This document shows, in pieces, positions 1-64,000 of a stretch of DNA of 64,000 nt (positions are counted from its first letter, which is position 1; each line of letters starts with the position of its first letter). This DNA comes from Kaistia defluvii (GTDB lineage Bacteria > Pseudomonadota > Alphaproteobacteria > Rhizobiales > Kaistiaceae): positions 558,001 through 622,000 of the forward strand of contig NZ_JAPKNI010000001.1 in assembly GCF_026343955.1 (NCBI RefSeq), read 5' to 3'. A program made the position numbers and the translations under genes. Below the pieces are notes generated by a model. That model ran no database searches. It was not told where the DNA came from and worked only from the letters and a program-made list of their open reading frames with translations.

Positions 1-303
1 ATATTCGAGCGCGAGCGTCTTGGCCCCTCCGAGCAAGTCGCGCAGCATCGCCCGCATCTCGACCCAGCCGCGGAAGATCCGCTTGTCGATTTCGACGTCG
101 TGGAAGAAGAACTGGTCGACGGTATGGATGAGCAGCACCGGCGAACCGGATCGCGGCACGATCAGGAAGGCGCGGCGGGTCGGGTTTCGGACGACGCCCA
201 GGATGTGCCAGAGCAGCGGATTGCTGCCGCGATAATCGACCAGCAACCAGGCATCGATGCCCTCTGCCTGCATGAAGCGCTGGGCGGCGTCGAGATTGAA
301 CAT
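1..303 (-). CDS. M24-family (Xaa-Pro peptidase/creatinase-like) protein, N-terminal part only
   Basis: Reading the minus strand from the ATG at 303 gives 101 uninterrupted codons that run off the window edge, so only the N-terminus is visible. The translation begins MFNLDAAQRFMQAEGIDAWL and continues with VDYRGSNPLLWHILG, which resembles the creatinase_N domain that precedes the pita-bread M24 metallopeptidase domain in Xaa-Pro aminopeptidases, creatinase and ectoine hydrolase. The catalytic domain lies outside the window, so activity cannot be judged. It is the last visible gene of the minus-strand operon beginning near 7521, separated by 142 bp from the monooxygenase gene upstream of it. 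A hydrolytic role on an imported amide or peptide is inference. Confidence 0.72.
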   Translation of the reverse strand, partial: MFNLDAAQRFMQAEGIDAWLLVDYRGSNPLLWHILGVVRNPTRRAFLIVPRSGSPVLLIHTVDQFFFHDVEIDKRIFRGWVEMRAMLRDLLGGAKTLALEY

Positions 304-409
304 GGTGGTCCTCAGGCTCAGTCGGACTCCCTCTCCCTCTGGGATAGGCGTGGGGTGAGGGTCTTGCTTGTTCGTCAGCCGGGTTAAAGGAAGAAAGCCT
401 CTCACCCAA

Positions 410-433
410 CCCTCTCCCGCGGGCGGGAGAGGG
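410..433. repeat. Short palindromic repeat (family A, degenerate copy)
   Basis: A 24-bp inverted repeat of the type CCCTCTCCC-GCGGGC-GGGAGAGGG lies in the gap between the monooxygenase and peptidase genes. It resembles the cores of the other family A palindromes in the window and could fold as a hairpin downstream of the monooxygenase stop. No T-run follows, so it is not a classical terminator. Confidence 0.6.
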
Positions 434-445
434 CTGGGTAGAGCC

Positions 446-1816
446 CTATCCCCTCCAGAACGTCCTTCCCGGATGGTCGTCGCGCAATTGCCTCTGGCCT
501 TTGCCATAGAGGCTCTCGCGGAAGGTCGAGCCCTCATAGCCCGGCCGCATCAGGCCGCGGCGGCGCAGTTCCGGCACGACATATTTCACTGTGTCGACGA
601 AAGTGCCGGGGCGGATGGCGTAGGTGATGTTGAAGCCGTCGAGGTCGGCGATCTCGGCCCAGCGCTGCATCTCGTCGGCGATCGTCTTGCCGGAACCGAC
701 GAATTTCGGCCCCATGCCGCCGACGCCCATGTAATGGGCGATGTCGCGCAGCGTCCAGACGATGTCGGGATCGGCGTCCGAAAACAGATGCCGGGCGAAA
801 TGCGAGGCGTTCGGGTTGATCTCCGTCAGCGGCATGTCCGGATCGAATCTCGAAACGTCGAGGCCGACCGGGCCGGCAAACTGCACCATCGCCCCCTCGT
901 AATCGGCATAGGACAGCAATTCGGCATATTTCTCCTCCGCCTCGCCATCGGTTTCGGCGGCGATGATGGTGGTGACGGCGAACGCCTTGATGCTGCGCGG
1001 GTCGCGGCCGAGCGCCGCGGCGCGGGCGCGTACATTGGCGACGACAGGCGCGATCACCTCCGGCCGCGTGCCGTGCACGAAGACGCCCTCGGCATGGGTA
1101 GCGGCGAATTGCTGGCCGCGTGACGACGAACCGGCCTGGAAGAGCACAGGCGTTCTCTGCGGCGACGGCTCGGCGATGAAGGCGTCCGGGACAGTGAAGT
1201 AGCGGCCCTGATGCGCGATCGGATGCACCTTGGACGGATCGACATAGACGCCCCTCGCCTTGTCGATGACGACGGCATCGTCCTCCCAGGAGCCCTCCCA
1301 GAGCTTGTAGAGCACCTCCATGAACTCATCGCCGCGATCATAGCGCTCGTCATGCGAGAGTTGCTCGCCGGGGCCGAGATTGCGGGCGGCGCTGTCGAGA
1401 TACGACGTGACGATATTCCAGCCGATGCGTCCCTGGCTCGCATGGTCGAGGCTCGTCATCTTGCGGGCGAAAGAATAGGGCTGCTCGTAGGTGAGCGAGA
1501 CGGTCGCGGCGAAGCCGAGGTTCGTCGTCACCGCCGCCATGGCGGAAATGACCGAGAGCGGGTCGTTGATCGGCACCTGCGTCGCGGTGCGAAGCGCCGC
1601 GTCCGGCTTGCCCTGATAGACGTCCAGCATGCCGAGCACGTCGGCCAGGAAGATCGAGTCGAACCCCGCCCCTTCCAGCATCACGGCCAGTTCCGTCCAG
1701 TAGGTCAGGTCCTTGTAGCGATGCGACTGGTCCTCGGGATGACGCCACAGGCCGGACGAGATGTTGACCGGCGAGCAGTTCTCGAAGGCGTTCAGATGAA
1801 TCGTTCGGGCGGTCAT
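446..1816 (-). CDS. LLM-class flavin-dependent monooxygenase (NtaA/SnaA/DszA family)
   Basis: This 456-residue protein has the full length and motifs of the FMNH2-dependent monooxygenases that act on nitrilotriacetate, dibenzothiophene sulfone, pristinamycin or dimethylsulfide. Visible marks are FLADVLGMLDVYQG near residue 55, GRIGWNIVTSYLDSAARNLG near residue 130 and the later QAGSSSRGQQFAA segment, all typical of the family and of its flavin site. The enzyme would need a separate flavin reductase, and none is seen nearby. It follows the aminotransferase gene by 57 bp, which contain a palindrome, and is probably in the same operon as the ABC importer. Oxidative attack on a C-N or C-S bond of the imported compound is plausible, but the substrate is not predictable. 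Confidence 0.88.
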   Translation of the reverse strand: MTARTIHLNAFENCSPVNISSGLWRHPEDQSHRYKDLTYWTELAVMLEGAGFDSIFLADVLGMLDVYQGKPDAALRTATQVPINDPLSVISAMAAVTTNLGFAATVSLTYEQPYSFARKMTSLDHASQGRIGWNIVTSYLDSAARNLGPGEQLSHDERYDRGDEFMEVLYKLWEGSWEDDAVVIDKARGVYVDPSKVHPIAHQGRYFTVPDAFIAEPSPQRTPVLFQAGSSSRGQQFAATHAEGVFVHGTRPEVIAPVVANVRARAAALGRDPRSIKAFAVTTIIAAETDGEAEEKYAELLSYADYEGAMVQFAGPVGLDVSRFDPDMPLTEINPNASHFARHLFSDADPDIVWTLRDIAHYMGVGGMGPKFVGSGKTIADEMQRWAEIADLDGFNITYAIRPGTFVDTVKYVVPELRRRGLMRPGYEGSTFRESLYGKGQRQLRDDHPGRTFWRG

Positions 1817-1839
1817 GCGCGGTTCCCGGTGCTGGCTTC

Positions 1840-1864
1840 TCCCCTCTCCCTGAGGGAGAGGGGA
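1840..1864. repeat. Short palindromic repeat (family A)
   Basis: A near-perfect 25-bp palindrome of the form TCCCCTCTCCC-TGA-GGGAGAGGGGA sits between the aminotransferase and monooxygenase genes. It matches the outer arms of the long family A elements at 3057 and 21112. Confidence 0.75.
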
Positions 1865-1873
1865 GGAACAGTA

Positions 1874-3007
1874 TCACTCCGCCGACCCCACCGGTTCGGC
1901 GTCCTGGTAAGCTCTGGCGACGGCTTCGATCGCCGCGTCGATGTCGACGCTCTGGCCAAGAGCAGCGAGCGCCTGGCCATAGGCGACGACATTGGCGAGT
2001 ACCGGCCGATAGGCGGCGCGGATACCGGTATGATTGAGACGGACCAGCAGATGCTCGACACCGCCGACGCCGAGGCTGATCGCAGCCCCTTCGAATCCGC
2101 CCGATGCATCGACCAGCGCCTGCGGCTCGACGCCTGCCGGAACCGGCGCCGCCGTCACCAGCGCCGAGGCGGAACCGTCATCCTCGATCCACGGCGGGAC
2201 ACCAAGCGCCCGGAGGCCGGCGCGCGTCGCCCGGGCGGCAAGCTGGTGGCGCTCGATCACCGTCTCGATGGCGTCTTCTTCCGCATCGATCCGGTCGAGC
2301 GCCGCATCGAGCGCCCAGAATTCCAGCGGCGCCGGTGTGCCCGGCAGCGCATCGGCGCCGAGATCCAGCCATTTCTCCTTGAGATCGAGCAGCGACAAGG
2401 TAGAGAGCCGCAGCGCCGGCTCCTCGGCGATCTTTGCCCATGCCGCCTCGCTGACTGAGATGGCGGAAAGGCCGGCCGGGCCGCCCAGCCCCTTTTGCGG
2501 GCCGATGACGGCGATGTCGATCCCCAGAGTCTGGACCTCGAACTGGTGCGCACCGATCGAGGCGACGGCGTCGACCACCAGCAGCGCGCCGCGCGCCTTG
2601 GCGCTCTCGGCGATCTCCGGCAGCGGGTTCAAGACACCGTTCGCGGCCTCGCCATGCACGAGCACGACGACATCGACCTCGGCCATCGCGTCGAGCGCCG
2701 CCTGGAAGACCGCGAGATCCACGGGCCGGCCAGGTTCGGCCACGACATTTTCCACCACCGCGCCACCCCGGCGCAGCCAGGTGGCAAAGTAGTCGCCATA
2801 CATACTGGTGACGACGTTCAGAACCTTGAGCCCCGGCTTGGCGAGGCTGGCGGCGACTGCTTCCAGCGCCACGACCGCTTCCGCCTGGACGAAGACGACA
2901 TCGTCGAAGCTTCGCATCACCGCGCCGATCCGGTCGGCCAGCAGGGCATAGCCGACATCGGGATAAGCGGGCGGATCGAGCAGGTCTTCGGCGGCAAACT
3001 GGGTCAT
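1874..3007 (-). CDS. Class V PLP-dependent aminotransferase (alanine-glyoxylate type)
   Basis: This 377-residue protein belongs to the class V aminotransferase fold type I group that includes serine/alanine-glyoxylate and 2-aminoethylphosphonate aminotransferases. The PLP region is clear: VVVLVHGEAANGVLNPL places the substrate and cofactor loop near residue 130, VVDAVASIGAHQF holds the Asp that pairs with the pyridine nitrogen, and IGPQKGLGGPAGLS near residue 190 carries the probable Schiff-base lysine. It lies downstream of the polyamine-type ABC permeases and upstream of the flavin monooxygenase, which suggests amino-group removal from an imported amine or amino acid. Alanine-glyoxylate transamination itself is not shown. 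Confidence 0.86.
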   Translation of the reverse strand: MTQFAAEDLLDPPAYPDVGYALLADRIGAVMRSFDDVVFVQAEAVVALEAVAASLAKPGLKVLNVVTSMYGDYFATWLRRGGAVVENVVAEPGRPVDLAVFQAALDAMAEVDVVVLVHGEAANGVLNPLPEIAESAKARGALLVVDAVASIGAHQFEVQTLGIDIAVIGPQKGLGGPAGLSAISVSEAAWAKIAEEPALRLSTLSLLDLKEKWLDLGADALPGTPAPLEFWALDAALDRIDAEEDAIETVIERHQLAARATRAGLRALGVPPWIEDDGSASALVTAAPVPAGVEPQALVDASGGFEGAAISLGVGGVEHLLVRLNHTGIRAAYRPVLANVVAYGQALAALGQSVDIDAAIEAVARAYQDAEPVGSAE

Positions 3008-3056
3008 CGATTTCGATCTCTTGCTGGAACCGGGTCCGGGGGAAGGCTGGCCTTTA

Positions 3057-3180
3057 CCCTCTCCCTGAGGGAGAGGTCGGACCGACAGATCCGCGTGAGG
3101 GTTTAGGGAACTATTCGGTGAGGTCGTAAACCCTCACCCGCCGGCCTTCGGCCGTCGACCTCTCCCTCAGGGAGAGGTGA
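3057..3180. repeat. Long palindromic intergenic repeat, family A, copy 1
   Basis: About 124 bp between the permease and aminotransferase genes form a composite palindrome. The outer arms are CCTCTCCCTGAGGGAGAGGT and its mirror. Inside are GTGAGGGTTTAGGGAAC facing GTAAACCCTCAC, then a CCGGCCTTCGGCCG hairpin. The copy at 21112-21235 has the same order and nearly the same sequence although the neighbouring genes are unrelated. It is a dispersed non-coding element of unknown function that may also fold in the operon transcript. Confidence 0.88.
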
Positions 3181-3198
3181 AGTAAGCCGACAGCTCAT

Positions 3199-4041
3199 TC
3201 ACCCACCTCCAACCCCTGCCCGCCCCGAACGTCGCGAAAGCTGGAAGCAGAGCGCCGCGAGGCCGAGCAGGGTTACCGTGAACAGGAACACGACCGTCGC
3301 CGCCGCATAGACGGAGGGCGCCGGACCATATTGCAGGCTGCCATAGAGATAGACCGGCAGCGTGTTGACGGTCGGCGTCGTCAGGAAGGCAGCGACGACG
3401 AGATTGTCGAAGCAGAAGGCATAGGACATCAGCCCGCCTGCCAGGATCGCCGGCAAAAGCTGCGGCAGCACGATGAACCACAGCGTCTTCAGCCGCGTGC
3501 TGCCGAGATCGGCGGCAGCCTCCTCCAGCTTTGGATCGAGCGTCAGGGCGCGGGCGCGCACGATCAGCGCCGTGACCGCGATGGCGGCCGGCGTGATGCC
3601 GGCGATCAGCGTCGCCGCCCCCAGCGGAATGCCGGTCACGGCATAGAACAGCAGCAGCGAGACACCGATGACCACTTCCGGCACGATCAGCAGGATATAG
3701 GTCAGGCCCGACAGCCATTTTCGCACGGAGGGACTCGGGTGGCGCACCAGCGCGTAGCCGAGCGAGGCGCCCATGCCGAGCGCGATCAGCGCGGCCCAGA
3801 AGGCGACATAGAGGCTGGTCTGGACCGAGCGGCGCAGGGCCAAGTCGTTCCAGGCGGCCGGGTACCACTCAAGCGTCCAGCCGGTGAAATTCGACGTCTG
3901 CTTGCCGACGACGCCGAGATTGAACGAATAGATCATCGAGATGGCGAGCGGCGCGAACAGGAACAGGATCGCGAGGCCGAACCAGAGCGTCAGCCCGGCA
4001 TCGGTGATGCGCTTCTGCCGGCCATCCATGCGGACGCTCAT
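3199..4041 (-). CDS. ABC transporter permease, PotC-like
   Basis: This 280-residue inner-membrane protein has six hydrophobic segments starting with FGLAILFLFAPLAISMIYSF and the EAAxxxG coupling loop seen as LEEAAADLGSTRLKTLWF near residue 175, which contacts the ATPase. This is the arrangement of PotC/YdcV-type permeases for polyamine or related substrates. Its ATG overlaps the stop of the PotB-like gene by 4 bp (ATGA, 4038-4041), so the two permeases are probably made in equal amounts. The substrate is inferred only at family level. Confidence 0.9.
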   Translation of the reverse strand: MSVRMDGRQKRITDAGLTLWFGLAILFLFAPLAISMIYSFNLGVVGKQTSNFTGWTLEWYPAAWNDLALRRSVQTSLYVAFWAALIALGMGASLGYALVRHPSPSVRKWLSGLTYILLIVPEVVIGVSLLLFYAVTGIPLGAATLIAGITPAAIAVTALIVRARALTLDPKLEEAAADLGSTRLKTLWFIVLPQLLPAILAGGLMSYAFCFDNLVVAAFLTTPTVNTLPVYLYGSLQYGPAPSVYAAATVVFLFTVTLLGLAALCFQLSRRSGRAGVGGG

Positions 4042-4928
4042 GCCGCCACCTCGGCAAAGCCCTTGGTGAGCCGGGCGAGCGCGGCGACGACGACCGCAAC
4101 GGCGATGAGCACCAGCACCGCCATGGCCGAGCCGAGCGCATAGTTCTGCGATTGCAGATATTGCGACGAGATCGCCTGCCCCATCAGCACGCCGCGACTG
4201 CCGCCGAGCAGCTTCGGGATCACCATCTCACCCAGCATCGGCACGGCGGTCAGAAGCACGGCGGTGGCGATGCCCGGCCGCGCCATCGGCAGGGTCACCG
4301 CCCAGAAGGTCTGGAAGCGGCTGGCGCCGAGATCGCGGCTCGCCTCGAGCAAAGCGGGCGGCATGCGGTCGAGCACGACGAAGAGCGGCACGATAGCGAT
4401 CGGCAGATAGGCATAGACCATGCCGATGAAGACGGCCGTCTTGGTGTCGAGCAGGTCGAGCGGCCCGTCATGCAGATGCAGGAAGTTCAGCACCCCCTCG
4501 AACACGCCGCCGCGCGCCAAGAGGATCTGCCACGACATGACGCGGACCAGGAAGGACGAGAAATAGGGAATGAGGATCAGGACGAGCGCCAGCGTGCGGA
4601 AGCGCCCGGCCTTTCGCGCGATGAAATAGGCGACGGGAAAGGCGACGGCGAGGCATAATGCCGAGGCGGTGATCGCAAACTGCACCGTGCGCAGGAAGGT
4701 CGAGAGGTAGAAGCCGGAAAGCGCGGTCTGGTAGTTCTTCAGCGTGAAGCCGAGCTCGACCGCGCCGAACAGCGAATTGCCGAAGGAATAGACGACCGTG
4801 AAGGCGAGCGGCGCCAGGAAGAAGATGGCGAGCCAGGCGGTCGGGATGGCGGCGAACAGCTGATCGGAAACCCGCGCCGGGGGCGCGCGCTTGGATATCG
4901 GCTGACTATGTTGGCTCGCGGAGATCAT
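4038..4928 (-). CDS. ABC transporter permease, PotB-like
   Basis: This 296-residue protein has a cytoplasmic N-terminus, then IPTAWLAIFFLAPLAFTVVY as the first membrane span, about six spans in all, and the coupling loop LEASRDLGASRFQTFWAVTL near residue 195. It pairs with the PotC-like permease, which it overlaps by 4 bp. Between it and the upstream substrate-binding-protein gene are 326 bp containing a family B palindrome. The importer it helps form is of the spermidine/putrescine class, but members of this class also take amino acids, opines and other cations. Confidence 0.9.
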   Translation of the reverse strand: MISASQHSQPISKRAPPARVSDQLFAAIPTAWLAIFFLAPLAFTVVYSFGNSLFGAVELGFTLKNYQTALSGFYLSTFLRTVQFAITASALCLAVAFPVAYFIARKAGRFRTLALVLILIPYFSSFLVRVMSWQILLARGGVFEGVLNFLHLHDGPLDLLDTKTAVFIGMVYAYLPIAIVPLFVVLDRMPPALLEASRDLGASRFQTFWAVTLPMARPGIATAVLLTAVPMLGEMVIPKLLGGSRGVLMGQAISSQYLQSQNYALGSAMAVLVLIAVAVVVAALARLTKGFAEVAA

Positions 4929-5254
4929 CGGCCCTTTGGAACAAGATACATCGACACGGCGCCTGCTTCTTTAGCGCGCGATGAGGAAACCTTCGCGCAA
5001 GGAAGGTCCCTCACCCCAGCGCTCTCCCGCAAGCTGTAGAGGGGGCGGACGGAGCTTATTGCACCGTCGAGACAGCCCCGGATCAGGCTCCGCCATCATC
5101 CTGAGGTGCTTCGCGTCAGCGAAGCCTCGAAGGAGGGTCCAGCCAGGCAATCCCGGCGTCTCCTGGATCCTCCTTCGAGGCCCGGCTTTGCCGGGCGCCT
5201 CAGGATGATGGTCGAGTCATGCGAAGGCTATTTCCCAGAGAGGAAGCCCGCACT
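4929..5254. other. Intergenic gap between binding-protein and permease genes
   Basis: No gene is supported in these 326 bp. They hold the family B palindrome (5094-5210). The short GC-rich open frames here do not have coding character. The gap lies inside an otherwise tight operon. Confidence 0.6.
5094..5210. repeat. Palindromic intergenic repeat, family B, copy 1
   Basis: The element is bounded by CATCATCCTGAGG and its exact mirror CCTCAGGATGATG. The left arm contains a TGCTTCGCGTCAGCGAAGC hairpin followed by CTCGAAGGA, and the right arm has TCCTTCGAGGCCCGGC followed by TTTGCCGGGC. The same arms recur at 29217-29353, while the centre differs in length and sequence. Here it separates the substrate-binding-protein gene from its permease genes, where it could stabilise the upstream mRNA or attenuate read-through. 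Confidence 0.88.
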
Positions 5255-6382
5255 TCACCCCCCCGCCGCGGCCTGGATCTCGGTCTGCACCTCGAGATAG
5301 ACGCCGATCGTCGCAGGATCGACGACGAAGGAGGTCAGCTTGGAGAAGTCGAGATCCTTGCCGCCGAAGATCAGGTCGGCGTTCTTGGTGTCGGCCGGCA
5401 GCTTCTCCCGCAGGCCGGCCAGCGCCGCCGGGAAGCCGATATATTGGGTCTCCGCAAGCTGGACTTCGGGCTCGAGCTGATAGGACAGGAAGTCATAGAC
5501 CTGGTCGAGGTTCGGCGCCTTGGCGGGGATGGCGTAATTGTCGACCCAGAGTTCGCTCATCGGGCCCGGCACGACGAATTTCAGCTTCGGATTGAGGCCG
5601 ATGGCGGCGCGGGCGGTGCCCTGGTTGGTCTGGGCCAGCACGATCGAGCCATTGGCGAGCTGGTTCGGGTCGAGGCCGGAGAACGTCTTCACATGCTTGG
5701 CGAAGGCCTTGATCTCCTCGCCGGCGGCGCGGATCTCGGCCTCCGTCGCCTTGTTCCAGTCCTTGCCATGCGTCCAGAGCGACATGCCGATGGTTTCCCA
5801 GCCCGAATCCGACAGCCGCACCTTGCCGCTGACGCCGGGTTTGGCGCCCGCATCGAGGAAGTCCTGCCAGGTCTTGATCTCAGCCCCGACGGCTTCCGGA
5901 TCGTAGACGACGCCGAGCACGCCCCAGTCCTTCGGGATCGAATATTTGTTGCCGGGGTCATAGTCGCGATCGAGCAGCGCCGGGTCGAGCGAGGCAAAGT
6001 TCAGCCGGTTATGGTCGATCTCCTGCAGCAGGCCCTTGTCGGCCATTTGCTTGATCCAGCTCGAGCTCGGGATGACGAGATCGAAATCGGCGCCGGCCGG
6101 GCTGTTCAGCTTGGCGAACAGCGTCTCGTTGGAATCGTAGGAGGTGATGTTGGGCGTGACGCCCGACTTGCGCGTGTAGTTGGCTAGGCTCTGATTGGAG
6201 AAATAGTTCGGCCAGGAGAAGACGTTGAGCGTGCCGCCGGTGGTCTCGGCCGAAGCGCCGCCCGGGAAGGCCGAGCCGACGGCAAGCGCCGCCGGGGCCG
6301 CGCCCAGCAAGCCGAGAACGGCGCGGCGGCTGAAGCCCGCGCCGCGAAGGGAACCGTTGGGAAGAAGCAGATGCCGGGTCAT
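5255..6382 (-). CDS. Periplasmic polyamine-type substrate-binding protein (PotD family), Tat-type signal
   Basis: This 375-residue protein starts with a long N-region containing FSRRAVLGLLG, a twin-arginine motif, then a hydrophobic stretch ending GGASAET, so export in folded form is likely. The mature part begins GGTLNVFSWPNYFSNQSLAN, the strand-and-loop start of PotD/PotF-type binding proteins, and continues with TPNITSYDSNETLFAKLNS and DFDLVIPSSSWIKQMADKGLL. It captures the substrate for the PotB/PotC-like permeases. The ATPase gene ends only 14 bp upstream. Confidence 0.9.
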   Translation of the reverse strand: MTRHLLLPNGSLRGAGFSRRAVLGLLGAAPAALAVGSAFPGGASAETTGGTLNVFSWPNYFSNQSLANYTRKSGVTPNITSYDSNETLFAKLNSPAGADFDLVIPSSSWIKQMADKGLLQEIDHNRLNFASLDPALLDRDYDPGNKYSIPKDWGVLGVVYDPEAVGAEIKTWQDFLDAGAKPGVSGKVRLSDSGWETIGMSLWTHGKDWNKATEAEIRAAGEEIKAFAKHVKTFSGLDPNQLANGSIVLAQTNQGTARAAIGLNPKLKFVVPGPMSELWVDNYAIPAKAPNLDQVYDFLSYQLEPEVQLAETQYIGFPAALAGLREKLPADTKNADLIFGGKDLDFSKLTSFVVDPATIGVYLEVQTEIQAAAGG

Positions 6383-6396
6383 GACGGGGATCCTTG

Positions 6397-7521
6397 TCAG
6401 GAGGACGGACGAAGGGAGTTGGCAACGGGCTCGTCGCGATAGGCGCGCGCGGCACGGTCCGCGAAGGAGACCAGGACGGCGTCGCCGGGATGGCGCTCGA
6501 TGCCGTCCGAACTAGCGCGGCGCTCGATCGATTCAAAGGCGATGCCGCCGGCCGTCACCGCGCGCAGCCGCAGCGAGGGGCCGAGCGCCACGGCGTCGAC
6601 GAGGCGCGCGGTGAAGCGGTTGGGGCCGGAGGTGCTGTCCGCCGAGGCGGGGGAGAATTGGGTTTCTTCCGGCCGGACGATGACCAGCGCCGGATCGCCG
6701 GATTTCAGCGCGGGGTCGATATGCGAGGCCGCGAGGGGGCCGAGGTCGGAGAGAAGCGCCCCGTCCTCGCCGAGCGTGGCGCGGATCTGATTGGCGCTGC
6801 CGACGAACAAGGCGGTCCAGGCATTGACGGGGCGATCATAGATCGTGGCGGGGTCGCCGACCTGCTCGAAGCCGCCATGGCGCATTACCGCGAGCCGATC
6901 GGCCATGCCGAAAGCCTCTTCCTGGTCATGCGTGATGTAGATGAAGGTGGCGCCGAGCTCGGTCTGGATGCGGCGAAGCTCGCGCTGCATTTCTTCCCGC
7001 AACTTGCGGTCGAGCGCCCCGAGCGGTTCGTCGAGCAGCAGCACGGCCGGTTCGTTCGCAAGCGCCCGGGCGAGCGCCACGCGCTGCTGCATGCCGCCGG
7101 AAAGCTGGTTCGGCTTGCGGTCGCCGACATCGGAAAGGCGGACCAGCTCGAGCAGTTCGCCGGCCTTCCTGCGGCGGGCGCTGCGGCCGACGCCGCGCAT
7201 CCTCGGGCCATAGGCGACGTTGTCGATGACGCTCATATGCGGAAATAGCGCGTAGCTCTGGAACACCGTGTTGACGTCGCGCCGCTCGGCTGGAACGGCC
7301 GTGACATTCTCGCCCGAAATCCAGACGGAGCCTTCGTCGGGCGCCTCGAACCCGCCGATGATGCGCATCGCCGTGGTCTTGCCGCTGCCGCTCGGGCCGA
7401 CGATGGCCAGGAATTCGCCGCGCGGCACCTCCAGCGACAGGCCGGACAGCACCCGCTCACCGCCAAAGCTCTTGGCGATGCCATGCAGCGCGACTGCGAT
7501 CGGAGGGAGACTTTGCGTCAT
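6397..7521 (-). CDS. ABC transporter ATP-binding protein, PotA-like
   Basis: This 374-residue cytoplasmic ATPase has a Walker A at GPSGSGKTTAMRI (about residue 40), a Q-loop, the signature LSGGMQQRVALARAL, Walker B LLLDEPLGALD and the switch histidine in YITHDQEEAF. The last ~120 residues, including EETQFSPASADS, form the TOBE-type regulatory domain of the polyamine/iron/maltose ATPase group. It is the first gene of the importer operon. The 159 bp upstream separate it from gluconokinase, which reads in the same direction, so the operon promoter probably lies there, but no convincing -35/-10 pair was found. Confidence 0.92.
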   Translation of the reverse strand: MTQSLPPIAVALHGIAKSFGGERVLSGLSLEVPRGEFLAIVGPSGSGKTTAMRIIGGFEAPDEGSVWISGENVTAVPAERRDVNTVFQSYALFPHMSVIDNVAYGPRMRGVGRSARRRKAGELLELVRLSDVGDRKPNQLSGGMQQRVALARALANEPAVLLLDEPLGALDRKLREEMQRELRRIQTELGATFIYITHDQEEAFGMADRLAVMRHGGFEQVGDPATIYDRPVNAWTALFVGSANQIRATLGEDGALLSDLGPLAASHIDPALKSGDPALVIVRPEETQFSPASADSTSGPNRFTARLVDAVALGPSLRLRAVTAGGIAFESIERRASSDGIERHPGDAVLVSFADRAARAYRDEPVANSLRPSS

Positions 7522-7680
7522 GGGCGATTGCGAACCGGAAGCCGGGAGGGGCCGCGGCGGGAAAACCGCCGCCAGACAACTAGTACGGGGACCCCCGGCA
7601 AGAATCGAGTTGGATTGTTGCCAAGATCCGGCCCGGCTGAGTTTCTTGTTCCGCTTTTGCGCCGGAGGGGCAAATCCTCG

Positions 7681-8244
7681 TCAGTTCAAGGGGTTGACCG
7701 TGGCGCCGCCGGCAAGCTCGGCGGCCGCGCGGCGCACAATCTCGGCAATCGGGACATCGACCGCGACGGGAAGCACGTCGGGCTCGTCCGCGCCGGGACG
7801 CTCCAGCGTCGCATACTGGCTGTCGAGCAGGCTCGGCGGCATGAAGTGGCCCTTGCGCGCGCCGAGCCGGTCCTTGACCAGCGATTGCGGCGCATCGAGG
7901 AAGACGAAGCGGATCGGCTGGCCGGCGGCAGCGCGGATGCGGTCGCGGTAGATCTTCCTGAGGGCCGAGCAGGCGACGACGATGCCGGCGGGATGGGCCG
8001 CGCGGTCGCCCAGCGTCGCGCCGATCCTGTCGAGCCAGGGCCAGCGGTCGTCGTCGACCAGCGGCGTGCCGCTCGCCATCTTGGCGACGTTCGCCGGGCT
8101 GTGCAGGCCGTCGCCGTCGACGAAATCGATGCCGAGCGCTTCGGACAGCCCCTCTCCGATGCTGGATTTGCCCGAGCCGGAGACGCCCATGACGATGATG
8201 GCGAGCCGCGCGGGCGCGCCCTGTTCCGATTGCGTCGTCACCAT
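7681..8244 (-). CDS. gntK: Gluconokinase (thermoresistant, P-loop type)
   Basis: From the ATG at 8244 the protein has 187 residues, the usual size for GntK. It opens with LAIIVMGVSGSGKSSIGEGL, the Walker A of gluconate kinases, followed by DFVDGDGLHSPANVAKMASG, the substrate-binding DGDxxH segment, and later VVACSALRKIYRDRIR and GHFMPPSLLDSQYATLE, all strongly conserved in the family. It phosphorylates D-gluconate to 6-phosphogluconate, feeding the Entner-Doudoroff or pentose phosphate routes. The frame stays open further upstream, but that part lacks family similarity, so the start at MVTTQSEQG is preferred. It follows the GH130 gene by 139 bp in the same direction. Confidence 0.92.
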   Translation of the reverse strand: MVTTQSEQGAPARLAIIVMGVSGSGKSSIGEGLSEALGIDFVDGDGLHSPANVAKMASGTPLVDDDRWPWLDRIGATLGDRAAHPAGIVVACSALRKIYRDRIRAAAGQPIRFVFLDAPQSLVKDRLGARKGHFMPPSLLDSQYATLERPGADEPDVLPVAVDVPIAEIVRRAAAELAGGATVNPLN

Positions 8245-8342
8245 GAAATGCGTTCCGCCCCACCCCGTTGAGAAACCACCGGACAAGGCATAGCGCGAGC
8301 CGAGGGCGAACGTCCACCGGGGAACAGCCCGCCTGGCGCGAC

Positions 8343-8375
8343 CGCGCCACCCTTCCCCTGCGGGAGGATGGCGCG
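8343..8375. repeat. Hairpin between GH130 and gluconokinase genes
   Basis: CGCGCCA at 8343 and TGGCGCG at 8369-8375 can pair, with a TTCCCCTGCGGGAGGA core that echoes family A repeats. It lies 9 bp downstream of the GH130 stop codon (minus strand). There is no T-run, so a processing or stabilising hairpin is as likely as a terminator. Confidence 0.5.
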
Positions 8376-8383
8376 AGGCGGGC

Positions 8384-9727
8384 TCAGCCGCGCATCTCGC
8401 GCAGCAACGCGTCGATCTTGATCGTGGCGAAGGCGGAGAACGTGTCCGAGACGGCATAGGGCAGGACGAGATAGTCGCCGTGCCGCATGGCGCCACAGGT
8501 GTAGACGACGTTCGGCACATAGCCCTCCCGCTCGGACGGTTCCGGTCGCACCAGCGGCTCGCTGGAACGCGCGAGCACCTTGGACGGATCGTCCTTGTCG
8601 AGCAGCACGGCGCCGATCGAATATTTGCGCACAGGGCCGACGCCGTGGGTCAGGAGCAGCCAGCCCTCGTCCAGTTCGATCGGCGAGCCGCAATTGCCGA
8701 TCTGCACGAATTCCCACGGGAAACGCGGCCGCAGGATGGCGACGCCGCCATCCCAGGAGAACAGGTCATCCGAATAGATCAGGTACAGGTTCTCATTGTC
8801 CTGCCGGCCGATCATGGCGTAGCGGCCATCGATCTTGCGCGGGAACAGCGCCATGCCCTTGTTGCGGGCGGCGCTGCCGCGCATCGGTCCCATGCGGAAG
8901 GTCTGGAAATCCGTCGTCTCGATCAGCTCGGAACGGATCGCGCTGCCACTATAGGCGGTGTAGGTCGCGTAATAGGTCTTGTGGGCGCCATCGTGGAATT
9001 CCACGAAGCGCGCATCCTCGATGCCGTTCGACTGCGAGGCAGTGATCGGGAAGATCAGCCGCTCGCTGAGGTCCTCCTCCGGCGAGAAGGCGAGTTCGAC
9101 AGCCTCGCCGTCCAGCACCGGCGCACGCCCCACCACTTTCGGCACAGAGGCCAACCGAACCGTCGGGTCGACAGTGACGATGCCCTCGGCGGTCACCGTC
9201 CCCGAGCGGAAGGTGAGCGACGAGATATGGCCCTCGCCGACCGACCGCAGGCTGAGGACGAAACGTTTCTCGCCTTCCCCCGCGCCCGACTGGTCGGGAT
9301 GCGGCACGATGCTGGGATTGAACAGCGCCGCCGCCTCGAACGAATATTCATGCAGGAAATAGGCGCCGATCAGCTGGCGCTGGATCCGGCTGAAGGGGGG
9401 ATGCGGATCGAAGGCCTCTTCCATCTCGTCGCAGCGGAATTCGAAGGTCCGCAGCAGGTTGCGGTGGCGGCCGTCGAAATTCTCCAGCACGTCGATCAGC
9501 TGGCTCGCGGCCGCCTCCGGGTCGAGGCCGAGCACGCGATCGACAATGTGGTTGGCGCGCGTCTTCTCCTTCGGATTGAGATCGCGCGGTTCGGTCGCCG
9601 GCTTAAACGGCCGAACCACGACGCGAGCAGGATCCGGGCGCAGGTAGAGCGCCTGGCGGTTCAGGAAGGTGGCATGTGTCAAGTCGACTTCGCCTTGCTT
9701 GGTGAGAAGGGGGGCGAATTCAAGCAC
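8384..9727 (-). CDS. GH130-family glycoside phosphorylase/hydrolase
   Basis: This 447-residue cytoplasmic protein matches the five-bladed propeller family GH130, which contains beta-mannoside phosphorylases and beta-1,2-mannosidases. Supporting segments are ITASQSNGIEDARFVEFHDG, holding the conserved E-D-x-R region with the candidate catalytic Asp, GSAARNKGMALFPRKIDGRY, and QIGNCGSPIELDEGWLLLTH, the typical G-x-PIE motif. An N-terminal extension of about 130 residues is seen in longer members. Its start overlaps the glycosyltransferase stop by 8 bp, so the two are translationally coupled. Phosphorylase versus hydrolase cannot be decided from sequence alone. A mannose-containing substrate fits the linked manA. 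Confidence 0.87.
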   Translation of the reverse strand: MLEFAPLLTKQGEVDLTHATFLNRQALYLRPDPARVVVRPFKPATEPRDLNPKEKTRANHIVDRVLGLDPEAAASQLIDVLENFDGRHRNLLRTFEFRCDEMEEAFDPHPPFSRIQRQLIGAYFLHEYSFEAAALFNPSIVPHPDQSGAGEGEKRFVLSLRSVGEGHISSLTFRSGTVTAEGIVTVDPTVRLASVPKVVGRAPVLDGEAVELAFSPEEDLSERLIFPITASQSNGIEDARFVEFHDGAHKTYYATYTAYSGSAIRSELIETTDFQTFRMGPMRGSAARNKGMALFPRKIDGRYAMIGRQDNENLYLIYSDDLFSWDGGVAILRPRFPWEFVQIGNCGSPIELDEGWLLLTHGVGPVRKYSIGAVLLDKDDPSKVLARSSEPLVRPEPSEREGYVPNVVYTCGAMRHGDYLVLPYAVSDTFSAFATIKIDALLREMRG

Positions 9728-12011
9728 GGAGCGCTCGCAGCTCCGGTTTCACACGATCGCCGCTCAGGCGTGCGAGCTGGCGCATCTCGGCCAGGCTCAG
9801 AAGATAGGACACGACGGATTCACCTCCGCGGTTTTCATTGGCGCGATCGGGATGGAGCCCGTCGCGGCAACTGCCCGTCTCGGGATCGACAAGCGACACC
9901 GAGAGGTCATTCTCGCCGAGGAACCAGCCAAAGGCGCGCTTCGCCTCGACTGTCCACGACAGGTCGCCATCCGCCCTCCAGGCCGCGAGGCAGGCGGAAA
10001 TGGTGGCGGTAGCCTCGAGAGGCTGCTGGTCGAAGGCGAGCGGCGGCTTGCGCTGCTCGCCGAACGTCGCGCTGCCGACCGGGCGGAACTGCCCCTTGGG
10101 CGAGGTCTGGATCTGGATCAGCCAGCGCAGGCTGCGCAGCCCCGCCGCAAGGTGCTCCGCATTGCGGGTCGCCCGACCGGTGGCGATCAGGGCCTGAGGC
10201 AGACGCGCATTGTCATAGGCGAGGCCATTCTCGAACCACACCCAATCGTCCGTTTCTGTCTGTGCCAGGATGGCCATGAGCCTGTCTGCAAGCAGTGCGC
10301 GGTATCGTTCGGCAATAGGATCGCCCGGAAATGCGGCGCAATAGGGATCAAGCCCGAGCAACGCGAAGGCCCAGGCGCGCGGCGAGCCGAATTCCTCGAC
10401 CGTGGGCAGCGCGGCAATGAACAGCGACGCAGCCCACCGCCTGCGCGAGGGGCTCGCATCGCTGGCGGACGCCTCGCCCAACGCCCAGAGCGTCCGGCCA
10501 TGGCTGTCCTGCGAGCCGCGATCCTCCAGCCAGCGCCGGTCAAAACTCATGAAATTGCGGAAATACCGCGTGTCCGGGTTCCAGGCATGCTGGATGAAGG
10601 CGGCGAAGCGGGCCGTGAGCGGCTCCGAGAGCCGCTGCTCACCCGACTTGTTGAGCGCGCAGGCAACCAGCAGGGCGCGGGCATTGTCGTCGACGCAGTA
10701 GCCGTGGTGGCGGTCCGGCACGGAATGGACCGCATGCTGGAACAGGCCGGTATCGTCGCACATGGCAAGCAGGTGGCCGAGCTGCATGGCCGGCGGCGGC
10801 GCACTCGCCAGCCTCGACGCATTGGCAGGGGCGATCAGCTTCAGGCGATCGCCGCGCCGCGCCGTCTCGAAGGTCGCCAGATAGCGCTTGGCCGTGCTTT
10901 CCCATGTCATCGACCGGCTGGTCGAATAGGCCCGCTTGCGCATGGCCTCGCGACGCGAATGGTTGGTCAGCAGGTCGGCTATGGCGCCGCCCGTCGCCTT
11001 GGCGTCGCCAAACGGCACCAGCACGCCCCGGCCGTCCGAAAGAAGCTCGCTCGCGTGCCAATACGGCGTCGACACGACGGCCTTGCCGAGACCGAAACTG
11101 TAGGCCAGCGTTCCCGAGGTCATCTGCGCTTCATTGAGGTAGGGCGTCACATAGACGTCGCACATGGCGATGAAATCGAGCAGCGTGTCGCGGTCGACGA
11201 ACTGATCCTCGAAGACGACATGGTCCTCGACGCCGAGATGGCGCGCCCGTTCGACGAGACTGTCGCGATAGCTCTCGCCCTGGTCGCGCACGAGATTGGG
11301 ATGGGTGGCGCCCAGCACCACATAGACGGCGTCCGACCGGCTCTCCAGGATCTGCGGCATCGCGTCGATCATCACCTCGATGCCCTTGTTCGGCGACAGC
11401 AGGCCGAATGTCAGGATCACGGTGCGATCGTCGAAGCCGAGCTTGGCCTTGACCGGCTCGGGATCGACGAAATCGAAGTCCGGGATGCCGTGCGGAATGA
11501 CGTCGATCTTGTCGGCCGGCACGCGGTAGATGGTGCGCAGCAACTCGCGGCCCTTCTCGGCCATGACCACGATCCGCGAGGACAGGTCGATGATGCGGTC
11601 GAGCGCACGGCGCTGCGCATCGGTCGGCTCGGCGAGAACCGTGTGCAGCGTGGTGACAACCGGCATGTCCAGCCGCGCCAGCAGCGCGATCACATGACTA
11701 CCGGCTTCACCGCCGAAGATGCCGAACTCATGCTGCAGCGACACGACATCGAAGCCGCCCCGATTGAGATAGTCCGCCGCCGCGACATAGTCTTCCAGCG
11801 TGGCTTCCTGGATCTCGAGCGCGACGCTCGCCGGGTAGTCGTAGCTCCGGCCACAATCCGTCATGGCGATGATGGCGGTATCGGCCGTGCCGGTCGCCGC
11901 GATCGCCTGCTGCAGATCGGTGGTGAAGGTAGCGATGCCGCAGCGGCGCGGTAGGGAGTTGCCGACGAAAGCCACCCGCGTGGTGGTCGAAGTCCGGTGT
12001 ACAATGGTCAT
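9720..12011 (-). CDS. GT4-type glycosyltransferase fused to an alpha-helical glycosidase-like barrel
   Basis: With the ATG at 12011, preceded by a good GGAGGT ribosome-binding site, the protein has 763 residues. Residues ~10-400 are a GT-B glycosyltransferase: AFVGNSLPRRCGIATFTTDL at the start, SLQHEFGIFGGEAGSHV, and LTFGLLSPNKGIEVMIDAMP in the nucleotide-sugar half. Residues ~415-763 are rich in amphipathic helices with HGYCVDDNARALLVA, DDWVWFENGLAYDNARLPQA and DGLHPDRANENRGGESVVSY, which looks like an (alpha/alpha)6 barrel of the glycosidase or epimerase type. The gene overlaps manA upstream by 4 bp and GH130 downstream by 8 bp. It probably builds and trims or senses a mannose-type glycoside. 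Donor and acceptor are unknown. The frame continues upstream into manA, but that part is not coding in this frame. Confidence 0.85.
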   Translation of the reverse strand: MTIVHRTSTTTRVAFVGNSLPRRCGIATFTTDLQQAIAATGTADTAIIAMTDCGRSYDYPASVALEIQEATLEDYVAAADYLNRGGFDVVSLQHEFGIFGGEAGSHVIALLARLDMPVVTTLHTVLAEPTDAQRRALDRIIDLSSRIVVMAEKGRELLRTIYRVPADKIDVIPHGIPDFDFVDPEPVKAKLGFDDRTVILTFGLLSPNKGIEVMIDAMPQILESRSDAVYVVLGATHPNLVRDQGESYRDSLVERARHLGVEDHVVFEDQFVDRDTLLDFIAMCDVYVTPYLNEAQMTSGTLAYSFGLGKAVVSTPYWHASELLSDGRGVLVPFGDAKATGGAIADLLTNHSRREAMRKRAYSTSRSMTWESTAKRYLATFETARRGDRLKLIAPANASRLASAPPPAMQLGHLLAMCDDTGLFQHAVHSVPDRHHGYCVDDNARALLVACALNKSGEQRLSEPLTARFAAFIQHAWNPDTRYFRNFMSFDRRWLEDRGSQDSHGRTLWALGEASASDASPSRRRWAASLFIAALPTVEEFGSPRAWAFALLGLDPYCAAFPGDPIAERYRALLADRLMAILAQTETDDWVWFENGLAYDNARLPQALIATGRATRNAEHLAAGLRSLRWLIQIQTSPKGQFRPVGSATFGEQRKPPLAFDQQPLEATATISACLAAWRADGDLSWTVEAKRAFGWFLGENDLSVSLVDPETGSCRDGLHPDRANENRGGESVVSYLLSLAEMRQLARLSGDRVKPELRALRA

Positions 12012-12967
12012 AGACGAACCTCCGTGGTGCGGAGCGAGGCGCCAGCCTTTCCGCCGGGATGAGAATTCGGTGCGGCGGCCCGGCGGGCTGCCAGATCTAC
12101 GACGGTCGGATCCGGCGTCTCCAGAAGATCGCGGTGCGGTTCCGGTCCGAGATAGGCGCAAAGCGCGGTCAAGCCGCCTTCGCCCGCGCTGATCGTGCAA
12201 CGCTCATGATCGAGAAAGACGGCCTCGCCGACGGCCACATGCGTCGGCCCGAGCGTCGCGTCGCCATCGAGGCCCAGGATCCACGTCTCGCCGGGCGCAT
12301 TCACGACGCGCGTCATGTCCGGCCCGAGCGTCACCCGTTCCAGCACGAAGAAGGGGTTGGCGATCAGGACGGTGCGCGACGGCCCGAGCCGCTGCGGCTC
12401 GGGCTGGGCTTCCGGCGGACCGGCATGTGCGACCGCGACGCCGTCCTCGACATGCAACTCGCGCTTGCGGCCATAATCGAACAGCCGAAACGTCGTATCG
12501 CTACGCTGCTGGATTTCGGCCAGCACCAGCCCCGGGCCGATCGCATGGATGGTGCCGGCCGGGATGGAGACAACCTCGCCGACCCGGACAGGATGCCACT
12601 GGACGAGATCGGCGATCGAGCCGTCTTCGATGGCGGCGCGCAGTTCATCCGGCTGGATCGCGCGCTTCAGGCCCACGGCGACGGCGGCGCCCGGTTCGGC
12701 CGCGAGAATGTACCAGGCTTCGGTCTTGCCGTGCGGCTGGCCCATCTTGTGCGCGTAGGCGTCATCCGGGTGAACCTGGATCGAAAGCGGCTGGCTGGTG
12801 AAGAGAAGCTTCAGGAGAAGTTCCGGGTCCGCGACGTCCTGGCTCTTGCGCTGGAACCAGATCTCGCCCACCGCGTCGGGATCGTCATGGATATCGTTCC
12901 ACGGCCGCAGGTCGTTCTTGCCCCAGGGCTTGCGGACGGCTCGCATGGATGCGTGTTCGATTGTCAT
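12008..12967 (-). CDS. manA: Mannose-6-phosphate isomerase, class I
   Basis: The start at 12967 has an AGGAG ribosome-binding site 6 bp upstream and gives 319 residues. The cupin zinc site of type I phosphomannose isomerases is present: QPLSIQVHPDDAYAHKMG with the Q-x-H pair, GKTEAWYIL with the zinc-binding Glu, and PAGTIHAIGPG with the third histidine. The enzyme interconverts mannose-6-P and fructose-6-P. As first gene of manA-glycosyltransferase-GH130, joined to the next gene by an ATGA overlap, it likely directs carbon into or out of a mannosyl pool. A good EcfG-type promoter lies 90 bp upstream. Confidence 0.93.
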   Translation of the reverse strand: MTIEHASMRAVRKPWGKNDLRPWNDIHDDPDAVGEIWFQRKSQDVADPELLLKLLFTSQPLSIQVHPDDAYAHKMGQPHGKTEAWYILAAEPGAAVAVGLKRAIQPDELRAAIEDGSIADLVQWHPVRVGEVVSIPAGTIHAIGPGLVLAEIQQRSDTTFRLFDYGRKRELHVEDGVAVAHAGPPEAQPEPQRLGPSRTVLIANPFFVLERVTLGPDMTRVVNAPGETWILGLDGDATLGPTHVAVGEAVFLDHERCTISAGEGGLTALCAYLGPEPHRDLLETPDPTVVDLAARRAAAPNSHPGGKAGASLRTTEVRL

Positions 12968-13056
12968 GAATCGCTCCTGTTCGTGCTTTTCAGACAGTCG
13001 ACGTGAAGATGGCCGCGGCGAACTGCCAGCATCGCCATCACCGAAGACATCGACAC

Positions 13057-13081
13057 AACGCGTGCAGCGCTGCTCCGTTCC
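13057..13081 (-). promoter_or_regulatory. EcfG-type (general stress) promoter upstream of manA
   Basis: On the minus strand the sequence reads GGAAC, 16 bp, CGTT. This equals the consensus GGAAC-N16/17-CGTT for the alphaproteobacterial general-stress sigma factor EcfG. The -10 element is about 90 bp before the manA ATG. Function is inferred from the motif and its position. Confidence 0.65.
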
Positions 13082-13246
13082 CAGAAACGTCTCGCAATTG
13101 CGAAGGCTTCCGTTTCGTCGCTTCCGGCGCGGGCGAGCGGCCCGCGCGGCCGCGCTCTGCCCGCGTCGACCAACCCCGGAATGCGGTTGTGGAATGCGAC
13201 ACGAAACACGCCTGGCGAGAGAGAATGACAGCGCCGTCATAGACGC

Positions 13247-13275
13247 TTGACTCCGGGGCCGGCGCGCGATTAATG
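13247..13275 (+). promoter_or_regulatory. Candidate sigma70 promoter of the FadR-type regulator
   Basis: TTGACT at 13247-13252, a 17-bp spacer and TTAATG at 13270-13275 form a plausible vegetative promoter about 40 bp upstream of the regulator start codon. The -35 is strong and the -10 is moderate. Confidence 0.45.
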
Positions 13276-13286
13276 CAACTGGTCTG

Positions 13287-13299
13287 CTGGTCCGATCAG
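13287..13299. promoter_or_regulatory. Candidate GntR/FadR-type operator
   Basis: CTGGTC-C-GATCAG is an imperfect 13-bp palindrome (5 of 6 arm positions match) located between the candidate promoter and the regulator start, where autorepression is common. It resembles the TGGTC...-type half sites of FadR-subfamily operators. A related perfect inverted repeat, GATCA-TGGC-TGATC, lies at 14137-14150, 16 bp before the binding-protein start. Confidence 0.35.
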
Positions 13300-13315
13300 T
13301 CCATTAGTAGGTGCC

Positions 13316-14071
13316 ATGTCGTCGTCGGCGAAAGTCAGTGATCCCGGCCTCATCGCGGAGCTTCCGACCTTTCGGGAAGCAATCGTGAAGCGTCCGCTGA
13401 CGACCGTCATCAGCGACAAGATCGCCACGCTGATCGCCTCCGGCATCCTGCAGGTCGGCGATGCGCTGCCGAGCGAGCGCCAGCTTGCCGATGCGCTCAA
13501 CGTCAGCCGTGACGCCGTGCGCGGCGGCATCCAGATGCTGGCGGCGCGCGGCATTCTCGAGATTTCGCACGGCGCCCGCACCCGGGTGCGCAGCAACGAG
13601 GTCGGACCGGTCGCCGTCGGCTTCGCCATGGCGCGGGCCGTCAATTCCTACGACATCGAATCGGTGCATGCGGCGCGGCTGCTGGTCGACCGCCAGGTGG
13701 TCGCCGACGCGGCGCGCAACATCGACGATGCCGGCATCGCCGTGCTGGAGGCGCTGCTGGAGGCGCAGACGGAGACGCTCGACGATCCCGTCCGCTTCCT
13801 GATCAGCGACCGCGAATTCCATGTCGCGCTCTACCAGGCGTCGGGCAACCCGCTGCTCGCCGACATCAGCACCGATCTCTACGCCTACATGATGCAGTAC
13901 CGGCGCGAGGCGATGGCCTCTCCCGGCGCGATCGCCACCAGCTATGCCGACCACGTCGCCATCGTCGCCGCCGTCAAGGCGCGCGATCCCGACGCTGCCG
14001 CAGAGGCCTTCGCCGCCCATACCGGCCGCATCTACACGACGACGCAGCCCTTCCTGAAGGGGGGCGGCTGA
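13316..14071 (+). CDS. FadR-subfamily GntR transcriptional regulator
   Basis: This 251-residue protein has an N-terminal winged helix-turn-helix (VISDKIATLIASGILQVGDA, LPSERQLADALNVSRDAVRG) and a C-terminal all-helical FCD ligand domain. The FCD metal-site histidines are visible in DREFHVALYQASGNPLL, SYADHVAIVAAV and EAFAAHTGRIY. Such regulators usually repress a neighbouring catabolic operon and release DNA on binding an organic acid. It lies 94 bp upstream of, and in the same direction as, the sugar importer operon, so it probably controls that operon and itself. The inducer is unknown. Confidence 0.9.
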   Translation: MSSSAKVSDPGLIAELPTFREAIVKRPLTTVISDKIATLIASGILQVGDALPSERQLADALNVSRDAVRGGIQMLAARGILEISHGARTRVRSNEVGPVAVGFAMARAVNSYDIESVHAARLLVDRQVVADAARNIDDAGIAVLEALLEAQTETLDDPVRFLISDREFHVALYQASGNPLLADISTDLYAYMMQYRREAMASPGAIATSYADHVAIVAAVKARDPDAAAEAFAAHTGRIYTTTQPFLKGGG

Positions 14072-14136
14072 CGCGAATTCGGCGGGCCGCGACCGAGGAC
14101 GTGCGGCCCCCGTCGACCCTTATCTTCAACGCAGCC

Positions 14137-14150
14137 GATCATGGCTGATC
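14137..14150. promoter_or_regulatory. Inverted repeat upstream of the sugar-importer operon
   Basis: GATCA-TGGC-TGATC is a perfect inverted repeat with 5-bp arms just before the GGGAGGA ribosome-binding site of the binding-protein gene. It shares CCGATCA with the palindrome before the regulator gene, so it could be an operator for that regulator. The evidence is thin. Confidence 0.3.
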
Positions 14151-14165
14151 AATGGGAGGAACACC

Positions 14166-15149
14166 ATGGAACGCAGGACATTCCTGAAGCTTGCCGCCGG
14201 CACGACGATGCTCGCCGGCGCCGGTCTCGGCGGCATCTCCGCCGCCGGCGCGGCGACCAAGGAGATCGTCTACCTGACGCCGGGCCTCGACCTGCCCTTC
14301 TGGCGCTATCTGTCGAAGGGCATCGAGGAAACGGTCAAGGCCAAGGGCTTCAACTTCCAGGCGCTCGACAGCCACAACAGCGCCGAGACCCAACTCCGCA
14401 ACGCCCAGGATTCGATCGCCCGCGGCGTCGCCGGCATCATCATCTCGCCGACCGATTCCTCGACCGCGCCGAGCGTGCTCGCGCTCGCCCAGAAGGCCGG
14501 CATTCCGGTCGTCATCGGCGATATCGGCACCAATAGCGGCGAGTTCGCCTCTTTCATCTCGTCCGACAACTACAAGGGCGCGCATGACGTCGGCGTCGCG
14601 CTCGCCGAGGCGCTGAAGAAGAAGGGCTGGGAAGGCGGATCGGTCGGCATCGTCGCCATCTCGCAGGCCCGCAAGAACGGCCAGGCCCGCACCAAGGGCT
14701 TCCTCGACGGCCTCAAGGAAGGCGGCTTCACCGGCAAGGAAGCCGGCCTGCAGCAGATGCAGAGCTACACCGCCGACGAGACCTTCAAGTTCACGCAGGA
14801 CATGCTGACGGCGAACCCGGACATGCGCGGCCTGTTCATCCAGACCGACCAGCCGGCCATCGGTGCCCTGCGCGCCATCAAGGCGGCCCGCCGCAACGGC
14901 GAAGTCCTCGTCGCGGCCTTCGACGGCATTCCGGAGTTCGTCGACCTGCTGAAGTCGGGCGACCTCGTCGTCTCCGGCATGCAGCAGCCCTTCCTGATGG
15001 GCGTCAATTCCGGCGAGGCGCTGCTTGAAGTGCTCGACGGCAAGACGCCGAAGACCGAGATCACCGTGCCGATCGTCGCCATCACCAGCTCCAACATCGA
15101 GCAGGAACTGCCGACCATCCGCCGGACCGTCTTCGCCAACGAAGTCTGA
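14166..15149 (+). CDS. Sugar ABC transporter substrate-binding protein (RbsB/type I periplasmic fold), Tat-type signal
   Basis: This 327-residue protein begins MERRTFLKLAAGTTMLAG, a twin-arginine motif with hydrophobic core, cleaved probably near SAAGAATKE. The mature protein has the two-lobed sugar-binding fold: VYLTPGLDLPFWRYLSKGIE, DSIARGVAGIIISPTDSS, GIPVVIGDIGTNSGEFASFI and VAAFDGIPEFVDLLKSGDL. A strong GGGAGGA ribosome-binding site precedes the ATG. It heads an operon with its own ATPase and permease and several dehydrogenases. The ligand may be a branched or acidic sugar, judged only from the downstream enzymes. Confidence 0.92.
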   Translation: MERRTFLKLAAGTTMLAGAGLGGISAAGAATKEIVYLTPGLDLPFWRYLSKGIEETVKAKGFNFQALDSHNSAETQLRNAQDSIARGVAGIIISPTDSSTAPSVLALAQKAGIPVVIGDIGTNSGEFASFISSDNYKGAHDVGVALAEALKKKGWEGGSVGIVAISQARKNGQARTKGFLDGLKEGGFTGKEAGLQQMQSYTADETFKFTQDMLTANPDMRGLFIQTDQPAIGALRAIKAARRNGEVLVAAFDGIPEFVDLLKSGDLVVSGMQQPFLMGVNSGEALLEVLDGKTPKTEITVPIVAITSSNIEQELPTIRRTVFANEV

Positions 15150-15156
15150 TACAGAC

Positions 15157-15189
15157 CCCGTCGCGCGGCCTCGGCCGCGCGACGGGTTT
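15157..15189 (+). terminator. Perfect GC hairpin after the binding-protein gene
   Basis: A 14-bp perfect stem (CCCGTCGCGCGGCC at 15157-15170 against 15173-15186) followed by TTT lies 8 bp after the binding-protein stop. The U-tract is short, so partial termination or mRNA stabilisation is likely. Either would yield more binding protein than ATPase and permease. Confidence 0.65.
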
Positions 15190-15247
15190 CCTATCCTTCC
15201 GCCCCCGCGCAGGATCGCGTCGAGGCCGTCTTCAGGAGCATGATTCG

Positions 15248-17155
15248 TTGCAGCCCAATTTGGCACCCGTCGCGGAGGCAGACGTTTCCCCCCTCCTCGT
15301 CGCGCGGGGCATCACCAAGACATTCGACCGGACGCGGGCGCTGCAGGGCGCCGACTTCGAGCTTCGCGAAGGCGAAGTGCACGGCCTGCTGGGCGCCAAC
15401 GGCGCCGGCAAGTCGACGCTCTCCAAGGTCATTTCCGGCCACTACACCCTCGACAGCGGCGACCTCTCCTATCGCGGCCACGAGATCCGCCTGCGCTCCA
15501 CGCGCGACGCGCTGCGCATCGGCATCGCCATCGTGATGCAGGAGACGAGCCTCGTCCCCGACCTCACGGTTCTGGAAAACATCTTCCTGCCCGAACTCGG
15601 CCGCCCCGGCCGCCTCGACTACAGCCAGCTGCGCCAGCGCGGCCAGGAGATCCTCAACGATCTCGGCCAGGGCGACAGCCTGCCCTTCGACTGGGAAGTG
15701 CGGCGCCTCTCCTCGGCGCAGAAGCAGCTGGTCGAGATCGCCAAGGCGCTGGGCGTGCGCGCCAAGCTGCTGATCTTCGACGAACCGACCGCATCGCTCA
15801 GCCCCGGCGAGGCCGAGCGCCTGTTCGACATCATGGCGCGGCTGCGCGACACCGGCCACGGGCTGGTGTTCGTCTCGCACCGGCTGGAGGAAGTCTTCGC
15901 GATCACCGACCGCGTCACCGTGCTGCGTGAAGGCCGCACCGTGATGAATGCGCGCGAGACCGCCTCGCTGTCGCAGGCGGACCTGATCCGCGCCATGGTC
16001 GGCGCCGAACTCGGCGCCATCTACGAGCGCAAGGAAGCCCATATCCAGCAGATCGACGCCCCGGTGGCGCTCGAGGTCCGCAACCTGAGTTCGACTCCGG
16101 CCGTGCGCGACGTTTCCTTTTCGGTGAGGAAGGGAGAAATCCTCGGCATTGGCGGCCTGGTCGGCGCCGGCCGCTCGGAGACGGTCGAGGCGATCTTCGG
16201 CCTCCGCCCCCGCACCGGCGGCGAGGTGGTGCTGAACGGCAAGTCGCTCCGGGGCGACAGCCCGCAGACCTCGATCCGCGCCGGCCTCGGCTTCGTCGCC
16301 GAGGACCGTCGCACGCAGAACATCGTGCCCGACCTCTCGGTCAAGGAGAACCTGCTGCTCGCCCATCTCGGCGCCCATCGCGGCTTCTTCTGCAGCTACG
16401 CCTCGCGCGAGCGCAAGGTGAAGGAGCTGCTGGCGGGCCTCGGCATGCCCGAGGACCGTCTGATGGACGCCTCGATGCTGAACTTCTCCGGCGGCATGCA
16501 GCAGAAGATCATCATCGCCCGCTGGCTGCTGCTCGAGCCCAAAGTGCTGATCCTCGACGAGCCGACCAAGGGCGTCGACATCGGCACCCGCGCCTCGATC
16601 TACACCATGCTGCGCGACATCGCCGCCCAGGGCGTGGCGCTGGTCGTCGTCTCCTCCGATTTCGAGGAACTGCTCGGCCTTTCCGACCGCGTCGTGGTGA
16701 TGAGCGACGGCCGCACCACGGCCGACCTGCCGAGCGCCATGCTCGACGAGGAAAGCCTGACGCTGCTCGCCGCGCCGCGTACCTCGATGGTGCGCAACAC
16801 CGAGATGCTGAACGAGCTCGCCCGCGCCCATGACGGCGCCGGCTTCTGGGGCCTGATCGAGGGCGACCGGCTGATCTGCCTGAACGCGGTCGCCAGCAAT
16901 CCCGCGCTCGACCCCGGCTTCAAGGCCGGCGAAGCGCGCGAGCTCGCGGCCACCCGCATCCCCGAGGCCCTCAGGCGCCGCGAGCCGGTCTTCGTCGCCG
17001 AGCCGGACGGGGAACGCACCACGCTGGTGGTGCCGATGACCAGTCCGCGTGGCCACGACCTCGGCTGGGTCGGGCTTTCGCTGCCGACCGACCGCCCGTT
17101 GCCCGCTCCGGAAACCATCAAGTCCCGCATCGACACCATGGCGGCAACGCTGTGA
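15248..17155 (+). CDS. Sugar ABC transporter ATP-binding protein, duplicated ABC domains plus novel C-terminal domain
   Basis: The likely start is TTG at 15248, with AGGAG about 9 bp upstream, giving 635 residues. Two ABC modules are present: the first has GLLGANGAGKSTLSKVISGH and LLIFDEPTASLSPGEAE, the second has GGLVGAGRSETVEAIFGLRP, LNFSGGMQQKIIIARWLL and LILDEPTKGVDIGTRAS, typical of RbsA/MglA-type ATPases. Those are usually about 500 residues. Here an extra ~130 residues follow ADLPSAMLDEESLTLLAAPR, including GAGFWGLIEGDRLICLNAVA and TTLVVPMTSPRGHDLGWVGL, which look like a small alpha/beta sensory or GAF-like domain. The stop overlaps the permease GTG start (GTGA). Confidence 0.9.
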   Translation: MQPNLAPVAEADVSPLLVARGITKTFDRTRALQGADFELREGEVHGLLGANGAGKSTLSKVISGHYTLDSGDLSYRGHEIRLRSTRDALRIGIAIVMQETSLVPDLTVLENIFLPELGRPGRLDYSQLRQRGQEILNDLGQGDSLPFDWEVRRLSSAQKQLVEIAKALGVRAKLLIFDEPTASLSPGEAERLFDIMARLRDTGHGLVFVSHRLEEVFAITDRVTVLREGRTVMNARETASLSQADLIRAMVGAELGAIYERKEAHIQQIDAPVALEVRNLSSTPAVRDVSFSVRKGEILGIGGLVGAGRSETVEAIFGLRPRTGGEVVLNGKSLRGDSPQTSIRAGLGFVAEDRRTQNIVPDLSVKENLLLAHLGAHRGFFCSYASRERKVKELLAGLGMPEDRLMDASMLNFSGGMQQKIIIARWLLLEPKVLILDEPTKGVDIGTRASIYTMLRDIAAQGVALVVVSSDFEELLGLSDRVVVMSDGRTTADLPSAMLDEESLTLLAAPRTSMVRNTEMLNELARAHDGAGFWGLIEGDRLICLNAVASNPALDPGFKAGEARELAATRIPEALRRREPVFVAEPDGERTTLVVPMTSPRGHDLGWVGLSLPTDRPLPAPETIKSRIDTMAATL

Positions 17156-18150
17156 GCAAGGAAACTTCGCCCATGGTCCAAGAGACCCTTTCCCGTCAGG
17201 CCCCGGCCTCGCCCATCAAGAAGATCGCGCAGCGGCTCGAAGTCCGCATGCTGCTGCTGGCGCTGCTGATCGCGGTCTGCCTCTCCTTGCTGTCGCCCTA
17301 CTTCCTGACCAAGTCCAACATCTTCAACCTGCTCGACCAGTCTGTGGTGATCGGCATCGTCGCCGTCGGCATGACCTTCGTCATCCTGACCGGCGGCATC
17401 GACCTCTCGGTCGGCTCGGTGGCGGGCCTGACCGGCATCATCCTCGGCCTGTCGCTGCAGCATGTGCCGATCGTGCCGGCGATCGGCATCGCGGTCGCCG
17501 CCGGCGGCTTCATCGGCCTGATCTCGGGCACGCTGATCACGGTATTCGGGCTGGCGCCCTTCGTGGTGACGCTCGGCGTCATGGCGATCGGCCGCAGCCT
17601 CGCCTACATCTTCTCCGGCCAGACGGCGATCTCGAACATCCCCGACGGCATGCAGGCCATCGTCTACACCAACGTGCTGGGCATCCCGTCCAACGTGCTG
17701 TTCCTGATCGTGCTCTATCTCGCCGCCTGGGCCTATCTGACCTACACCAAGGGCGGCCGCACCATCTATGCCGTCGGCTCCAACAAGGAAGCCGCCCGCG
17801 CCGCCGGCCTGAACACGACCTTCTATTCGATCCTGCCCTATGTGCTCTCCGGCGCCTTCGCCGCCGTGGCCATCACCTTCTCGATCAGCCAGCTGCTTTC
17901 CGCCGATCCGCTGATGGGCAACGGGATGGAGCTCGACGCGATCGCCGCGGTCGTCATCGGCGGCGCCAGCCTGTTCGGCGGCCGCGGCTCGATGTTCGGC
18001 ACGCTGATCGGCGTCCTGATCATGGTGATGATCCGCAACGGCCTGAACCTCATGGGCGTCTCGCCCTTCTGGCAGGGCACGGCGATCGGCACCATCATCA
18101 TCCTCGCCCTTCTGGTCGAGCGTCTGGTTTCCTCGAGGGTCAGCCGATGA
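17152..18150 (+). CDS. Sugar ABC transporter permease (RbsC-like)
   Basis: This 332-residue inner-membrane protein has eight to ten hydrophobic spans, with the family motifs GIVAVGMTFVILTGGIDLSV near residue 70, YAVGSNKEAARAAGLNT (the cytoplasmic coupling loop) near residue 205, and IAAVVIGGASLFGGRGSMFG near residue 265. It is the membrane channel of the importer. The GTG start at 17152 overlaps the ATPase stop. An ATG at 17173 is an alternative start. Its own stop overlaps the next ATG (18147-18150). Confidence 0.92.
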   Translation: MSKETSPMVQETLSRQAPASPIKKIAQRLEVRMLLLALLIAVCLSLLSPYFLTKSNIFNLLDQSVVIGIVAVGMTFVILTGGIDLSVGSVAGLTGIILGLSLQHVPIVPAIGIAVAAGGFIGLISGTLITVFGLAPFVVTLGVMAIGRSLAYIFSGQTAISNIPDGMQAIVYTNVLGIPSNVLFLIVLYLAAWAYLTYTKGGRTIYAVGSNKEAARAAGLNTTFYSILPYVLSGAFAAVAITFSISQLLSADPLMGNGMELDAIAAVVIGGASLFGGRGSMFGTLIGVLIMVMIRNGLNLMGVSPFWQGTAIGTIIILALLVERLVSSRVSR

Positions 18151-20084
18151 GCAACGCCCCTTCCCTTGCAGTCCGGCTCTTCGGCACCGACGAACCCGTC
18201 ACGCCGCTCCGCATCCTGAGGGCGGGGGCGCTCACCGCAGAACTCGACACCGGAAACCTGCGCCACATCCACTTTGGCGGTGTCGAGATCATCCGCGCGA
18301 TTTCCTTCATCGTGCGCGACAAGAACTGGGGCACCTACAACCCGGTAATCTCGGATCTCGTCGTCGACGAGCGCGCCGACGGCTTCACCGTCACCTACAA
18401 GGCGCTGGCGCTCGACGACAACCAGGCCTTCCGCTATTCGGCCCGCATCGAGGGCTCGGCCGAAGGCCGCCTCGACTTCTCGGCCGAGGGCAGCGCGGAA
18501 ACGCCGTTCCTCACCAACCGCACCGGCTTCGTCGTGCTGCATCCGATCGCCGGCGTCTCCGGCCATCCGGTGACGATCGAGCATGTCGACGGCTCGATCG
18601 TGGAAAGCCGCTTCCCCGACATCATCGATCCCGTCCAGCCGATGATGTATCTGCGCGCCCTCACCCACGAGGCGGCGCCGGGGCTGAAGGTCACCTGCCG
18701 GATGGAAGGCGACACCTACGAGATGGAGGACCAGCGCAACTGGACCGACGCCTCCTACAAGACCTATGTCCGGCCGCTCGCCCTGCCCTGGCCCTACACC
18801 CTGCCCAGGAACGAGCGCATCGAACAGGCGGTTCGCCTGACGGTCACCGGCGCGCTGCCGGCGTCGGAGGCCGGTTCGGTCGCCGGCAAGGTGACGCTCG
18901 GCGACGTCATCGGCACGGTACCGGCGCTCGGCCTCGGCCTCGACCCGTCCGAGATCACCGATACGCTCGCCCGGCGCGACCGGCTGCACCTCGTCGGCGC
19001 CAAGGTGCTGGTCGGCTATTACGACCCGTCGCTCGGGCATGATTTCACGACGCTGGGCGGCATCCTCGCCACGGCGCGGTCGCTCGACGCCGAGCCCTGG
19101 CTCGAGGCGGTCATCCAGTCGGTCGAGGGCTTCGAGGCCGAGATCGCGGCGCTCGGCCGCGACGTCGACGCGATGGGCTCGCCCTTCAAGACCGTGCTGC
19201 TGTCGCCGCTGCCGGATCTGAAATGCACCCTGCCGGGCAGCGTCTGGCCGCCCGCGCCGCCGCACCGCGCCTTCTTCGAGGCAGCGCGCAAGGCCTTTCC
19301 GAAGGCCCGCATCGGCGGCGGCATGTTCAGCCTGTTCACCGAGATGAACCGCAAGCGGCCGCCGGTCGACCTCATCGACCTCGTCTCGTTCACCACGACG
19401 GCGATGCTGCATGCCGGCGACGACATCTCTGTCACCGAGACGCTGGAAACACTGCCCGCCGTGGCGCTCAGCGCCAGGGCGATCGCCGGTGAAACGCCCT
19501 ATGCGGTCGGCCCGAGCGCCATCGGCATGCGGATGAACCCCTATGGCGAGGCGCCCTTCGCCAATCCTGGCAACATCCGCCAGGCGATCAACTTCAACGA
19601 TCCCCGCCAGCGTGGCCTGCTCGGCGCGGCCTGGGCGCTGGGCTTTTTCGCCCGCTTCGCCGAAGGCGGCGCCTCGACGATCACGCTCGGCGGCACGACC
19701 GGAGCGTTTGGCCTGGTTCATGCGAAGCACGACTGGCCGCAGCCCTTCTTCGACGAGGCCGGCGGCGTGTTCCCGATGTTCCACGTGCTGCGCGGCATGG
19801 CGCGCCTCGCCGGCAGGCCGCTGCGCCAGGTGACGACGCCGGATGCGATCGAGGCGATCGCCGCCGAGACCGGGGATGGCGTCGAACTCTGGCTTGCCAA
19901 TCGCACAGGCTCCGAACAGTCTGTCGCCCTGCCCGGCGCGCCGCGTGACCGGTTCTTGCTCGATGCCGACAGCTTTGTCGCCGCGACGCAGGACGCCAAT
20001 GCGCTGGATACGCTGGCAAGACCTTTTGACGACCGCAAGCTTACCCTGGCACCCTACGCGGTAGCGAGAATCCGACTGTCCTGA
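18147..20084 (+). CDS. D-apionate lactonase-like protein (ApnL family, tentative)
   Basis: From the ATG at 18147 the protein has 645 residues and no signal peptide or membrane segment. The N-terminal half is beta-rich (ELDTGNLRHIHFGGVEIIRA, FIVRDKNWGTYNPVISDLV, YEMEDQRNWTDASYKTYVRP) and the C-terminal half looks like a TIM-barrel glycosidase fold (FPKARIGGGMFSLFTEMNRK, GPSAIGMRMNPYGEAPFANP). From memory this matches proteins named D-apionate lactonase, which open the lactone of oxidised D-apiose, but I could not search to confirm. It is translationally coupled to the sugar permease by an ATGA overlap, so it probably acts on the imported sugar or its oxidised lactone. A frame open from 17049 merges into it but overlaps the permease and is not used. 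Confidence 0.6.
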   Translation: MSNAPSLAVRLFGTDEPVTPLRILRAGALTAELDTGNLRHIHFGGVEIIRAISFIVRDKNWGTYNPVISDLVVDERADGFTVTYKALALDDNQAFRYSARIEGSAEGRLDFSAEGSAETPFLTNRTGFVVLHPIAGVSGHPVTIEHVDGSIVESRFPDIIDPVQPMMYLRALTHEAAPGLKVTCRMEGDTYEMEDQRNWTDASYKTYVRPLALPWPYTLPRNERIEQAVRLTVTGALPASEAGSVAGKVTLGDVIGTVPALGLGLDPSEITDTLARRDRLHLVGAKVLVGYYDPSLGHDFTTLGGILATARSLDAEPWLEAVIQSVEGFEAEIAALGRDVDAMGSPFKTVLLSPLPDLKCTLPGSVWPPAPPHRAFFEAARKAFPKARIGGGMFSLFTEMNRKRPPVDLIDLVSFTTTAMLHAGDDISVTETLETLPAVALSARAIAGETPYAVGPSAIGMRMNPYGEAPFANPGNIRQAINFNDPRQRGLLGAAWALGFFARFAEGGASTITLGGTTGAFGLVHAKHDWPQPFFDEAGGVFPMFHVLRGMARLAGRPLRQVTTPDAIEAIAAETGDGVELWLANRTGSEQSVALPGAPRDRFLLDADSFVAATQDANALDTLARPFDDRKLTLAPYAVARIRLS

Positions 20085-20111
20085 TTTCGTTCCATTATTC
20101 GAGGTTGTACT

Positions 20112-21101
20112 ATGCATATCCTTATCATCGGCGCGGCTGGCATGGTCGGCCGCAAGCTGACGGACAAGCTTGTCGCGGACGGTCATCTTGGCGGCAAGGA
20201 GATCAGCCGCTACACGCTCGCCGACGTCGTTGCCCCCGAGGCGCCGAAGGGTTTTGACGGCCCGGTCGAGACGCTGACCATCGACCTGTCGGCGCCCGAA
20301 GCCTCGCAGACCCTGATCGCCAACCGTCCGGACGTGATCTTCCATCTGGCGGCCATCGTCTCCGGCGAGGCCGAGGCGGATTTCGACAAGGGCTACCGCA
20401 TCAATTTCGACGGCACGCGCTACCTGTTCGACGCCATCCGGCTCGAGAACGCCAAGTCCGGCTACAAGCCCCGCGTGGTGTTCACCTCGTCGATCGCCGT
20501 GTTCGGCGCGCCGTTCCCCGACAAGATCGGCGACGAATTCTTCGAGACGCCGCTGACCAGCTACGGCACCCAGAAGGCGATCGGCGAGCTGCTGCTGGCC
20601 GATTATTCGCGCCGCGGCTTCTTCGACGGCATCGGCATCCGCCTGCCGACGATCTGCATTCGCCCCGGCAAGCCGAACAAGGCCGCCTCGGGCTTCTTCT
20701 CCAACATCCTGCGCGAGCCGCTGGTCGGCCTGGAAGCCGTGCTGCCGGTGTCGCCCGACGTGCGCCACTGGTTCGCGAGCCCCCGCTCGGCCGTCGGCTT
20801 CCTGATCCATGCCGGCACGATCGACCTCGACAAGGTCGGCCCGCGCCGCACGCTCAACATGCCGGGCCTCTCGGCGACCGTCGGCGAGGAAATCGAGGCG
20901 CTGCGCCAGGTTGCCGGCGAAAAGGCGGTCAAGCTGATCCGCCACGAGAAGGACGAGACCATCGACCGGATCGTCGCCGGCTGGGCCCGCGATTTCGACA
21001 CGACGCGCGCCCTGTCGCTCGGCTTCAAGGCGGAGACCTCGTTCGACCAGATCATCCGCGCCCATGTCGAGGACGAACTCGGCGGCAAGATCGGCGGCTG
21101 A
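20112..21101 (+). CDS. Extended SDR, D-erythronate dehydrogenase-like (DenD family)
   Basis: This 329-residue protein has the Rossmann start HILIIGAAGMVGRKLTDKLV, DVIFHLAAIVSGEAEADFDK, FTSSIAVFG with the catalytic Ser, and SYGTQKAIGE with the Tyr-x3-Lys pair, so it is an NAD-dependent extended SDR. The segment IRLPTICIRPGKPNKAASGF is characteristic of the group annotated as D-erythronate dehydrogenase, which oxidises a hydroxy-acid sugar derivative. The usual DenD partners (a DUF1537 kinase and a class II aldolase) are absent, so another aldonic acid may be the substrate. It lies 27 bp after the lactonase-like gene. Confidence 0.75.
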   Translation: MHILIIGAAGMVGRKLTDKLVADGHLGGKEISRYTLADVVAPEAPKGFDGPVETLTIDLSAPEASQTLIANRPDVIFHLAAIVSGEAEADFDKGYRINFDGTRYLFDAIRLENAKSGYKPRVVFTSSIAVFGAPFPDKIGDEFFETPLTSYGTQKAIGELLLADYSRRGFFDGIGIRLPTICIRPGKPNKAASGFFSNILREPLVGLEAVLPVSPDVRHWFASPRSAVGFLIHAGTIDLDKVGPRRTLNMPGLSATVGEEIEALRQVAGEKAVKLIRHEKDETIDRIVAGWARDFDTTRALSLGFKAETSFDQIIRAHVEDELGGKIGG

Positions 21102-21111
21102 TCGTCTTTCT

Positions 21112-21235
21112 TCACCTCTCCCTGAGGGAGAGGTCGGAGCGAAGCTCCGGGTGAGGGTTTAGGGAACGATCCGGAAAGACCGTAAACCCTCAACCGCCGG
21201 CCTTCGGCCGTCGACCTCCCCCTCAGGAGGAGGTG
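21112..21235. repeat. Long palindromic intergenic repeat, family A, copy 2
   Basis: Between the DenD-like and SDR genes lies an element with the order of copy 1 at 3057: ACCTCTCCCTGAGGGAGAGG, a GTGAGGGTTTAGGGAAC and GTAAACCCTCA pair, a CCGGCCTTCGGCCG hairpin and a closing CTCAGGAGGAGGT arm. The closing arm has drifted. It interrupts an otherwise tight operon and could fold in the transcript. Confidence 0.88.
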
Positions 21236-21291
21236 GCAAGCAGAAGCCATTACGACCCGATCCAACCGACACGAAACCGGAAGCAGCACCA

Positions 21292-22059
21292 ATGGCGAGC
21301 GATCCCTTCTCCCTGACTGGCCGCGTCGCCGCGGTGACCGGCGGCGGTTCCGGCATCGGCCTCGCCAGCGCGCAGGCGCTGGCCAGGGCCGGCGCCCGCG
21401 TCGCCATCCTCGACCGCAATCCCGTTGCAGCCGAAATCCTGGCGACGCTGGGCGACGAGGCCGACCACTTCGCGGTGGTCGCCGACGTCGCCGACGAGGC
21501 CAGCCTGGAGGCAGCCTTTCAGGCCGTGGCCGAGCGGGCGCAGAGGCTCGACATCCTGGTCAACAGCGCCGGCACGGCGATCCGCCGGCCGGCGGTCGAG
21601 CTGACCGTCGCCGACTGGGACACGGTGGTGAACGTCAACATGACGGGCACCTTCCTCGCCTCGCGCATCGCGGCGCGCCACATGATCGCCTCCGGCACCA
21701 AGGGCTCGATCGTCAACGTCTCGTCGATCATGGGCTTTTCCGGCGGCGGGCTCTACCCGAACATCTCCTACCAGACCACCAAGGGCGCGATCGTCAACAT
21801 GACCCGCGCGCTGGCCGTCGAATGGGCGCCGAACGGCATCCGCGTCAACGCCGTGGCGCCGACCTATGTCCGCACGCCCTTCATCGCCGGCCTGGTTGCC
21901 GATCCGGAGCTGGTCGCCCGGATCGAGGCGATGACGCCGCTCCGCCGCCTGGCCGATCCGGAGGAGGTCGCGAGCGCGATCCTGTTCCTGGCCGGGCCCG
22001 GCGCCTCCATGGTCACAGGTCACACGCTGCCGGTCGACGGCGGCTTCCTCGCCCAATAA
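21292..22059 (+). CDS. SDR-family oxidoreductase (classical)
   Basis: This 255-residue protein is a classical short-chain dehydrogenase. It has the cofactor motif [11 protein letters not shown] at residue ~14, the structural NSAG variant of NNAG, the catalytic Ser in [11 protein letters not shown], and Tyr-x3-Lys in YQTTKGA. The Asp after the second strand (AILDRNP) suggests NAD preference. It lies in the sugar-importer operon and likely oxidises or reduces a sugar or sugar-acid hydroxyl. The exact reaction is not predictable. Confidence 0.9.
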
Positions 22060-22084
22060 CAAACAAATCCTGGAAGGAACGCTT

Positions 22085-22834
22085 ATGTCCAACACTGGCA
22101 AGATTGCGCTCGTCACCGGCGCCGGCACCGGCATCGGCAAGGCCGTCGCCCTGGCCCTGGCCGCCGCCGGCTACACGCTGGTCGTCACCGGCCGCCGCGC
22201 CGAGCCGCTCGAGGAAGTCGTCAAGGAGGCCGGCGGCGACGCCGTCGCGATCCCGTCCGACATCACCGACGAGGCCTCGGTCGCCGCCCTGTTCGGCGAG
22301 ATCAAGAACCGCTTCGGCCGCCTCGACGTGCTGTTCAACAATGCCGGCGTCAACGCCCCGCCGGTCAACATCGAGGACCTCGATGTCGCAAGCTGGAAGG
22401 CCGTGATCGACACCAACGTCACCGGCGTCTTCCTCTGCACCCAGGCCGCCTTCCGCATCATGAAGGACCAGAAGCCGATGGGCGGCCGCATCATCAACAA
22501 CGGCTCGATCTCGGCCGTGATGCCGCGCCCGAACTCGGCGCCCTACACGGCTTCCAAGCATGCCGTGCTCGGCCTGACGCGTTCGACCGCGCTCGATGGC
22601 CGCAAGTACGACATCGCCTGCGGCCAGATCGACATCGGCAACACCGAGACGCCGATGGCGAGCCAGATGAAGAAGGGCGTGCTGCAGCCGGACCTGTCGA
22701 TCAAGGTCGAGCCGACCTTCGACGTCAGCCACGTCGCCAACGCGGTCGTCCACATGGCGGGCCTGCCGCTCGACGCCAACATCCTGCAGATGACGATCAT
22801 GGCCACCAAGATGCCGCTCGTCGGCCGGGGCTGA
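22085..22834 (+). CDS. SDR-family oxidoreductase (classical)
   Basis: A second classical SDR of 249 residues follows the first by 25 bp, with a TGGAAGGA ribosome-binding site. It has [28 protein letters not shown], the catalytic Ser in [12 protein letters not shown] and Tyr-x3-Lys in [13 protein letters not shown]. The arginine-rich turn [11 protein letters not shown] fits NADP(H) binding, so the pair of SDRs may work with different cofactors. It is the last gene of the importer operon. A family C palindrome follows. Confidence 0.9.
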
Positions 22835-22859
22835 TCCAGGACCACCATCCTACCCTCGC

Positions 22860-22950
22860 CGTCATCCCGGGCGAGCGCAGCGAGACCCGGGATCCATTCA
22901 GCCGCCGGCGGAAGGCGGCTGAATGGATCCTCGCTTTCGCGAGGATGACG
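22860..22950. repeat. Palindromic intergenic repeat, family C, copy 1
   Basis: A 91-bp element with outer arms CGTCATCC and GGATGACG contains an inner hairpin whose arms read GGATCCATTCAGCCGCC and its mirror. It lies between the converging ends of the SDR gene and the FAD oxidoreductase gene. A relative with the same outer arms lies at 32109-32221, also between convergent genes. Confidence 0.82.
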
Positions 22951-22991
22951 CCGGAGGATGGGGCGCCGTCGAGGACAAGGCCGGCGCTCTC

Positions 22992-23018
22992 TTCACCTCT
23001 CCCTGGGGGAGAGGTGAA
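22992..23018. repeat. Short palindromic repeat (family A)
   Basis: TTCACCTCTCCC-TGGG-GGAGAGGTGAA forms a hairpin 16 bp downstream of the FAD oxidoreductase stop (minus strand). No T-run follows. It is one of several short family A cores. Confidence 0.7.
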
Positions 23019-23033
23019 CGTCAGTACGGTCCC

Positions 23034-24137
23034 TCAGCGCGCCGCCAGCGCCGCGACATGCTCCGCCAGCGCCAGCGAGGCGGTGAGGCCGGGGGATTCG
23101 ATGCCGAACAGGTTGATCAGGCCGGCGACGCCATGCGCGGACGCGTCCTGAATGACGAAATCCTGCCCCGGCGCGCCCTTCGGCACGATCTTCGGGCGGA
23201 TGCCGGAATAGCCCGGCTGCAGCCGGTCGGCGCTGACATCGGGCCAGTAGCGCTTCACCGCCTCGACGAAGAGCGGGATGCGCGAGGCGTCGACGTCGTA
23301 GTGGATCGCGTCGATCCATTCGACATCCGGGCCGAAGCGCGCCTGGCCGCCCATGTCGATCGTCAGATGCGTGCCGAGGCCGCCCGGCACGGGCACGGGA
23401 TAGATCAGCCGCGAAAAGGGCGAGCGGCCCGACAGGGTGAAGTAGCTGCCCTTGGCATAATATTCGGTCGGGATGGCAGCGGGATCGAGCCCCTCGATCG
23501 TGCGGGCGACGGCGGGCGCGAACAGGCCGGCCGAATTGATCAACAGGCGCGTCTTCAATTGCATCGGCTCGGCACCGCCGATCGACAGCACGATGCCGTC
23601 GCCATCCGGCTTGGCGGCGAGAAGCGGGCTCGAAAACACCACCATGCCGCCGGCGCTTTCGACATCGCCGTGCAGCGCCAGCATGAAGGCGTGGCTGTCG
23701 ATGATGCCGGTCGAAGGCGACAGCAGCGCGCCGGCGCAGGCAAGGTTCGGCTCCAGCGCGATCGCCTCGGCGGCGGTGAGTTCGCGCAGGTCGTGCACGC
23801 CATTGGCGGCGGCGCGGGCCGCGATCGCGCCGAGCCGGCCGCGTTCGGCCTCCTCGGCGGCGACGATCAGCTTGCCGCATCGGGCATGCGGCACCCCGCG
23901 TTCGGCGCAATACTCATAGAGCGCGAGCTTGCCGGCGACGCAGAACTGCGCCATCCGGCTGCCCGGCGCGTAGTAGATGCCGGCGTGGATGACTTCGCTG
24001 TTGCGCGACGAGGTCTGGGTGCCGATGGCGTCCTCGGCCTCGATCAGCAGGACCTCGCGGCCGGCATTCGCAAGCGCCCACGCTACCGCCAGCCCGACAA
24101 CACCCGCGCCGCCGACGACGCATTCGACTTCATCCAT
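23034..24137 (-). CDS. FAD-dependent oxidoreductase, L-2-hydroxyglutarate oxidase-like (LhgO/DAO family)
   Basis: This 367-residue protein starts with the FAD-binding Rossmann motif [20 protein letters not shown], has the acidic end of strand two in [10 protein letters not shown], and [19 protein letters not shown] near residue 45, a signature of L-2-hydroxyglutarate dehydrogenases. The C-terminal FAD segment reads [20 protein letters not shown]. The likely reaction is oxidation of L-2-hydroxyglutarate, a metabolite-repair step, but other 2-hydroxy acids are possible. It follows ureG by 110 bp in the same direction and may be co-transcribed. Confidence 0.85.
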
Positions 24138-24247
24138 GAGCGCACTCGAATCCAGAACCGAACGGCGGGCGCGCCGACTGAATCAGCACGCCCTGCGGTC
24201 TATAGCAGAGGACGGGGCGCTATCGCCCCACCCTGTAGCCACAAGCG

Positions 24248-24883
24248 CTAAGCGCTCTTGCGCGCGTCCATCCGGAGACCGCCATGCTCGACGATGTACT
24301 CGACCACCCGGTCGAGGCCCTTGCCGCGCGTCAGGTCGGTGAAACCGAAGGGGCGCGTCCCGCGCATGCGCTTGGCGTCGACCTCCATCACGTCGAGATC
24401 GACATTCACGTAGGGCGCGAGGTCGCTCTTGTTGATGACGAGGAAGTCGGAGCGGGTGATGCCCGGCCCGCCCTTGCGGGGGATTTCCTCGCCCTGGCAG
24501 ACGGAGATGACATAGAGCGTCAGGTCGGCCAGATCCGGCGAGAAGGTCGCGGCCAGGTTGTCGCCGCCGGATTCGATGAAGACGACGTCGAGATCGGGGA
24601 TCTTGCGGTTGAGCTCCGCGATCGCCTGCAGGTTGATCGAGGCGTCCTCGCGGATCGCCGTATGCGGGCAGCCGCCGGTCTCGACGCCCATGATACGGTC
24701 CTCGGACAGCGCCTGCCGGCGCGCCAGCATCATGGCGTCTTCCTTGGTGTAGATGTCGTTGGTGATGACGCCGATGGAGAATTCGTCGCGCATCGCCTTG
24801 CAGAGCTTCTCGGTCAGCATGGTCTTGCCGGAGCCGACGGGGCCGCCGATACCGACGCGAAGGGGGCCGTTTTTCGATGTCAT
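24248..24883 (-). CDS. ureG: Urease accessory GTPase UreG
   Basis: This 211-residue SIMIBI-class GTPase has the P-loop [20 protein letters not shown] at residue ~10, the nickel-binding CPH motif in [20 protein letters not shown], the EsGGDN segment [17 protein letters not shown], and the guanine-specificity motif [10 protein letters not shown]. UreG delivers nickel to apo-urease within the UreD-UreF-UreG complex. It lies 51 bp downstream of ureE in the same direction. The partner genes ureD, ureABC and ureF are on other transcripts of the same locus. Confidence 0.97.
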
Positions 24884-24934
24884 CAGAGTTCGCCTCGTGT
24901 TGCTGGAGCGCGCGGCCGGGCCGCGACGCGGAAC

Positions 24935-25468
24935 TCAATCGTGCGAATGGCCGTGGGCATGATCATGGCCGTGATCGCCATGCCCGGCGTGATCGTGGCT
25001 CCCGTGACCATGGCTGTGCTCGCCATGGCCGGAATAGGCGCCGCGCACCGGATTGAACTGGGCAACGATCTCCTTCACCCGCGCGCCGAGCCCCTCCAGC
25101 ATCGCCTGGATGACGTGATCGCGCAGGATCAGGATGCGGGTCGGCTCGATCGCGGCGGCGAGATGGCGGTTGCCGATATGCCAGGCGAGTTCGAGCAGGT
25201 GCACGGGGTCCCGGGCGAAGACCTCGTAGAGCGGTTCATAGGCGGCGGCGATGGCGATCGTGCCGCCGCCCTGGAGAACCAGGCTGTCGCCGGCATCCAG
25301 CACGACCGTTTCGGCGAGGTCGACCATCACCTTGCGGCCGTCGACCAGTTCGATCAGGCGACGGCGCAGATGACGCTCGTCATGCTGCAGCACCGCACGA
25401 CCGGCCGGCGGCTCCTGACCTTCCACGGCGGCGTCCGACGCGCGCCGGACAGCGACTGCCCTCAGCAT
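24935..25468 (-). CDS. ureE: Urease accessory nickel chaperone UreE with histidine-rich tail
   Basis: From the ATG at 25468, placed 6 bp after a GGGG purine run, the protein has 177 residues. An ATG at 25474 is possible. The N-terminal peptide-binding domain and the C-terminal metal domain are present, with [14 protein letters not shown] carrying the conserved His of the dimer nickel site and [16 protein letters not shown]. The last ~27 residues are almost all His, Gly, Asp and Ser and end [11 protein letters not shown], a nickel store as in Klebsiella UreE. UreE passes nickel to UreG, encoded directly downstream. Confidence 0.95.
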
Positions 25469-25804
25469 TCCCATTCCCCAGTTCAACAGATCCGCCCGGC
25501 AATGCCGCGCCGGCATGGCCCGAACGCCGCTTGGATGCCCCCTTATAGCAGGGAAGGATGTCGCGTCTTGGGGGCGAATGCGGTGGCGGACAGTTTGCCT
25601 CTTTTTCCGCGCCGATGGAAAGCTTGGCCGCGATTTTCGAGACAGGGCGCATAGCTCCGGGATCTGGCGCACAACTGCCAAGTCTTTGAGCACGCAAATG
25701 AATATTTGTGGTTGCCGGAAGGGCAACGCCGTGTGATAGCCTTCGGCGACAGTCGTCGCTGCGCCCCGTCGAACGGGCCGGCCGGATCGGGACCAGGGAC
25801 CAAA
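25469..25804. other. Divergent gap between ureE and ureD
   Basis: These 336 bp should carry the promoters of both urease transcripts. I see a GTTGCC-GGAAG-GGCAAC hairpin at about 25711-25727 upstream of ureD, but no clean sigma70 pair and no NikR or EcfG consensus. A TGGC...TGCC stretch near 25663 resembles a sigma54 promoter but has the wrong spacing. Confidence 0.5.
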
Positions 25805-26701
25805 GTGAGACCGCTTTTGCTCGCCGAGGGTGCTTCGCCGAACGCCGTTCCGATGGCGCGCGCGCACTATGCGGCGCAGCCGAGCCGCTGGCTCGCCGAG
25901 CTCGAACTCTGGTTCGCCGTCAATGCCGGCAAGACCCGGCTGATGCGCCGCCGCCATCTGGGCCCGCTCGTCGTCCAGAAGCCGTTTCATCCGGAAAAGG
26001 ACGGTACCTGCCACGTCTACCTGCTGCATCCCCCAGGCGGCGTCGCCGGCGGCGACCAGCTCGACCTGCGCTTCCATCTGGCCGAAGACGCCCGCGCCGT
26101 GCTGACCACGCCCGGCGCCACCAAATTCTATCGCAGCGAGCACGGCCGCAGCACCCAGGCGACGACGATCGACGTCGGCGCCCATGCCATCTGCGAATAC
26201 CTGCCGCAGGAAACCATCGTCTTCGACGGCGCCGATGCCTCGATCGACACGCGCGTGACGCTGGAAGCTGGCGCCACCTATGTCGGCTGGGACTTCATCT
26301 GCCTCGGGCGACCGGCGGCCGGCGAGCGCTTCGAGACCGGCACGCTGCGCCAGCGCATCGAGATCGTGCGTGATGGCAGGCCCATCTGGTTCGAGCGGGT
26401 GCGGCTGCCGGGCGGCTCGCCCCTGCAGGGCGCGCCCTATGCGCTGGCCGGCCAGCCGACCTGGGGCACGATGATCTATGCCGGCCCCATGGCCGAGGAC
26501 GCGGCCGAGCGCGTGCGCGAGGCCGTCGGCAGCCAGGCGGACGGCGCGTTCTCCGTCAGCCAGCTCGAGCACGCGGTCGTCTGCCGCTATCTCGGGCCGC
26601 GGGTTTCGGAAGGCAAGGCACTTTTCGTCCGGGCATGGGATGCGCTCAGGACATCATGCCAGGGCAAGGCCGCCAACGCGCCGCGCATCTGGGCCACGTA
26701 A
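25805..26701 (+). CDS. ureD: Urease accessory protein UreD (UreH)
   Basis: The likely start is GTG at 25805, 5 bp after AGGGA, giving 298 residues. An ATG at 25853 is an alternative. Family motifs are [51 protein letters not shown] and [15 protein letters not shown], all conserved in UreD. UreD binds the urease core and provides the tunnel through which nickel passes from UreG via UreF. It is the first gene of ureDABC, 25 bp upstream of ureA. Confidence 0.93.
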
Positions 26702-26726
26702 ACACGGATACGATTGGGGACCGCCG

Positions 26727-27029
26727 ATGGAACTTCTACCACGCGAGAAAGACAAGCTTCTGCTGTTCACCGCGGCCCTGGTGGCGGAACGCCGCCTGGC
26801 CCGCGGCGTCAAGCTCAACTACCCGGAAGTCATCGCCTATGTGTCCGCGGCGATCCTGGAAGGCGCGCGCGACGGCCGCACGGTCGCCGAGCTGATGTCC
26901 TATGGCGCGACGCTGCTGACGCGCGATCAGGTCATGGAGGGCGTGCCCGAGATGATCCACGACATCCAGGTCGAAGCCACCTTCCCCGATGGGACCAAGC
27001 TGGTCACCGTCCACAATCCCATACCGTAG
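26727..27029 (+). CDS. ureA: Urease gamma subunit
   Basis: This 100-residue protein starts [20 protein letters not shown] and contains [20 protein letters not shown] and [19 protein letters not shown] at its end, as in all bacterial gamma subunits. It forms the urease trimer of heterotrimers with UreB and UreC and lies on the outside of the complex. UreB starts 9 bp downstream. Length and sequence are normal. Confidence 0.98.
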
Positions 27030-27038
27030 GGGCGCGTC

Positions 27039-27350
27039 ATGATTCCAGGCGAATACATCCTCGAGGACGGCGACATCGAATATAATGTCGGCCGCACCGT
27101 CATCTCCGTCGACGTCGCCAATTCGGGCGACCGGCCGATCCAGATCGGCTCGCACTATCATTTCTACGAGACCAATACCGCGCTCCATTTCGACCGCGAC
27201 AAGACCCGGGGCTTCCGCCTCAACATCCCGGCCGGCACCGCCGTCCGTTTCGAGCCCGGACAGCAGCGCACCGTCGAACTGGTAGCGCTCGACGGCGACC
27301 GCGCCGTCTTCGGCTTCAATGCCAAGGTCATGGGAAAGCTGGAGGTCTGA
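27039..27350 (+). CDS. ureB: Urease beta subunit
   Basis: This 103-residue protein begins [20 protein letters not shown] and has the conserved [20 protein letters not shown] and [18 protein letters not shown] segments. It is the small beta subunit of the separate-gene bacterial type, not the fused form of Helicobacter. UreC starts one base after the UreB stop codon, so the two are tightly coupled. Confidence 0.98.
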
Positions 27351-27351
27351 G

Positions 27352-29055
27352 ATGGCGAAGATCACGCGCGAGAACTACGCCTCGCTCTATGGCCCCACCA
27401 AGGGTGACCGGGTTCGCCTGGCCGATACCGACCTGATCATCGAGATCGAGGAAGACCGCACCGTCTATGGTGATGAAGTCACCTTCGGCGGCGGCAAGGT
27501 CATTCGCGACGGCATGGGCCAGAGCCAGCGCAACGCGGTCGACGTCGCCGACCTGGTGATCACCAACGTCATCATCCTCGATCACTGGGGCATCATCAAA
27601 GCCGATGTCGGCATCAAGGACGGCCGCATCCAGGCGATCGGCAAGTCGGGCAATCCCGACATCCAGCCGGGCGTCGACATCATCATCGGCCCGGGCACCG
27701 ACGTCATCGCCGGCGAAGGCAAGATCCTGACCGCCGGCGGCATCGACACCCATATCCACTTCATCGCGCCGCAGCAGGCCGAGGAAGCGCTGACGAGCGG
27801 CACGACGACGCTGGTCGGCGGCGGCACCGGCCCCTCGGTCGGCACGCTCGCCACCACCGTCACGCCCGGCCCGTGGTACATCCACCGCATGCTGGAAGCG
27901 ATCGAGGCACTGCCGATCAATGTCGGCCTGCTCGGCAAGGGCAACGCCTCGCTGCCCGAACCGCTGCGCGAACAGGTCCGCGCCGGCGTCATCGGGCTGA
28001 AGCTGCATGAGGACTGGGGCACCACGCCCGCCGCGATCGACAACTGCCTGACGATTGCCGACGAGATGGACGTGCAGGTCGCCCTCCATTCCGACACGCT
28101 GAACGAGAGCGGCTTCGTCGCCGACACCTTCGCGGCGATGAAGGGCCGCGCCATCCACTCCTTCCACACGGAAGGCGCCGGCGGCGGCCACGCCCCCGAC
28201 ATCATCACGGCGGCAGGCCAGGAAAACATCCTGCCCTCCTCCACCAACCCGACTCGGCCCTACACGATCAACACGATCGACGAGCATCTCGACATGCTCA
28301 TGGTCTGCCACCATCTGAGCCCGCAGATCCCCGAAGACGTCGCCTTCGCCGAATCCCGCATCCGCAAGGAGACGATCGCGGCCGAGGACATCCTGCACGA
28401 TCTCGGCGCGTTCTCGATGATGTCGTCGGACTCGCAGGCCATGGGCCGCATCGGCGAAACCACGCTTCGCTGCTGGCAAACCGCGCACAAGATGAAGGTG
28501 CAGCGCGGGCCGCTGCCGGAAGACAGCGAGCGCAACGACAATTTCCGCTGCAAGCGCTACGTCGCCAAATATACGATCAACCCGGCCATCACCCATGGCT
28601 TCGCGCATGAGATCGGCTCGATCGAAGTCGGCAAGCGCGCGGATCTCGTGCTGTGGAAGTCGGCCTTCTTCGGCGTCAAGCCGTCGCTCGTCATCATGGG
28701 CGGCATGATCGCCACCGCGCCGATGGGCGACCCGAACGCCTCGATCTCGACGCCGCAGCCGGTGCATTACCGGCCGATGTACGGCGTGCTCGGCCGCGCC
28801 CGCGGCAAGACCGGCGTCACCTTCGTGTCGCAGGCGGCCCTCGACGACAACATTGGCGACAAGCTGCAGCTGCAGAAGCAACTCGTGGCGGTCAAGGGCA
28901 CGCGCGGCGTGCGCAAGAAGGACATGATCCACAATTCGCTGACGCCGAAGATCGAGGTCGATCCGCAGAACTACCAGGTGCGCATCGACGGCGAGCTGAT
29001 CACCTGCGAACCGGCGGAAACCCTGCCGATGGCGCAGCGCTACTTCCTGTTCTGA
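27352..29055 (+). CDS. ureC: Urease alpha (catalytic) subunit
   Basis: This 567-residue amidohydrolase hydrolyses urea to ammonia and carbamate at a dinickel centre in the cytoplasm. All metal ligands are visible at standard numbering: His134 and His136 in DTHIHFIAP, the lysine to be carbamylated in GLKLHEDWG near 217, the His of [13 protein letters not shown] near 246, the His of [15 protein letters not shown] near 272 and the Asp of [10 protein letters not shown] near 360. The mobile flap with Cys and His is in [15 protein letters not shown]. The start is MAKITREN at 27352. It is the last gene of ureDABC and is followed by a strong terminator. Confidence 0.98.
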
Positions 29056-29081
29056 CCGGCGCAGCACGCGACGCACACAAT

Positions 29082-29119
29082 CCCCATCGGACCGGATACG
29101 TCCGGTGGGGTTTTCTTTT
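29082..29119 (+). terminator. Rho-independent terminator of ureDABC
   Basis: CCCCATCGGAC at 29082-29092 pairs with GTCCGGTGGGG at 29100-29110 (10 of 11 pairs perfect plus one G-T), loop of 7, followed by TTTTCTTTT. It lies 27 bp after the ureC stop codon. Confidence 0.88.
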
Positions 29120-29216
29120 CAGGGGGCAGGATCCGACTTGCCGGAAATTGCCCCTTCGCCTCTCTTGGGAGAGGTTGGCGGAACGTGATTTTCCGTCACG
29201 CCACTGCAAGCTCCGC

Positions 29217-29353
29217 CATCATCCTGAGGTGCTTCGCGTCAGCGAAGCCTCGAAGGACGATCCAGCGAGACGCTGCCATTTGCAGCCAAACGCGGGCGGT
29301 GCGCTCTCGACCCTCCTTCGAGGCCCGGCTTTGCCGGGCACCTCAGGATGATG
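29217..29353. repeat. Palindromic intergenic repeat, family B, copy 2
   Basis: Same outer arms as 5094-5210 (CATCATCCTGAGG and its mirror) and the same inner TGCTTCGCGTCAGCGAAGC and GAGGCCCGGC-TTTGCCGGGC hairpins. The central ~60 bp differ from copy 1. It lies between the ureC terminator and the urea channel gene. Confidence 0.88.
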
Positions 29354-29455
29354 GCCGGAGATCGGGAAGAACATTGCGCAAGAATCTCCCGCCGGGAGAG
29401 GAAGAACGGCCTGGTCGCTTCAAGGCAGAACCATCGGCTCCAGGGGAGAAAGCCC

Positions 29456-30511
29456 GTGACCCAGACACAGACAGAATTTCCGTTCCAGGACCGGTTTCGC
29501 GACCATGCCACCCTCGGCTTCGTCGACTGGAGCCTGCGCGGCATCGGCCAGGTCGTGTTCCAGAACAACCCGCTTTCCGGTCTGATCATCCTTTTGGCGC
29601 TGTTCTTCAATTCGGCCGTTTATGGCGCGATCTGCATTCTCGGCGTCGTCGTGGCGACCGCCACCGCGGTCCTGCTCAAGGCCGACAGGGGCCTGATCCG
29701 CGACGGGCTGTTCGGCTTCAACGGCGCGCTGGTCGGGCTGGCGCTGGTCGCCTTCACCAGCGCGGATTTCCGCAGCGGCGCCATGCCGTCCTTCCATATG
29801 ACGATCTACATCGTCTTCGCGGCGGCGATGACCACCATCGCCTTCTCGACCATCGCGACGCTGCTCGGGCCGCACAAGGTCGCGGCGCTGACCTCGCCCT
29901 TCGTGCTGGTCGGCTGGCTGTTCCTGTTCGCGGTGCTGAAGTTCGCGGCCATCGAAGCGGGGCCGCTCGCCAAGCCCGTCTCGCCCGACCAGTATGACGC
30001 GGCGATCGCCTATGCCCTGCCCACCTGGTACATGGGCATCGGCAACGCCATCGGGCAGATCTTCTTCCAGGACAACTGGATCGCCGGCTATCTGATCGTC
30101 ATCGGCATCGCGGTGAACTCGCGCATTTCGGCGGGCATGGCGCTGATCGGCGCGGCCGGCGCGGCGCTCGTCGCCGGCGTGTTCGGCGGCCCCGAGGGCG
30201 CGATCCGCGACGGCCTGTTCGGCTACAATGCGGCGCTGACCGCGATCGCGCTGGGCGGCTTCTTTCTGGTGCTGACCTGGCGCAGCTTCGCCTACACGCT
30301 GTTCGGCATCGTCGTGACGACCTGGCTCTGGGCCTCTGTCGCGATCTTCCTGAAGCCGATCGGCATGCCGGTGCTGACCTCGACCTTCGTGCTCGTCACC
30401 TGGCTGATGCTGATCGGCCAATATGGCTTCAAGGCGCTGGTCCCGGTGCCGCCGGCCGAGGCGACGAACCCGGAGGACAACCGCGCGCGCTATCTCAGGG
30501 GCCCGCGCTAA
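29456..30511 (+). CDS. Urea channel/transporter (UT family)
   Basis: The likely start is GTG at 29456, 8 bp after AGGGGAG, giving 351 residues. An earlier in-frame ATG at 29348 would overlap the palindrome. The protein has about ten membrane spans and the internal twofold repeat of urea channels: LFGFNGALVGLALVAF in the first half and LFGYNAALTAIALGGFF in the second, with FQNNPLSGLIILLAL and FQDNWIAGYLIVIG beginning each half. It lets urea enter the cell for the adjacent urease. Confidence 0.9.
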   Translation: MTQTQTEFPFQDRFRDHATLGFVDWSLRGIGQVVFQNNPLSGLIILLALFFNSAVYGAICILGVVVATATAVLLKADRGLIRDGLFGFNGALVGLALVAFTSADFRSGAMPSFHMTIYIVFAAAMTTIAFSTIATLLGPHKVAALTSPFVLVGWLFLFAVLKFAAIEAGPLAKPVSPDQYDAAIAYALPTWYMGIGNAIGQIFFQDNWIAGYLIVIGIAVNSRISAGMALIGAAGAALVAGVFGGPEGAIRDGLFGYNAALTAIALGGFFLVLTWRSFAYTLFGIVVTTWLWASVAIFLKPIGMPVLTSTFVLVTWLMLIGQYGFKALVPVPPAEATNPEDNRARYLRGPR

Positions 30512-30601
30512 CGGCGCGGCCTTGCCTTCGGCGAATGTCGATCTAGCTTGCAGGGAGACGTCGCCAATTGGCGGCGCTTCCCGGTTTACGCGAGGCCCGT
30601 C

Positions 30602-30910
30602 ATGAAGAGGACGCTCGTCTGGCTGGGTGGCATCGCCACCGTCGCCGCCCTTCTCGCCGCGTCCACCGGCGTGGCGACCGCCATCAGCCGAGGCAACATG
30701 CCGGCCTATTGCCGGGGCGAGGTTTCGGCCGTCTACGCCACCAGGCCGATGTATGTGAAAACCGGCAAGATCGTCAAAGCGCGGGATGGCAGCCTGTCGA
30801 TCCATGGCACGGTCGACAAGGGCAGCGAGGGCATCAAGGCCTTCGCCTGCCGTTTCGACAGGAAGGGCAAGTTCATCGACGTCATGGCCATGACCAGCGA
30901 CGGCGAATAG
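30602..30910 (+). CDS. Small exported protein, conserved hypothetical
   Basis: This 102-residue protein starts MKRTLVWLGGIATVAALLAA, a signal peptide or single membrane anchor. The mature part has two cysteines (AYCRGEVSAVYATRPMYVKT and FACRFDRKGKFIDVMAM) that could form a disulfide in the periplasm, and many lysines. I do not recognise a named family, though similar small proteins seem common in Hyphomicrobiales. It lies 90 bp after the urea channel gene in the same direction, so it may be co-transcribed, but no functional link is shown. Confidence 0.65.
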   Translation: MKRTLVWLGGIATVAALLAASTGVATAISRGNMPAYCRGEVSAVYATRPMYVKTGKIVKARDGSLSIHGTVDKGSEGIKAFACRFDRKGKFIDVMAMTSDGE

Positions 30911-31032
30911 CCCGGGCCGGCGCGCCGCCAAAACGATTGTACCCCGATCGCCTCTGTCGGTAGAGTTGCCGAAACTGATTTGCGGCGGGCTCGAACCGAG
31001 CGTCCGCCCGCCATGCGGAGCGCGAAACCACC

Positions 31033-32046
31033 ATGACGACCTGGCGGCATCCTTCCCGACGCACCCTGCTGCTGGGCTCCGGCGCGCTCCTTGCCGCCGC
31101 GTCGCTGGAACAGGCCGTGGCCGCCATCGTCGAGTCTGTCGACGCGCTGAAGCCGGGCGAGTTCACCTGGCACCCGGAGCGCTCGCCCTACGGTCCGGTG
31201 GCGATCGTCGTCTCGCTGCCCGACCAGCGCGTCTATGTCTATCGCAACGGCATTCGCATCGGCGTCTCGACTTGCTCGACTGGGAAGCCCGGCCACGACA
31301 CGCCGACGGGCGTGTTCACCATCCTGCAGAAGGACAAGAACCACCACTCCTCGACCTATAATGAAGCGCCGATGCCGAACATGAACCGGCTGACCTGGTC
31401 CGGCGTCGCGCTGCATGCCGGACAGTTGCCGGGCTATCCGGCCTCGCATGGCTGCGTGCGCCTGCCCATGGATTTCTCGGCCAAGCTGTTCACCGTCACC
31501 CATGTCGGCACGCCGGTCATCATCGCCGACAGCGCCACCTTCCCCGAGACGGTGATCCATCCCGGCATGGTGCTCTCGACCGAGGCGGAGAAGGACTTCG
31601 ACCACACGGTCTCGACGCTGAAGGAAAAGCAGATCCCCGCCTCGCCGCAGGCGCCCTACAGCCCGCCGGCGACCTCGATCATGATCTCCAGCGCCGACAG
31701 CCGGGTGATCGTGCTCGACGATGGCGAGATCGTCGCCGATGGCGGCGCCACCATCCTGCAGCCGTCGAAGCCGCTCGGCAACCACGTCTTCGTGCTGTCG
31801 CATCTCGATGCCGACGACAAGGAACTGCACTGGAAGCCGATCGGCTACAGCACCGATCCGAAGGTGACGGCGCAGAGCGCAGACCAGAGCACGCTGGCCC
31901 GCATCCGCGCCGACCGCAGCATCAACGACGCCATCCGCCAGCGGATGAAGCCGGGCGTCGTGCTGGTCACGGTCGACCTCCCGCTCAGCGCCGACAGCCG
32001 CTCGGGCAAGGATTTTGTCATTTTGAATGATCAGCACATGGCGTGA
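31033..32046 (+). CDS. L,D-transpeptidase (YkuD domain), exported
   Basis: This 337-residue protein has an N-terminal export signal with a twin-arginine-like HPSRRTLLLGSGALLAAAS. The YkuD domain spans residues ~50-170: IVVSLPDQRVYVYRNGIRIG, TPTGVFTILQKDKNHHSSTY and the catalytic site HAGQLPGYPASHGCVRLP, with the nucleophilic Cys. It cross-links peptidoglycan (3-3 bonds) or anchors proteins to it. The ~160 C-terminal residues have no motif I can name. It converges on ureF, with palindromes between. Confidence 0.9.
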   Translation: MTTWRHPSRRTLLLGSGALLAAASLEQAVAAIVESVDALKPGEFTWHPERSPYGPVAIVVSLPDQRVYVYRNGIRIGVSTCSTGKPGHDTPTGVFTILQKDKNHHSSTYNEAPMPNMNRLTWSGVALHAGQLPGYPASHGCVRLPMDFSAKLFTVTHVGTPVIIADSATFPETVIHPGMVLSTEAEKDFDHTVSTLKEKQIPASPQAPYSPPATSIMISSADSRVIVLDDGEIVADGGATILQPSKPLGNHVFVLSHLDADDKELHWKPIGYSTDPKVTAQSADQSTLARIRADRSINDAIRQRMKPGVVLVTVDLPLSADSRSGKDFVILNDQHMA

Positions 32047-32108
32047 GGCGGGCACCGCTCCCCGAAGTACCGTCGAAGCAAGAGGCCCCGATCCCACTCC
32101 ACCCTCGC

Positions 32109-32221
32109 CGTCATCCCGGACGACGCGCAGCGGCGATCCGGGACCCATGCAGCCGGGATTTCGGAAGGCTCGCACACGTTCGGCTTCAGCGGCATGGATC
32201 CTCGCTTCCTCGAGGATGACG
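32109..32221. repeat. Palindromic intergenic repeat, family C, copy 2
   Basis: The outer arms CGTCATCC and GGATGACG and the CATGGATCC / GGGACCCATG pairing resemble the element at 22860-22950, but the centre is diverged. It lies in the 261-bp gap between the converging L,D-transpeptidase and ureF genes. Confidence 0.75.
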
Positions 32222-32260
32222 CCGGCGTATGGGGCAGGAAAGCGAACCCACAGGCCGCCT

Positions 32261-32289
32261 CTTCACCTCTCCCTCAGGGAGAGCTGAAG
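32261..32289. repeat. Short palindromic repeat (family A)
   Basis: CTTCACCTCTCCC-TCA-GGGAGAGCTGAAG forms a hairpin 19 bp downstream of the ureF stop codon (minus strand). It has one mismatch in the arms and no T-run. Confidence 0.7.
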
Positions 32290-32307
32290 GAACCTCGTGG
32301 TTCGTCC

Positions 32308-32994
32308 CTACGACCTAAACAGCCGCGAATACTGCGTTTCGTGCCAGGCGCTGGCCATCGCCATCGCGACCGAGACGTTGCCGATTTCGTCATCCTCCAG
32401 CGAGCGGGCAGTCGCCACGGCCCGCTCGATCACCGGCACCGCCTCGATGAGAATACGCTGGCCGGCGGTGTGGCCGAGCTTGACCAGGCGCAGCAGCGCT
32501 GCGACCTGGCCCTCGGCGATCGTCCACATCAGCCCCTTCAGCGCCGCCGCCGGCGAGACGTTCCAGTGATGCGCTGCAATCGCGAAGGCGGCCGGATAGC
32601 TCAAGGGCTGGCCGAGATAGAGCTGCGCCAGCGGCACTTCGAGATCGGCGAGCAGGCGAAGCAGCGCCTCGCCCATGCGGCGGTCCTCGAGCTGCAATTC
32701 GCGGCTCTCGCGCCCGGCGGAAAGCCAGGCGTCCGCATGGAGGAAGGCTTCCGCGTCGTCGCGCGCCAGCGCCTCGCTCATCCGCCAGAACAGCGCGCCG
32801 TCGAGCACGGCGAAAGAGTTTTCCAATGTGCCGTGGATCCATGTCCTTGCGGAAGGCTCGTCATGCACCCAGCCGGCCTCGGCGGCATATTCGAGGCCGC
32901 GCGAATAGGAGAAGGCGCCGACAGGCAGGCTCGGGCTGACCAGCCGCAGCAGATGCAGCGGGATCGTCTCCTCGGGGGGCGTGGTCATGCTCAT
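32308..32994 (-). CDS. ureF: Urease accessory protein UreF
   Basis: From the ATG at 32994 the protein has 228 residues, all-helical. LLRLVSPSLPVGAFSYSRGL is the family hallmark, followed by GRESRELQLEDRRMGEALLR and YPAAFAIAAHHWNVSPAAAL. UreF bridges UreD and UreG and gates GTP hydrolysis during nickel insertion. The start codon lies one base after the stop of the double antiporter gene, so ureF is almost certainly the last gene of the Mrp/Mnh operon. It is about 8 kb from its partner gene ureG. Confidence 0.95.
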   Translation of the reverse strand: MSMTTPPEETIPLHLLRLVSPSLPVGAFSYSRGLEYAAEAGWVHDEPSARTWIHGTLENSFAVLDGALFWRMSEALARDDAEAFLHADAWLSAGRESRELQLEDRRMGEALLRLLADLEVPLAQLYLGQPLSYPAAFAIAAHHWNVSPAAALKGLMWTIAEGQVAALLRLVKLGHTAGQRILIEAVPVIERAVATARSLEDDEIGNVSVAMAMASAWHETQYSRLFRS

Positions 32995-32995
32995 G

Positions 32996-35900
32996 TCAGC
33001 CTGCGATCCAGAAGCCGGCGGGGCCGGTGCTCGCGAGATAGAGCGCGAGGAAATAGAACAGCACCACCATCGCATAGGTCTGGCCGTTGCCGGTATAGAC
33101 CTGGCGGAAGGTGGCGGCGGTGGCGAGCGTGAAATCGGTGACGCCCTGCCAGAACAGGGTGGCGACCGGCGGCACGGCCACCTCGATCCCGCGGCGATAA
33201 TAGGCGTAGAAGCGGGCGAGATTGCCCGTGCGACCGACGCCGCTGCGATAGACGAGCCACGCGATGACGCCGAGCGCGGCCGCCACCGCGACGGCGATCA
33301 GCATCACCGGCGTCGGGTTCCAATAGCCGTAGATCGTGTAGAGCGACATGCCCTCCCAGACCAGCGTCGAGGCGAATTGCGGATCGATCGCCGCCGAGAC
33401 GGGATCCATCAGCAGCTTCGGATAGAGCGACAGCACCAGGATGCCGACGACCAGCAGCGCCTGCGGCACCAGCAGCGCGATCGGCAATTCGCGCACGCTC
33501 TCCTGCCCGCGCTGGCGCTTGCCCAGGAACAGGCCGGCGACGAGGCGGATCATGTAGAGGAAACCGAGGAAGGTGGCGAAAAGCCCGGCGGCGGCGAGGA
33601 AGTTCCAGCCCTTGTCGGTCATGGCCGAGAGCAGCAGCCATTTGCCGCCAAAGCCCATCAGCGGCGGCAGGCCCGACATCGAGACGATGGCGACCACGAA
33701 CAGGATGAAGGTAATGGGCATGGCGCGCGCCAGCCCGCCCGTCTCGCCGAACGAGCGCGTTCCGGTCCGCAGGATAATGCCGGCGACGGCGAGGAACAAT
33801 ATGCCCTTCACCATCATGTGGTTGGCGACGAGATACAGCGCGGTGACCCAGCCGAGATGGCTCATCAGCGCGATCGCGGTGACGATGTAGCCGAGCTGGC
33901 TCATGCTGGAATAGGCGAGCAGACGCTTGAAGTCGGTCTGGCGCAGGGCCATCACCGCGCCGGCGATGGTCGTCAGCATGCCGATCCAGGCCATGCCATG
34001 CGCCAGTTCCAGCGCCGCTTGCGAGCGGATCGCCAGATAGGTGCCGGTCAGCAGGCCGAAGATCGCCACCTTGCTGACCACGGCCGAGAGCATGGCGGTG
34101 AAATCATCATCCGCTTCCGCATAGGCGCCCGGCAGCCAGACATGCACGCCGATGGCGCCGGCCTTGATCAGGAAGCCGATGCCGAGCAGCACCAGCGCCG
34201 TGGTGGCGTCGGGGCCGGCGGTCAGCAGCGCCGAAAGGCTGGTGGTGCCGCTGACCGAGGCGATGCCGGCGAAGCCCGCCAGCAGGAAGAAGGCCGAGAG
34301 CAACGAGAACAGCAGGAAGGTCAGCACATGCGGCCCCGCCCCCCTGCCCTTGGCGATGAGGAAGCAGGAGGCGAGCGTGACGATTTCCCAGCTGAAGAAG
34401 AATTCGAGGCTGGTGGTCGAGCGCAGCAGTGCCGGGATCGAGAGCAGCAGCACCGCCAGCATCGGGAAATAGCCGGGGCGCGGATCGTCGCGATAGAGGC
34501 TGGCGGCCGCGATGACGAGACTGCCGCCGAGCAGCAGCACGGCGAACAGCCGGGCGATTCCGGTGGCGCTTTCGGCCAGCCAGAAGCCGACCAGCGTCAC
34601 GGCGATCAGCATCAGCACGGCCTTCAACCGGCCGGGCAGCCGGTCGAGCGCACAGAGAACGACGCCGACGGCGAGCGGCGCAAAGATCCAGAGCGACGCC
34701 GCGCCGGAAATCCGCGCGGCGATATAGCCGGCGACGACGAGCAGCAGAGCGATGCCGTAGACCGGCAGCAGCGCCACCGTATCCGGCCTCGCCTCGGCCC
34801 GCGCGTCGGACGGGCGCATGGCGCGGACGAACCAGTGGAACATGTAGGCGGCTTCGAGCAGCGAGCCGGTCAGGATCACGGCGATCCAAGGCAGCTTGCC
34901 GGCGCTGGTCAGTTGCATCACCAGCTCCCACTTGGCCCAGAAGCCGGGGAATGGCGGCAGGCCGGCGATCGCGACCATGAAGAGCGCCAGAAGCGCGAGC
35001 AGAAGCGGCCGGCCGGAGAGGCTGGTGCGCGCGTCGACTTCATCCTGGCGCAGGACCCCGGCGAGCCAGAACAGGCCGGCCTTGGCGAGCAGGTGGTTGA
35101 CGAACAGGCCGCCGACGACGAGCGGGATCGATGCCTCGGCGCCGATTTCCGTCAGCAGCGCCAGGGCCAGCATCATCAGCCCCATCTGGCTGATCGAAGA
35201 ATAGCCGAGCATCCGCTGGACCTTGGTCTGGGTGCAGCCGATCAGGTTGGAGAACAGGAAGCTGATGCCACCGGAGATGGCGATGATGCCGAGCTGGTCC
35301 TGGAACAGCGGCAGCAGCTTCATCAGCGCGAAGAACACGCCGGCGGAAACGCCGACCGAGACCATCGCGGCGATGCCGCTCGGCGCGGTCTCGTAAACGT
35401 CGAGGCCCCAGCCATTGGCCGGGAACGGCTTCAGCTCGATGACGAGGCAGGCGAGCACCATGAGGAGCGCCGTGGTGCCGATCGGCCCGGTGATCTCGGC
35501 GCGATGTTCGATCAGCGCGTCGATGTTGAGCGTGCCGGTGACGTAGTAGAGCAGCACCGAACCGAGCAGGAACAGGGTCGAGGCGATGACCGTCGCCATG
35601 ATGTATTTGAACGCTGCCGAAACCGCGGCGGAGCGGCGTTCGAGCCCGAGCAGGCCGTAGGTTGCGATCGAGACAATCTCCAGGAAGACGAAGAGATTGA
35701 ACAGATCGCGGGTCATCACCATGCCGTCTATGCCCATCACCAGGATGAGATAGAGAAGCAGCGCGCCGTAATTTCCCTTGAGCCGATCCCACAGATGCAG
35801 CGCGCCGAGCAGCGCCACGAGATTGACACCGAAGGTGAAGAAGCCTTCCCAGAGGCCGAAGCGGAGATTGATCGACAGCGGCGGCTGCGAACCGGCCGTG

Positions 35901-36094
35901 AGCACCTCGATCGTGGGCCCGCCTTGCAGCAGGCCGGCGAACGATACGCCGCTGACCGCGACGATGCCGATCAGCGCGACGAAGAAGCCGGCATGCAGCC
36001 ACGGCTTGCCGAGCCGGTAGAGCAGCGGGATGACGAAACCGCCGCCGAGGCCGAGCAGGAAGATGTTCAGCGGATGGAAAAGCGCCTCTACCAT
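32996..36094 (-). CDS. Fused double MrpD/NuoL-type proton-translocating subunit
   Basis: From the ATG at 36094 this 1032-residue membrane protein contains two complete antiporter-like domains in one chain. The first (about 1-480) has MTRDLFNLFVFLEIVSIATY, KPFPANGWGLDVYETAPSG and MLGYSSISQMGLMML. The second (about 520-1000) has SLEFFFSWEIVTLASCFLIA, AGAIGVHVWLPGAYAEADDD and LLAYSSMSQLGYIVTAIALM. Both have the lysine and glutamate pattern of the proton-transfer helices. In known Mrp systems MrpA and MrpD are separate. Here the second domain probably takes the MrpA/NuoL place. Its start overlaps the MnhC stop by 7 bp. Partners are the E, F, G, B and C subunits upstream. Confidence 0.87.
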   Translation of the reverse strand: MVEALFHPLNIFLLGLGGGFVIPLLYRLGKPWLHAGFFVALIGIVAVSGVSFAGLLQGGPTIEVLTAGSQPPLSINLRFGLWEGFFTFGVNLVALLGALHLWDRLKGNYGALLLYLILVMGIDGMVMTRDLFNLFVFLEIVSIATYGLLGLERRSAAVSAAFKYIMATVIASTLFLLGSVLLYYVTGTLNIDALIEHRAEITGPIGTTALLMVLACLVIELKPFPANGWGLDVYETAPSGIAAMVSVGVSAGVFFALMKLLPLFQDQLGIIAISGGISFLFSNLIGCTQTKVQRMLGYSSISQMGLMMLALALLTEIGAEASIPLVVGGLFVNHLLAKAGLFWLAGVLRQDEVDARTSLSGRPLLLALLALFMVAIAGLPPFPGFWAKWELVMQLTSAGKLPWIAVILTGSLLEAAYMFHWFVRAMRPSDARAEARPDTVALLPVYGIALLLVVAGYIAARISGAASLWIFAPLAVGVVLCALDRLPGRLKAVLMLIAVTLVGFWLAESATGIARLFAVLLLGGSLVIAAASLYRDDPRPGYFPMLAVLLLSIPALLRSTTSLEFFFSWEIVTLASCFLIAKGRGAGPHVLTFLLFSLLSAFFLLAGFAGIASVSGTTSLSALLTAGPDATTALVLLGIGFLIKAGAIGVHVWLPGAYAEADDDFTAMLSAVVSKVAIFGLLTGTYLAIRSQAALELAHGMAWIGMLTTIAGAVMALRQTDFKRLLAYSSMSQLGYIVTAIALMSHLGWVTALYLVANHMMVKGILFLAVAGIILRTGTRSFGETGGLARAMPITFILFVVAIVSMSGLPPLMGFGGKWLLLSAMTDKGWNFLAAAGLFATFLGFLYMIRLVAGLFLGKRQRGQESVRELPIALLVPQALLVVGILVLSLYPKLLMDPVSAAIDPQFASTLVWEGMSLYTIYGYWNPTPVMLIAVAVAAALGVIAWLVYRSGVGRTGNLARFYAYYRRGIEVAVPPVATLFWQGVTDFTLATAATFRQVYTGNGQTYAMVVLFYFLALYLASTGPAGFWIAG

Positions 36095-36462
36095 TTCGAC
36101 TCCGTGAACGCGTCGATGGAGAGCGTCTTCTTGGCGGCGTAGAGGCGGATGGCGTAGGCGAGCATGACGGCGGTGACCGAAAGGCCGATGACGATGGCCG
36201 TCACCACCAGCGCCGAGGGGATCGGGTCGATGGCGCGGTGCGGCGCATCGGCCGGGCTTAAGGCCACGTCGAGGATCGGTGCGGTGCCGGCGGTGATGTA
36301 GCCCGTCGCGACCATGACGAGGTGCAGCCCGGTATCCATCACGGCGAAGCCGATGATGATGCGCAGGATGTTGCGGTGGGTCAGCATGCCCCAGATGCCG
36401 ATCAGCGCCAGCGCGAAGCCGGTAATCAGCAGGATGGTGGAAACCGGTAGACCTGTCGTCAT
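36088..36462 (-). CDS. mnhC: Mrp/Mnh antiporter subunit C (NuoK-like)
   Basis: This 124-residue protein has three membrane helices: STILLITGFALALIGIWGML, ILRIIIGFAVMDTGLHLVMV and PSALVVTAIVIGLSVTAVML. The NuoK-like pattern and the phrase DPIPSALVVTAIVIG are typical of MrpC/MnhC. The ATG is at 36462. It lies 8 bp after the MnhB-like gene and overlaps the double antiporter subunit by 7 bp. Confidence 0.92.
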   Translation of the reverse strand: MTTGLPVSTILLITGFALALIGIWGMLTHRNILRIIIGFAVMDTGLHLVMVATGYITAGTAPILDVALSPADAPHRAIDPIPSALVVTAIVIGLSVTAVMLAYAIRLYAAKKTLSIDAFTESKW

Positions 36463-36470
36463 GTCCCCAC

Positions 36471-37352
36471 TCAACTTCTGAAACGGTCGATGATGACGCT
36501 GAGCTCGGCGCCGACCTTGATGCCGAGCAGCGCCGAAATGATCGGGATCGCTCCGGCGCTGATGAAGGCGCCCAAGGTACCGATCGGCAGGAAGCGCGGA
36601 TCGAGGAAACCGCCCGCCAGTACCAGCCCCAGAATGCCGAGGCAGACATAGAACACGCCGGCGAAGGATTCGACGATCGAAAGCAAGGCGACGTTGAGCT
36701 TCATGCCCGGCCGCGACAGAAGCATCAGCATGACGCCGGAGGCGACGATGGCGCCGCCCTGGAAACCGCCGCCGGCCGAGAGATGGCCGTTGACGATGAC
36801 ATAGGCGCCGAAGGTGAAGATCAGCGGCAGCAGAACCTCCGTGCCGGTGCGGACGATCTCGCTTGGCTCCCGCTGCGACGCGGTCTCCTCGTCTTCCACC
36901 GGCTCGGCACCCCGGGCCGATTTTACTGCCATGGTGCCGGTGGTCACGGCCCGCGCGCTGGCATTGGCCTTCGCCGCTGCCGCTCGGGCGGCGGCGGCCC
37001 TTGCCGCCTCCGTCCTGGCGAGCACCGGCTTCGCGGCCGCAGTCTTCTCGCCGGTGACCTTGTCGCTGGAAACCTTGGCGACGGACGCCTTGCCGTCGTC
37101 CTTCTTCAGCAGCAGGCCGACGCTGGCCGCCACCATGAACAGCACCGCCACTTCGCCCAGCGTGTCGAAGCCGCGATAGGTGATGAGGATGCCGGTGATG
37201 ATGTTGGGCGTGCCAAGCTCGACCGGCGCGCGGGTGACATAATCGAGCGCCAGCGGCCGCAGCGCGTCCAGCTCGACATAGCCGCCCACCATGCGCGCGA
37301 AGATCAGCCCGAACAGCAGGACGAGGATCGCGACGAGGATGTGGCGCATCAT
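36471..37352 (-). CDS. mnhB: MnhB-type subunit fused to an MbhE/MrpA-C-terminal-like segment through an Ala/Lys-rich linker
   Basis: This 293-residue protein is longer than standard MnhB (~140). Residues 1-85 hold a two-helix segment with RAPVELGTPNIITGILITYR and GFDTLGEVAVLFMVAASVGL, as in the C-terminal part of MrpA or hydrogenase subunit MbhE. Residues ~86-165 are a low-complexity linker rich in Ala, Lys and Arg (EAARAAAARAAAAKANASAR). Residues ~170-293 are the MnhB domain with FGAYVIVNGHLSAGGGFQGG, its signature. The linker is probably cytoplasmic and disordered. Its start overlaps the MnhG stop by 4 bp. Confidence 0.88.
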   Translation of the reverse strand: MMRHILVAILVLLFGLIFARMVGGYVELDALRPLALDYVTRAPVELGTPNIITGILITYRGFDTLGEVAVLFMVAASVGLLLKKDDGKASVAKVSSDKVTGEKTAAAKPVLARTEAARAAAARAAAAKANASARAVTTGTMAVKSARGAEPVEDEETASQREPSEIVRTGTEVLLPLIFTFGAYVIVNGHLSAGGGFQGGAIVASGVMLMLLSRPGMKLNVALLSIVESFAGVFYVCLGILGLVLAGGFLDPRFLPIGTLGAFISAGAIPIISALLGIKVGAELSVIIDRFRS

Positions 37353-37723
37353 GAGCGCTTCCTCCGCCCGGCATTCTTGGCCGGAGGCTTCGCCCCGTTC
37401 CCGTCCGCCTCGTCCTCGGCCAGCATGTCGACGCCGGTGGTGGGGGTCATCGGCGTTCGGATGCGGTAGGCGGCGCGCGACAGCGCGTGCGACGAGATCG
37501 GGTTGGTCATCAGCACGAAATAGATCGCGAGGATCAGCTTGAAGGTCCAGCCGGGGTGGTAGAAGGCAAGCCCGATCAGCACCAGCATGTTGCCGAGCGT
37601 CGTCGCCTTGGTCCCGGACTGGATGCGGGTGAAGGCGTCCGGCATGCGCAAGATGCCGACGCCGGCCGAAAACAGGAAGATGGCGCCGGCCAGGATGAAC
37701 AGGCTGCCGATGATCTCGATCAT
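37349..37723 (-). CDS. mnhG: Mrp/Mnh antiporter subunit G
   Basis: This 124-residue protein has three helices and the family motif GVGILRMPDAFTRIQSGTKA near residue 25, followed by TLGNMLVLIGLAFYHPGW. The last ~35 residues form a polar, basic tail ending KNAGRRKRS. It lies 3 bp after the DUF4040 gene and overlaps the next gene by 4 bp. Confidence 0.93.
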   Translation of the reverse strand: MIEIIGSLFILAGAIFLFSAGVGILRMPDAFTRIQSGTKATTLGNMLVLIGLAFYHPGWTFKLILAIYFVLMTNPISSHALSRAAYRIRTPMTPTTGVDMLAEDEADGNGAKPPAKNAGRRKRS

Positions 37724-37726
37724 GGC

Positions 37727-37969
37727 TCAGCCCTTCCCGTTGCCGGTTTTACGGATGGCATACAGGAAGATGAAGGTGGCGAGGCCGGAGCCGATCGCCG
37801 CCTCCGCCATCGCCACGTCGGGGGCGGCGAGCAGCAGGAACGACACAGCCGCGAACAGGCTCGCCAAGCCGGACGCGACCATGGCGGGCATCACATCCTT
37901 GAGGCAGACGGCCAGCACGCCGCTGACGAGGATGCTGGCGCAGACCAGGAGAAGCAGGAACTCGAGCAC
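37727..37969 (-). CDS. DUF4040/MbhD-like antiporter subunit
   Basis: The GTG at 37969, one base after the MnhF stop and 8 bp downstream of AGGGG, gives an 80-residue protein with three hydrophobic segments. LAAPDVAMAEAAIGSGLATF, with its conserved acidic residues, is the signature of the DUF4040 segment, which in canonical Mrp complexes is part of the MrpA C-terminus and in membrane-bound hydrogenases is subunit MbhD. Here it stands alone, which fits the absence of a full MrpA. Confidence 0.85.
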   Translation of the reverse strand: MLEFLLLLVCASILVSGVLAVCLKDVMPAMVASGLASLFAAVSFLLLAAPDVAMAEAAIGSGLATFIFLYAIRKTGNGKG

Positions 37970-37970
37970 G

Positions 37971-38231
37971 CTAGAGCCCCTTTTCCAGGAAACGCGCGAT
38001 CGCCAGCACCGCCAGGAAGCTGAGCAGGCCATAGACCAGCGCCACGTCGATATAGACGAAGCGGCCGGAGACATGCGCGTAGAGGGCGATCAGCGAGATC
38101 GAGATGACGGTGAGCATGTCGATGGCGACGATACGGTCGACCAGCGTCCTGCCGATGACGAGACGGATCACGCCGCACAGGATGGCGAGAAAGATCAGGA
38201 TCGCGGCGATCTGGATGATGAACTCAGCCAA
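37971..38231 (-). CDS. mnhF: Mrp/Mnh antiporter subunit F
   Basis: This 86-residue, three-helix protein contains RLVIGRTLVDRIVAIDMLTV, the MrpF signature with the conserved Asp, and ends FVYIDVALVYGLLSFLAVLA followed by IARFLEKGL. It overlaps mnhE by 8 bp upstream and abuts the DUF4040 gene downstream. Confidence 0.93.
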   Translation of the reverse strand: MAEFIIQIAAILIFLAILCGVIRLVIGRTLVDRIVAIDMLTVISISLIALYAHVSGRFVYIDVALVYGLLSFLAVLAIARFLEKGL

Positions 38232-38751
38232 AGACTTTCTCCAGATGCGTCTCGAACGGGCCGGCGAGCGCTTCGGTCGCCTTGTCGAGATCGGTCGTCT
38301 GGACGTCGAGCCAGTGGATGTACAGGGTCTCGCCCTTGATATCGAGGACGAGCGACCCGGGCGTCAGCGCGATGGTATTGGCGAGCGCCAGCCGGCCGAT
38401 CGGCGACTTCAATTTCGTGCGTATCCTGACGATTCCGGGATGGATATCGATGCGCGGCGCATAGACGATGCGCATCATCGTGATGTTGGCCTTGACCAGC
38501 TCGACCAGGAAGGTGCCGCTATAGGCGAGGAAGTGATAGAAGCCGGCCGGCGTCCAGCGGATGCGGCACCAGGCGTCGCTGCTCGCGGTGAAGACATAGG
38601 CCAGCGCCAGGGTGATCACCGCGCCAACAAGGGCGACTTCGACGGCCAGCGTGGAATTGGCGACCATCCAGACGACGAACAGCACCAGCCAGAGGCTGAG
38701 CATGCCCTGCGGCGCGACGGATTTGCGACGGTCTTGATCCATGTCCTTCAC
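38224..38751 (-). CDS. mnhE: Mrp/Mnh antiporter subunit E
   Basis: This 175-residue protein has two N-terminal helices (LWLVLFVVWMVANSTLAVEV and GAVITLALAYVFTA) and a soluble C-terminal domain with the MrpE motif NTIALTPGSLVLDIKGETLY followed by IHWLDVQ. It is the first gene of the antiporter-ureF operon. Its promoter should lie in the 122 bp shared with divergent nikR, but no consensus is evident there. The complex exchanges Na+ or K+ for protons and supports alkali and salt tolerance in known systems. Confidence 0.93.
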   Translation of the reverse strand: MKDMDQDRRKSVAPQGMLSLWLVLFVVWMVANSTLAVEVALVGAVITLALAYVFTASSDAWCRIRWTPAGFYHFLAYSGTFLVELVKANITMMRIVYAPRIDIHPGIVRIRTKLKSPIGRLALANTIALTPGSLVLDIKGETLYIHWLDVQTTDLDKATEALAGPFETHLEKVFG

Positions 38752-38873
38752 CCCCGAGCGACCCGGCAGACTCTAGATTGCGGCGATGTCGCATGCAATT
38801 CGCAGCGAGATGCTGGAGGCGGCGCGCCATTCATTTTATGCTAACCATGACAAATATTTAGGGAGAAGCGGCC

Positions 38874-39395
38874 ATGCAGCGCGTGACGGTGACGATCGAC
38901 GACGACCTGCTGGAAGGCATCGACGCGCTTTGCCAGAGCAAGGGCTATCAGAGCCGGTCGGAAGCGCTGCGCGACATCATCCGCTCGGAGTTCTCGCGCG
39001 CCCAGGCGGCGGCGACCGAGGCGGCCGGCGCGGACGAGATCTGCCATGCGACGCTGACCTATGTCTACAATCACGAGACCCGGGCGCTGGCGAGCCGGCT
39101 GACCACCAACCATCATCACCATTCCGACATGTCGATCTCGACCACCCATGTCCATATGGACCATGACAATTGCCTCGAGGTCTCGATCCTGCGCGGCACG
39201 GTTTCGAAGCTGCAGGCCTTCGCCGACAGCGTGATCAGCCAGCGCGGCGTGCGCCACGGCGCCCTGCACATCATGCCGGTCGAACATGCCGAGCCGGAAC
39301 AGGGCCACACGCATCGTCACCACGAGCATGAGCATGACCACGGCCACGGCCACGATCACGTTCATGGGGAGGATCGCGGGCACAGCCATGACTAG
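38874..39395 (+). CDS. nikR: Nickel-responsive repressor NikR with histidine-rich C-terminal extension
   Basis: This 173-residue protein has the ribbon-helix-helix domain MQRVTVTIDDDLLEGIDALC with YQSRSEALRDIIRSEFSR, then the ACT-like metal domain. The nickel ligands match E. coli NikR: the His run at 80-83 (equivalent to His76), His92 and His94 in THVHMDHDNC, and Cys100. The core ends near residue 138. A further ~35 residues are mostly His, Glu, Asp and Gly and end DRGHSHD, absent from E. coli NikR (133 residues). It lies divergent from the antiporter operon, and its end overlaps the convergent DUF1576-like gene by 4 bp. Its target is probably the operator at 44483-44510. Confidence 0.95.
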   Translation: MQRVTVTIDDDLLEGIDALCQSKGYQSRSEALRDIIRSEFSRAQAAATEAAGADEICHATLTYVYNHETRALASRLTTNHHHHSDMSISTTHVHMDHDNCLEVSILRGTVSKLQAFADSVISQRGVRHGALHIMPVEHAEPEQGHTHRHHEHEHDHGHGHDHVHGEDRGHSHD

Positions 39396-40690
39396 AGCTT
39401 CTCTTCCGGCTTGTCGGCCTTGCGCCACTGGATCGCCGTGATCACCGGCGCCAGCACGGAGGCGACGATGCCGGCCGCGAAGCCGTTGTTGTAGAGATTG
39501 AGCCCGCCATGCAGCACGCCGACCGCCTGCGCGGCGGAGGAATGCACGAAGCCGGCGACGATGCCCCAATACCAGCCGAAGCGGCCGGCGATCGGCGCCA
39601 GCGTCGTGCCGAACAGCGCCGCCAGCACGATCGACGGATCGGAAGCGCTCCAGGGCTTGGCCAGCGAACCGATGAAGACGCCGACCATGATCGGCAACAC
39701 GTTCTTGGGATGCTTGCCGTAGGCGGCGAAGCCGACCATCGTGAAGATCGCGCCGATCACCGGGCCGTTCAGGTCGCCGCCGACCAGCAGCACATAGACC
39801 ATGCCGATCGCGCCGGTGACGCCCATGTTGACGAGCGTCGGGCCGATGCCGACCAGCGCTACGAAATCGCTCGGCGACTGGCCGGAGAGCGCCAGGATCT
39901 CCTTCATCTTGCCAAGCGAAGCGCGGTCGACATAGAGCCCGCCCGCGACGAGGCCGAGAAACAGTACGGTCAGGAACGAGCCGAGCAACAGGTTGTTGCC
40001 GGTGGTCCAGATGAAGACGGGATCGGGCACGAAGCCGTAGGACTTGTAGATCGCCACGACCAGCGTGCCGACGATGCCGGCGGTGAACCCCATATTGTAG
40101 AGGCTGAAGCCCATATGGGCCTTGAACAGCTGCGCGGCGGCGGGCGGCAGCATGAAGCCCATCAGCAGCCCCGTCGCGACCCCGAGCGGCAGGCCGATCG
40201 ACATCGGAAGCGCGGTCGAGAACAGGATCTCGGAGAACACCGGCGCCAGAGCACAGCCGAAGAAGGCCGTGTTGATGTGGGCCGAAAAGTCTTCCTGCTT
40301 GTAGTGCGAGTAGAGATAGACGCCGCCGAGGATCGGCCAGATGTTGATGAGGTTCTTGCCGAACAGTCCGAAGCCCAGCACCAGCATCAGGCAGGCGATC
40401 GAGGCGCCGCCGATCTGCGCCCGGGCAAGGCGGTAGATCCCGGCGGAAACCAGCGTCAGCAGGCCGGCATTGACGAAGGCCGCGCCCATGCCGCCGACGC
40501 CGATATAGTCGGTGATCAGCGTGTCGCGGGCGAGCAGGATCTTGACGAGGCCGGGCACGATGTCGCCCGGCGGCGAGACGACAAGGCCGAAGGCCACGAA
40601 CAGGGCGGCGACAAGGACGACGATGCCGAGCAGGCCGTCATTGGAGAGCTCGGGCGTCGCCTCCTGCAGGGTCGCATTCGATGCGCTCAT
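39392..40690 (-). CDS. DUF1576-like polytopic membrane protein
   Basis: This 432-residue protein has about ten or more hydrophobic spans. It appears to belong to the DUF1576 family by recollection, whose function is unknown. It has an internal duplication: KAHMGFSLYNMGFTAGIVGT in the first half resembles VLHGGLNLYNNGFAAGIVAS near the end, and VGGMGAAFVNAGLLTLVSAG resembles VGIGPTLVNMGVTGAIGMVY. Twofold repeats like this are usual in channels and secondary transporters. It lies 153 bp downstream of the nickel ATPase gene in the same direction and overlaps nikR tail to tail, so a role in nickel, urea or ammonium handling is conceivable but unproven. Confidence 0.75.
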   Translation of the reverse strand: MSASNATLQEATPELSNDGLLGIVVLVAALFVAFGLVVSPPGDIVPGLVKILLARDTLITDYIGVGGMGAAFVNAGLLTLVSAGIYRLARAQIGGASIACLMLVLGFGLFGKNLINIWPILGGVYLYSHYKQEDFSAHINTAFFGCALAPVFSEILFSTALPMSIGLPLGVATGLLMGFMLPPAAAQLFKAHMGFSLYNMGFTAGIVGTLVVAIYKSYGFVPDPVFIWTTGNNLLLGSFLTVLFLGLVAGGLYVDRASLGKMKEILALSGQSPSDFVALVGIGPTLVNMGVTGAIGMVYVLLVGGDLNGPVIGAIFTMVGFAAYGKHPKNVLPIMVGVFIGSLAKPWSASDPSIVLAALFGTTLAPIAGRFGWYWGIVAGFVHSSAAQAVGVLHGGLNLYNNGFAAGIVASVLAPVITAIQWRKADKPEEKL

Positions 40691-40843
40691 GATGTGATTC
40701 CGTCGCCTGATCCGCCGTCGCGTCGCACGGCAGGCTCGCCCGTATCATGGCAGAGGCGTCTCGGAAATTAAAACCTCGCGCGGCGCCTCAGACTGAGACG
40801 CAGCGCACAGGGAGCGGACGCAGAGCCATCCGCTCCGCGACGC

Positions 40844-41608
40844 TCAGAGGGGATGCGCGCCGAGGCCGACCGGCAGCGAGCCTTCGACATCATGCTCGAA
40901 ATGCACATGGGCGTGGCTGTGATGGTGCGGATGCTGGTGGACGCTGCCACGGTGGCCGCGACCGTCCTTCAAAAGCAGCGCGCAGGTGGCGAAGCGCGCC
41001 ATGAAATGCGCGTCATGCGCAACAATGATCATCGCCTGCGGCAATGCTTCGAGAATGTCGCTGAGCCGGGCATAGGCGTCGGGATCGAGCCCCACGGTCG
41101 GCTCGTCCAGCAGCAGCACTTCCGGCTGCATGGCGAGCACGGCGGCGATCGAAACCAGCCGCTTCTCGCCGCCCGACAGCCGGTGCGTCACCCGGTCGGC
41201 GAGATGGCCGAGCTCGAGCGAGCGCAAGGTCGCCCGCGCCGTCTCATAAGCCTCCTCGCGCGATTGCCCGAGATTGAGCGGCCCGAAGGCCACGTCCTCG
41301 ATCACGGTCGGGCAGAAGAGCTGGTCGTCGGCATCCTGAAACACGAGGCCGGCCCGCACGCGCACACTGCGGAAATCCGCCTCGGAGCGCCGCACCGCGC
41401 CAAACGCCTCGACCGTGCCGGCGCTGGCCGGGATGAAGCCGGTGATGACGTGCAGCAGCGTGCTCTTTCCGGCGCCATTGGCGCCGAGCAGCACCATGCG
41501 CTCGCCCGCGTTGAGCACGAGATCGACGCCGTCGAGCACGGGCCTGGCGGCGGCATAGCCGGCGACGATGCCGGAAAGGCGGATCAGCGGCGGGGGCAGC
41601 GCGTTCAT
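40844..41608 (-). CDS. nikO: ECF nickel/cobalt transporter ATPase with His-rich tail (NikO/CbiO)
   Basis: This 254-residue ATPase has Walker A VLLGANGAGKSTLLHVITG, the signature HRLSGGEKRLVSIAAVLAM, Walker B VLLLDEPTVGLD and the switch His in IIVAHDAHFM. After the ABC domain, the last ~45 residues include VHQHPHHHSHAHVHFEHDVE, a histidine-rich segment that is not part of normal CbiO and could bind nickel near the membrane. It abuts nikQ with no gap and is the last ECF component of the operon. Confidence 0.9.
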   Translation of the reverse strand: MNALPPPLIRLSGIVAGYAAARPVLDGVDLVLNAGERMVLLGANGAGKSTLLHVITGFIPASAGTVEAFGAVRRSEADFRSVRVRAGLVFQDADDQLFCPTVIEDVAFGPLNLGQSREEAYETARATLRSLELGHLADRVTHRLSGGEKRLVSIAAVLAMQPEVLLLDEPTVGLDPDAYARLSDILEALPQAMIIVAHDAHFMARFATCALLLKDGRGHRGSVHQHPHHHSHAHVHFEHDVEGSLPVGLGAHPL

Positions 41609-42379
41609 TCAGCCGAACTCCAGCCAGGCCAGGGCGATGAGCAGCACCGGCCAGAGGAAGATGAAGAGACGATCGGCGCGTTCCAGGGGGCGCTGCGCGA
41701 AGGCGGGAAACTGGCCGGAAAAGCCGCGCGCCCGCATCGCCCAGGCGACCCGCTCGGCCCGCTCGGCACTGCGCACGACCAGCATGCCGAGCAGATGCCC
41801 GAGGCTGCGCCAGCTATGGCGATTGCTGCCGGCACGAAAACCGCGCGCCCGCATCGCCCGCCGCAACCGGGCATATTCCTCGTGGAAGACGCCGACATAG
41901 CGCACGGTGAGCTGGAACAGATGGGCGATGCGCGGGGGCACGCCGATGCCGCTCATGGCGCCGGCGAGCCGCATCGTGCCCATGGTCGAGAGCAGCGCCG
42001 CCGCCATCAGCACGCCGGCATTGACCCGGACGATGATGACGATAGCGCGGCGGACGCCCTCCTCCGAGACCGGCAGACCGAGGAGGCTGAACAGCGCATG
42101 CCCCGGCATGGTGAGCGGCAGGGTCAGCAGCAGGAACAGCAGGAAACCCTCGACCGCCGTCAGCCGGCGCAGCGTCGCGCGGAACGGCAGGCGCGCGAAG
42201 AACGCGGCGCCCCCGGCCGCCACCAAGGCGGCGGCGAGAGCGGGCGCCGTATGCAGCACCGCGAGCAGCGCCAGGAAGGTAATCGCGGCCGCCAGCCGGA
42301 CGCGCGGATCGATGGCGGCGAGCGGGCCCGCATCGCGGTTTTCCGCGAAGATGGCCGTGGCGCTCGCCTTGCCGCTCAT
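41609..42379 (-). CDS. nikQ: ECF transporter transmembrane component (NikQ/CbiQ)
   Basis: This 256-residue protein has five or six helices (AAITFLALLAVLHTAPALAA, LLFLLLTLPLTMPGHALFSL) and both coupling helices with the AMRARGF motif, at about residues 175 and 215, which dock the two ATPase subunits. It couples ATP hydrolysis to nickel movement through NikM. It overlaps nikL by 4 bp. Confidence 0.9.
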   Translation of the reverse strand: MSGKASATAIFAENRDAGPLAAIDPRVRLAAAITFLALLAVLHTAPALAAALVAAGGAAFFARLPFRATLRRLTAVEGFLLFLLLTLPLTMPGHALFSLLGLPVSEEGVRRAIVIIVRVNAGVLMAAALLSTMGTMRLAGAMSGIGVPPRIAHLFQLTVRYVGVFHEEYARLRRAMRARGFRAGSNRHSWRSLGHLLGMLVVRSAERAERVAWAMRARGFSGQFPAFAQRPLERADRLFIFLWPVLLIALAWLEFG

Positions 42380-42993
42380 GACGGGCGATCTTTCGCAGGA
42401 CGGCGCGACTTCAGGAAGGCCACCAGCCCGAAGATCCCGACGATGTAGCCGATGCCGCCGACGATGTCCTGGATCCGCAGGGCGGATTGCAGCGCGTCGA
42501 TCTGGGCGGCGAGCGGCGCGACCTTGCGCGCCACGGCGATCTCGAGATCGGCCATCGACACGGCAGGCGCTGCGGCGGGGGCAGGTATCGAGGCGGCACC
42601 CGACGGGGCATCGCCGGCTAGCGCGGCGGAAGCCGATGGGACGGCCGCGGGCGAGTTCGAATCCAGTTCTGAGGCCGCAACGGTGAAGCGCGCGACGTGA
42701 CCGTCTTCCGCGTCGACTGTGACGGTGATGTCGCCGGTCCCCGTCGCCTTCAGCGCGAACTTGCCATCCGGCCCGGTCTTGCCCGATTGCAGCACTTGAT
42801 CGGCCTTTTCGCGCAGGGTGACGTCGACGCCGGCGGCCGGCCCGCTGCCGACAAAATAGGCTTCGCCCTCGATGCTCGACCCGATCGCCGAGGCGAACAC
42901 CTTGAGCCGGTGCGCCGAGGCCGGGCCGGCGGCAACGAGAAGCGCCGCCGTCGCCAGCAGCAGCAGGCGGATACGATCAGGATGAGGCGGCAA
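42376..42993 (-). CDS. nikL: Nickel ECF transporter accessory protein NikL-like
   Basis: The best start is TTG at 42993 with GGGGAGG 5 bp upstream, giving 205 residues. After the signal segment IRLLLLATAALLVAAGPASA comes HRLKVFASAIGSSIEGEAYF, a small beta domain with the conserved N-terminal His, then an Ala/Pro-rich linker and a C-terminal membrane helix in VGGIGYIVGIFGLVAFLKSR. This matches NikL/NikN-type additional components of nickel ECF importers. It overlaps nikM by 17 bp. Confidence 0.82.
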   Translation of the reverse strand: MPPHPDRIRLLLLATAALLVAAGPASAHRLKVFASAIGSSIEGEAYFVGSGPAAGVDVTLREKADQVLQSGKTGPDGKFALKATGTGDITVTVDAEDGHVARFTVAASELDSNSPAAVPSASAALAGDAPSGAASIPAPAAAPAVSMADLEIAVARKVAPLAAQIDALQSALRIQDIVGGIGYIVGIFGLVAFLKSRRPAKDRPS

Positions 42994-43618
42994 TCTTGCC
43001 TCCCCGCCGCAGGGCGCGCGCGCCGAGCATGTCCGGGCTGACCCGGGCCAGGAAGCCGCAGGCAAAGCCGGTGATGATGGCCTCGCCGACCAGCAGCGGG
43101 CCATAGGAGAGGAGCACGATGCGCGCCGAAAGCGTGTAGCTGGAATCGCTCAGCGTCAGCACCAGCGCCACCAGGACGGCGGTGGTCGCGACCGAGAGCG
43201 CCGCCACGACGGCGCCGACCCATGCCGCGCGGCGCGGCGTGGCATCGACGAGCAGAGGCGCGAACAGCATCGCCCAGAGCACGCCGGGCAGCGCGATATC
43301 CATCGTGTTGACGCCGAGCGTCGTGACGCCGCCGAATCCGAAGAACACCGCCTGCAGCACCAGCCCGACGAAGACGGCGGGCACGGCCGCCCAGCCGATG
43401 ATCAGCCCCATCAATCCGGACAGCAGCAGATGGACGCTGGTCGGCCCGACGGCGACGCTGATCAGGCTGGCGACGAAGAACAGCGCCGCCAGAACGGCGA
43501 CGCGCGGCAGGCTGTCCTCGTCGAGCTTCTTCAGCGCATAGGCCAGGGCCGCGGCGGTCACGATCCCGCCGCCCGCCAGCACGGGAACCGACAAGACGCC
43601 ATCCGGAATATGAGCCAT
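42977..43618 (-). CDS. nikM: ECF transporter substrate-specific component (NikM/CbiM)
   Basis: Starting at the ATG at 43618 the protein has 213 residues and begins MAHIPDGVLS, the hallmark N-terminus whose His and amino group coordinate the metal in this family. It has six or seven membrane helices, including VGPTSVHLLLSGLMGLIIGW with another metal-ligand His and GFGGVTTLGVNTMDIALPGV. The frame stays open upstream, but that part covers a repeat and is not coding. Nickel rather than cobalt is inferred from the NikR site, urease and NikK/NikL neighbours. Confidence 0.92.
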   Translation of the reverse strand: MAHIPDGVLSVPVLAGGGIVTAAALAYALKKLDEDSLPRVAVLAALFFVASLISVAVGPTSVHLLLSGLMGLIIGWAAVPAVFVGLVLQAVFFGFGGVTTLGVNTMDIALPGVLWAMLFAPLLVDATPRRAAWVGAVVAALSVATTAVLVALVLTLSDSSYTLSARIVLLSYGPLLVGEAIITGFACGFLARVSPDMLGARALRRGGKIAASS

Positions 43619-43689
43619 ACAGGCCTCCGCCTCGCTTGCTTCACCTCGCCCCGAGGGAGAGGGTAGAGCCGGCTTCCCCGAAAGGGGCG

Positions 43690-44454
43690 CTATTTCATGT
43701 CCCGGGCCTGGACCCAGATCAGACCGCCAAGCTCGACCGGCTTGGGCTCTCCGTCCGGATCCGGCAGCTGGTAATCGGCATCGACAAGGGCGGCGAAACC
43801 CCACCAGCCGGCGCGCGGCATGGCGTAGTGGAACACGCCCTGCCCGTCCGCCTTGACCACCTGGGTGACGAAGGCATCGGCCGGCGGCGTGACGGAGCCG
43901 TCATTGACCCACTCGACCTCGACTTCGGCGAACGGCACGGGCTCGCCATTGCGGCGCACGACGCCGCTGAACAGATTGCCGGTCCAGAGCCCGTTCGGGC
44001 GCGCAAGCGGCTCGATCTCGACGGGAAGGCCGACCGGCCGGTCCCAGTCCGAGCCCCAGCCGAACGCATCGACGACGACCTTGGCGTAATGGATGATCGA
44101 CTTGCCCTCGGCCGGCTCCCAATAGGGCTTCGGCTCGACGAAGAAGGTGTAGGCGCCCGGCTTGGCCGGCTTGTAGCGGGTCTTCCAGGCCATCTTGCCG
44201 TCGCGCGGCGCCTCGACCAGCGTTCCCAGCAGATCCGTCTCCCCCTCGGAGGTCACGACTCCGAAGCGGACGGGCCTGGCCATGTCCATGGTCGGGCCGC
44301 GATCCATGGGATGGGTGAAGACCAGGTCGAGGTCCAGCGCCTTGTCCTCGGCGCCGAAATTATCGGTCGAGGGCAGGATCTCCTGGAAATGCGCCTGCGC
44401 CAGGGAGGGAGTGGCGATGGCGGCGACCAAGGCAACGATGCGTACGAACTTCAC
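43690..44454 (-). CDS. nikK: DUF4198-family periplasmic protein (NikK-like)
   Basis: I favour the GTG at 44454, 6 bp after GAGGA, giving 254 residues. The ATG at 44460 is an alternative. The signal peptide FVRIVALVAAIATPSLAQA is followed by HFQEILPSTDNFGAEDKALD, placing a histidine at the mature N-terminus as in NikK/DUF4198 proteins. Further segments are HPMDRGPTMDMARPVRFGVV and AKPGAYTFFVEPKPYWEPAE. In other bacteria NikK is a periplasmic nickel-binding part of NikMNQO-type importers. It is the first gene of the nickel import operon. Confidence 0.85.
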   Translation of the reverse strand: MKFVRIVALVAAIATPSLAQAHFQEILPSTDNFGAEDKALDLDLVFTHPMDRGPTMDMARPVRFGVVTSEGETDLLGTLVEAPRDGKMAWKTRYKPAKPGAYTFFVEPKPYWEPAEGKSIIHYAKVVVDAFGWGSDWDRPVGLPVEIEPLARPNGLWTGNLFSGVVRRNGEPVPFAEVEVEWVNDGSVTPPADAFVTQVVKADGQGVFHYAMPRAGWWGFAALVDADYQLPDPDGEPKPVELGGLIWVQARDMK

Positions 44455-44482
44455 AACCATTCCTCGCTTCCAGACCGTCTGG

Positions 44483-44517
44483 ATGTGAGGATTGTATCGG
44501 AATGTCATACGCGTCAA
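44483..44517 (-). promoter_or_regulatory. Promoter with NikR operator upstream of nikKMLQO
   Basis: On the minus strand TTGACG (44517-44512), 15 bp, TACAAT (44496-44491) form a strong promoter with a short spacer. Overlapping it, ATGTGA (44483-44488) and TCATAC (44505-44510) are separated by exactly 16 bp, matching the E. coli NikR operator GTATGA-N16-TCATAC at 10 of 12 positions. The operator covers the spacer and the -10, so nickel-bound NikR should block initiation. Confidence 0.72.
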
Positions 44518-44567
44518 GCGCCGAATGCACGTTTTCGACGGACCGGACCGGTTTATGCAACCCTGCG

Positions 44568-47500
44568 TCAGTAGGCGATGTAAACGCCGAGCTGCACGGC
44601 ATGGCTATCCTCGCCGCCGGCAAAGCGGCCGGCGTAACTGACGAAGCCGCTGGCGCCATAGACCAGACCGAAATCGAGACCGGCATCCACCGTGGCGGCA
44701 TCACGGCCGGGTCCGATGCCCGCGATCTGGAACGTATCGCTGCCGGCAAAAGCCATCCCCAGCGTCGGCGTCTGGTCCGAGAAGGAATGTGTCCAGGCGA
44801 CCGCGACGCGCGGCTTGATCCAGAGGCCGTGGTCGAGATCGAAGCGATGGCTGGCCCGGAGGCCGAGCGTGGTGCCACAGCCCGAAAGCGCGCCGCCGGA
44901 CGAGGAAAGATTGGCGGCGCCCGCGCCATCCTCTGTGAAGCCGTCGAGATCGGTGCGAGCGCAGGCGAAGCCCGCCATCGGCTCGACCTCGCTGGCGCCG
45001 AAGCGCAGGACATAGCCGAGTTCGGCGAAGGCCTGCGCGGTCCAGCCGTCATGGCTGCTATTCGCCGTGCCGTTGAGCGGGGAGACGTGGATCTGCCGCT
45101 CGACGTCGAGCTCGTGCAGCGCCATGGCGACGCCGCCGCGCACGCGCAGGGCTTCGTAGTTCCACTGGCCGTAGCCGGCCAGGATGAAGGATTGCAGGTC
45201 GGCGGAGCTGTCGCGGTCGTCGAGCGAGATCTTGCCCTTGTCCATGCCGACGGCGAGGCCGACGCGGACGTTCTCCGTGGTGCGGTCGATACCGGCCAGG
45301 ATGCCGGCCGAATGGCGCGACCCGCCGGCGGCGTTGCCGTCACCGTCGAAGTTGGTCTGCGCGCCATAGCCGGTGAGCCAGGGCGTATAGCCCTCGACCC
45401 AGCCAGAATTGCGCATCCGGTTCAGAAGCGTCGCCCGCGTCTGCTCGCCCTGCGCCTGCAGGGTGCCGAGCGCGGTCGCGTGGATCTCGCCGGAGAGATT
45501 GTCGAAGGCGGCGCGCGCCGTCGCCACTTCGAGCGGCAGCACGGCGTCATGGACCGCATTGCCGGGGCCGAGTTGCTCCACGGCCCCACCCGTCGCCCTC
45601 TGGTTCGGCGTCGCGCCGACCGAGGCGAAGGTCGTGTCGTTGCGATCGAGCGTGAGGCTGATCATCTGCGTCGTTTGGTCGAGCGTCGGGTCGAGAAAGG
45701 CGTAGTCGGAAAGCGTGTTGCCGAAGGTACCCGTGATCGTGCCGGTGGCGGAAAGGATCGTGTAGGAGGTGCCGACCTGCAGCGGCACGGCCGAGACCGC
45801 CAGCTTGAGCGTGCTGCCGTCGATATCGACGTCGCCCTCGACCGAGACCCGGCTCATGCCATTGGCCGTGACGGTGGTGCGCAAGGTGGACGTCGCTTGC
45901 AGCGCCAGGTCGCCCCCGATCGTGAGCGTGCCGGCCGGGGACGCGGCGTGGCCGCCGGAAAGGATGCCGGCGACCGTGGTCGCGCCCACCGTGCCGATGC
46001 CGGATAACGTGCCGTTCGCTCCGACCACGACGGAGGAATCCGCGATGCCGCCATCGACCTGCAGCGTGCCGCCGGTGATCGTCGTCGTGCCCTGGTAGGT
46101 GTTGTCGGCGGTCAGCGCCAAGGTACCGGCGCCGAACTTGTTCAGCCCGCCCTCGCCCGAGATCAGGCCGGAAAACACCGTCGACGTGCCGTCGCCGCCC
46201 ACCGAGAGCGCGCTGGTCGCCGCGTTCAGCGTGACCGCGCCGGCGCCGGCCAGCGAGCCGATCGTCGCCTTGAAACCGGCGAGATCCAGCGTCGCGCCGG
46301 CAGCGATGGTGAAGGCCGACTTTTCCGCCAGCGCGTCATCGGCGGCCGCCTGCAGCGTGCCGGCCTGCACATCGGTGCGGCCGGTATAGAGGCTGACGCC
46401 GCCGAGGCTGAGCGTGCCGGTGCCGACCTTGACCAGCGAGCCGCCTGTGCCACCGCCTATGCCGCCATCCTCGATGGTGCCGTCGACCGTGGTCGAGAGA
46501 TTGCCGCTGCCCACGGTCAGCACCTTGCCGCCGAGCCGGAACGTGCCGGCTCCCTCGATGGTACCGACGGCGATGCCGCTGGCGACCTGCGAGAAATCGA
46601 CCGTCGCATCCTCATCCGCGATCAGATGGGCGGTGCCGCCCGTGGCATTGCCGGCAAAGGTGGTAAGGCCGCCGCCGCCCGTGGTGATCGTGACCGTGCC
46701 GGCCGAACTCGAACCGGAGAAGTCGACGCGGCCGGCATTGTTGATGGTCGATTGGGCGGCCGTGCTGTTGCCGGAGAAGGCGATCGCCGAGCCCATATTG
46801 TTGATCAGGTCGGACGAGCCGGCCGAGCTGGAGCCGGAAAAAGCGACCGAGCCGCTGTTGCCGATGCGGGCATTGCCGGCCGTGCTCGTCTCCGTAAACA
46901 GGATCGAGCCGCCTTCATTGTTGGCGACGAAGCCGGTCGCGGCCGTGCTGGAGCCCTTGAACGTCACCTGGCCGCTGTTCGACAGCAGCGCCACGGCGCT
47001 GAGCGAGGCCTGCTCGGAAAAGACGATCGCGCCGGTGGCGTTGTTGGTGAGCGTCGCGATGCCGGCGCTGCTGGTGCCGGCGAAATTGACGATACCGCTA
47101 TTGTTGAGCGAGGCGCCGGCCAAGGTGCTGGCGTCGAGGAAATCGACCACCCCGGTGGTGTTGTTGGTGATCTCGGCCGTGCCGGCGCTGGAGGCGTCGG
47201 TGAACTCCATCCTGCCGTTGACGGTCAGCTTCGAGGTGCCGGCCGTGCTGTCATCGGCGAAGGTGAGCGTGCCGCTGGCATTGGTGACGAAGGTGGCGCC
47301 CCCGGCCGTCGACGAGCCGCTGAACAGCGTCGCGCCGTTGTTGGTGACCTTGGCGGTGCCGGCGCTGGCCGTGCCGCTGAAACCAAGCAAACCGCCGCCA
47401 TTGTTGACGATGGTCGAATTGCCGGCCGTGCTCGCATCGCCGAAGGACAGGCTGCCCGTGCCGTTATTGGTCAGGATGGCGTCGGCGGCGGTGCTGGCAT

Positions 47501-47798
47501 CATAGAAATAGGTCGAGCCGCCGGAATTGTTGATGATGTTGGCCTGGTCGGCGGTGCTGGTGTCGTTGAAGCGGACCGTATCGCCGTCATTCGCGGTGAT
47601 CTGTTCCGACCCGGCCGACTCGGTGCCGTTGAACTCGCGATCGGAGGCCGCCTGCGCCGTTGCCGGCAGCAACAGGCCTAGCCACAGGGGCGCAAACGCC
47701 CAGGACCACGCCGCAGCCCGAGGGGACGCGACCGGTCGGGGCGCGACGAAGCGGCCTGCCTCGCGTCGACCGGAACTGAAATCTCGCCGCCCAACCAT
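44568..47798 (-). CDS. Autotransporter (type Va) with repetitive beta-helical passenger
   Basis: From the ATG at 47798, with GAGG 7 bp upstream, the protein has 1076 residues. An extended signal peptide ends near residue 50 (WLGLLLPATAQA). Residues ~55-410 hold at least 15 imperfect ~21-residue repeats of the type DASTAGNSTIVNNGGGLLGF, rich in Ser, Thr, Ala and Gly with almost no charge. Then come autotransporter-associated strand repeats (LVKVGTGTLSLGGVSLYTGR, LNKFGAGTLALTADNTYQGT) and, from about 810, a 12-stranded beta-barrel domain (NSGWVEGYTPWLTGYGAQTN) ending in LGVYIAY with the aromatic last residue. It is probably a surface adhesin. A CtrA-like site lies about 82 bp upstream. Confidence 0.92.
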   Translation of the reverse strand: MVGRRDFSSGRREAGRFVAPRPVASPRAAAWSWAFAPLWLGLLLPATAQAASDREFNGTESAGSEQITANDGDTVRFNDTSTADQANIINNSGGSTYFYDASTAADAILTNNGTGSLSFGDASTAGNSTIVNNGGGLLGFSGTASAGTAKVTNNGATLFSGSSTAGGATFVTNASGTLTFADDSTAGTSKLTVNGRMEFTDASSAGTAEITNNTTGVVDFLDASTLAGASLNNSGIVNFAGTSSAGIATLTNNATGAIVFSEQASLSAVALLSNSGQVTFKGSSTAATGFVANNEGGSILFTETSTAGNARIGNSGSVAFSGSSSAGSSDLINNMGSAIAFSGNSTAAQSTINNAGRVDFSGSSSAGTVTITTGGGGLTTFAGNATGGTAHLIADEDATVDFSQVASGIAVGTIEGAGTFRLGGKVLTVGSGNLSTTVDGTIEDGGIGGGTGGSLVKVGTGTLSLGGVSLYTGRTDVQAGTLQAAADDALAEKSAFTIAAGATLDLAGFKATIGSLAGAGAVTLNAATSALSVGGDGTSTVFSGLISGEGGLNKFGAGTLALTADNTYQGTTTITGGTLQVDGGIADSSVVVGANGTLSGIGTVGATTVAGILSGGHAASPAGTLTIGGDLALQATSTLRTTVTANGMSRVSVEGDVDIDGSTLKLAVSAVPLQVGTSYTILSATGTITGTFGNTLSDYAFLDPTLDQTTQMISLTLDRNDTTFASVGATPNQRATGGAVEQLGPGNAVHDAVLPLEVATARAAFDNLSGEIHATALGTLQAQGEQTRATLLNRMRNSGWVEGYTPWLTGYGAQTNFDGDGNAAGGSRHSAGILAGIDRTTENVRVGLAVGMDKGKISLDDRDSSADLQSFILAGYGQWNYEALRVRGGVAMALHELDVERQIHVSPLNGTANSSHDGWTAQAFAELGYVLRFGASEVEPMAGFACARTDLDGFTEDGAGAANLSSSGGALSGCGTTLGLRASHRFDLDHGLWIKPRVAVAWTHSFSDQTPTLGMAFAGSDTFQIAGIGPGRDAATVDAGLDFGLVYGASGFVSYAGRFAGGEDSHAVQLGVYIAY

Positions 47799-47879
47799 GT
47801 CGCCGCCTCGATACCCGCCATCGGCCCCAAGGCCTTGCGAAGGCATCGGGATTCCCGACGATAGGTGACGCGATGCGCC

Positions 47880-47895
47880 TTAAACTATGGTTAAC
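47880..47895 (-). promoter_or_regulatory. CtrA-type binding site upstream of the autotransporter
   Basis: TTAA-N7-TTAAC (ttaa at 47880, ttaac at 47891) equals the full CtrA consensus TTAA-N7-TTAA, and on the minus strand it contains the common half site TTAACCAT. AT-rich sequence is rare in this GC-rich window. It lies 82-97 bp before the autotransporter start. Confidence 0.6.
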
Positions 47896-47934
47896 AAGGG
47901 ATTGCTTGTCCCCGCCGGCAAGGTCGCCGCCCGC

Positions 47935-48180
47935 CTATCGCGACAGGCGGCGGGCGTTGGCGCGCACTTTCTGGCGATAGCTCCGCACGACGCTGTCGAG
48001 CGAGGCGCCGCCGGCCATCCGCAGCGACGACTGCGTCGCCGCGAGCACTTTCTCGCGCATCATCAGTTCCGCCTCGCGCTGCGCGTTCGCGCCTCCCGCC
48101 GCGAGCTTGATCATGCGCAGGAGAACCACCTGCTGCGATTCGAACGCCAGCCTGTTGAGATTGAGCCAGGTGTGGAACAT
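47935..48180 (-). CDS. Small conserved hypothetical protein
   Basis: This 81-residue protein (MFHTWLNLNRLAFESQQVVL at the start, VVRSYRQKVRANARRLSR at the end) is predicted to be helical, with an amphipathic N-terminus and a basic C-terminus. It has no signal peptide. Similar short proteins seem widespread in Hyphomicrobiales, and it has a phasin-like look, but I cannot assign a function. It reads in the direction of the autotransporter gene with 136 bp between, so co-transcription is possible but a separate CtrA-like promoter argues against it. Confidence 0.65.
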   Translation of the reverse strand: MFHTWLNLNRLAFESQQVVLLRMIKLAAGGANAQREAELMMREKVLAATQSSLRMAGGASLDSVVRSYRQKVRANARRLSR

Positions 48181-48320
48181 GGACGTCTCCTGGGGCCGAA
48201 GCGGGACATTGGCTCCGGCTCGGCTAGAAGGCGCCAGGGGGCCGGTTGGTTCCCTGACGCAGCGCAGAAAGCGCCGTCTTAACCTATTGGTGATATTGTG
48301 GGGTCAAGAGGTGACTTACC

Positions 48321-48346
48321 GGAACGAAATCGGAGGTAACTCCGTT
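48321..48346 (+). promoter_or_regulatory. EcfG-type promoter upstream of the response regulator
   Basis: GGAAC at 48321-48325, 17 bp and CGTT at 48343-48346 match the EcfG consensus exactly. The response regulator start codon is about 105 bp downstream, leaving a roughly 100-nt leader. Confidence 0.65.
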
Positions 48347-48452
48347 GGACGGTTCATAGCAACGCAAGCATGACGCGGATTGTCGTCTTTCTTGCCGAGA
48401 TCGGCCCGGTTGCCAGTGGCCGGGTGTTGCCAAGTTTGGGTACCCTATTGTG

Positions 48453-48824
48453 ATGAGCATCTCCAATGGACCACCCGTCATTCTCGTCGTTGAGGATGAA
48501 GGTCTTGTTCGCATGGCAGCAGCGGACGATCTGATGGAAGCCGGCTTCAAGGTTCTTGAAGCGGCAAATGCCGATCAGGCGATCCAGATGCTGGAGACGC
48601 ATCCCGAGATATCCATCCTGTTCACGGACATCGACATGCCCGGATCCATGGATGGAATTCGTCTGGCGCATGCCGTTCGCGAGCGGTGGCCGCCCGTGAA
48701 GCTGGTGCTGGTTTCGGGTCACCAGTCGCCGACCTCCGACATCCTGCCGACCGACAGCGCCTTCTTCGCCAAGCCTTACGACATGGGCAGCGTCTCGAAG
48801 GCACTCTGGGCGATGACGACCTAA
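48453..48824 (+). CDS. Single-domain response regulator
   Basis: This 123-residue protein (a GTG at 48450 is an alternative start) is a lone receiver domain. The acidic pair is in ILVVEDEGLVRMAA, the phospho-acceptor Asp in ILFTDIDMPGSMDGIRLAHA, the Ser switch in LVLVSGHQSP and the Lys in AFFAKPYDMGS. There is no output domain, so it would act by phosphotransfer or protein binding. It lacks the FATGUY motif of stress-linked single-domain regulators. It converges with an HWE kinase gene 17 bp away and has an EcfG-like promoter. Confidence 0.92.
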   Translation: MSISNGPPVILVVEDEGLVRMAAADDLMEAGFKVLEAANADQAIQMLETHPEISILFTDIDMPGSMDGIRLAHAVRERWPPVKLVLVSGHQSPTSDILPTDSAFFAKPYDMGSVSKALWAMTT

Positions 48825-48841
48825 GAAGCCGCCGACTGGCT

Positions 48842-50353
48842 CTAGCCGAGCTGGTCGCGCGCCATGGCGAGATGAATCGCCACGCCATCCCGGTTCCATT
48901 CGTAGTCCAGGGAACCGGCAAGCTGGCCTACGACGACGCGGTTGGCGAGCGTGCTGCCAAAACCGTGGCGCAGAGGTCGATGCGCGATCTTTGGTCCCCC
49001 GACCTCCCGCCAGTCGACGGTCAGCATGCCGCCATGAACGGCCCAGCTTACCTCCACCCGTCCCTCCGCCACTGAAAGCGCGCCATATTTGGCGGCGTTG
49101 GTGGCGAATTCGTTGAAGACGAGGGCGAGGCTCGCCACGGCCGAGCCATTGACCACGATATCCGGGCCGGCGAGCACGAGGCGCGGCGCGCCCTCCGGAC
49201 CGCCGCGATAGGGCAGCAGGATCGCCTGGATGAGCTCACGCAGGTTCTGCGCGCCACCCGCCATGTCGATGTCGTCGATCAATCCGGGTCGCGTGAGTTC
49301 GTGCGCCCGCGTCAGCGCGTCGAGACGCTCGCGGACCGATTTTGCCAGTTCGGCCGGCGTCGCGGCGGCGCGTGCGCTCATCGAGACGATCGAGCCGGCG
49401 ATGGCAAAGAGATTCTTGATGCGGTGGCTCATCTCGCGGACGATCAGGCGCTGCTGCTGTTCCGCCTGGCGGCGATCGGAGATGTCGCGCGCAATCTTCG
49501 AGGCGCCGATGATGCGGCCTTCCCGGTCGCGCACGGGCGAGATCGTCAGCGAGATCTCGACCAGGCTGCCATCCTTGCGCCGGCGAACCGTTTCGAAATG
49601 GTCGACGCGCTCGCCGTTGCGGATGCGCCGGAGAATGGCCGGCTCCTCGTCCTGTCGATCAGGCGGGATCAGCAGCGCGATCGGCTTGCCGATCATCTCT
49701 TCCGGAGCGTAGCCGAACAGGCTCTCGGCCCCGGCATTCCAACTGACGACAATGCCGTTCAGGTCCTTGCTGACGATCGCGTCATGCGAGGATTCGACGA
49801 TCGCCGACAGCACGGCGGCCGACAGGTCCGAACGTTTGCGATCGGTGATGTCGACCAGCATGTTGACGCCGCCGACGATGGTGCCGTGCGGGTCGCGGAG
49901 CGGCGTCGGATAGGCCGAGAAATGCACGCGCGTCCCGTCCGGCCGCTCGGCGACCGCCTCGGCGCCGCGAATGGCTCGTCCCTCCGCAAGCGCGATCGCC
50001 ATGGGACAGGCATCGTGCGGCAACGCCGTGCCGTCGGGCCGGTAAAGGCGCCAGGCTCCGCACCATGTTTCCTCGCCGAGAACCGGGCGACGCCCCCACA
50101 ACGCCGCCGCCGCTTCGTTGAACGAGGTGATCCGGCCCAGGGAGTCGACGGTATAAATCGCCGCCGGCAGCACATCGACGACATCGCGGATCTGGTCGAA
50201 ACCACGTGTCATGCGGTCCAGATCGGTCGGCTCTGTTTCGCCGTGAGACAGGTCGTTGATCATCGCGCCCAATGCAGTAGCCGGTCCATCGTCCCGGACT
50301 CCGTCGCTGCCTCGCCTATAGGTCGTGGAACCGGTCGACAAATCAAGCGGCAT
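48842..50353 (-). CDS. HWE-family sensor histidine kinase with two PAS domains
   Basis: This 503-residue soluble kinase has PAS domains at about 55-170 (VLPAAIYTVDSLGRITSFNE) and 175-300 (IVESSHDAIVSKDLNGIVVS), then the HWE core. The phospho-acceptor His is in REMSHRIKNLFAIAG, the conserved histidine downstream in LDALTRAHELT, the N-box in LVFNEFATNAAKYGALSVAE and the WxE motif in MLTVDWREVGGP. No membrane helix is seen, so it senses a cytoplasmic signal such as redox state, light or a ligand. HWE kinases commonly feed the PhyR-EcfG stress pathway. The partner is possibly the adjacent response regulator. Confidence 0.94.
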   Translation of the reverse strand: MPLDLSTGSTTYRRGSDGVRDDGPATALGAMINDLSHGETEPTDLDRMTRGFDQIRDVVDVLPAAIYTVDSLGRITSFNEAAAALWGRRPVLGEETWCGAWRLYRPDGTALPHDACPMAIALAEGRAIRGAEAVAERPDGTRVHFSAYPTPLRDPHGTIVGGVNMLVDITDRKRSDLSAAVLSAIVESSHDAIVSKDLNGIVVSWNAGAESLFGYAPEEMIGKPIALLIPPDRQDEEPAILRRIRNGERVDHFETVRRRKDGSLVEISLTISPVRDREGRIIGASKIARDISDRRQAEQQQRLIVREMSHRIKNLFAIAGSIVSMSARAAATPAELAKSVRERLDALTRAHELTRPGLIDDIDMAGGAQNLRELIQAILLPYRGGPEGAPRLVLAGPDIVVNGSAVASLALVFNEFATNAAKYGALSVAEGRVEVSWAVHGGMLTVDWREVGGPKIAHRPLRHGFGSTLANRVVVGQLAGSLDYEWNRDGVAIHLAMARDQLG

Positions 50354-50427
50354 CGCCCCGGTGGTTGCGGCGGATTCCTGTGCATCCCAAAACGACGCTC
50401 CGAGAGCATGCCAGCCATCGGGACGCG

Positions 50428-50456
50428 AAAAAGTCCCGCCAGATCTGGCGAGACTT
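50428..50456 (-). terminator. Terminator of the PRC-barrel gene
   Basis: AAGTCCCGCCAG and its near mirror CTGGCGAGACTT (50431-50456) form a palindrome. On the minus strand it is followed by a run of five T. It lies 38 bp after the PRC-barrel stop codon and before the kinase gene. Confidence 0.82.
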
Positions 50457-50493
50457 CTCTGTCGGTCGGGTTCGACCTATCAGCGCGCAACCG

Positions 50494-50886
50494 TCATTCG
50501 GCGTATTTGAATTCCGGCGCGGCGGTGAGGCTTTCCTTGGTGGCCGCCCGCAGGATCGTCTTGCCCTTCTGGGTGGTGTCGAGATCCATGTAGGGAACGG
50601 CGACGAGCTTGGCGCCGATGCCGAGGAAGCCGCCAACCGACAGAACGGCGTAGGGCACCTGCTGATCCGCGGTCAGGATCAGGTCGTCGACCGAACCGAT
50701 GGTGTCGCCATTTTCGTTCTCGACGGTCGAGCCGATGATCTTGGAGGCGCGCCATCCCGTGGCGATCGTGGCAGGGTCCAGCGTGGCGACGCCGACCGTC
50801 TCCTGCGGCGCGGGCTTGGAATCCTGCGCCAGCGCGGGAACCGTGAGGGCGGCGAAAATGGCCAGGGCGGCGAGGGTCTTCGTCAT
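50494..50886 (-). CDS. Exported PRC-barrel domain protein
   Basis: From the ATG at 50886, with AAGGA 9 bp upstream, the protein has 130 residues. A Sec signal peptide (KTLAALAIFAALTVPALAQ) is followed by a PRC-barrel-type beta domain: WRASKIIGSTVENENGDTIG, SVDDLILTADQQVPYAVLSV and LVAVPYMDLDTTQKGKTILR. Such periplasmic PRC-barrel proteins are common in Hyphomicrobiales, often among stress-induced genes, and their molecular role is not established. It has its own EcfG-like promoter and terminator, so it is a single-gene unit. Confidence 0.88.
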   Translation of the reverse strand: MTKTLAALAIFAALTVPALAQDSKPAPQETVGVATLDPATIATGWRASKIIGSTVENENGDTIGSVDDLILTADQQVPYAVLSVGGFLGIGAKLVAVPYMDLDTTQKGKTILRAATKESLTAAPEFKYAE

Positions 50887-50919
50887 GTCGATCGATCCTT
50901 GTGAATGGGGTGACCGTTC

Positions 50920-50945
50920 AACTCGGATCGACGCCGGATCGTTCC
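50920..50945 (-). promoter_or_regulatory. EcfG-type promoter upstream of the PRC-barrel gene
   Basis: On the minus strand GGAAC (50945-50941), 17 bp and AGTT (50923-50920) match the EcfG consensus except for the first base of the -10 element. The start codon is 34 bp downstream. Confidence 0.55.
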
Positions 50946-51050
50946 AGCCTCTCCAGCTTATCCACAACCCATGAGCTAATCCACAGCCCAGGCCAAATCC
51001 ATTCGACCCCCGCCATCTTCGATCTGTCGCAACCTGATGCTGCGGAGGCC

Positions 51051-51075
51051 GGAACCAAACACTCGCTTCCCCGTT
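51051..51075 (+). promoter_or_regulatory. EcfG-type promoter upstream of the 25-residue membrane peptide
   Basis: GGAAC at 51051-51055, 16 bp and CGTT at 51072-51075 match the EcfG consensus. It faces away from the similar promoter at 50920, so one short divergent gap carries two stress-type promoters. The small gene starts 32 bp downstream. Confidence 0.68.
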
Positions 51076-51106
51076 GAACTGCCGATCATTCAACTAGGAG
51101 GCTGTT

Positions 51107-51184
51107 ATGGGACGCGGTATCTTGCTCTGGCTGCTCGGTGTGCCAATTCCGATCATCATTCTTCTCGCCCTCTTCTTCAGATAG
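51107..51184 (+). CDS. 25-residue single-span membrane peptide
   Basis: An AGGAGG ribosome-binding site 5 bp upstream leads into an ATG and 25 codons: MGRGILLWLLGVPIPIIILL, then ALFFR. One hydrophobic helix with a Pro-x-Pro kink fills almost the whole peptide, flanked by arginines. I recall similar peptides in other Hyphomicrobiales, usually unannotated because of their size. The next gene starts 6 bp after its stop, so both belong to one transcript behind the EcfG-like promoter. Function is unknown. Confidence 0.72.
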   Translation: MGRGILLWLLGVPIPIIILLALFFR

Positions 51185-51190
51185 GGTGAA

Positions 51191-52096
51191 ATGATGGCCA
51201 TAATCGAAGTAGAATCGACGGTCCCAGCACCGGAGTCGTCGCAATCCGCCGTGTCGTGGAGTGCTATCTTCGCAGGCGCTGCAGCGGCGATTGCAGTCAC
51301 GCTCGTCATGGCCCTGCTGGGTTCCGGTCTCGGGCTTGCCGCGGTATCGCCCTGGTCGGGCGAAGGCGCGTCGGCAACCACCTTCGCCGTCTCGGCCGTG
51401 ATCTGGATCGTCGTGACGCAGTGGGTGGCGGCCGGCTTCGGTGGCTACATCACGGGCCGTCTGCGCACCAAGTGGGCCGGCCTCCACACCGACGAGGTGT
51501 TCTTCCGCGACACCGTGCATGGCTTCATCGCGTGGTGCGTTGCGACGGTCATCGTTGTCGGCCTGCTCTCCTCCGCCATTGGTTCGGTCGTGTCGCAGGG
51601 CGTACAGTCCACGACGGCGCTGGTTTCCGGCGCGGCCCAGGGCGCGGCGCAGGGTGCCACCTCTTCGACCAGCAATGTCGGCGATCCGAGCGGCTATTTC
51701 ATCGACCTGATGTTCCGCCCGGCAACCCAGGCCGGCGCCACCGCGCCGGTGCAGGGCGACAACGCCGCCATCCGCGGCGAAGTCAGCCGCATCCTGCTTC
51801 AGGACGCGGCGGCCGGCGAATTCCCGCCCGGCGACAAGGCCTATCTGGCCCAGTTGGTCGCCAGCCGTACCGGCATGCCGCAGGCGGATGCGGAAAAGCG
51901 TGTCGATGACGTGCTGGCCCAGATCCAGACGCTGAAGGACAAGGCCAAGGAAGCGGCGGACACCGCCCGCAAGGCCGCACTGACGACCTCGCTGCTGACG
52001 GTGGTCGCCATGCTGGTCGGCGCCTTCATCGCCTCGGTCGCCGCCGCCTATGCCGGCAGCCGCCGCGACGAGGATACGGTCGCCATCCGGCGCTAA
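51191..52096 (+). CDS. Hypothetical polytopic membrane protein, stress-operon member
   Basis: This 301-residue protein has an N-terminal trio of hydrophobic segments (AIFAGAAAAIAVTLVMALLG, AVSAVIWIVVTQWVAAGFGG, VHGFIAWCVATVIVVGLLSS), a central soluble region of ~120 residues with a possible helical stretch (AEKRVDDVLAQIQTLKDKAK) and a last membrane helix near residue 265-290. The arginine-rich loop GGYITGRLRTKW follows the second helix. Comparable proteins occur in rhizobia without a known function. It follows the 25-residue peptide by 6 bp and ends at a strong terminator. Confidence 0.82.
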   Translation: MMAIIEVESTVPAPESSQSAVSWSAIFAGAAAAIAVTLVMALLGSGLGLAAVSPWSGEGASATTFAVSAVIWIVVTQWVAAGFGGYITGRLRTKWAGLHTDEVFFRDTVHGFIAWCVATVIVVGLLSSAIGSVVSQGVQSTTALVSGAAQGAAQGATSSTSNVGDPSGYFIDLMFRPATQAGATAPVQGDNAAIRGEVSRILLQDAAAGEFPPGDKAYLAQLVASRTGMPQADAEKRVDDVLAQIQTLKDKAKEAADTARKAALTTSLLTVVAMLVGAFIASVAAAYAGSRRDEDTVAIRR

Positions 52097-52406
52097 TCGT
52101 CCCTCTCGGACCCCGAATGCCGCCGCTCGCAGGAGCGGCGGCATTTTTTTGTGCCCGCGCCGGCGACCGACCCTGCCGCGCTCCGCGAGCGTACCGCCTG
52201 GCCAGCAAGAAACGTCTCCCATGAGCCCGATCGCGAGCAAATCCTATGCGCCTTTGGCGTCACAGCCGATGCGAAGCTCGTTGACGAACAGCCATTTCAA
52301 ATGCATGTTTCAATCCGAAGACCGAGATGCCTGAAACGAGGTTTCTTGGATGGGTGGCGCGCCTCCCGGGCGAGACGGCCGCGAATGGCTTTCGGAGACA
52401 GACACA
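52097..52406. other. Gap between stress operon and DapA-family gene
   Basis: These 310 bp hold the terminator at 52117-52150 and, for the downstream gene, a TTGACG at 52281 with only a weak -10 (CATGTT) at 17-bp spacing. No gene or repeat is supported. Confidence 0.5.
52117..52150 (+). terminator. Rho-independent terminator of the membrane-peptide operon
   Basis: ATGCCGCCGCTC pairs perfectly over 12 bp with GAGCGGCGGCAT around a GCAG loop, followed by a run of T. It begins 20 bp after the stop codon of the 301-residue membrane protein. Confidence 0.95.
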
Positions 52407-53345
52407 ATGAGCAAGATGCGTATTGAAGGATCCTTCGTCGCCCTGATCACCCCGTTCAACGCGGATGGAACGGTCGACTTCAAGGCGTTCCAGGATCTGC
52501 TGAAGTTCCAGGAAGACAACGGCACCGCCGCCGTGCTCATCCTCGGCTCGACCGGCGAGATCTCGATGCTCACCATGGAAGAGCGCCGCGAGATCATCTC
52601 CAAGACCGCCAGGATGAAGACCGGCGGGATGAAGCTGTTCTATGGCTGCACCGGCGGCGACACCAAGGCCTCGATCGACCTGGTGCGCTTTGCCAAGGGC
52701 GAAGGCGCCGATGGCGCGATCCTCGCCGCCCCGGCCTATATCTGCGCCTCGGAAGCCGACATCGAGCAGTATTTCCTCGATATCGCGGAGTCGACCGAGC
52801 TGCCGATGGGCATCTACAACAATCCGCCGCGCGTGAAGACCGATCTCGGCCACGAGGCGCTGCTGCGGCTGTTCCAGCATCCGAACTTCGTGGTTCACAA
52901 GGAATCGACCGGCCGAGTCGGCCAGGTGGCGCAGGTGATCGCCGGCAACCCCGACGTCGCCATCATGTGCTGCGACTCGCCCAATCTGGGTCTCGTCGTG
53001 CCGACCATGGCGCTCGGCGGCCACGGCACCGCCAACATGACCGGCAACCTCGCGCCGGCGGAAATGGCGGCCCTGTCCAAGCCCTGGACGGCCGACACGG
53101 ACGGCTTCGCCTTCCGCGAGAGCTACATGCGCCTGCTGCCGCTGCTGCACTACACCTACTCGGCCATCAACCCGGTCGCGGTGAAGTCGCTGATGAAGGC
53201 GGTCGGCCTGCCCGCCGGCGACCTGCGTCGCCCGCTCACCGGCCTCAAGGGCCCGGCGCTCGACAAGGGCGTCGAGATCATGCGCACGCTCGGCCTGCTC
53301 GACCAGTACGGCCTCAACGCCGCAACCCGGATCGCTGCCGAGTAA
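52407..53345 (+). CDS. DapA-family aldolase/lyase or deaminase (DHDPS/NAL superfamily)
   Basis: From the ATG at 52407 the protein has 312 residues and a TIM-barrel of the N-acetylneuraminate lyase superfamily. It has VLILGSTGEISMLTMEERRE (the GS/TTGE carboxylate loop), GIYNNPPRVKTDL with the catalytic Tyr, and FVVHKESTGRVGQ with the Schiff-base Lys. The reaction may be aldol cleavage or condensation, or dehydrative deamination as in the hydroxyproline pathway enzyme. It leads a plus-strand set with a racemase-like protein and a three-part amino-acid dehydrogenase, which makes an amino-acid-derived 2-keto substrate likely. True DapA for lysine synthesis is less likely in this context. Confidence 0.85.
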   Translation: MSKMRIEGSFVALITPFNADGTVDFKAFQDLLKFQEDNGTAAVLILGSTGEISMLTMEERREIISKTARMKTGGMKLFYGCTGGDTKASIDLVRFAKGEGADGAILAAPAYICASEADIEQYFLDIAESTELPMGIYNNPPRVKTDLGHEALLRLFQHPNFVVHKESTGRVGQVAQVIAGNPDVAIMCCDSPNLGLVVPTMALGGHGTANMTGNLAPAEMAALSKPWTADTDGFAFRESYMRLLPLLHYTYSAINPVAVKSLMKAVGLPAGDLRRPLTGLKGPALDKGVEIMRTLGLLDQYGLNAATRIAAE

Positions 53346-53360
53346 CCACCTCCCAGGGCC

Positions 53361-53391
53361 GGAAGGCGGCCGCCTCCCACGGCCGCCTTCC
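53361..53391. repeat. Hairpin after the DapA-family gene
   Basis: GGAAGGCGGCC (53361-53371) and GGCCGCCTTCC (53381-53391) form an 11-bp perfect stem with a 9-base loop, 15 bp after the stop codon. There is no T-run, so partial termination or mRNA stabilisation is likely. Confidence 0.6.
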
Positions 53392-53472
53392 CCGCGGCGC
53401 CGCCGCCAGCGGCGACCCGGCCCGAGGCGGCGCAGCCGGCCCCAAGATTGTTCCAGCGACGGAGAGCAGGCC

Positions 53473-54093
53473 GTGACGACGGTATCCGGTACGAGCCTTG
53501 GCCTGCTGATCCTCGATACCGCCTTCGCGCGCGCTCCGGGCGATGCCGGCAATATCGACAGCTGGGGCTATCCGGTGCAGTACCGCATCGTGCGCGGCGC
53601 CGATGCGCTCCGGGTGATCGACGGCCGCGCCGAGGGGTTGCTCGACGCCTTCATCGCCGCCGCTCTCGACCTTGTCGCGCATGGTGCCGGCGCGATCTCC
53701 ACCACCTGCGGCTTTCTCGCCCTCTACCAGAAGGCGCTCGCCGCCGCCCTCCCCGTCCCGGTGGCGACATCGAGCCTGCTGCAGATCCCGATCGTCGAGC
53801 GCCTGCTGCCCAGGGGACGCACGGTGGGCGTGCTGACCATGGACGCGGCCAAGCTGACACCGGACCACTTCGCCGCCGTCGGCGTCGATCATCCCGTGCC
53901 GACGGAAGGCCTGCCGCGCGACGTCGGCGCCATTGTGCTCGAATGCACCAACATGCCGCCCTATGCCGCCGAGATTTCGCGCGCGCTCGGCCTGCCGGTC
54001 TATGACATCGTGACGCTTGGCGACTGGCTGATGGCCGGCGTCAAACCGCGCGTCTATCCGCAGGCGCCGCACCAGCCGGGGAGCGCGGCGTGA
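53473..54093 (+). CDS. Aspartate/glutamate racemase superfamily protein
   Basis: Starting with GTG at 53473 the protein has 206 residues. The two catalytic cysteines expected in this fold appear in AGAISTTCGFLALYQ (Thr-Thr-Cys) and GAIVLECTNMPPYAAE (Glu-Cys-Thr-Asn), placed symmetrically about the pseudo-dimer. The fold is shared by Asp, Glu and hydantoin racemases and by arylmalonate decarboxylase. It may supply the D-isomer for the dehydrogenase encoded directly downstream, with which it overlaps by 4 bp (GTGA). Confidence 0.82.
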   Translation: MTTVSGTSLGLLILDTAFARAPGDAGNIDSWGYPVQYRIVRGADALRVIDGRAEGLLDAFIAAALDLVAHGAGAISTTCGFLALYQKALAAALPVPVATSSLLQIPIVERLLPRGRTVGVLTMDAAKLTPDHFAAVGVDHPVPTEGLPRDVGAIVLECTNMPPYAAEISRALGLPVYDIVTLGDWLMAGVKPRVYPQAPHQPGSAA

Positions 54094-55196
54094 AACGCGC
54101 CATCGTCATCGGGGGCGGCATTGTCGGGCTTTCGCTCGCGGTCGGCATGGCCCGCACGGGCCTTTCCGTCGTCATCCTGGACGGCTCCGACCAGGAGCCG
54201 CGCGCCTCCTATGGCAATGCCGGTCTCGTCTGGGTCCAGGGCAAGGGCGCGAACCACCCGCCCTATGCGCAGTGGAGCCGGCGCTCGGCCTCGCTTTGGC
54301 CGGCCTTTGCCGCGGACCTGCTGGCCGCGACCGGCATCGATCCCGAATATGACCGTCGTGGCGGCTTCAGCCTCTGCCTGTCGGACGATGAACTGGCGTC
54401 GAGGGCGAAGATGGTCGGCCGGCTGTCCGGCCAGCCCGGCATTCCCGACGACGTCGTCATGGTCGATCCCGCCTTCATCCGCGAAAGGCTGCCGAAGGTT
54501 GGCCCCGACGTGATCGGGGGCAGCTGGTGCCCGGCCGATGGCCACGCCAACCCGCTGCTGCTGACGCAGGCGCTGGCCGCGCAGGCGCGCGGACTCGGCA
54601 TAGAGATCCTCCGCGACGACAAGGCGTTGTCGATCGGCATGGTCGGGTCGCAACTCACCGTCTTCTGCGTCGAAAACCGCTATCCGGCCGAACGCGTCGT
54701 CATCGCCGCCGGCCTCGCCACGCAACCGCTCGCCGCCACCGCCGGCATGCTTGTGCCGCTGAGGCCGGTGCGCGGCCAGATCGTCGTCACCGAAAGGTTG
54801 CCGCCGTCCATCGCGCATGCGACGCCCACGACGCGGCAGGCCCGCGCCGGCAGCGTGATGTTCGGCAACAGCCACGAGGATGATGTCGTGACGCCCGGCA
54901 CGACGCTGCCGATCCTCGCCAGCCACGCGCAGCGCGCCATCCGCGAATTTCCCTTCCTCGCCTCGGCGCGGGTGCTGCGCAGCTGGGGCGCGATCCGGGT
55001 CATGCCGGCCGACGGCATGCCGATCTATGCCCGGTCCGAAAGCTGCCCCGGCGCCTTCGCCGTCGCCTGTCATTCCGGCATCACGCTGGCCGCGGCGCAT
55101 GCCGAGATCGTCGGGCCCGCCATCGCCGCCGACGCACTGCCGGCCGAACTCGCCACCCTGTCCTCGAGGCGCTTCGATGCTGCGCTCGCTTCTTGA
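54090..55196 (+). CDS. FAD-dependent D-amino-acid-type dehydrogenase subunit (DadA/HcnC/LhpB-like)
   Basis: This 368-residue protein begins with the FAD motif AIVIGGGIVGLSLAVGMART, continues with YGNAGLVWVQGKGANHPPYA, and ends with the second FAD segment FAVACHSGITLAAAHAEIVG, as in glycine oxidase, DadA and the beta subunits of opine, hydrogen-cyanide and D-hydroxyproline dehydrogenases. Followed immediately by a small ferredoxin-type gene and a second flavoprotein gene, it is most likely the substrate-oxidising subunit of a heterotrimer. The GTG start overlaps the racemase stop. Confidence 0.88.
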   Translation: MKRAIVIGGGIVGLSLAVGMARTGLSVVILDGSDQEPRASYGNAGLVWVQGKGANHPPYAQWSRRSASLWPAFAADLLAATGIDPEYDRRGGFSLCLSDDELASRAKMVGRLSGQPGIPDDVVMVDPAFIRERLPKVGPDVIGGSWCPADGHANPLLLTQALAAQARGLGIEILRDDKALSIGMVGSQLTVFCVENRYPAERVVIAAGLATQPLAATAGMLVPLRPVRGQIVVTERLPPSIAHATPTTRQARAGSVMFGNSHEDDVVTPGTTLPILASHAQRAIREFPFLASARVLRSWGAIRVMPADGMPIYARSESCPGAFAVACHSGITLAAAHAEIVGPAIAADALPAELATLSSRRFDAALAS

Positions 55197-55455
55197 CCCC
55201 GCCGATGCGCGGCTGACCATCACGGTCGATGGCCGATCCTTCGACGCCCATCCGGGCGAGACGGTCGCCGCCTGCCTGATGCGTCACGATCTGGTGCCAT
55301 CCCGGCAGACGCCGACCGGCCAGCCGCGCGCGCCCTATTGCCTGATGGGTGCCTGCTTCGAATGCACGGTCGAACTGGACGGACGAACCAATGTGCAGGC
55401 GTGCCTGACGCCGGTGCGCGACGGAATGGTGATATGCCGGAATTTGCGCGCGTAG
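55177..55455 (+). CDS. Small [2Fe-2S] subunit (HcnA/SoxA-N-type)
   Basis: This 92-residue protein begins inside the end of the dehydrogenase gene (20-bp overlap). It has a ferredoxin-like fold with LTITVDGRSFDAHPGETVAA and the cluster cysteines in YCLMGACFECTVELDGRTN and VQACLTPVRDGM (C-x4-C-x2-C then C). The small size and context match the gamma subunits of D-hydroxyproline or opine dehydrogenases, which pass electrons between two flavins. Confidence 0.9.
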   Translation: MLRSLLDPADARLTITVDGRSFDAHPGETVAACLMRHDLVPSRQTPTGQPRAPYCLMGACFECTVELDGRTNVQACLTPVRDGMVICRNLRA

Positions 55456-56837
55456 ACCCGGCGACGGATGTCGCCATCATCGGCGCCGGTCCGGCCGGCA
55501 TGGCGGCGGCGATCGAGGCGCGCCGCCACGGCCTCGGCGTCACCGTGCTCGATGACCAGCCGGCGATCGGCGGCCAGATCCTGCGCGGCATTTCGCACCC
55601 GCGACGCGTTCACTACGAAGACTGGGGGCTGCCGCTCGCCACCGCCTTCCAGCAGTGCGGTGCGGAGCACGTCCGTGGCGCCAGTGTCTGGGCGCGCGAC
55701 GGCGAGACGCTGGTCTATGGCGTAGAAGGCCAGACCTGCCGCCTGCGGGCCCGCGCCGTCATCCTCGCCACGGGATCGATGGAAAGGCCGGTCGTCCTGC
55801 CCGGCCATACCTTGCCGGGCGTCGTCACCGTCGGCGCGCTGCAGGCGCTGCTGAAAGGCAGCGCCACCGTGCCGTCGGGTCGTTTCGTGCTGGCCGGCAA
55901 CGGCCCGCTGCTGCTGCTGACGGCGCTGCAACTGCTGGAAGCCGGCGCAGCGCCGCTGGCGATCGTCGACACCATGCCCCGCCGGCGCTTTCGCTCCAGC
56001 CTGCGCCATGCGCCGGGGCTGGTCGGCGACCCGGCACTGGCGATGAGTGGCATCAAGCTGCTCGCCCGGATCCGCGCCGCCCGTGTTCCGGTCTTCCGGC
56101 ACGCGACCGATCTTCGCGTGCTCGGCGCCGACCGCGCCGCAGGACTAGCATTCCGCTCGAACGGCCGCGAGCACCAGATCGAGGCAAACCTGGTGGCGCT
56201 GCATGACGGCGTCGTGCCGAACGACCAGCTTGCCGTCTCCTTCGGCTGCGCCAGCCATTGGAACGCCGAGACGCAGTGCTATGCGATGACCACGACGGAC
56301 GAGGTCCGCGCCTCGGTCCCCGGCATCTGGCTCGCCGGCGATGCCGCGGCGATTTCGGGCGGCTATCTCGCGACGCTGACGGGAAAGCTCGCCGCATGCG
56401 ACGTGGCGCACGAACTGGGAGCCATGACGGCCAAGGCGCATGGCGAAGCCGTGGCGCCTCTACTGGCGGAACGGCACAGGCGGCTGCGGGCGCGGCGCTT
56501 CGTCGATGCGCTCTATGCGCCGACGCTGTCGGCGGCCAAGGCCGATGGCACGGCGCTGCTGTGCCGCTGCGAGGAGGTTCCGGTTTCGCGCATCCGCGCC
56601 GCGATCGCGCAAGGCGCCACCGGCACCCGGCAGGTCAAGGCGGCGACGCGCTGCGGCATGGGCCCCTGCCAGGGCCGGCAATGCACCCTGTCGCTAGTCA
56701 GCGTGCTGGCCGAGGAGCTGGGCGCCGCCGTCACCGATTTCTCCCGACCGAGCCTGCGCACGCCTGGCCGCCCGATCACCGTCGCCGAACTCGCCGCCAG
56801 CCACACGGGCCAGGGCCATACCGGTTCGGACGCGTAA
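55434..56837 (+). CDS. NAD(P)/FAD oxidoreductase subunit with C-terminal [2Fe-2S] motif (HcnB/OoxA/LhpF-like)
   Basis: From the ATG at 55434, overlapping the ferredoxin gene by 22 bp, the protein has 467 residues. It has the FAD motif DVAIIGAGPAGMAAAIEARR, a second dinucleotide site FVLAGNGPLLLLTALQLLEA, GIWLAGDAAAISGGYLAT and a C-terminal BFD-like cluster site with LLCRCEEVPVSRIR and ATRCGMGPCQGRQC. It would be the alpha subunit of the heterotrimer and hand electrons to the respiratory chain. It ends 26 bp from the convergent molybdoenzyme gene. Confidence 0.9.
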   Translation: MPEFARVDPATDVAIIGAGPAGMAAAIEARRHGLGVTVLDDQPAIGGQILRGISHPRRVHYEDWGLPLATAFQQCGAEHVRGASVWARDGETLVYGVEGQTCRLRARAVILATGSMERPVVLPGHTLPGVVTVGALQALLKGSATVPSGRFVLAGNGPLLLLTALQLLEAGAAPLAIVDTMPRRRFRSSLRHAPGLVGDPALAMSGIKLLARIRAARVPVFRHATDLRVLGADRAAGLAFRSNGREHQIEANLVALHDGVVPNDQLAVSFGCASHWNAETQCYAMTTTDEVRASVPGIWLAGDAAAISGGYLATLTGKLAACDVAHELGAMTAKAHGEAVAPLLAERHRRLRARRFVDALYAPTLSAAKADGTALLCRCEEVPVSRIRAAIAQGATGTRQVKAATRCGMGPCQGRQCTLSLVSVLAEELGAAVTDFSRPSLRTPGRPITVAELAASHTGQGHTGSDA

Positions 56838-56862
56838 GGGGCGGGTCGGGGTGAGGGTCTGA

Positions 56863-59193
56863 CTAGGCCGCCGCTTCGATCGGCGGCTGGGCCAGGACGC
56901 TGATCGGCGCGGCTTCCTGCTCGTGGCGCGCGACCTCGACCAGGCAGGTCTGGGCGCTCGGGCCCTGGCCGAGGCGCGACGTACCGATGTCCTTGGTCAG
57001 CGCGTTCGGATTGCCATGGTTCTCGATCAGCCCGCCGGCGCCGTCGGAGATCGGGTTGAACGTCGCCCCGGTCGGCAGGCAGACGACGCCCGGCATGATC
57101 AGATCCGAAATGCGCAGACCGGCGAGGCAGAGGCCGCGATCGTTGAAGACGCGGACGACGTCGCCATCGGCCAGGCCGCGCGCGGCCGCATCGGCCGGGT
57201 TCATGACGAGGCCGGTCCGGTCGCGCACCTTGTTGCGGCGGCTCGGCGCGCTCGCATCCATCTGGCCGTGCAGCTTGTCTTCCGGCTGGTTGGAGATCAT
57301 GTGCAGAGGATAGCGCTCGGCCAGTTCGGAGCCGAGCCACTCGGTCGGCTCGCGCCAGACCGGCAGGCCCGGACACTCCGAATAGCCGAAACCGGCCACC
57401 GTCTCGGAATAGATCTCCACCTTGCCCGAAGGGGTCGCCAGCGGGTGGGCGACGGGGTCCTCCCGGAACGGCTCATAGAGGTTGAAGCCGCCCTCGGGAT
57501 CGGGAATCCGCACATGACCCGCTTCCCAGAAGGCGTCGAAATCAGGCGGGTTGAAACCACGCTCCGCCATCTTCGTCGAGAAGCGGCCATAGATGACGCG
57601 CAGCCATTCCTCTTCGCTGCGGTTCTCGTGGAATGCGGCGCCGACGCCCATGCCGTCGGCCAGCGCGCTGAAGATCTCGAAGTCGCCGCGTGCCTCGCCG
57701 ACCGGCTCGATCGCCTTCTGCATGGCGAAGAGATAGGGGTCCCGCGAGGAGCCGCCAATGTCGTTGCGCTCAAGCGGCGTCGTTGCCGGCAGCACGATGT
57801 CGGCATGGCGCGCCGTCGCCGTCCACCAGGGCTCGTGCACGATGATCGTGTCCGGCCGTTGGAACGCCTCGCGCAGGCGGAACAGGTCCTGGTGGTGATG
57901 GAACGGATTGCCGCCGGCCCAGTAGACCAGCCGTGTATCGGGGTAAGGGAAGCTCTTGCCGTCGAACTCGCATGGCTCGCCGGGCCGCAGCAGAAGGTCT
58001 GCGATGCGCGCCACCGGGATCTTCAGTTCGCCCGGCACCTTCGGCACCGACATGCCGGAGATCGGCAGATCGTAGAGCGGCGCGCCCATGCCGTTCATCG
58101 AGCCGTAGCCGAAGGCGACGCCGCCGCCCGGCAGGCCGATCTGGCCCAGCATCGCCGCCAGCGCCACGAGACCCCAATAGGGCTGCTCGCCATTTTCCGC
58201 GCGTTGCAGCGACCAGGCGGCCGTCAGCAGCACCCGCCGGTCGAACAGGCTTTCGGCGAAGCCGGTGATCGCCTCGACCGACAGGCCGGTGATCGCCGAG
58301 GCCCAGGCCGGGTCCTTGACGATGCCGTCATCGGCGCCCTGCAGATAGGCCAGGAAACGGTCGAAGCCGACACAGTAGCGATTGACGAACTCCATGTCCG
58401 TCTTGCCGCGGGCATGGACCAGCCAGGCCGTCGCCAGGATCAGCGCCATGTCGGTGCCGGGGCGGATCTGGATCCACTCGGCCTCGATGACGTTGGCCGT
58501 GTCGGTCTTCAAGGGCGAGATGTTGACGAAGCTGACGCCGCTCTTCGCCGCCTTGTCCATCCAGCCGCCATAGGGATGCAGGCCGCCGCCGCCGGAATGG
58601 ATCTTCCAGTTCTTGCCGGCGATGCCGCCGAAGGCGACGAAGCGCTCGCAGTTTTCCAGGATCGCCGGCCAGTCGGTGACCGGCCCCGCCACCGCCGCCA
58701 GATCGCCCAGCACATGCGGCATCAGGCGCATCGCCGCGCCATAGCTGTAATTGGTCACCTGGCCGGTGCAGCCGCCGATCGTCGCCAGGAAGCGGTGGAC
58801 CAGCGTGCGCGCATGATGCAGCCGACCGGCGCTCGACCAGCCATAGGAACCGCCGAAGATCGAGGGATTGCCATACTGGCTGCGCACCCGCTCCAGCTCG
58901 CGCTGGACATGGCCGAGCGCCTCGTCCCACGAAACCTCGACGAAGGTGTCGTCGCCACGGCCAAAACCCGGATGCGGCAGGCCGCGCCCGACCGTCTCCA
59001 GCCAGCCGCGCCGGATCGAGGGCCGGCGGATGCGGTTTTCGGCATAGACCATTTCGGGCCAGGCCTCGATCAGGTCGTTTGGCTGTGCATCGCCGGCAAA
59101 AGGCGAAACGCCGACCAGCCTGCCATCCTCGACATGGGCCGTGAACGCGCCCCAATGGGCCAGAGACTGGAACTGACGGCTGGTCTCGGTCAT
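56863..59193 (-). CDS. BisC/DMSO-reductase-family molybdopterin oxidoreductase, cytoplasmic
   Basis: This 776-residue protein belongs to the DMSO reductase superfamily with bis-MGD. IFGGSYGWSSAGRLHHARTL near residue 112 has the Ser molybdenum ligand of the BisC/DMSO/TMAO branch. WWTATARHADIVLPATTPLE and NQPEDKLHGQMDASAPSRRN lie in the two MGD-binding domains. There is no N-terminal twin-arginine signal and no N-terminal Fe-S cysteine motif, so it should act in the cytoplasm on an S- or N-oxide such as biotin or methionine sulfoxide. It reads last in the dipeptide-transporter operon, 61 bp after the ATPase gene, which hints at an imported oxide substrate. Confidence 0.9.
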   Translation of the reverse strand: MTETSRQFQSLAHWGAFTAHVEDGRLVGVSPFAGDAQPNDLIEAWPEMVYAENRIRRPSIRRGWLETVGRGLPHPGFGRGDDTFVEVSWDEALGHVQRELERVRSQYGNPSIFGGSYGWSSAGRLHHARTLVHRFLATIGGCTGQVTNYSYGAAMRLMPHVLGDLAAVAGPVTDWPAILENCERFVAFGGIAGKNWKIHSGGGGLHPYGGWMDKAAKSGVSFVNISPLKTDTANVIEAEWIQIRPGTDMALILATAWLVHARGKTDMEFVNRYCVGFDRFLAYLQGADDGIVKDPAWASAITGLSVEAITGFAESLFDRRVLLTAAWSLQRAENGEQPYWGLVALAAMLGQIGLPGGGVAFGYGSMNGMGAPLYDLPISGMSVPKVPGELKIPVARIADLLLRPGEPCEFDGKSFPYPDTRLVYWAGGNPFHHHQDLFRLREAFQRPDTIIVHEPWWTATARHADIVLPATTPLERNDIGGSSRDPYLFAMQKAIEPVGEARGDFEIFSALADGMGVGAAFHENRSEEEWLRVIYGRFSTKMAERGFNPPDFDAFWEAGHVRIPDPEGGFNLYEPFREDPVAHPLATPSGKVEIYSETVAGFGYSECPGLPVWREPTEWLGSELAERYPLHMISNQPEDKLHGQMDASAPSRRNKVRDRTGLVMNPADAAARGLADGDVVRVFNDRGLCLAGLRISDLIMPGVVCLPTGATFNPISDGAGGLIENHGNPNALTKDIGTSRLGQGPSAQTCLVEVARHEQEAAPISVLAQPPIEAAA

Positions 59194-59254
59194 GGTTTCA
59201 CCTTCGCAATTCGCTCGTCAGGCTCGGTCGTCCCACCGGACGCAAGACCCGCTG

Positions 59255-60226
59255 TCAGGCATGGGCCGGCATTGCGGTCCCCGCCCACTCCCTGGCGCGA
59301 TGACAGGCGACGTGATGGCCGTCGCCAAAGTCCTCGAGCGCCGGAACATCGCGGGCGCAGACCTCGATTGCAAGGGGGCATCTTGTCCGGAACCGGCATC
59401 CGCTCGGCGGATGCAGTGGATTGGGCAATTCGCTTGCAAGCGTCACCATCGGCCCCGTCGCCGCGACCCGCTCGGCATCGCCCGCCGTCTGCATCAGCGC
59501 GCGCGTATAGGGATGCAGCGGCAGCGACCAGACACCCTCGGCCGGGCCGATCTCGACGATGACGCCGAGATACATGACGGCGATCCGGTGCGAGACATAG
59601 CGCACGACCTCGAGGTCATGCGAGATGAACAGGAAGGTCAGTTCCTGTTCTTTCTGCAGGTCGAGCAGCAGGTTCAAGACCTGCGCCTGGACCGAGACGT
59701 CGAGCGCCGAGACGGGCTCGTCGCAGATGACGATCTTCGGCTCCAGCGCCATGGCGCGGGCAATGCCGACGCGCTGGCGCTGGCCGCCGGAGAGCTGGTG
59801 CGGCAGGCGGTCCTGCATGGCGGCCGAGATGCCGACGCGCTCCAGCAGCGCCTTGGCGCGGGCCGCACGCTCGGCGCGATTGCCGAGCCGATGCACCGAG
59901 AGCGGCTCCTCGACCAGTTCGCGCACGCTCATGCGCGGGTTGAGCGAACCGTAGGGATCCTGGAACACCATCTGGATGGCGCGCGCCTGCGCGCCGCGAC
60001 GGCCCGGATCGGTGGCGCGGCCATCGATCCGGATGGCCCCGGATTTCGGCGTGTTGAGACCGACAATGGCGCGGGCGAGGCTCGACTTGCCGCAACCGGA
60101 TTCACCGACCAGGCCGAGCGTCTCGCCGGCCTCGAGTTCCAGGCTGACGCCGGCGACGGCATGGACGACGCCGCGCTTCGTCCGGTGCTCGACTACCATC
60201 GCGTCGATCTGCAGGCGCGGGCTCAT
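59255..60226 (-). CDS. Dipeptide/oligopeptide ABC transporter ATP-binding protein (DppF/OppF)
   Basis: From the ATG at 60226 the protein has 323 residues: Walker A LVGESGCGKSSLARAIVGLN, QMVFQDPYGSLNPRMSVREL (Q-loop), signature HQLSGGQRQRVGIARAMALE, Walker B IVICDEPVSALD and the C-terminal cysteine segment CRFRTRCPLAIEVC that binds an Fe-S cluster in this family. It overlaps DppD by 4 bp (ATGA) and forms the second ATPase subunit. The frame extends upstream but without family similarity. Confidence 0.93.
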   Translation of the reverse strand: MSPRLQIDAMVVEHRTKRGVVHAVAGVSLELEAGETLGLVGESGCGKSSLARAIVGLNTPKSGAIRIDGRATDPGRRGAQARAIQMVFQDPYGSLNPRMSVRELVEEPLSVHRLGNRAERAARAKALLERVGISAAMQDRLPHQLSGGQRQRVGIARAMALEPKIVICDEPVSALDVSVQAQVLNLLLDLQKEQELTFLFISHDLEVVRYVSHRIAVMYLGVIVEIGPAEGVWSLPLHPYTRALMQTAGDAERVAATGPMVTLASELPNPLHPPSGCRFRTRCPLAIEVCARDVPALEDFGDGHHVACHRAREWAGTAMPAHA

Positions 60227-61236
60227 GCGTACTGCTCCTGCTGCAGCGGGTGGAAGCAGGCCAGCGACCGGGCCGTGCCCGGCTCCAGCACCAGCGGCGG
60301 CACGATCTGCCGGCAATCGGCCTCGGCGCGGCCGCAGCGCGGCTCGAAGGCGCAGCCGGGCGGCCGGGCGGAAGGCACCGGCACCGTGCCGGCGATCTCC
60401 CGCAGCCGGTGACCGTCGGTGACGAAGCTGCCATGCGGGCGGGCCTGGATCAGGCCTTCGGTATAGGGATGGCGCGGCCGCTCGAACACGTCCGCCACCG
60501 TGCCGCTCTCGACGACGCGGCCGGAATACATCACCGCGACCCGGTGCGCGACGGATCGGACGACATGCAGATCATGCGTGATGAACAGCATGCCGAGCCC
60601 GAGATCGCGCTGCAATTCCTTCAGCAGTTCGAGGATCTGGCCGGAAATGGTGACGTCGAGCGCGGTTGTCGGCTCGTCCGCGAGGATCAGCCTGGGCCGG
60701 CCGGCCAGCGCCATGGCGATCATGACGCGCTGGCGCATGCCGCCGGAAAGCCGGTGCGGATATTCGCCGAGCCGCGCTGCGGCGGCCGGAATGCGCACCA
60801 TGTCGAGCAGTTCCAGTGCCCGTGCGCGGGCGTCCGACCGCGAGATCGTCTCGTGCAGGCGGATCGCCTCGACCAGCTGGCGCTCGACGGTCAGCACCGG
60901 ATTGAGCGCCGATAGCGGGTCCTGGAAGATCATTGCCATGATCGAGCCGCGCACCTTGCGGATGTCGAGCTCGGATGGCGATGTCAGGTCCTTGCCGGCC
61001 AGCGTGATGCGCTTCGCCTCGACGGCCAGTGTCTTCGGCAGGAGCCGCATCAGCGCCAGCGCCGTCAGCGACTTGCCGGCGCCGGATTCGCCGACCAGCG
61101 CCAGCGTCTCGCCGGCGGCGACGGAGAAGCTGACATCCTCGACCGCGCGCACGTCGCCGCGCTTGTCCTTGATCAGGATCGAGAGCCCCTCGACATCGAG
61201 CAGGCTTTCCCTCGGCACGGAAGCGTTCGGCATCAT
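60223..61236 (-). CDS. Dipeptide/oligopeptide ABC transporter ATP-binding protein (DppD/OppD)
   Basis: This 337-residue ATPase has Walker A LVGESGAGKSLTALALMRLL, AMIFQDPLSALNPVLTVERQ, signature HRLSGGMRQRVMIAMALAG, Walker B LILADEPTTALDVTISGQI and the C-terminal CAFEPRCGRAEADCRQ cysteine motif. It pairs with DppF and drives import through DppB/DppC. It begins directly after the DppC stop with no gap. Confidence 0.94.
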   Translation of the reverse strand: MMPNASVPRESLLDVEGLSILIKDKRGDVRAVEDVSFSVAAGETLALVGESGAGKSLTALALMRLLPKTLAVEAKRITLAGKDLTSPSELDIRKVRGSIMAMIFQDPLSALNPVLTVERQLVEAIRLHETISRSDARARALELLDMVRIPAAAARLGEYPHRLSGGMRQRVMIAMALAGRPRLILADEPTTALDVTISGQILELLKELQRDLGLGMLFITHDLHVVRSVAHRVAVMYSGRVVESGTVADVFERPRHPYTEGLIQARPHGSFVTDGHRLREIAGTVPVPSARPPGCAFEPRCGRAEADCRQIVPPLVLEPGTARSLACFHPLQQEQYA

Positions 61237-62061
61237 CTATCGCTTCCTGAAATGGGGGTTGAGCGCATCGTTGATCGCATCGCCGAGCAGGTTCAGCGCC
61301 AGCACGGTCATGACGACGAACAGGCCGGGCAGCACGCAGATGAACCAGGTGCTGCGGATCGAGGGCCGGCCGACATTGATCAGCGTGCCCCAGCTCATGA
61401 CGTTGGGATCGCCGAGCCCCAGGAAGGAAAGTCCCGCCTCGGTGATGATGGCGGTGGCGACCAGCACGGCCGCGACGACGATGACCGGCGACAGGCTGTT
61501 GGGCAGCACCTGGGTCAGGATGATGCGCGGCGTCGACATACCGATGATCTTGCAGGACTGGACATATTCCGTTTCGCGCACCCGCAGCACCTCGGCGCGC
61601 GTCAGCCGGGCCACTGGCGGCCAGGAGACGACGGCGATGGCGATGACGATGTTTGTGACCGAGGGCGACAGGATCGACACCAGCACGATGGCGAACAAAA
61701 AACCCGGAATGGTCTGGAACGCGTCGGTGATCCGCATCAGCACGGCATCGACGCCACGGCCGAAATAGCCGGCGAGCGAACCGACCGTGATGCCGACGGC
61801 GAGCGCGCAGACGGTGGCGACCAGGCCGACGATCAGCGACACGCGCGCCCCGTAGAAGATCGCCGCCAGGATATCCCGCCCGAGCGAATCCGTGCCGAAA
61901 GGCAGGCCCGGTCGCTGGCCCGGCCACTGATAGGGGCGCGCCACCAGCGCCCACGGCCCCTTGGGGAAGAAATAGCCGGCCGAAAGCGCCATGCCGACGA
62001 TCATCAGCAGCAGAAGAAGGCCGACGAAACCGGCGGGGGAAAGCAGGACGCGGCGAAGCAT
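61237..62061 (-). CDS. Dipeptide-type ABC transporter permease (DppC)
   Basis: This 274-residue permease has a first helix VGLLLLLMIVGMALSAGYFF, then the periplasmic FGTDSLGRDILAAIFYGARV typical of DppC/OppC, further helices, and the coupling loop VLRVRETEYVQSCKIIGMST near residue 155. It forms the channel with DppB, encoded 17 bp upstream. Confidence 0.93.
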   Translation of the reverse strand: MLRRVLLSPAGFVGLLLLLMIVGMALSAGYFFPKGPWALVARPYQWPGQRPGLPFGTDSLGRDILAAIFYGARVSLIVGLVATVCALAVGITVGSLAGYFGRGVDAVLMRITDAFQTIPGFLFAIVLVSILSPSVTNIVIAIAVVSWPPVARLTRAEVLRVRETEYVQSCKIIGMSTPRIILTQVLPNSLSPVIVVAAVLVATAIITEAGLSFLGLGDPNVMSWGTLINVGRPSIRSTWFICVLPGLFVVMTVLALNLLGDAINDALNPHFRKR

Positions 62062-62078
62062 GATGATCCCCTTGCGTT

Positions 62079-63071
62079 TCAGCGACTGACTTCGACGCGC
62101 GGGTCAAGCAGCGTGTAGATGAGGTCGATGATCAGATTGACGAGGATGATGACGAAAGAGCAGACGAGCAGCACGCCCAGGATCAGCGGATAGTCGCGCT
62201 CGAACACCGAGTCATAGGCAAGGCGGCCGACGCCGGGCAGGCTGAAGATCGTCTCGGTCAGCACCGCGCCGCCGAACAGCTCGGCGATCTGCAGGCCGAC
62301 CATGGTCACGACCGGCAACAGCGCATTGCGCAGCGCATGGCCGATGATGACATGGCTGGTGCCGAGCCCCTTGGCATAGGCGGTGCGGATGTAGTCCTGG
62401 TTCAGAACCTGCAGCATCGAGGCCCGCGCCAGTCGCGCATAGATCGCGATGTAGAACAGCGACAGCGACAGAACCGGCAGGATCATGTGCCGTGCGACAT
62501 CGCCGATCAGCTGCAGCGTCGTCATGTCGACGCCCGGCGTGATCAACCCGCCAACCGGCAGCAGCTTGAGCTTGACGCTGAAGATGATGACGAGGCCGAG
62601 GCCGGTCATGAAGACGGGCGTGGCGTAGAAGATCAGCACCACCATCGAGATGATGACATCGATCGGCCGGTGCACGTGGCGCGCGGCGAAGACGCCGGCC
62701 AGCGTGCCGATGAAGACGGCGACGGCGACCGAGCAGACCACCAGGAGGATGGTCGCCGGCAGGCGCTGCAACACCAGTGACAGCACCGTGTTCGAGTTGC
62801 GGAAGGAATAGCCGAGGTCGCCCTGAAGCACCCCAGTGACATAGTGGAAAAGCTGGACCAGCATCGGCTGGTCGAGACCGTAGCGGGCGCGCAGCGTCGC
62901 CATCAGCTCGGCATCCATGTCGCCGCGCTGGCCGCCGAGAACATCGACCATGTCGCCGGGGACGAGGTGCAGCAGCATGAAGCTGCCGATCACGACGATA
63001 GTGATGACCACCAGGGACTGGAGGAGACGCCATCCAAGATAATGCAACAGATGCCGGTTCAAGGCGGTCAT
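62079..63071 (-). CDS. Dipeptide-type ABC transporter permease (DppB)
   Basis: This 330-residue permease has LVVITIVVIGSFMLLHLVPG as first helix, LGYSFRNSNTVLSLVLQRLP, six membrane spans in all, and the coupling loop VLNQDYIRTAYAKGLGTSHV near residue 220, ending VERDYPLILG-type sequence before the last helix. It is the second gene of the operon after the binding protein, separated from it by 69 bp with a hairpin. Confidence 0.93.
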   Translation of the reverse strand: MTALNRHLLHYLGWRLLQSLVVITIVVIGSFMLLHLVPGDMVDVLGGQRGDMDAELMATLRARYGLDQPMLVQLFHYVTGVLQGDLGYSFRNSNTVLSLVLQRLPATILLVVCSVAVAVFIGTLAGVFAARHVHRPIDVIISMVVLIFYATPVFMTGLGLVIIFSVKLKLLPVGGLITPGVDMTTLQLIGDVARHMILPVLSLSLFYIAIYARLARASMLQVLNQDYIRTAYAKGLGTSHVIIGHALRNALLPVVTMVGLQIAELFGGAVLTETIFSLPGVGRLAYDSVFERDYPLILGVLLVCSFVIILVNLIIDLIYTLLDPRVEVSR

Positions 63072-63100
63072 GTCTCCGGATGGCGGGCGGATCGGGAACG

Positions 63101-63131
63101 GGAGCCGGCGGCAGGACGCGCCGCCGGCTCC
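63101..63131 (-). terminator. Hairpin between binding-protein and permease genes of the dipeptide operon
   Basis: GGAGCCGGCGG (63101-63111) and CCGCCGGCTCC (63121-63131) form an 11-bp perfect stem with a 9-base loop, 9 bp after the binding-protein stop. No T-run follows on the minus strand, so attenuation or 3'-end protection of the binding-protein mRNA is more likely than full termination. Confidence 0.55.
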
Positions 63132-63140
63132 GCCGGAAGC

Positions 63141-64000
63141 TTACTCGGCCGGCGTCAGATAGACGTTGGCGAAGTTGCTGTAGGTGCCGTTCGCGTCGAC
63201 CGTATGGTTCTTCAGCCGCTTGCTGGCAATGGTCACGCTCTCGACCGCGACCAGCGGGAAGACCGGCAGGTCTTCCATGGCGAGCTTCTGAAAGTCGTGA
63301 TACTCGGCCTTGCGCTTGGCGGGATCCATTTCGGAAGCCGCCGTCTCAAGCAGCTTGTCCATCTCCGGGTTCACGTAGTGCGAGCCGTTGGAGAAGCCGA
63401 CGCCGGGCTTGAAGCTCTGCGACCAGAAGGTGCGCTGCGTGCCGATCGTCGGATCCGAGCCGCCCGTCAGCAGATTGACGGTGAACTGGAAGTCGCGATC
63501 GGTATAGACGCGCTTGACGAAACCGGCGAAATCCTGTGCCCGCACCGTCAGGTCGATGCCGACCGCGCGGAAGGCCTCGCGCATATAGGCGGCGATGCTC
63601 GCCTGATGCTCGCCATAGGGCAGCGGATCGACGGTCAGCTTCAGGCGGATGCCATTGGCGTCGGGCTTGTAGCCGGCCTCGTCGAGCAGCGCCTTGGCCT
63701 TTTCCGGATCGAAGGCATATTGCGGCACGCCGCTCGAGTCGAACATCTCGGTGAGCTGCTGGTGCAGCGGCGTCTCGGCCGGCTTGCCATAGCCGAAGAA
63801 GATGTTCTCGACGATCCAGTCGCGGTCGATCGCGTGGGCGATCGCCTGGCGGACGCGCTTGTCCTTCATGACGGGGTCATCGAGGTTGAACTCGATCATC
63901 TCCATCTCGTTCTGGAACTCGTAGCCCTTGGTCGTGATGTCGAATTCGCCGGTGGCGGCGAGGCGCTCGAGATCGGCCATCGGCACCAGATTCTGCGGCG
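63141..64000 (-). CDS. Peptide/nickel-type ABC transporter substrate-binding protein (DppA family), N-terminus cut off
   Basis: The frame is open to the window edge, so about 286 C-terminal residues are seen of a usual ~500-540. The family pattern is clear: EMIEFNLDDPVMKDKRVRQA followed by IAHAIDRDWIVENIFFGYGK, which is the classic SBP_bac_5 segment, and FDPEKAKALLDEAGYKPDAN. The signal peptide is outside the window. It delivers the substrate to DppBCDF. Despite the family name, the ligand may be a peptide, opine or other solute. The downstream molybdoenzyme and nearby amino-acid dehydrogenase suggest a nitrogenous compound. Confidence 0.93.
   Translation of the reverse strand, partial: PQNLVPMADLERLAATGEFDITTKGYEFQNEMEMIEFNLDDPVMKDKRVRQAIAHAIDRDWIVENIFFGYGKPAETPLHQQLTEMFDSSGVPQYAFDPEKAKALLDEAGYKPDANGIRLKLTVDPLPYGEHQASIAAYMREAFRAVGIDLTVRAQDFAGFVKRVYTDRDFQFTVNLLTGGSDPTIGTQRTFWSQSFKPGVGFSNGSHYVNPEMDKLLETAASEMDPAKRKAEYHDFQKLAMEDLPVFPLVAVESVTIASKRLKNHTVDANGTYSNFANVYLTPAE

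Follow-up and report, generated by a model that had tools for sequence, protein, structure and literature searches.

The general stress response is released, in other species, when phosphorylated PhyR binds NepR under stress and thereby frees the sigma factor EcfG. A first-pass annotation of the 64,000-nucleotide stretch of DNA analyzed here (the window) had pointed to four EcfG-type elements and had proposed that they define a local general-stress regulon. The locus therefore raises the question of whether these elements are promoters read by EcfG, whether the regulon that they serve is local, and what kind of protein is the 25-residue hydrophobic peptide encoded behind one of them.

Four motif matches in the window

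A pattern search of the window recovered all four sequences in the places and on the strands given by the first-pass annotation (Table 1), and its description of them as intergenic and oriented toward a gene is right for each. The −35 box GGAAC is intact in all four sites, and the −10 box CGTT, at a spacer of 16–17 nt, is exact in three; GGAAC-N16/17-CGTT thus has three matches in the window, and the fourth site, that of the PRC-barrel gene, has AGTT. The base after the −10 box is G in every case. The −10 box stands 33 nt ahead of the start codon of the PRC-barrel gene and 31 nt ahead of that of the peptide gene; for manA, which starts at 12967, the gap is 89 nt, and for the response regulator, whose GTG start is at 48450, it is 103 nt. 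In dinucleotide shuffles of the window, at least three exact CGTT matches occurred in 1 of 100 sequences, and at least four matches with [A/C]GTT in 2 of 100.

The search also bore out the claim that the window contains no additional match with the right spacing. Just two other intergenic one-mismatch sites were found in the window, each with a faulty box: 13086(−), whose −35 box reads GGAAG, and 48228(−), whose −10 box reads CCTT. The latter (48228-48253, GGAAC-N17-CCTT) lies 47 nt upstream of a divergent gene for an 81-aa protein (47935-48180) with no Pfam family, and is degenerate and perhaps due to chance. Farther along the minus strand, 44568-47846 encodes a large autotransporter-like protein, with repeats in its N-terminal half as judged by eye from the translation.

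Table 1. Positions of the predicted promoters, genes, and hairpins in the window.
Feature	Positions	Strand	Basis
GH130 enzyme gene	8384..9727	−	Pfam GH130
GT4-type glycosyltransferase gene	9720..12011	−	Pfam Glycos_transf_1 and Glyco_transf_4
manA-like mannose-6-phosphate isomerase, class I (319 aa)	12008..12967	−	NCBIfam manA and Pfam PMI_typeI_cat, each below cut-off
EcfG-type promoter of manA-GT-GH130, GGAAC-N16-CGTT	13057..13081	−	exact match
EcfG-type promoter of response regulator, GGAAC-N17-CGTT	48321..48346	+	exact match
Single-domain response regulator (124 aa)	48450..48824	+	Pfam Response_reg only
PAS-PAS-HWE histidine kinase (503 aa), convergent with regulator	48842..50353	−	Pfam HWE_HK and PAS families
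Terminator-like hairpin behind PRC-barrel gene, before kinase gene	50420..50460	−	−20.7 kcal/mol, z −3.6
PRC-barrel protein, apparent signal peptide (130 aa)	50494..50886	−	Pfam PRC; signal peptide by eye
Probable EcfG-type promoter of PRC-barrel gene, GGAAC-N17-AGTT, weakest of four	50920..50945	−	pattern match
EcfG-type promoter of micropeptide operon, GGAAC-N16-CGTT	51051..51075	+	exact match
25-aa hydrophobic micropeptide gene	51107..51184	+	purifying selection; homologues in 80/80 listed loci
301-aa membrane protein, predicted all-helical	51191..52096	+	model pLDDT 79
Terminator of micropeptide operon	52115..52150	+	14-pair stem and T run; −29.5 kcal/mol, z −5.7

A genome-wide regulon and its switch genes

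Genome-wide, GGAAC-N16/17-CGTT has 79 exact matches, against 61 for the reversed pattern used as a control. This plain count is nearly uninformative, and all 79 motif and 61 control matches were therefore classified by gene position, using our own gene caller, which places the manA and regulator starts late, so that its motif distances for both are too long. Promoter-like was defined as lying within 300 nt of a same-strand gene with no gene between. By this definition 37 of the 79 motif matches are promoter-like, compared with 6 of the 61 control matches (Fisher p = 1.3e-6); 42/79 and 12/61, respectively, are intergenic, and 37/79 and 49/61 lie in coding sequence. An alternative is that the four sites are accidental matches, as a short pattern may yield in a GC-rich genome. 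The 37 coding matches and the closeness of the raw count to the control are what chance would predict, but the promoter-like excess, together with the retention of the peptide-site boxes in relatives while the spacer diverges (see below), makes this explanation very unlikely.

EcfG, NepR, and PhyR are all encoded in the genome, at one locus. NepR has a single match in the genome, and the neighbors of nepR are an EcfG-like ECF sigma factor, PhyR (above the cut-off of the NCBIfam PhyR model), and an HWE kinase; another gene of the nepR/ecfG locus is presumably csbD-like, judging by eye. The exact motif stands 36 nt upstream of the phyR start, and GGAAC-N16-CATT is found near nepR and near the csbD-like gene. 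Since the nepR element overlaps the start of the listed ORF, it counts only if the true nepR start lies further in. Because the genome encodes all three switch proteins and the motif is enriched in promoter-like positions genome-wide, the window sites are read here as part of a genome-wide EcfG regulon. What stands of the original proposal is therefore EcfG, on the evidence of the switch locus, the genome-wide enrichment, and the retention of three of the four sites in relatives. The word local is not supported: 34 further exact promoter-like sites lie outside the window, some of them chance matches as implied by the control, and the manA site is 35 kb from the other three. Three of the 37 promoter-like exact sites fall in the window, where 0.48 are expected per 64 kb (Poisson p = 0.013), and so form a mild cluster.

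Genuine promoters at these sites could also be used, in whole or in part, by an ECF sigma factor other than EcfG. The genome contains five further ECF-like matches to EcfG, and in Sinorhizobium meliloti the targets of RpoE6 overlap the RpoE2 regulon (PMC6180224). However, the next-best match to EcfG in this genome is just 38% identical, the same motif precedes phyR, and the motif is the published EcfG consensus (PMC7083833, PMC4814048), all of which leaves this alternative improbable. The proposed mechanism, that EcfG reads the four elements as promoters and that a genome-wide stress regulon includes the four units behind them, is considered likely. Under stress, phosphorylated PhyR would bind NepR, and the EcfG so freed would direct RNA polymerase to a regulon comprising phyR, catalase, superoxide dismutase, and two GH130 operons among others. 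From the sequence we infer that the genes of the window would likewise depend on EcfG and be induced by stress.

In 20 of the 34 promoter-like sites outside the window, CGTT is followed by G. A Pfam scan of the first gene at 26 of these sites, and of the second gene as well at two of them, returned catalase, Fe/Mn superoxide dismutase, MgtC, two PRC-barrel proteins, and PhyR as first genes, along with LolA, DUF992, DUF502, BA14K, cupin, molybdopterin oxidoreductase, and TetR families, a helix-turn-helix (HTH) protein, AnmK, an extensin-like protein, and 3-dmu-9_3-mt; no Pfam family was found for 8 of the 26. The second genes are topoisomerase IB and a second GH130 enzyme. The boxes, the spacer, and the NepR-PhyR genes are like those of the EcfG/RpoE2/SigT regulons of S. 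melonis, S. granuli, S. meliloti, M. extorquens, and C. crescentus, and so are the target types PRC-barrel, catalase, and topoisomerase IB (PMC6599016, PMC7083833, PMC6180224, PMC4814048). PRC genes and topoisomerase IB are among the EcfG targets with the same motif in one of these reports (PMC6599016), and a PRC gene in another (PMC6180224). The promoters and most target types are thus already known; in contrast, manA-GT-GH130, the second GH130 operon, and the micropeptide operon are added here as predicted targets.

Sugar-metabolism, signaling, and PRC-barrel genes

The sites were followed in relatives by means of three proteins (the 301-aa protein, the regulator, and manA), each sought in 61 genomes. 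Spacers of 15 to 18 were allowed in the element scan; the conserved elements have 16 or 17. For manA, 7 of 10 orthologues carry the element at −114 to −116, and it is absent from the three most divergent. Among the seven positive orthologues, 9/9 box columns are invariant, compared with 3/16 spacer columns. This footprint is less discriminating than it appears because conservation extends into the leader behind the promoter, where 34 of 84 columns are invariant. EcfG would drive manA-GT-GH130, and with it mannose metabolism, from this site. The nearest NCBIfam model for the GH130 gene is beta-1,2-mannobiose phosphorylase, below its cut-off. Elsewhere in the same genome (L052, on C12), an exact EcfG-type motif at 751515-751540 is followed by a HAD-IIB/phosphomannomutase-like gene and then by the second GH130 gene. 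Taken together, the two GH130 operons hint at a stress-linked mannoside pathway. No report joining GH130, the general stress response, and a sigma factor was found in the literature searched, which lay mostly outside subscription journals and supplements.

The response regulator was followed through 23 of 30 fetched loci. The element is present in 13 of them (11 with CGTT, 2 with TGTT), including all of the nearest seven; the 10 loci that lack it are mostly more distant paralogues. When the nearest seven are aligned, GGAAC and GTT line up in 7/7, and the automatic column count (0/5 −35 columns invariant) reflects an alignment that missed the motif. The regulator leader also contains a 27-codon ORF (48370-48453, plus strand) that overlaps the regulator start through TGATG; by eye, a comparable frame can be seen in G009 alone.

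The genetic arrangement recalls LovK/LovR of Caulobacter, which is controlled by SigT and acts as a phosphate sink (PMC5964349), in that a single-domain response regulator adjoins a kinase gene. In this genome, unlike in that system, the kinase carries PAS domains, and its gene runs convergently to that of the regulator and has no EcfG-type site of its own in the list of window sites. LVLVSGH and FFAKPY in the window protein look canonical by eye in this comparison, where the feature is taken from PMC5964349. In S. meliloti, the exsG/exsF kinase-regulator pair is likewise among the EcfG targets with the same motif (PMC6180224). EcfG would drive the regulator, which together with the HWE kinase most likely feeds back on the same phosphorelay network, as LovK/LovR do in Caulobacter; that the pair serves as a LovK/LovR-like phosphate sink is offered as a hypothesis.

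The PRC-barrel site is weaker than the first-pass annotation had presented it. The −35 box is kept in 5/5 syntenic genomes, but the −10 box drifts among them, reading AGTT, AATT, GGTT, CATT, and CGTT (two of these by eye from the alignment). An EcfG-regulated PRC gene with a GGTT −10 box is described in S. melonis (PMC6599016), and in vitro transcription in S. granuli is lowered, though not lost, when CGTT is changed at a single base to CATT or TGTT (PMC7083833). The site is probably, though not certainly, an EcfG-type promoter that drives the PRC-barrel gene; it is possible that this one site is a chance match. The hairpin behind the PRC-barrel gene, which is absent from the list of a simple terminator scan, suggests that the kinase gene lies outside the PRC transcription unit.

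A micropeptide gene and its 301-aa neighbor

The peptide ORF ends 6 nt before the gene for the 301-aa protein, and the same promoter lies upstream of both. EcfG would drive an operon of two genes, one for the 25-aa micropeptide and one for the 301-aa membrane protein. Homologues of the larger protein were read at 27 of 30 fetched loci. It occurs in 12 of 14 genomes of the genus. In each of these, GGAAC-N16/17-NGTT stands at −140 to −162 of its gene (10 CGTT, 2 AGTT), with 8/9 box columns invariant across these orthologues, compared with 0/16 spacer columns. Of the 15 other matches read, 10 have the element within 600 nt, three of them at 326–362 nt. Across the 12 genus orthologues, codon differences in the peptide number 589 synonymous vs. 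167 nonsynonymous, compared with an expectation of 27% synonymous for random single-base changes. The 25-aa peptide is therefore under purifying selection at the protein level.

The peptide is also found well outside the genus. Its core pattern was found in 45 of a sample of 397 genomes of the order, and a combined pattern with tight spacing in 22 of the 397; 27 of 30 loci fetched from the order search have GGAAC-N16/17-[C/A]GTT within 400 nt upstream. A GTDB scan with the peptide returned at least 118 stretches, 80 of them given as loci. By record title, 65 of the 80 are alphaproteobacterial (one, titled only ‘Bacterium’, was placed by its strain name) and 15 are beta- or gammaproteobacterial. 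All 80 listed loci encode a peptide of 23–26 residues, taking the nearest Met as the start, and among these listed matches it recurs nearly invariant in alpha-, beta-, and gammaproteobacteria. Plasmid sequences gave no match to the peptide in a search run with a low-complexity filter.

The promoter element is distributed differently. Among the matches listed, GGAAC-N16/17-N[A/G]TT occurs within 250 nt upstream in 47/65 alphaproteobacterial loci vs. 1/15 beta- and gammaproteobacterial loci, the single positive of the latter being a metagenome bin; shuffles of the alphaproteobacterial sequences gave a mean of 0.8 and a largest value of 5. With [C/A]GTT only, the listed counts are 19/65 vs. 1/15. 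The element is missing from 18 of the 65 listed alphaproteobacterial loci, and Mesorhizobium accounts for 25 of the 65; collapsing the listed loci by title leaves 18 of 31 groups with at least one element and 13 with none. At the listed alphaproteobacterial loci, 43 of 62 GGAAC occurrences are found 50–74 nt upstream of the peptide start, where the reversed word shows no peak. Since EcfG has been described as exclusive to alphaproteobacteria (PMC3892343), the peptide element broadly follows the presence of EcfG. In one family (f11, L223-L232), ten genomes carry a 24-aa form of the peptide (MRSILLWFLG...) with an EcfG-type element 97–141 nt upstream and no detectable 301-aa partner within the fetched stretch.

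At 57 of the 80 listed loci, the peptide and 301-aa genes are same-strand neighbors; the peptide comes first in 49 of these and the membrane protein in 8. The partner is on the other strand at one further locus, and at 22 no partner was detectable in the fetched stretch, so the peptide does not always travel with the 301-aa protein. The micropeptide gene lies downstream of the membrane-protein gene in L237, L277, L285, L288, L291, and L305, which are beta- and gammaproteobacterial. These arrangements bear on the possibility that the 25-codon ORF is a mere leader peptide controlling translation or attenuation of the 301-aa gene. Its place just ahead of that gene under a shared promoter, and the greater frequency of the peptide-first order, would suit such a role. 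However, the order is reversed at some loci and the larger gene is missing from the fetched stretch at others, and the amino acids are near-invariant while the codons vary. The change of gene order between loci thus disfavors a mere leader, which is judged unlikely.

Neither Pfam nor NCBIfam has a family that matches the 301-aa protein of the window. Other members of its family give weak, scattered Pfam matches, the best being Yip1 at E 0.0014 in 4/40. Its structure model is all-helical and of moderate confidence (pLDDT 79, pTM 0.66), and searches of the PDB returned no fold match at E ≤ 0.001 and no sequence relative below E 0.1. The micropeptide has no Pfam match and a single NCBIfam match under the cut-off (17.7 vs. 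23 bits).

Small membrane subunits such as KdpF, AcrZ, and CydX are very short hydrophobic peptides, often encoded beside a larger membrane protein. The micropeptide resembles them in length, in hydrophobicity, and in often having a larger membrane-protein gene beside it. It differs in that its neighbor is uncharacterized and its sequence is kept over three classes. Most likely, it would insert into the membrane as one proline-kinked helix and act under stress as a small subunit of the 301-aa protein.

Sequence strings of the micropeptide were not found in the text of the literature searched, nor was a report joining a small membrane protein, the general stress response, and EcfG, and the available part of a paper on the S. 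meliloti small proteome does not mention it (PMC10117765). As most subscription journals and supplements were outside this search, the term undescribed holds within the literature searched. With that scope, the 25-aa peptide is probably an undescribed stress-response membrane microprotein. A broader reading, for which the chances are put at about even, is that the peptide and its usual 301-aa partner form an undescribed, widespread stress membrane module, which EcfG would control in most alphaproteobacteria and another regulator in beta- and gammaproteobacteria. In this reading the peptide would act as a protein in itself, binding its partner so as to protect the inner membrane or remodel it under stress.

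The promoters carry a known regulon into one more genome and give it sugar-metabolism and signaling genes as predicted targets, which is useful and ordinary. The peptide is more important, being a protein of 23–26 residues that is nearly unchanged in three proteobacterial classes and has no family model in Pfam or NCBIfam. Because its promoter names the response that it would serve, the role of this orphan microprotein is directly testable.
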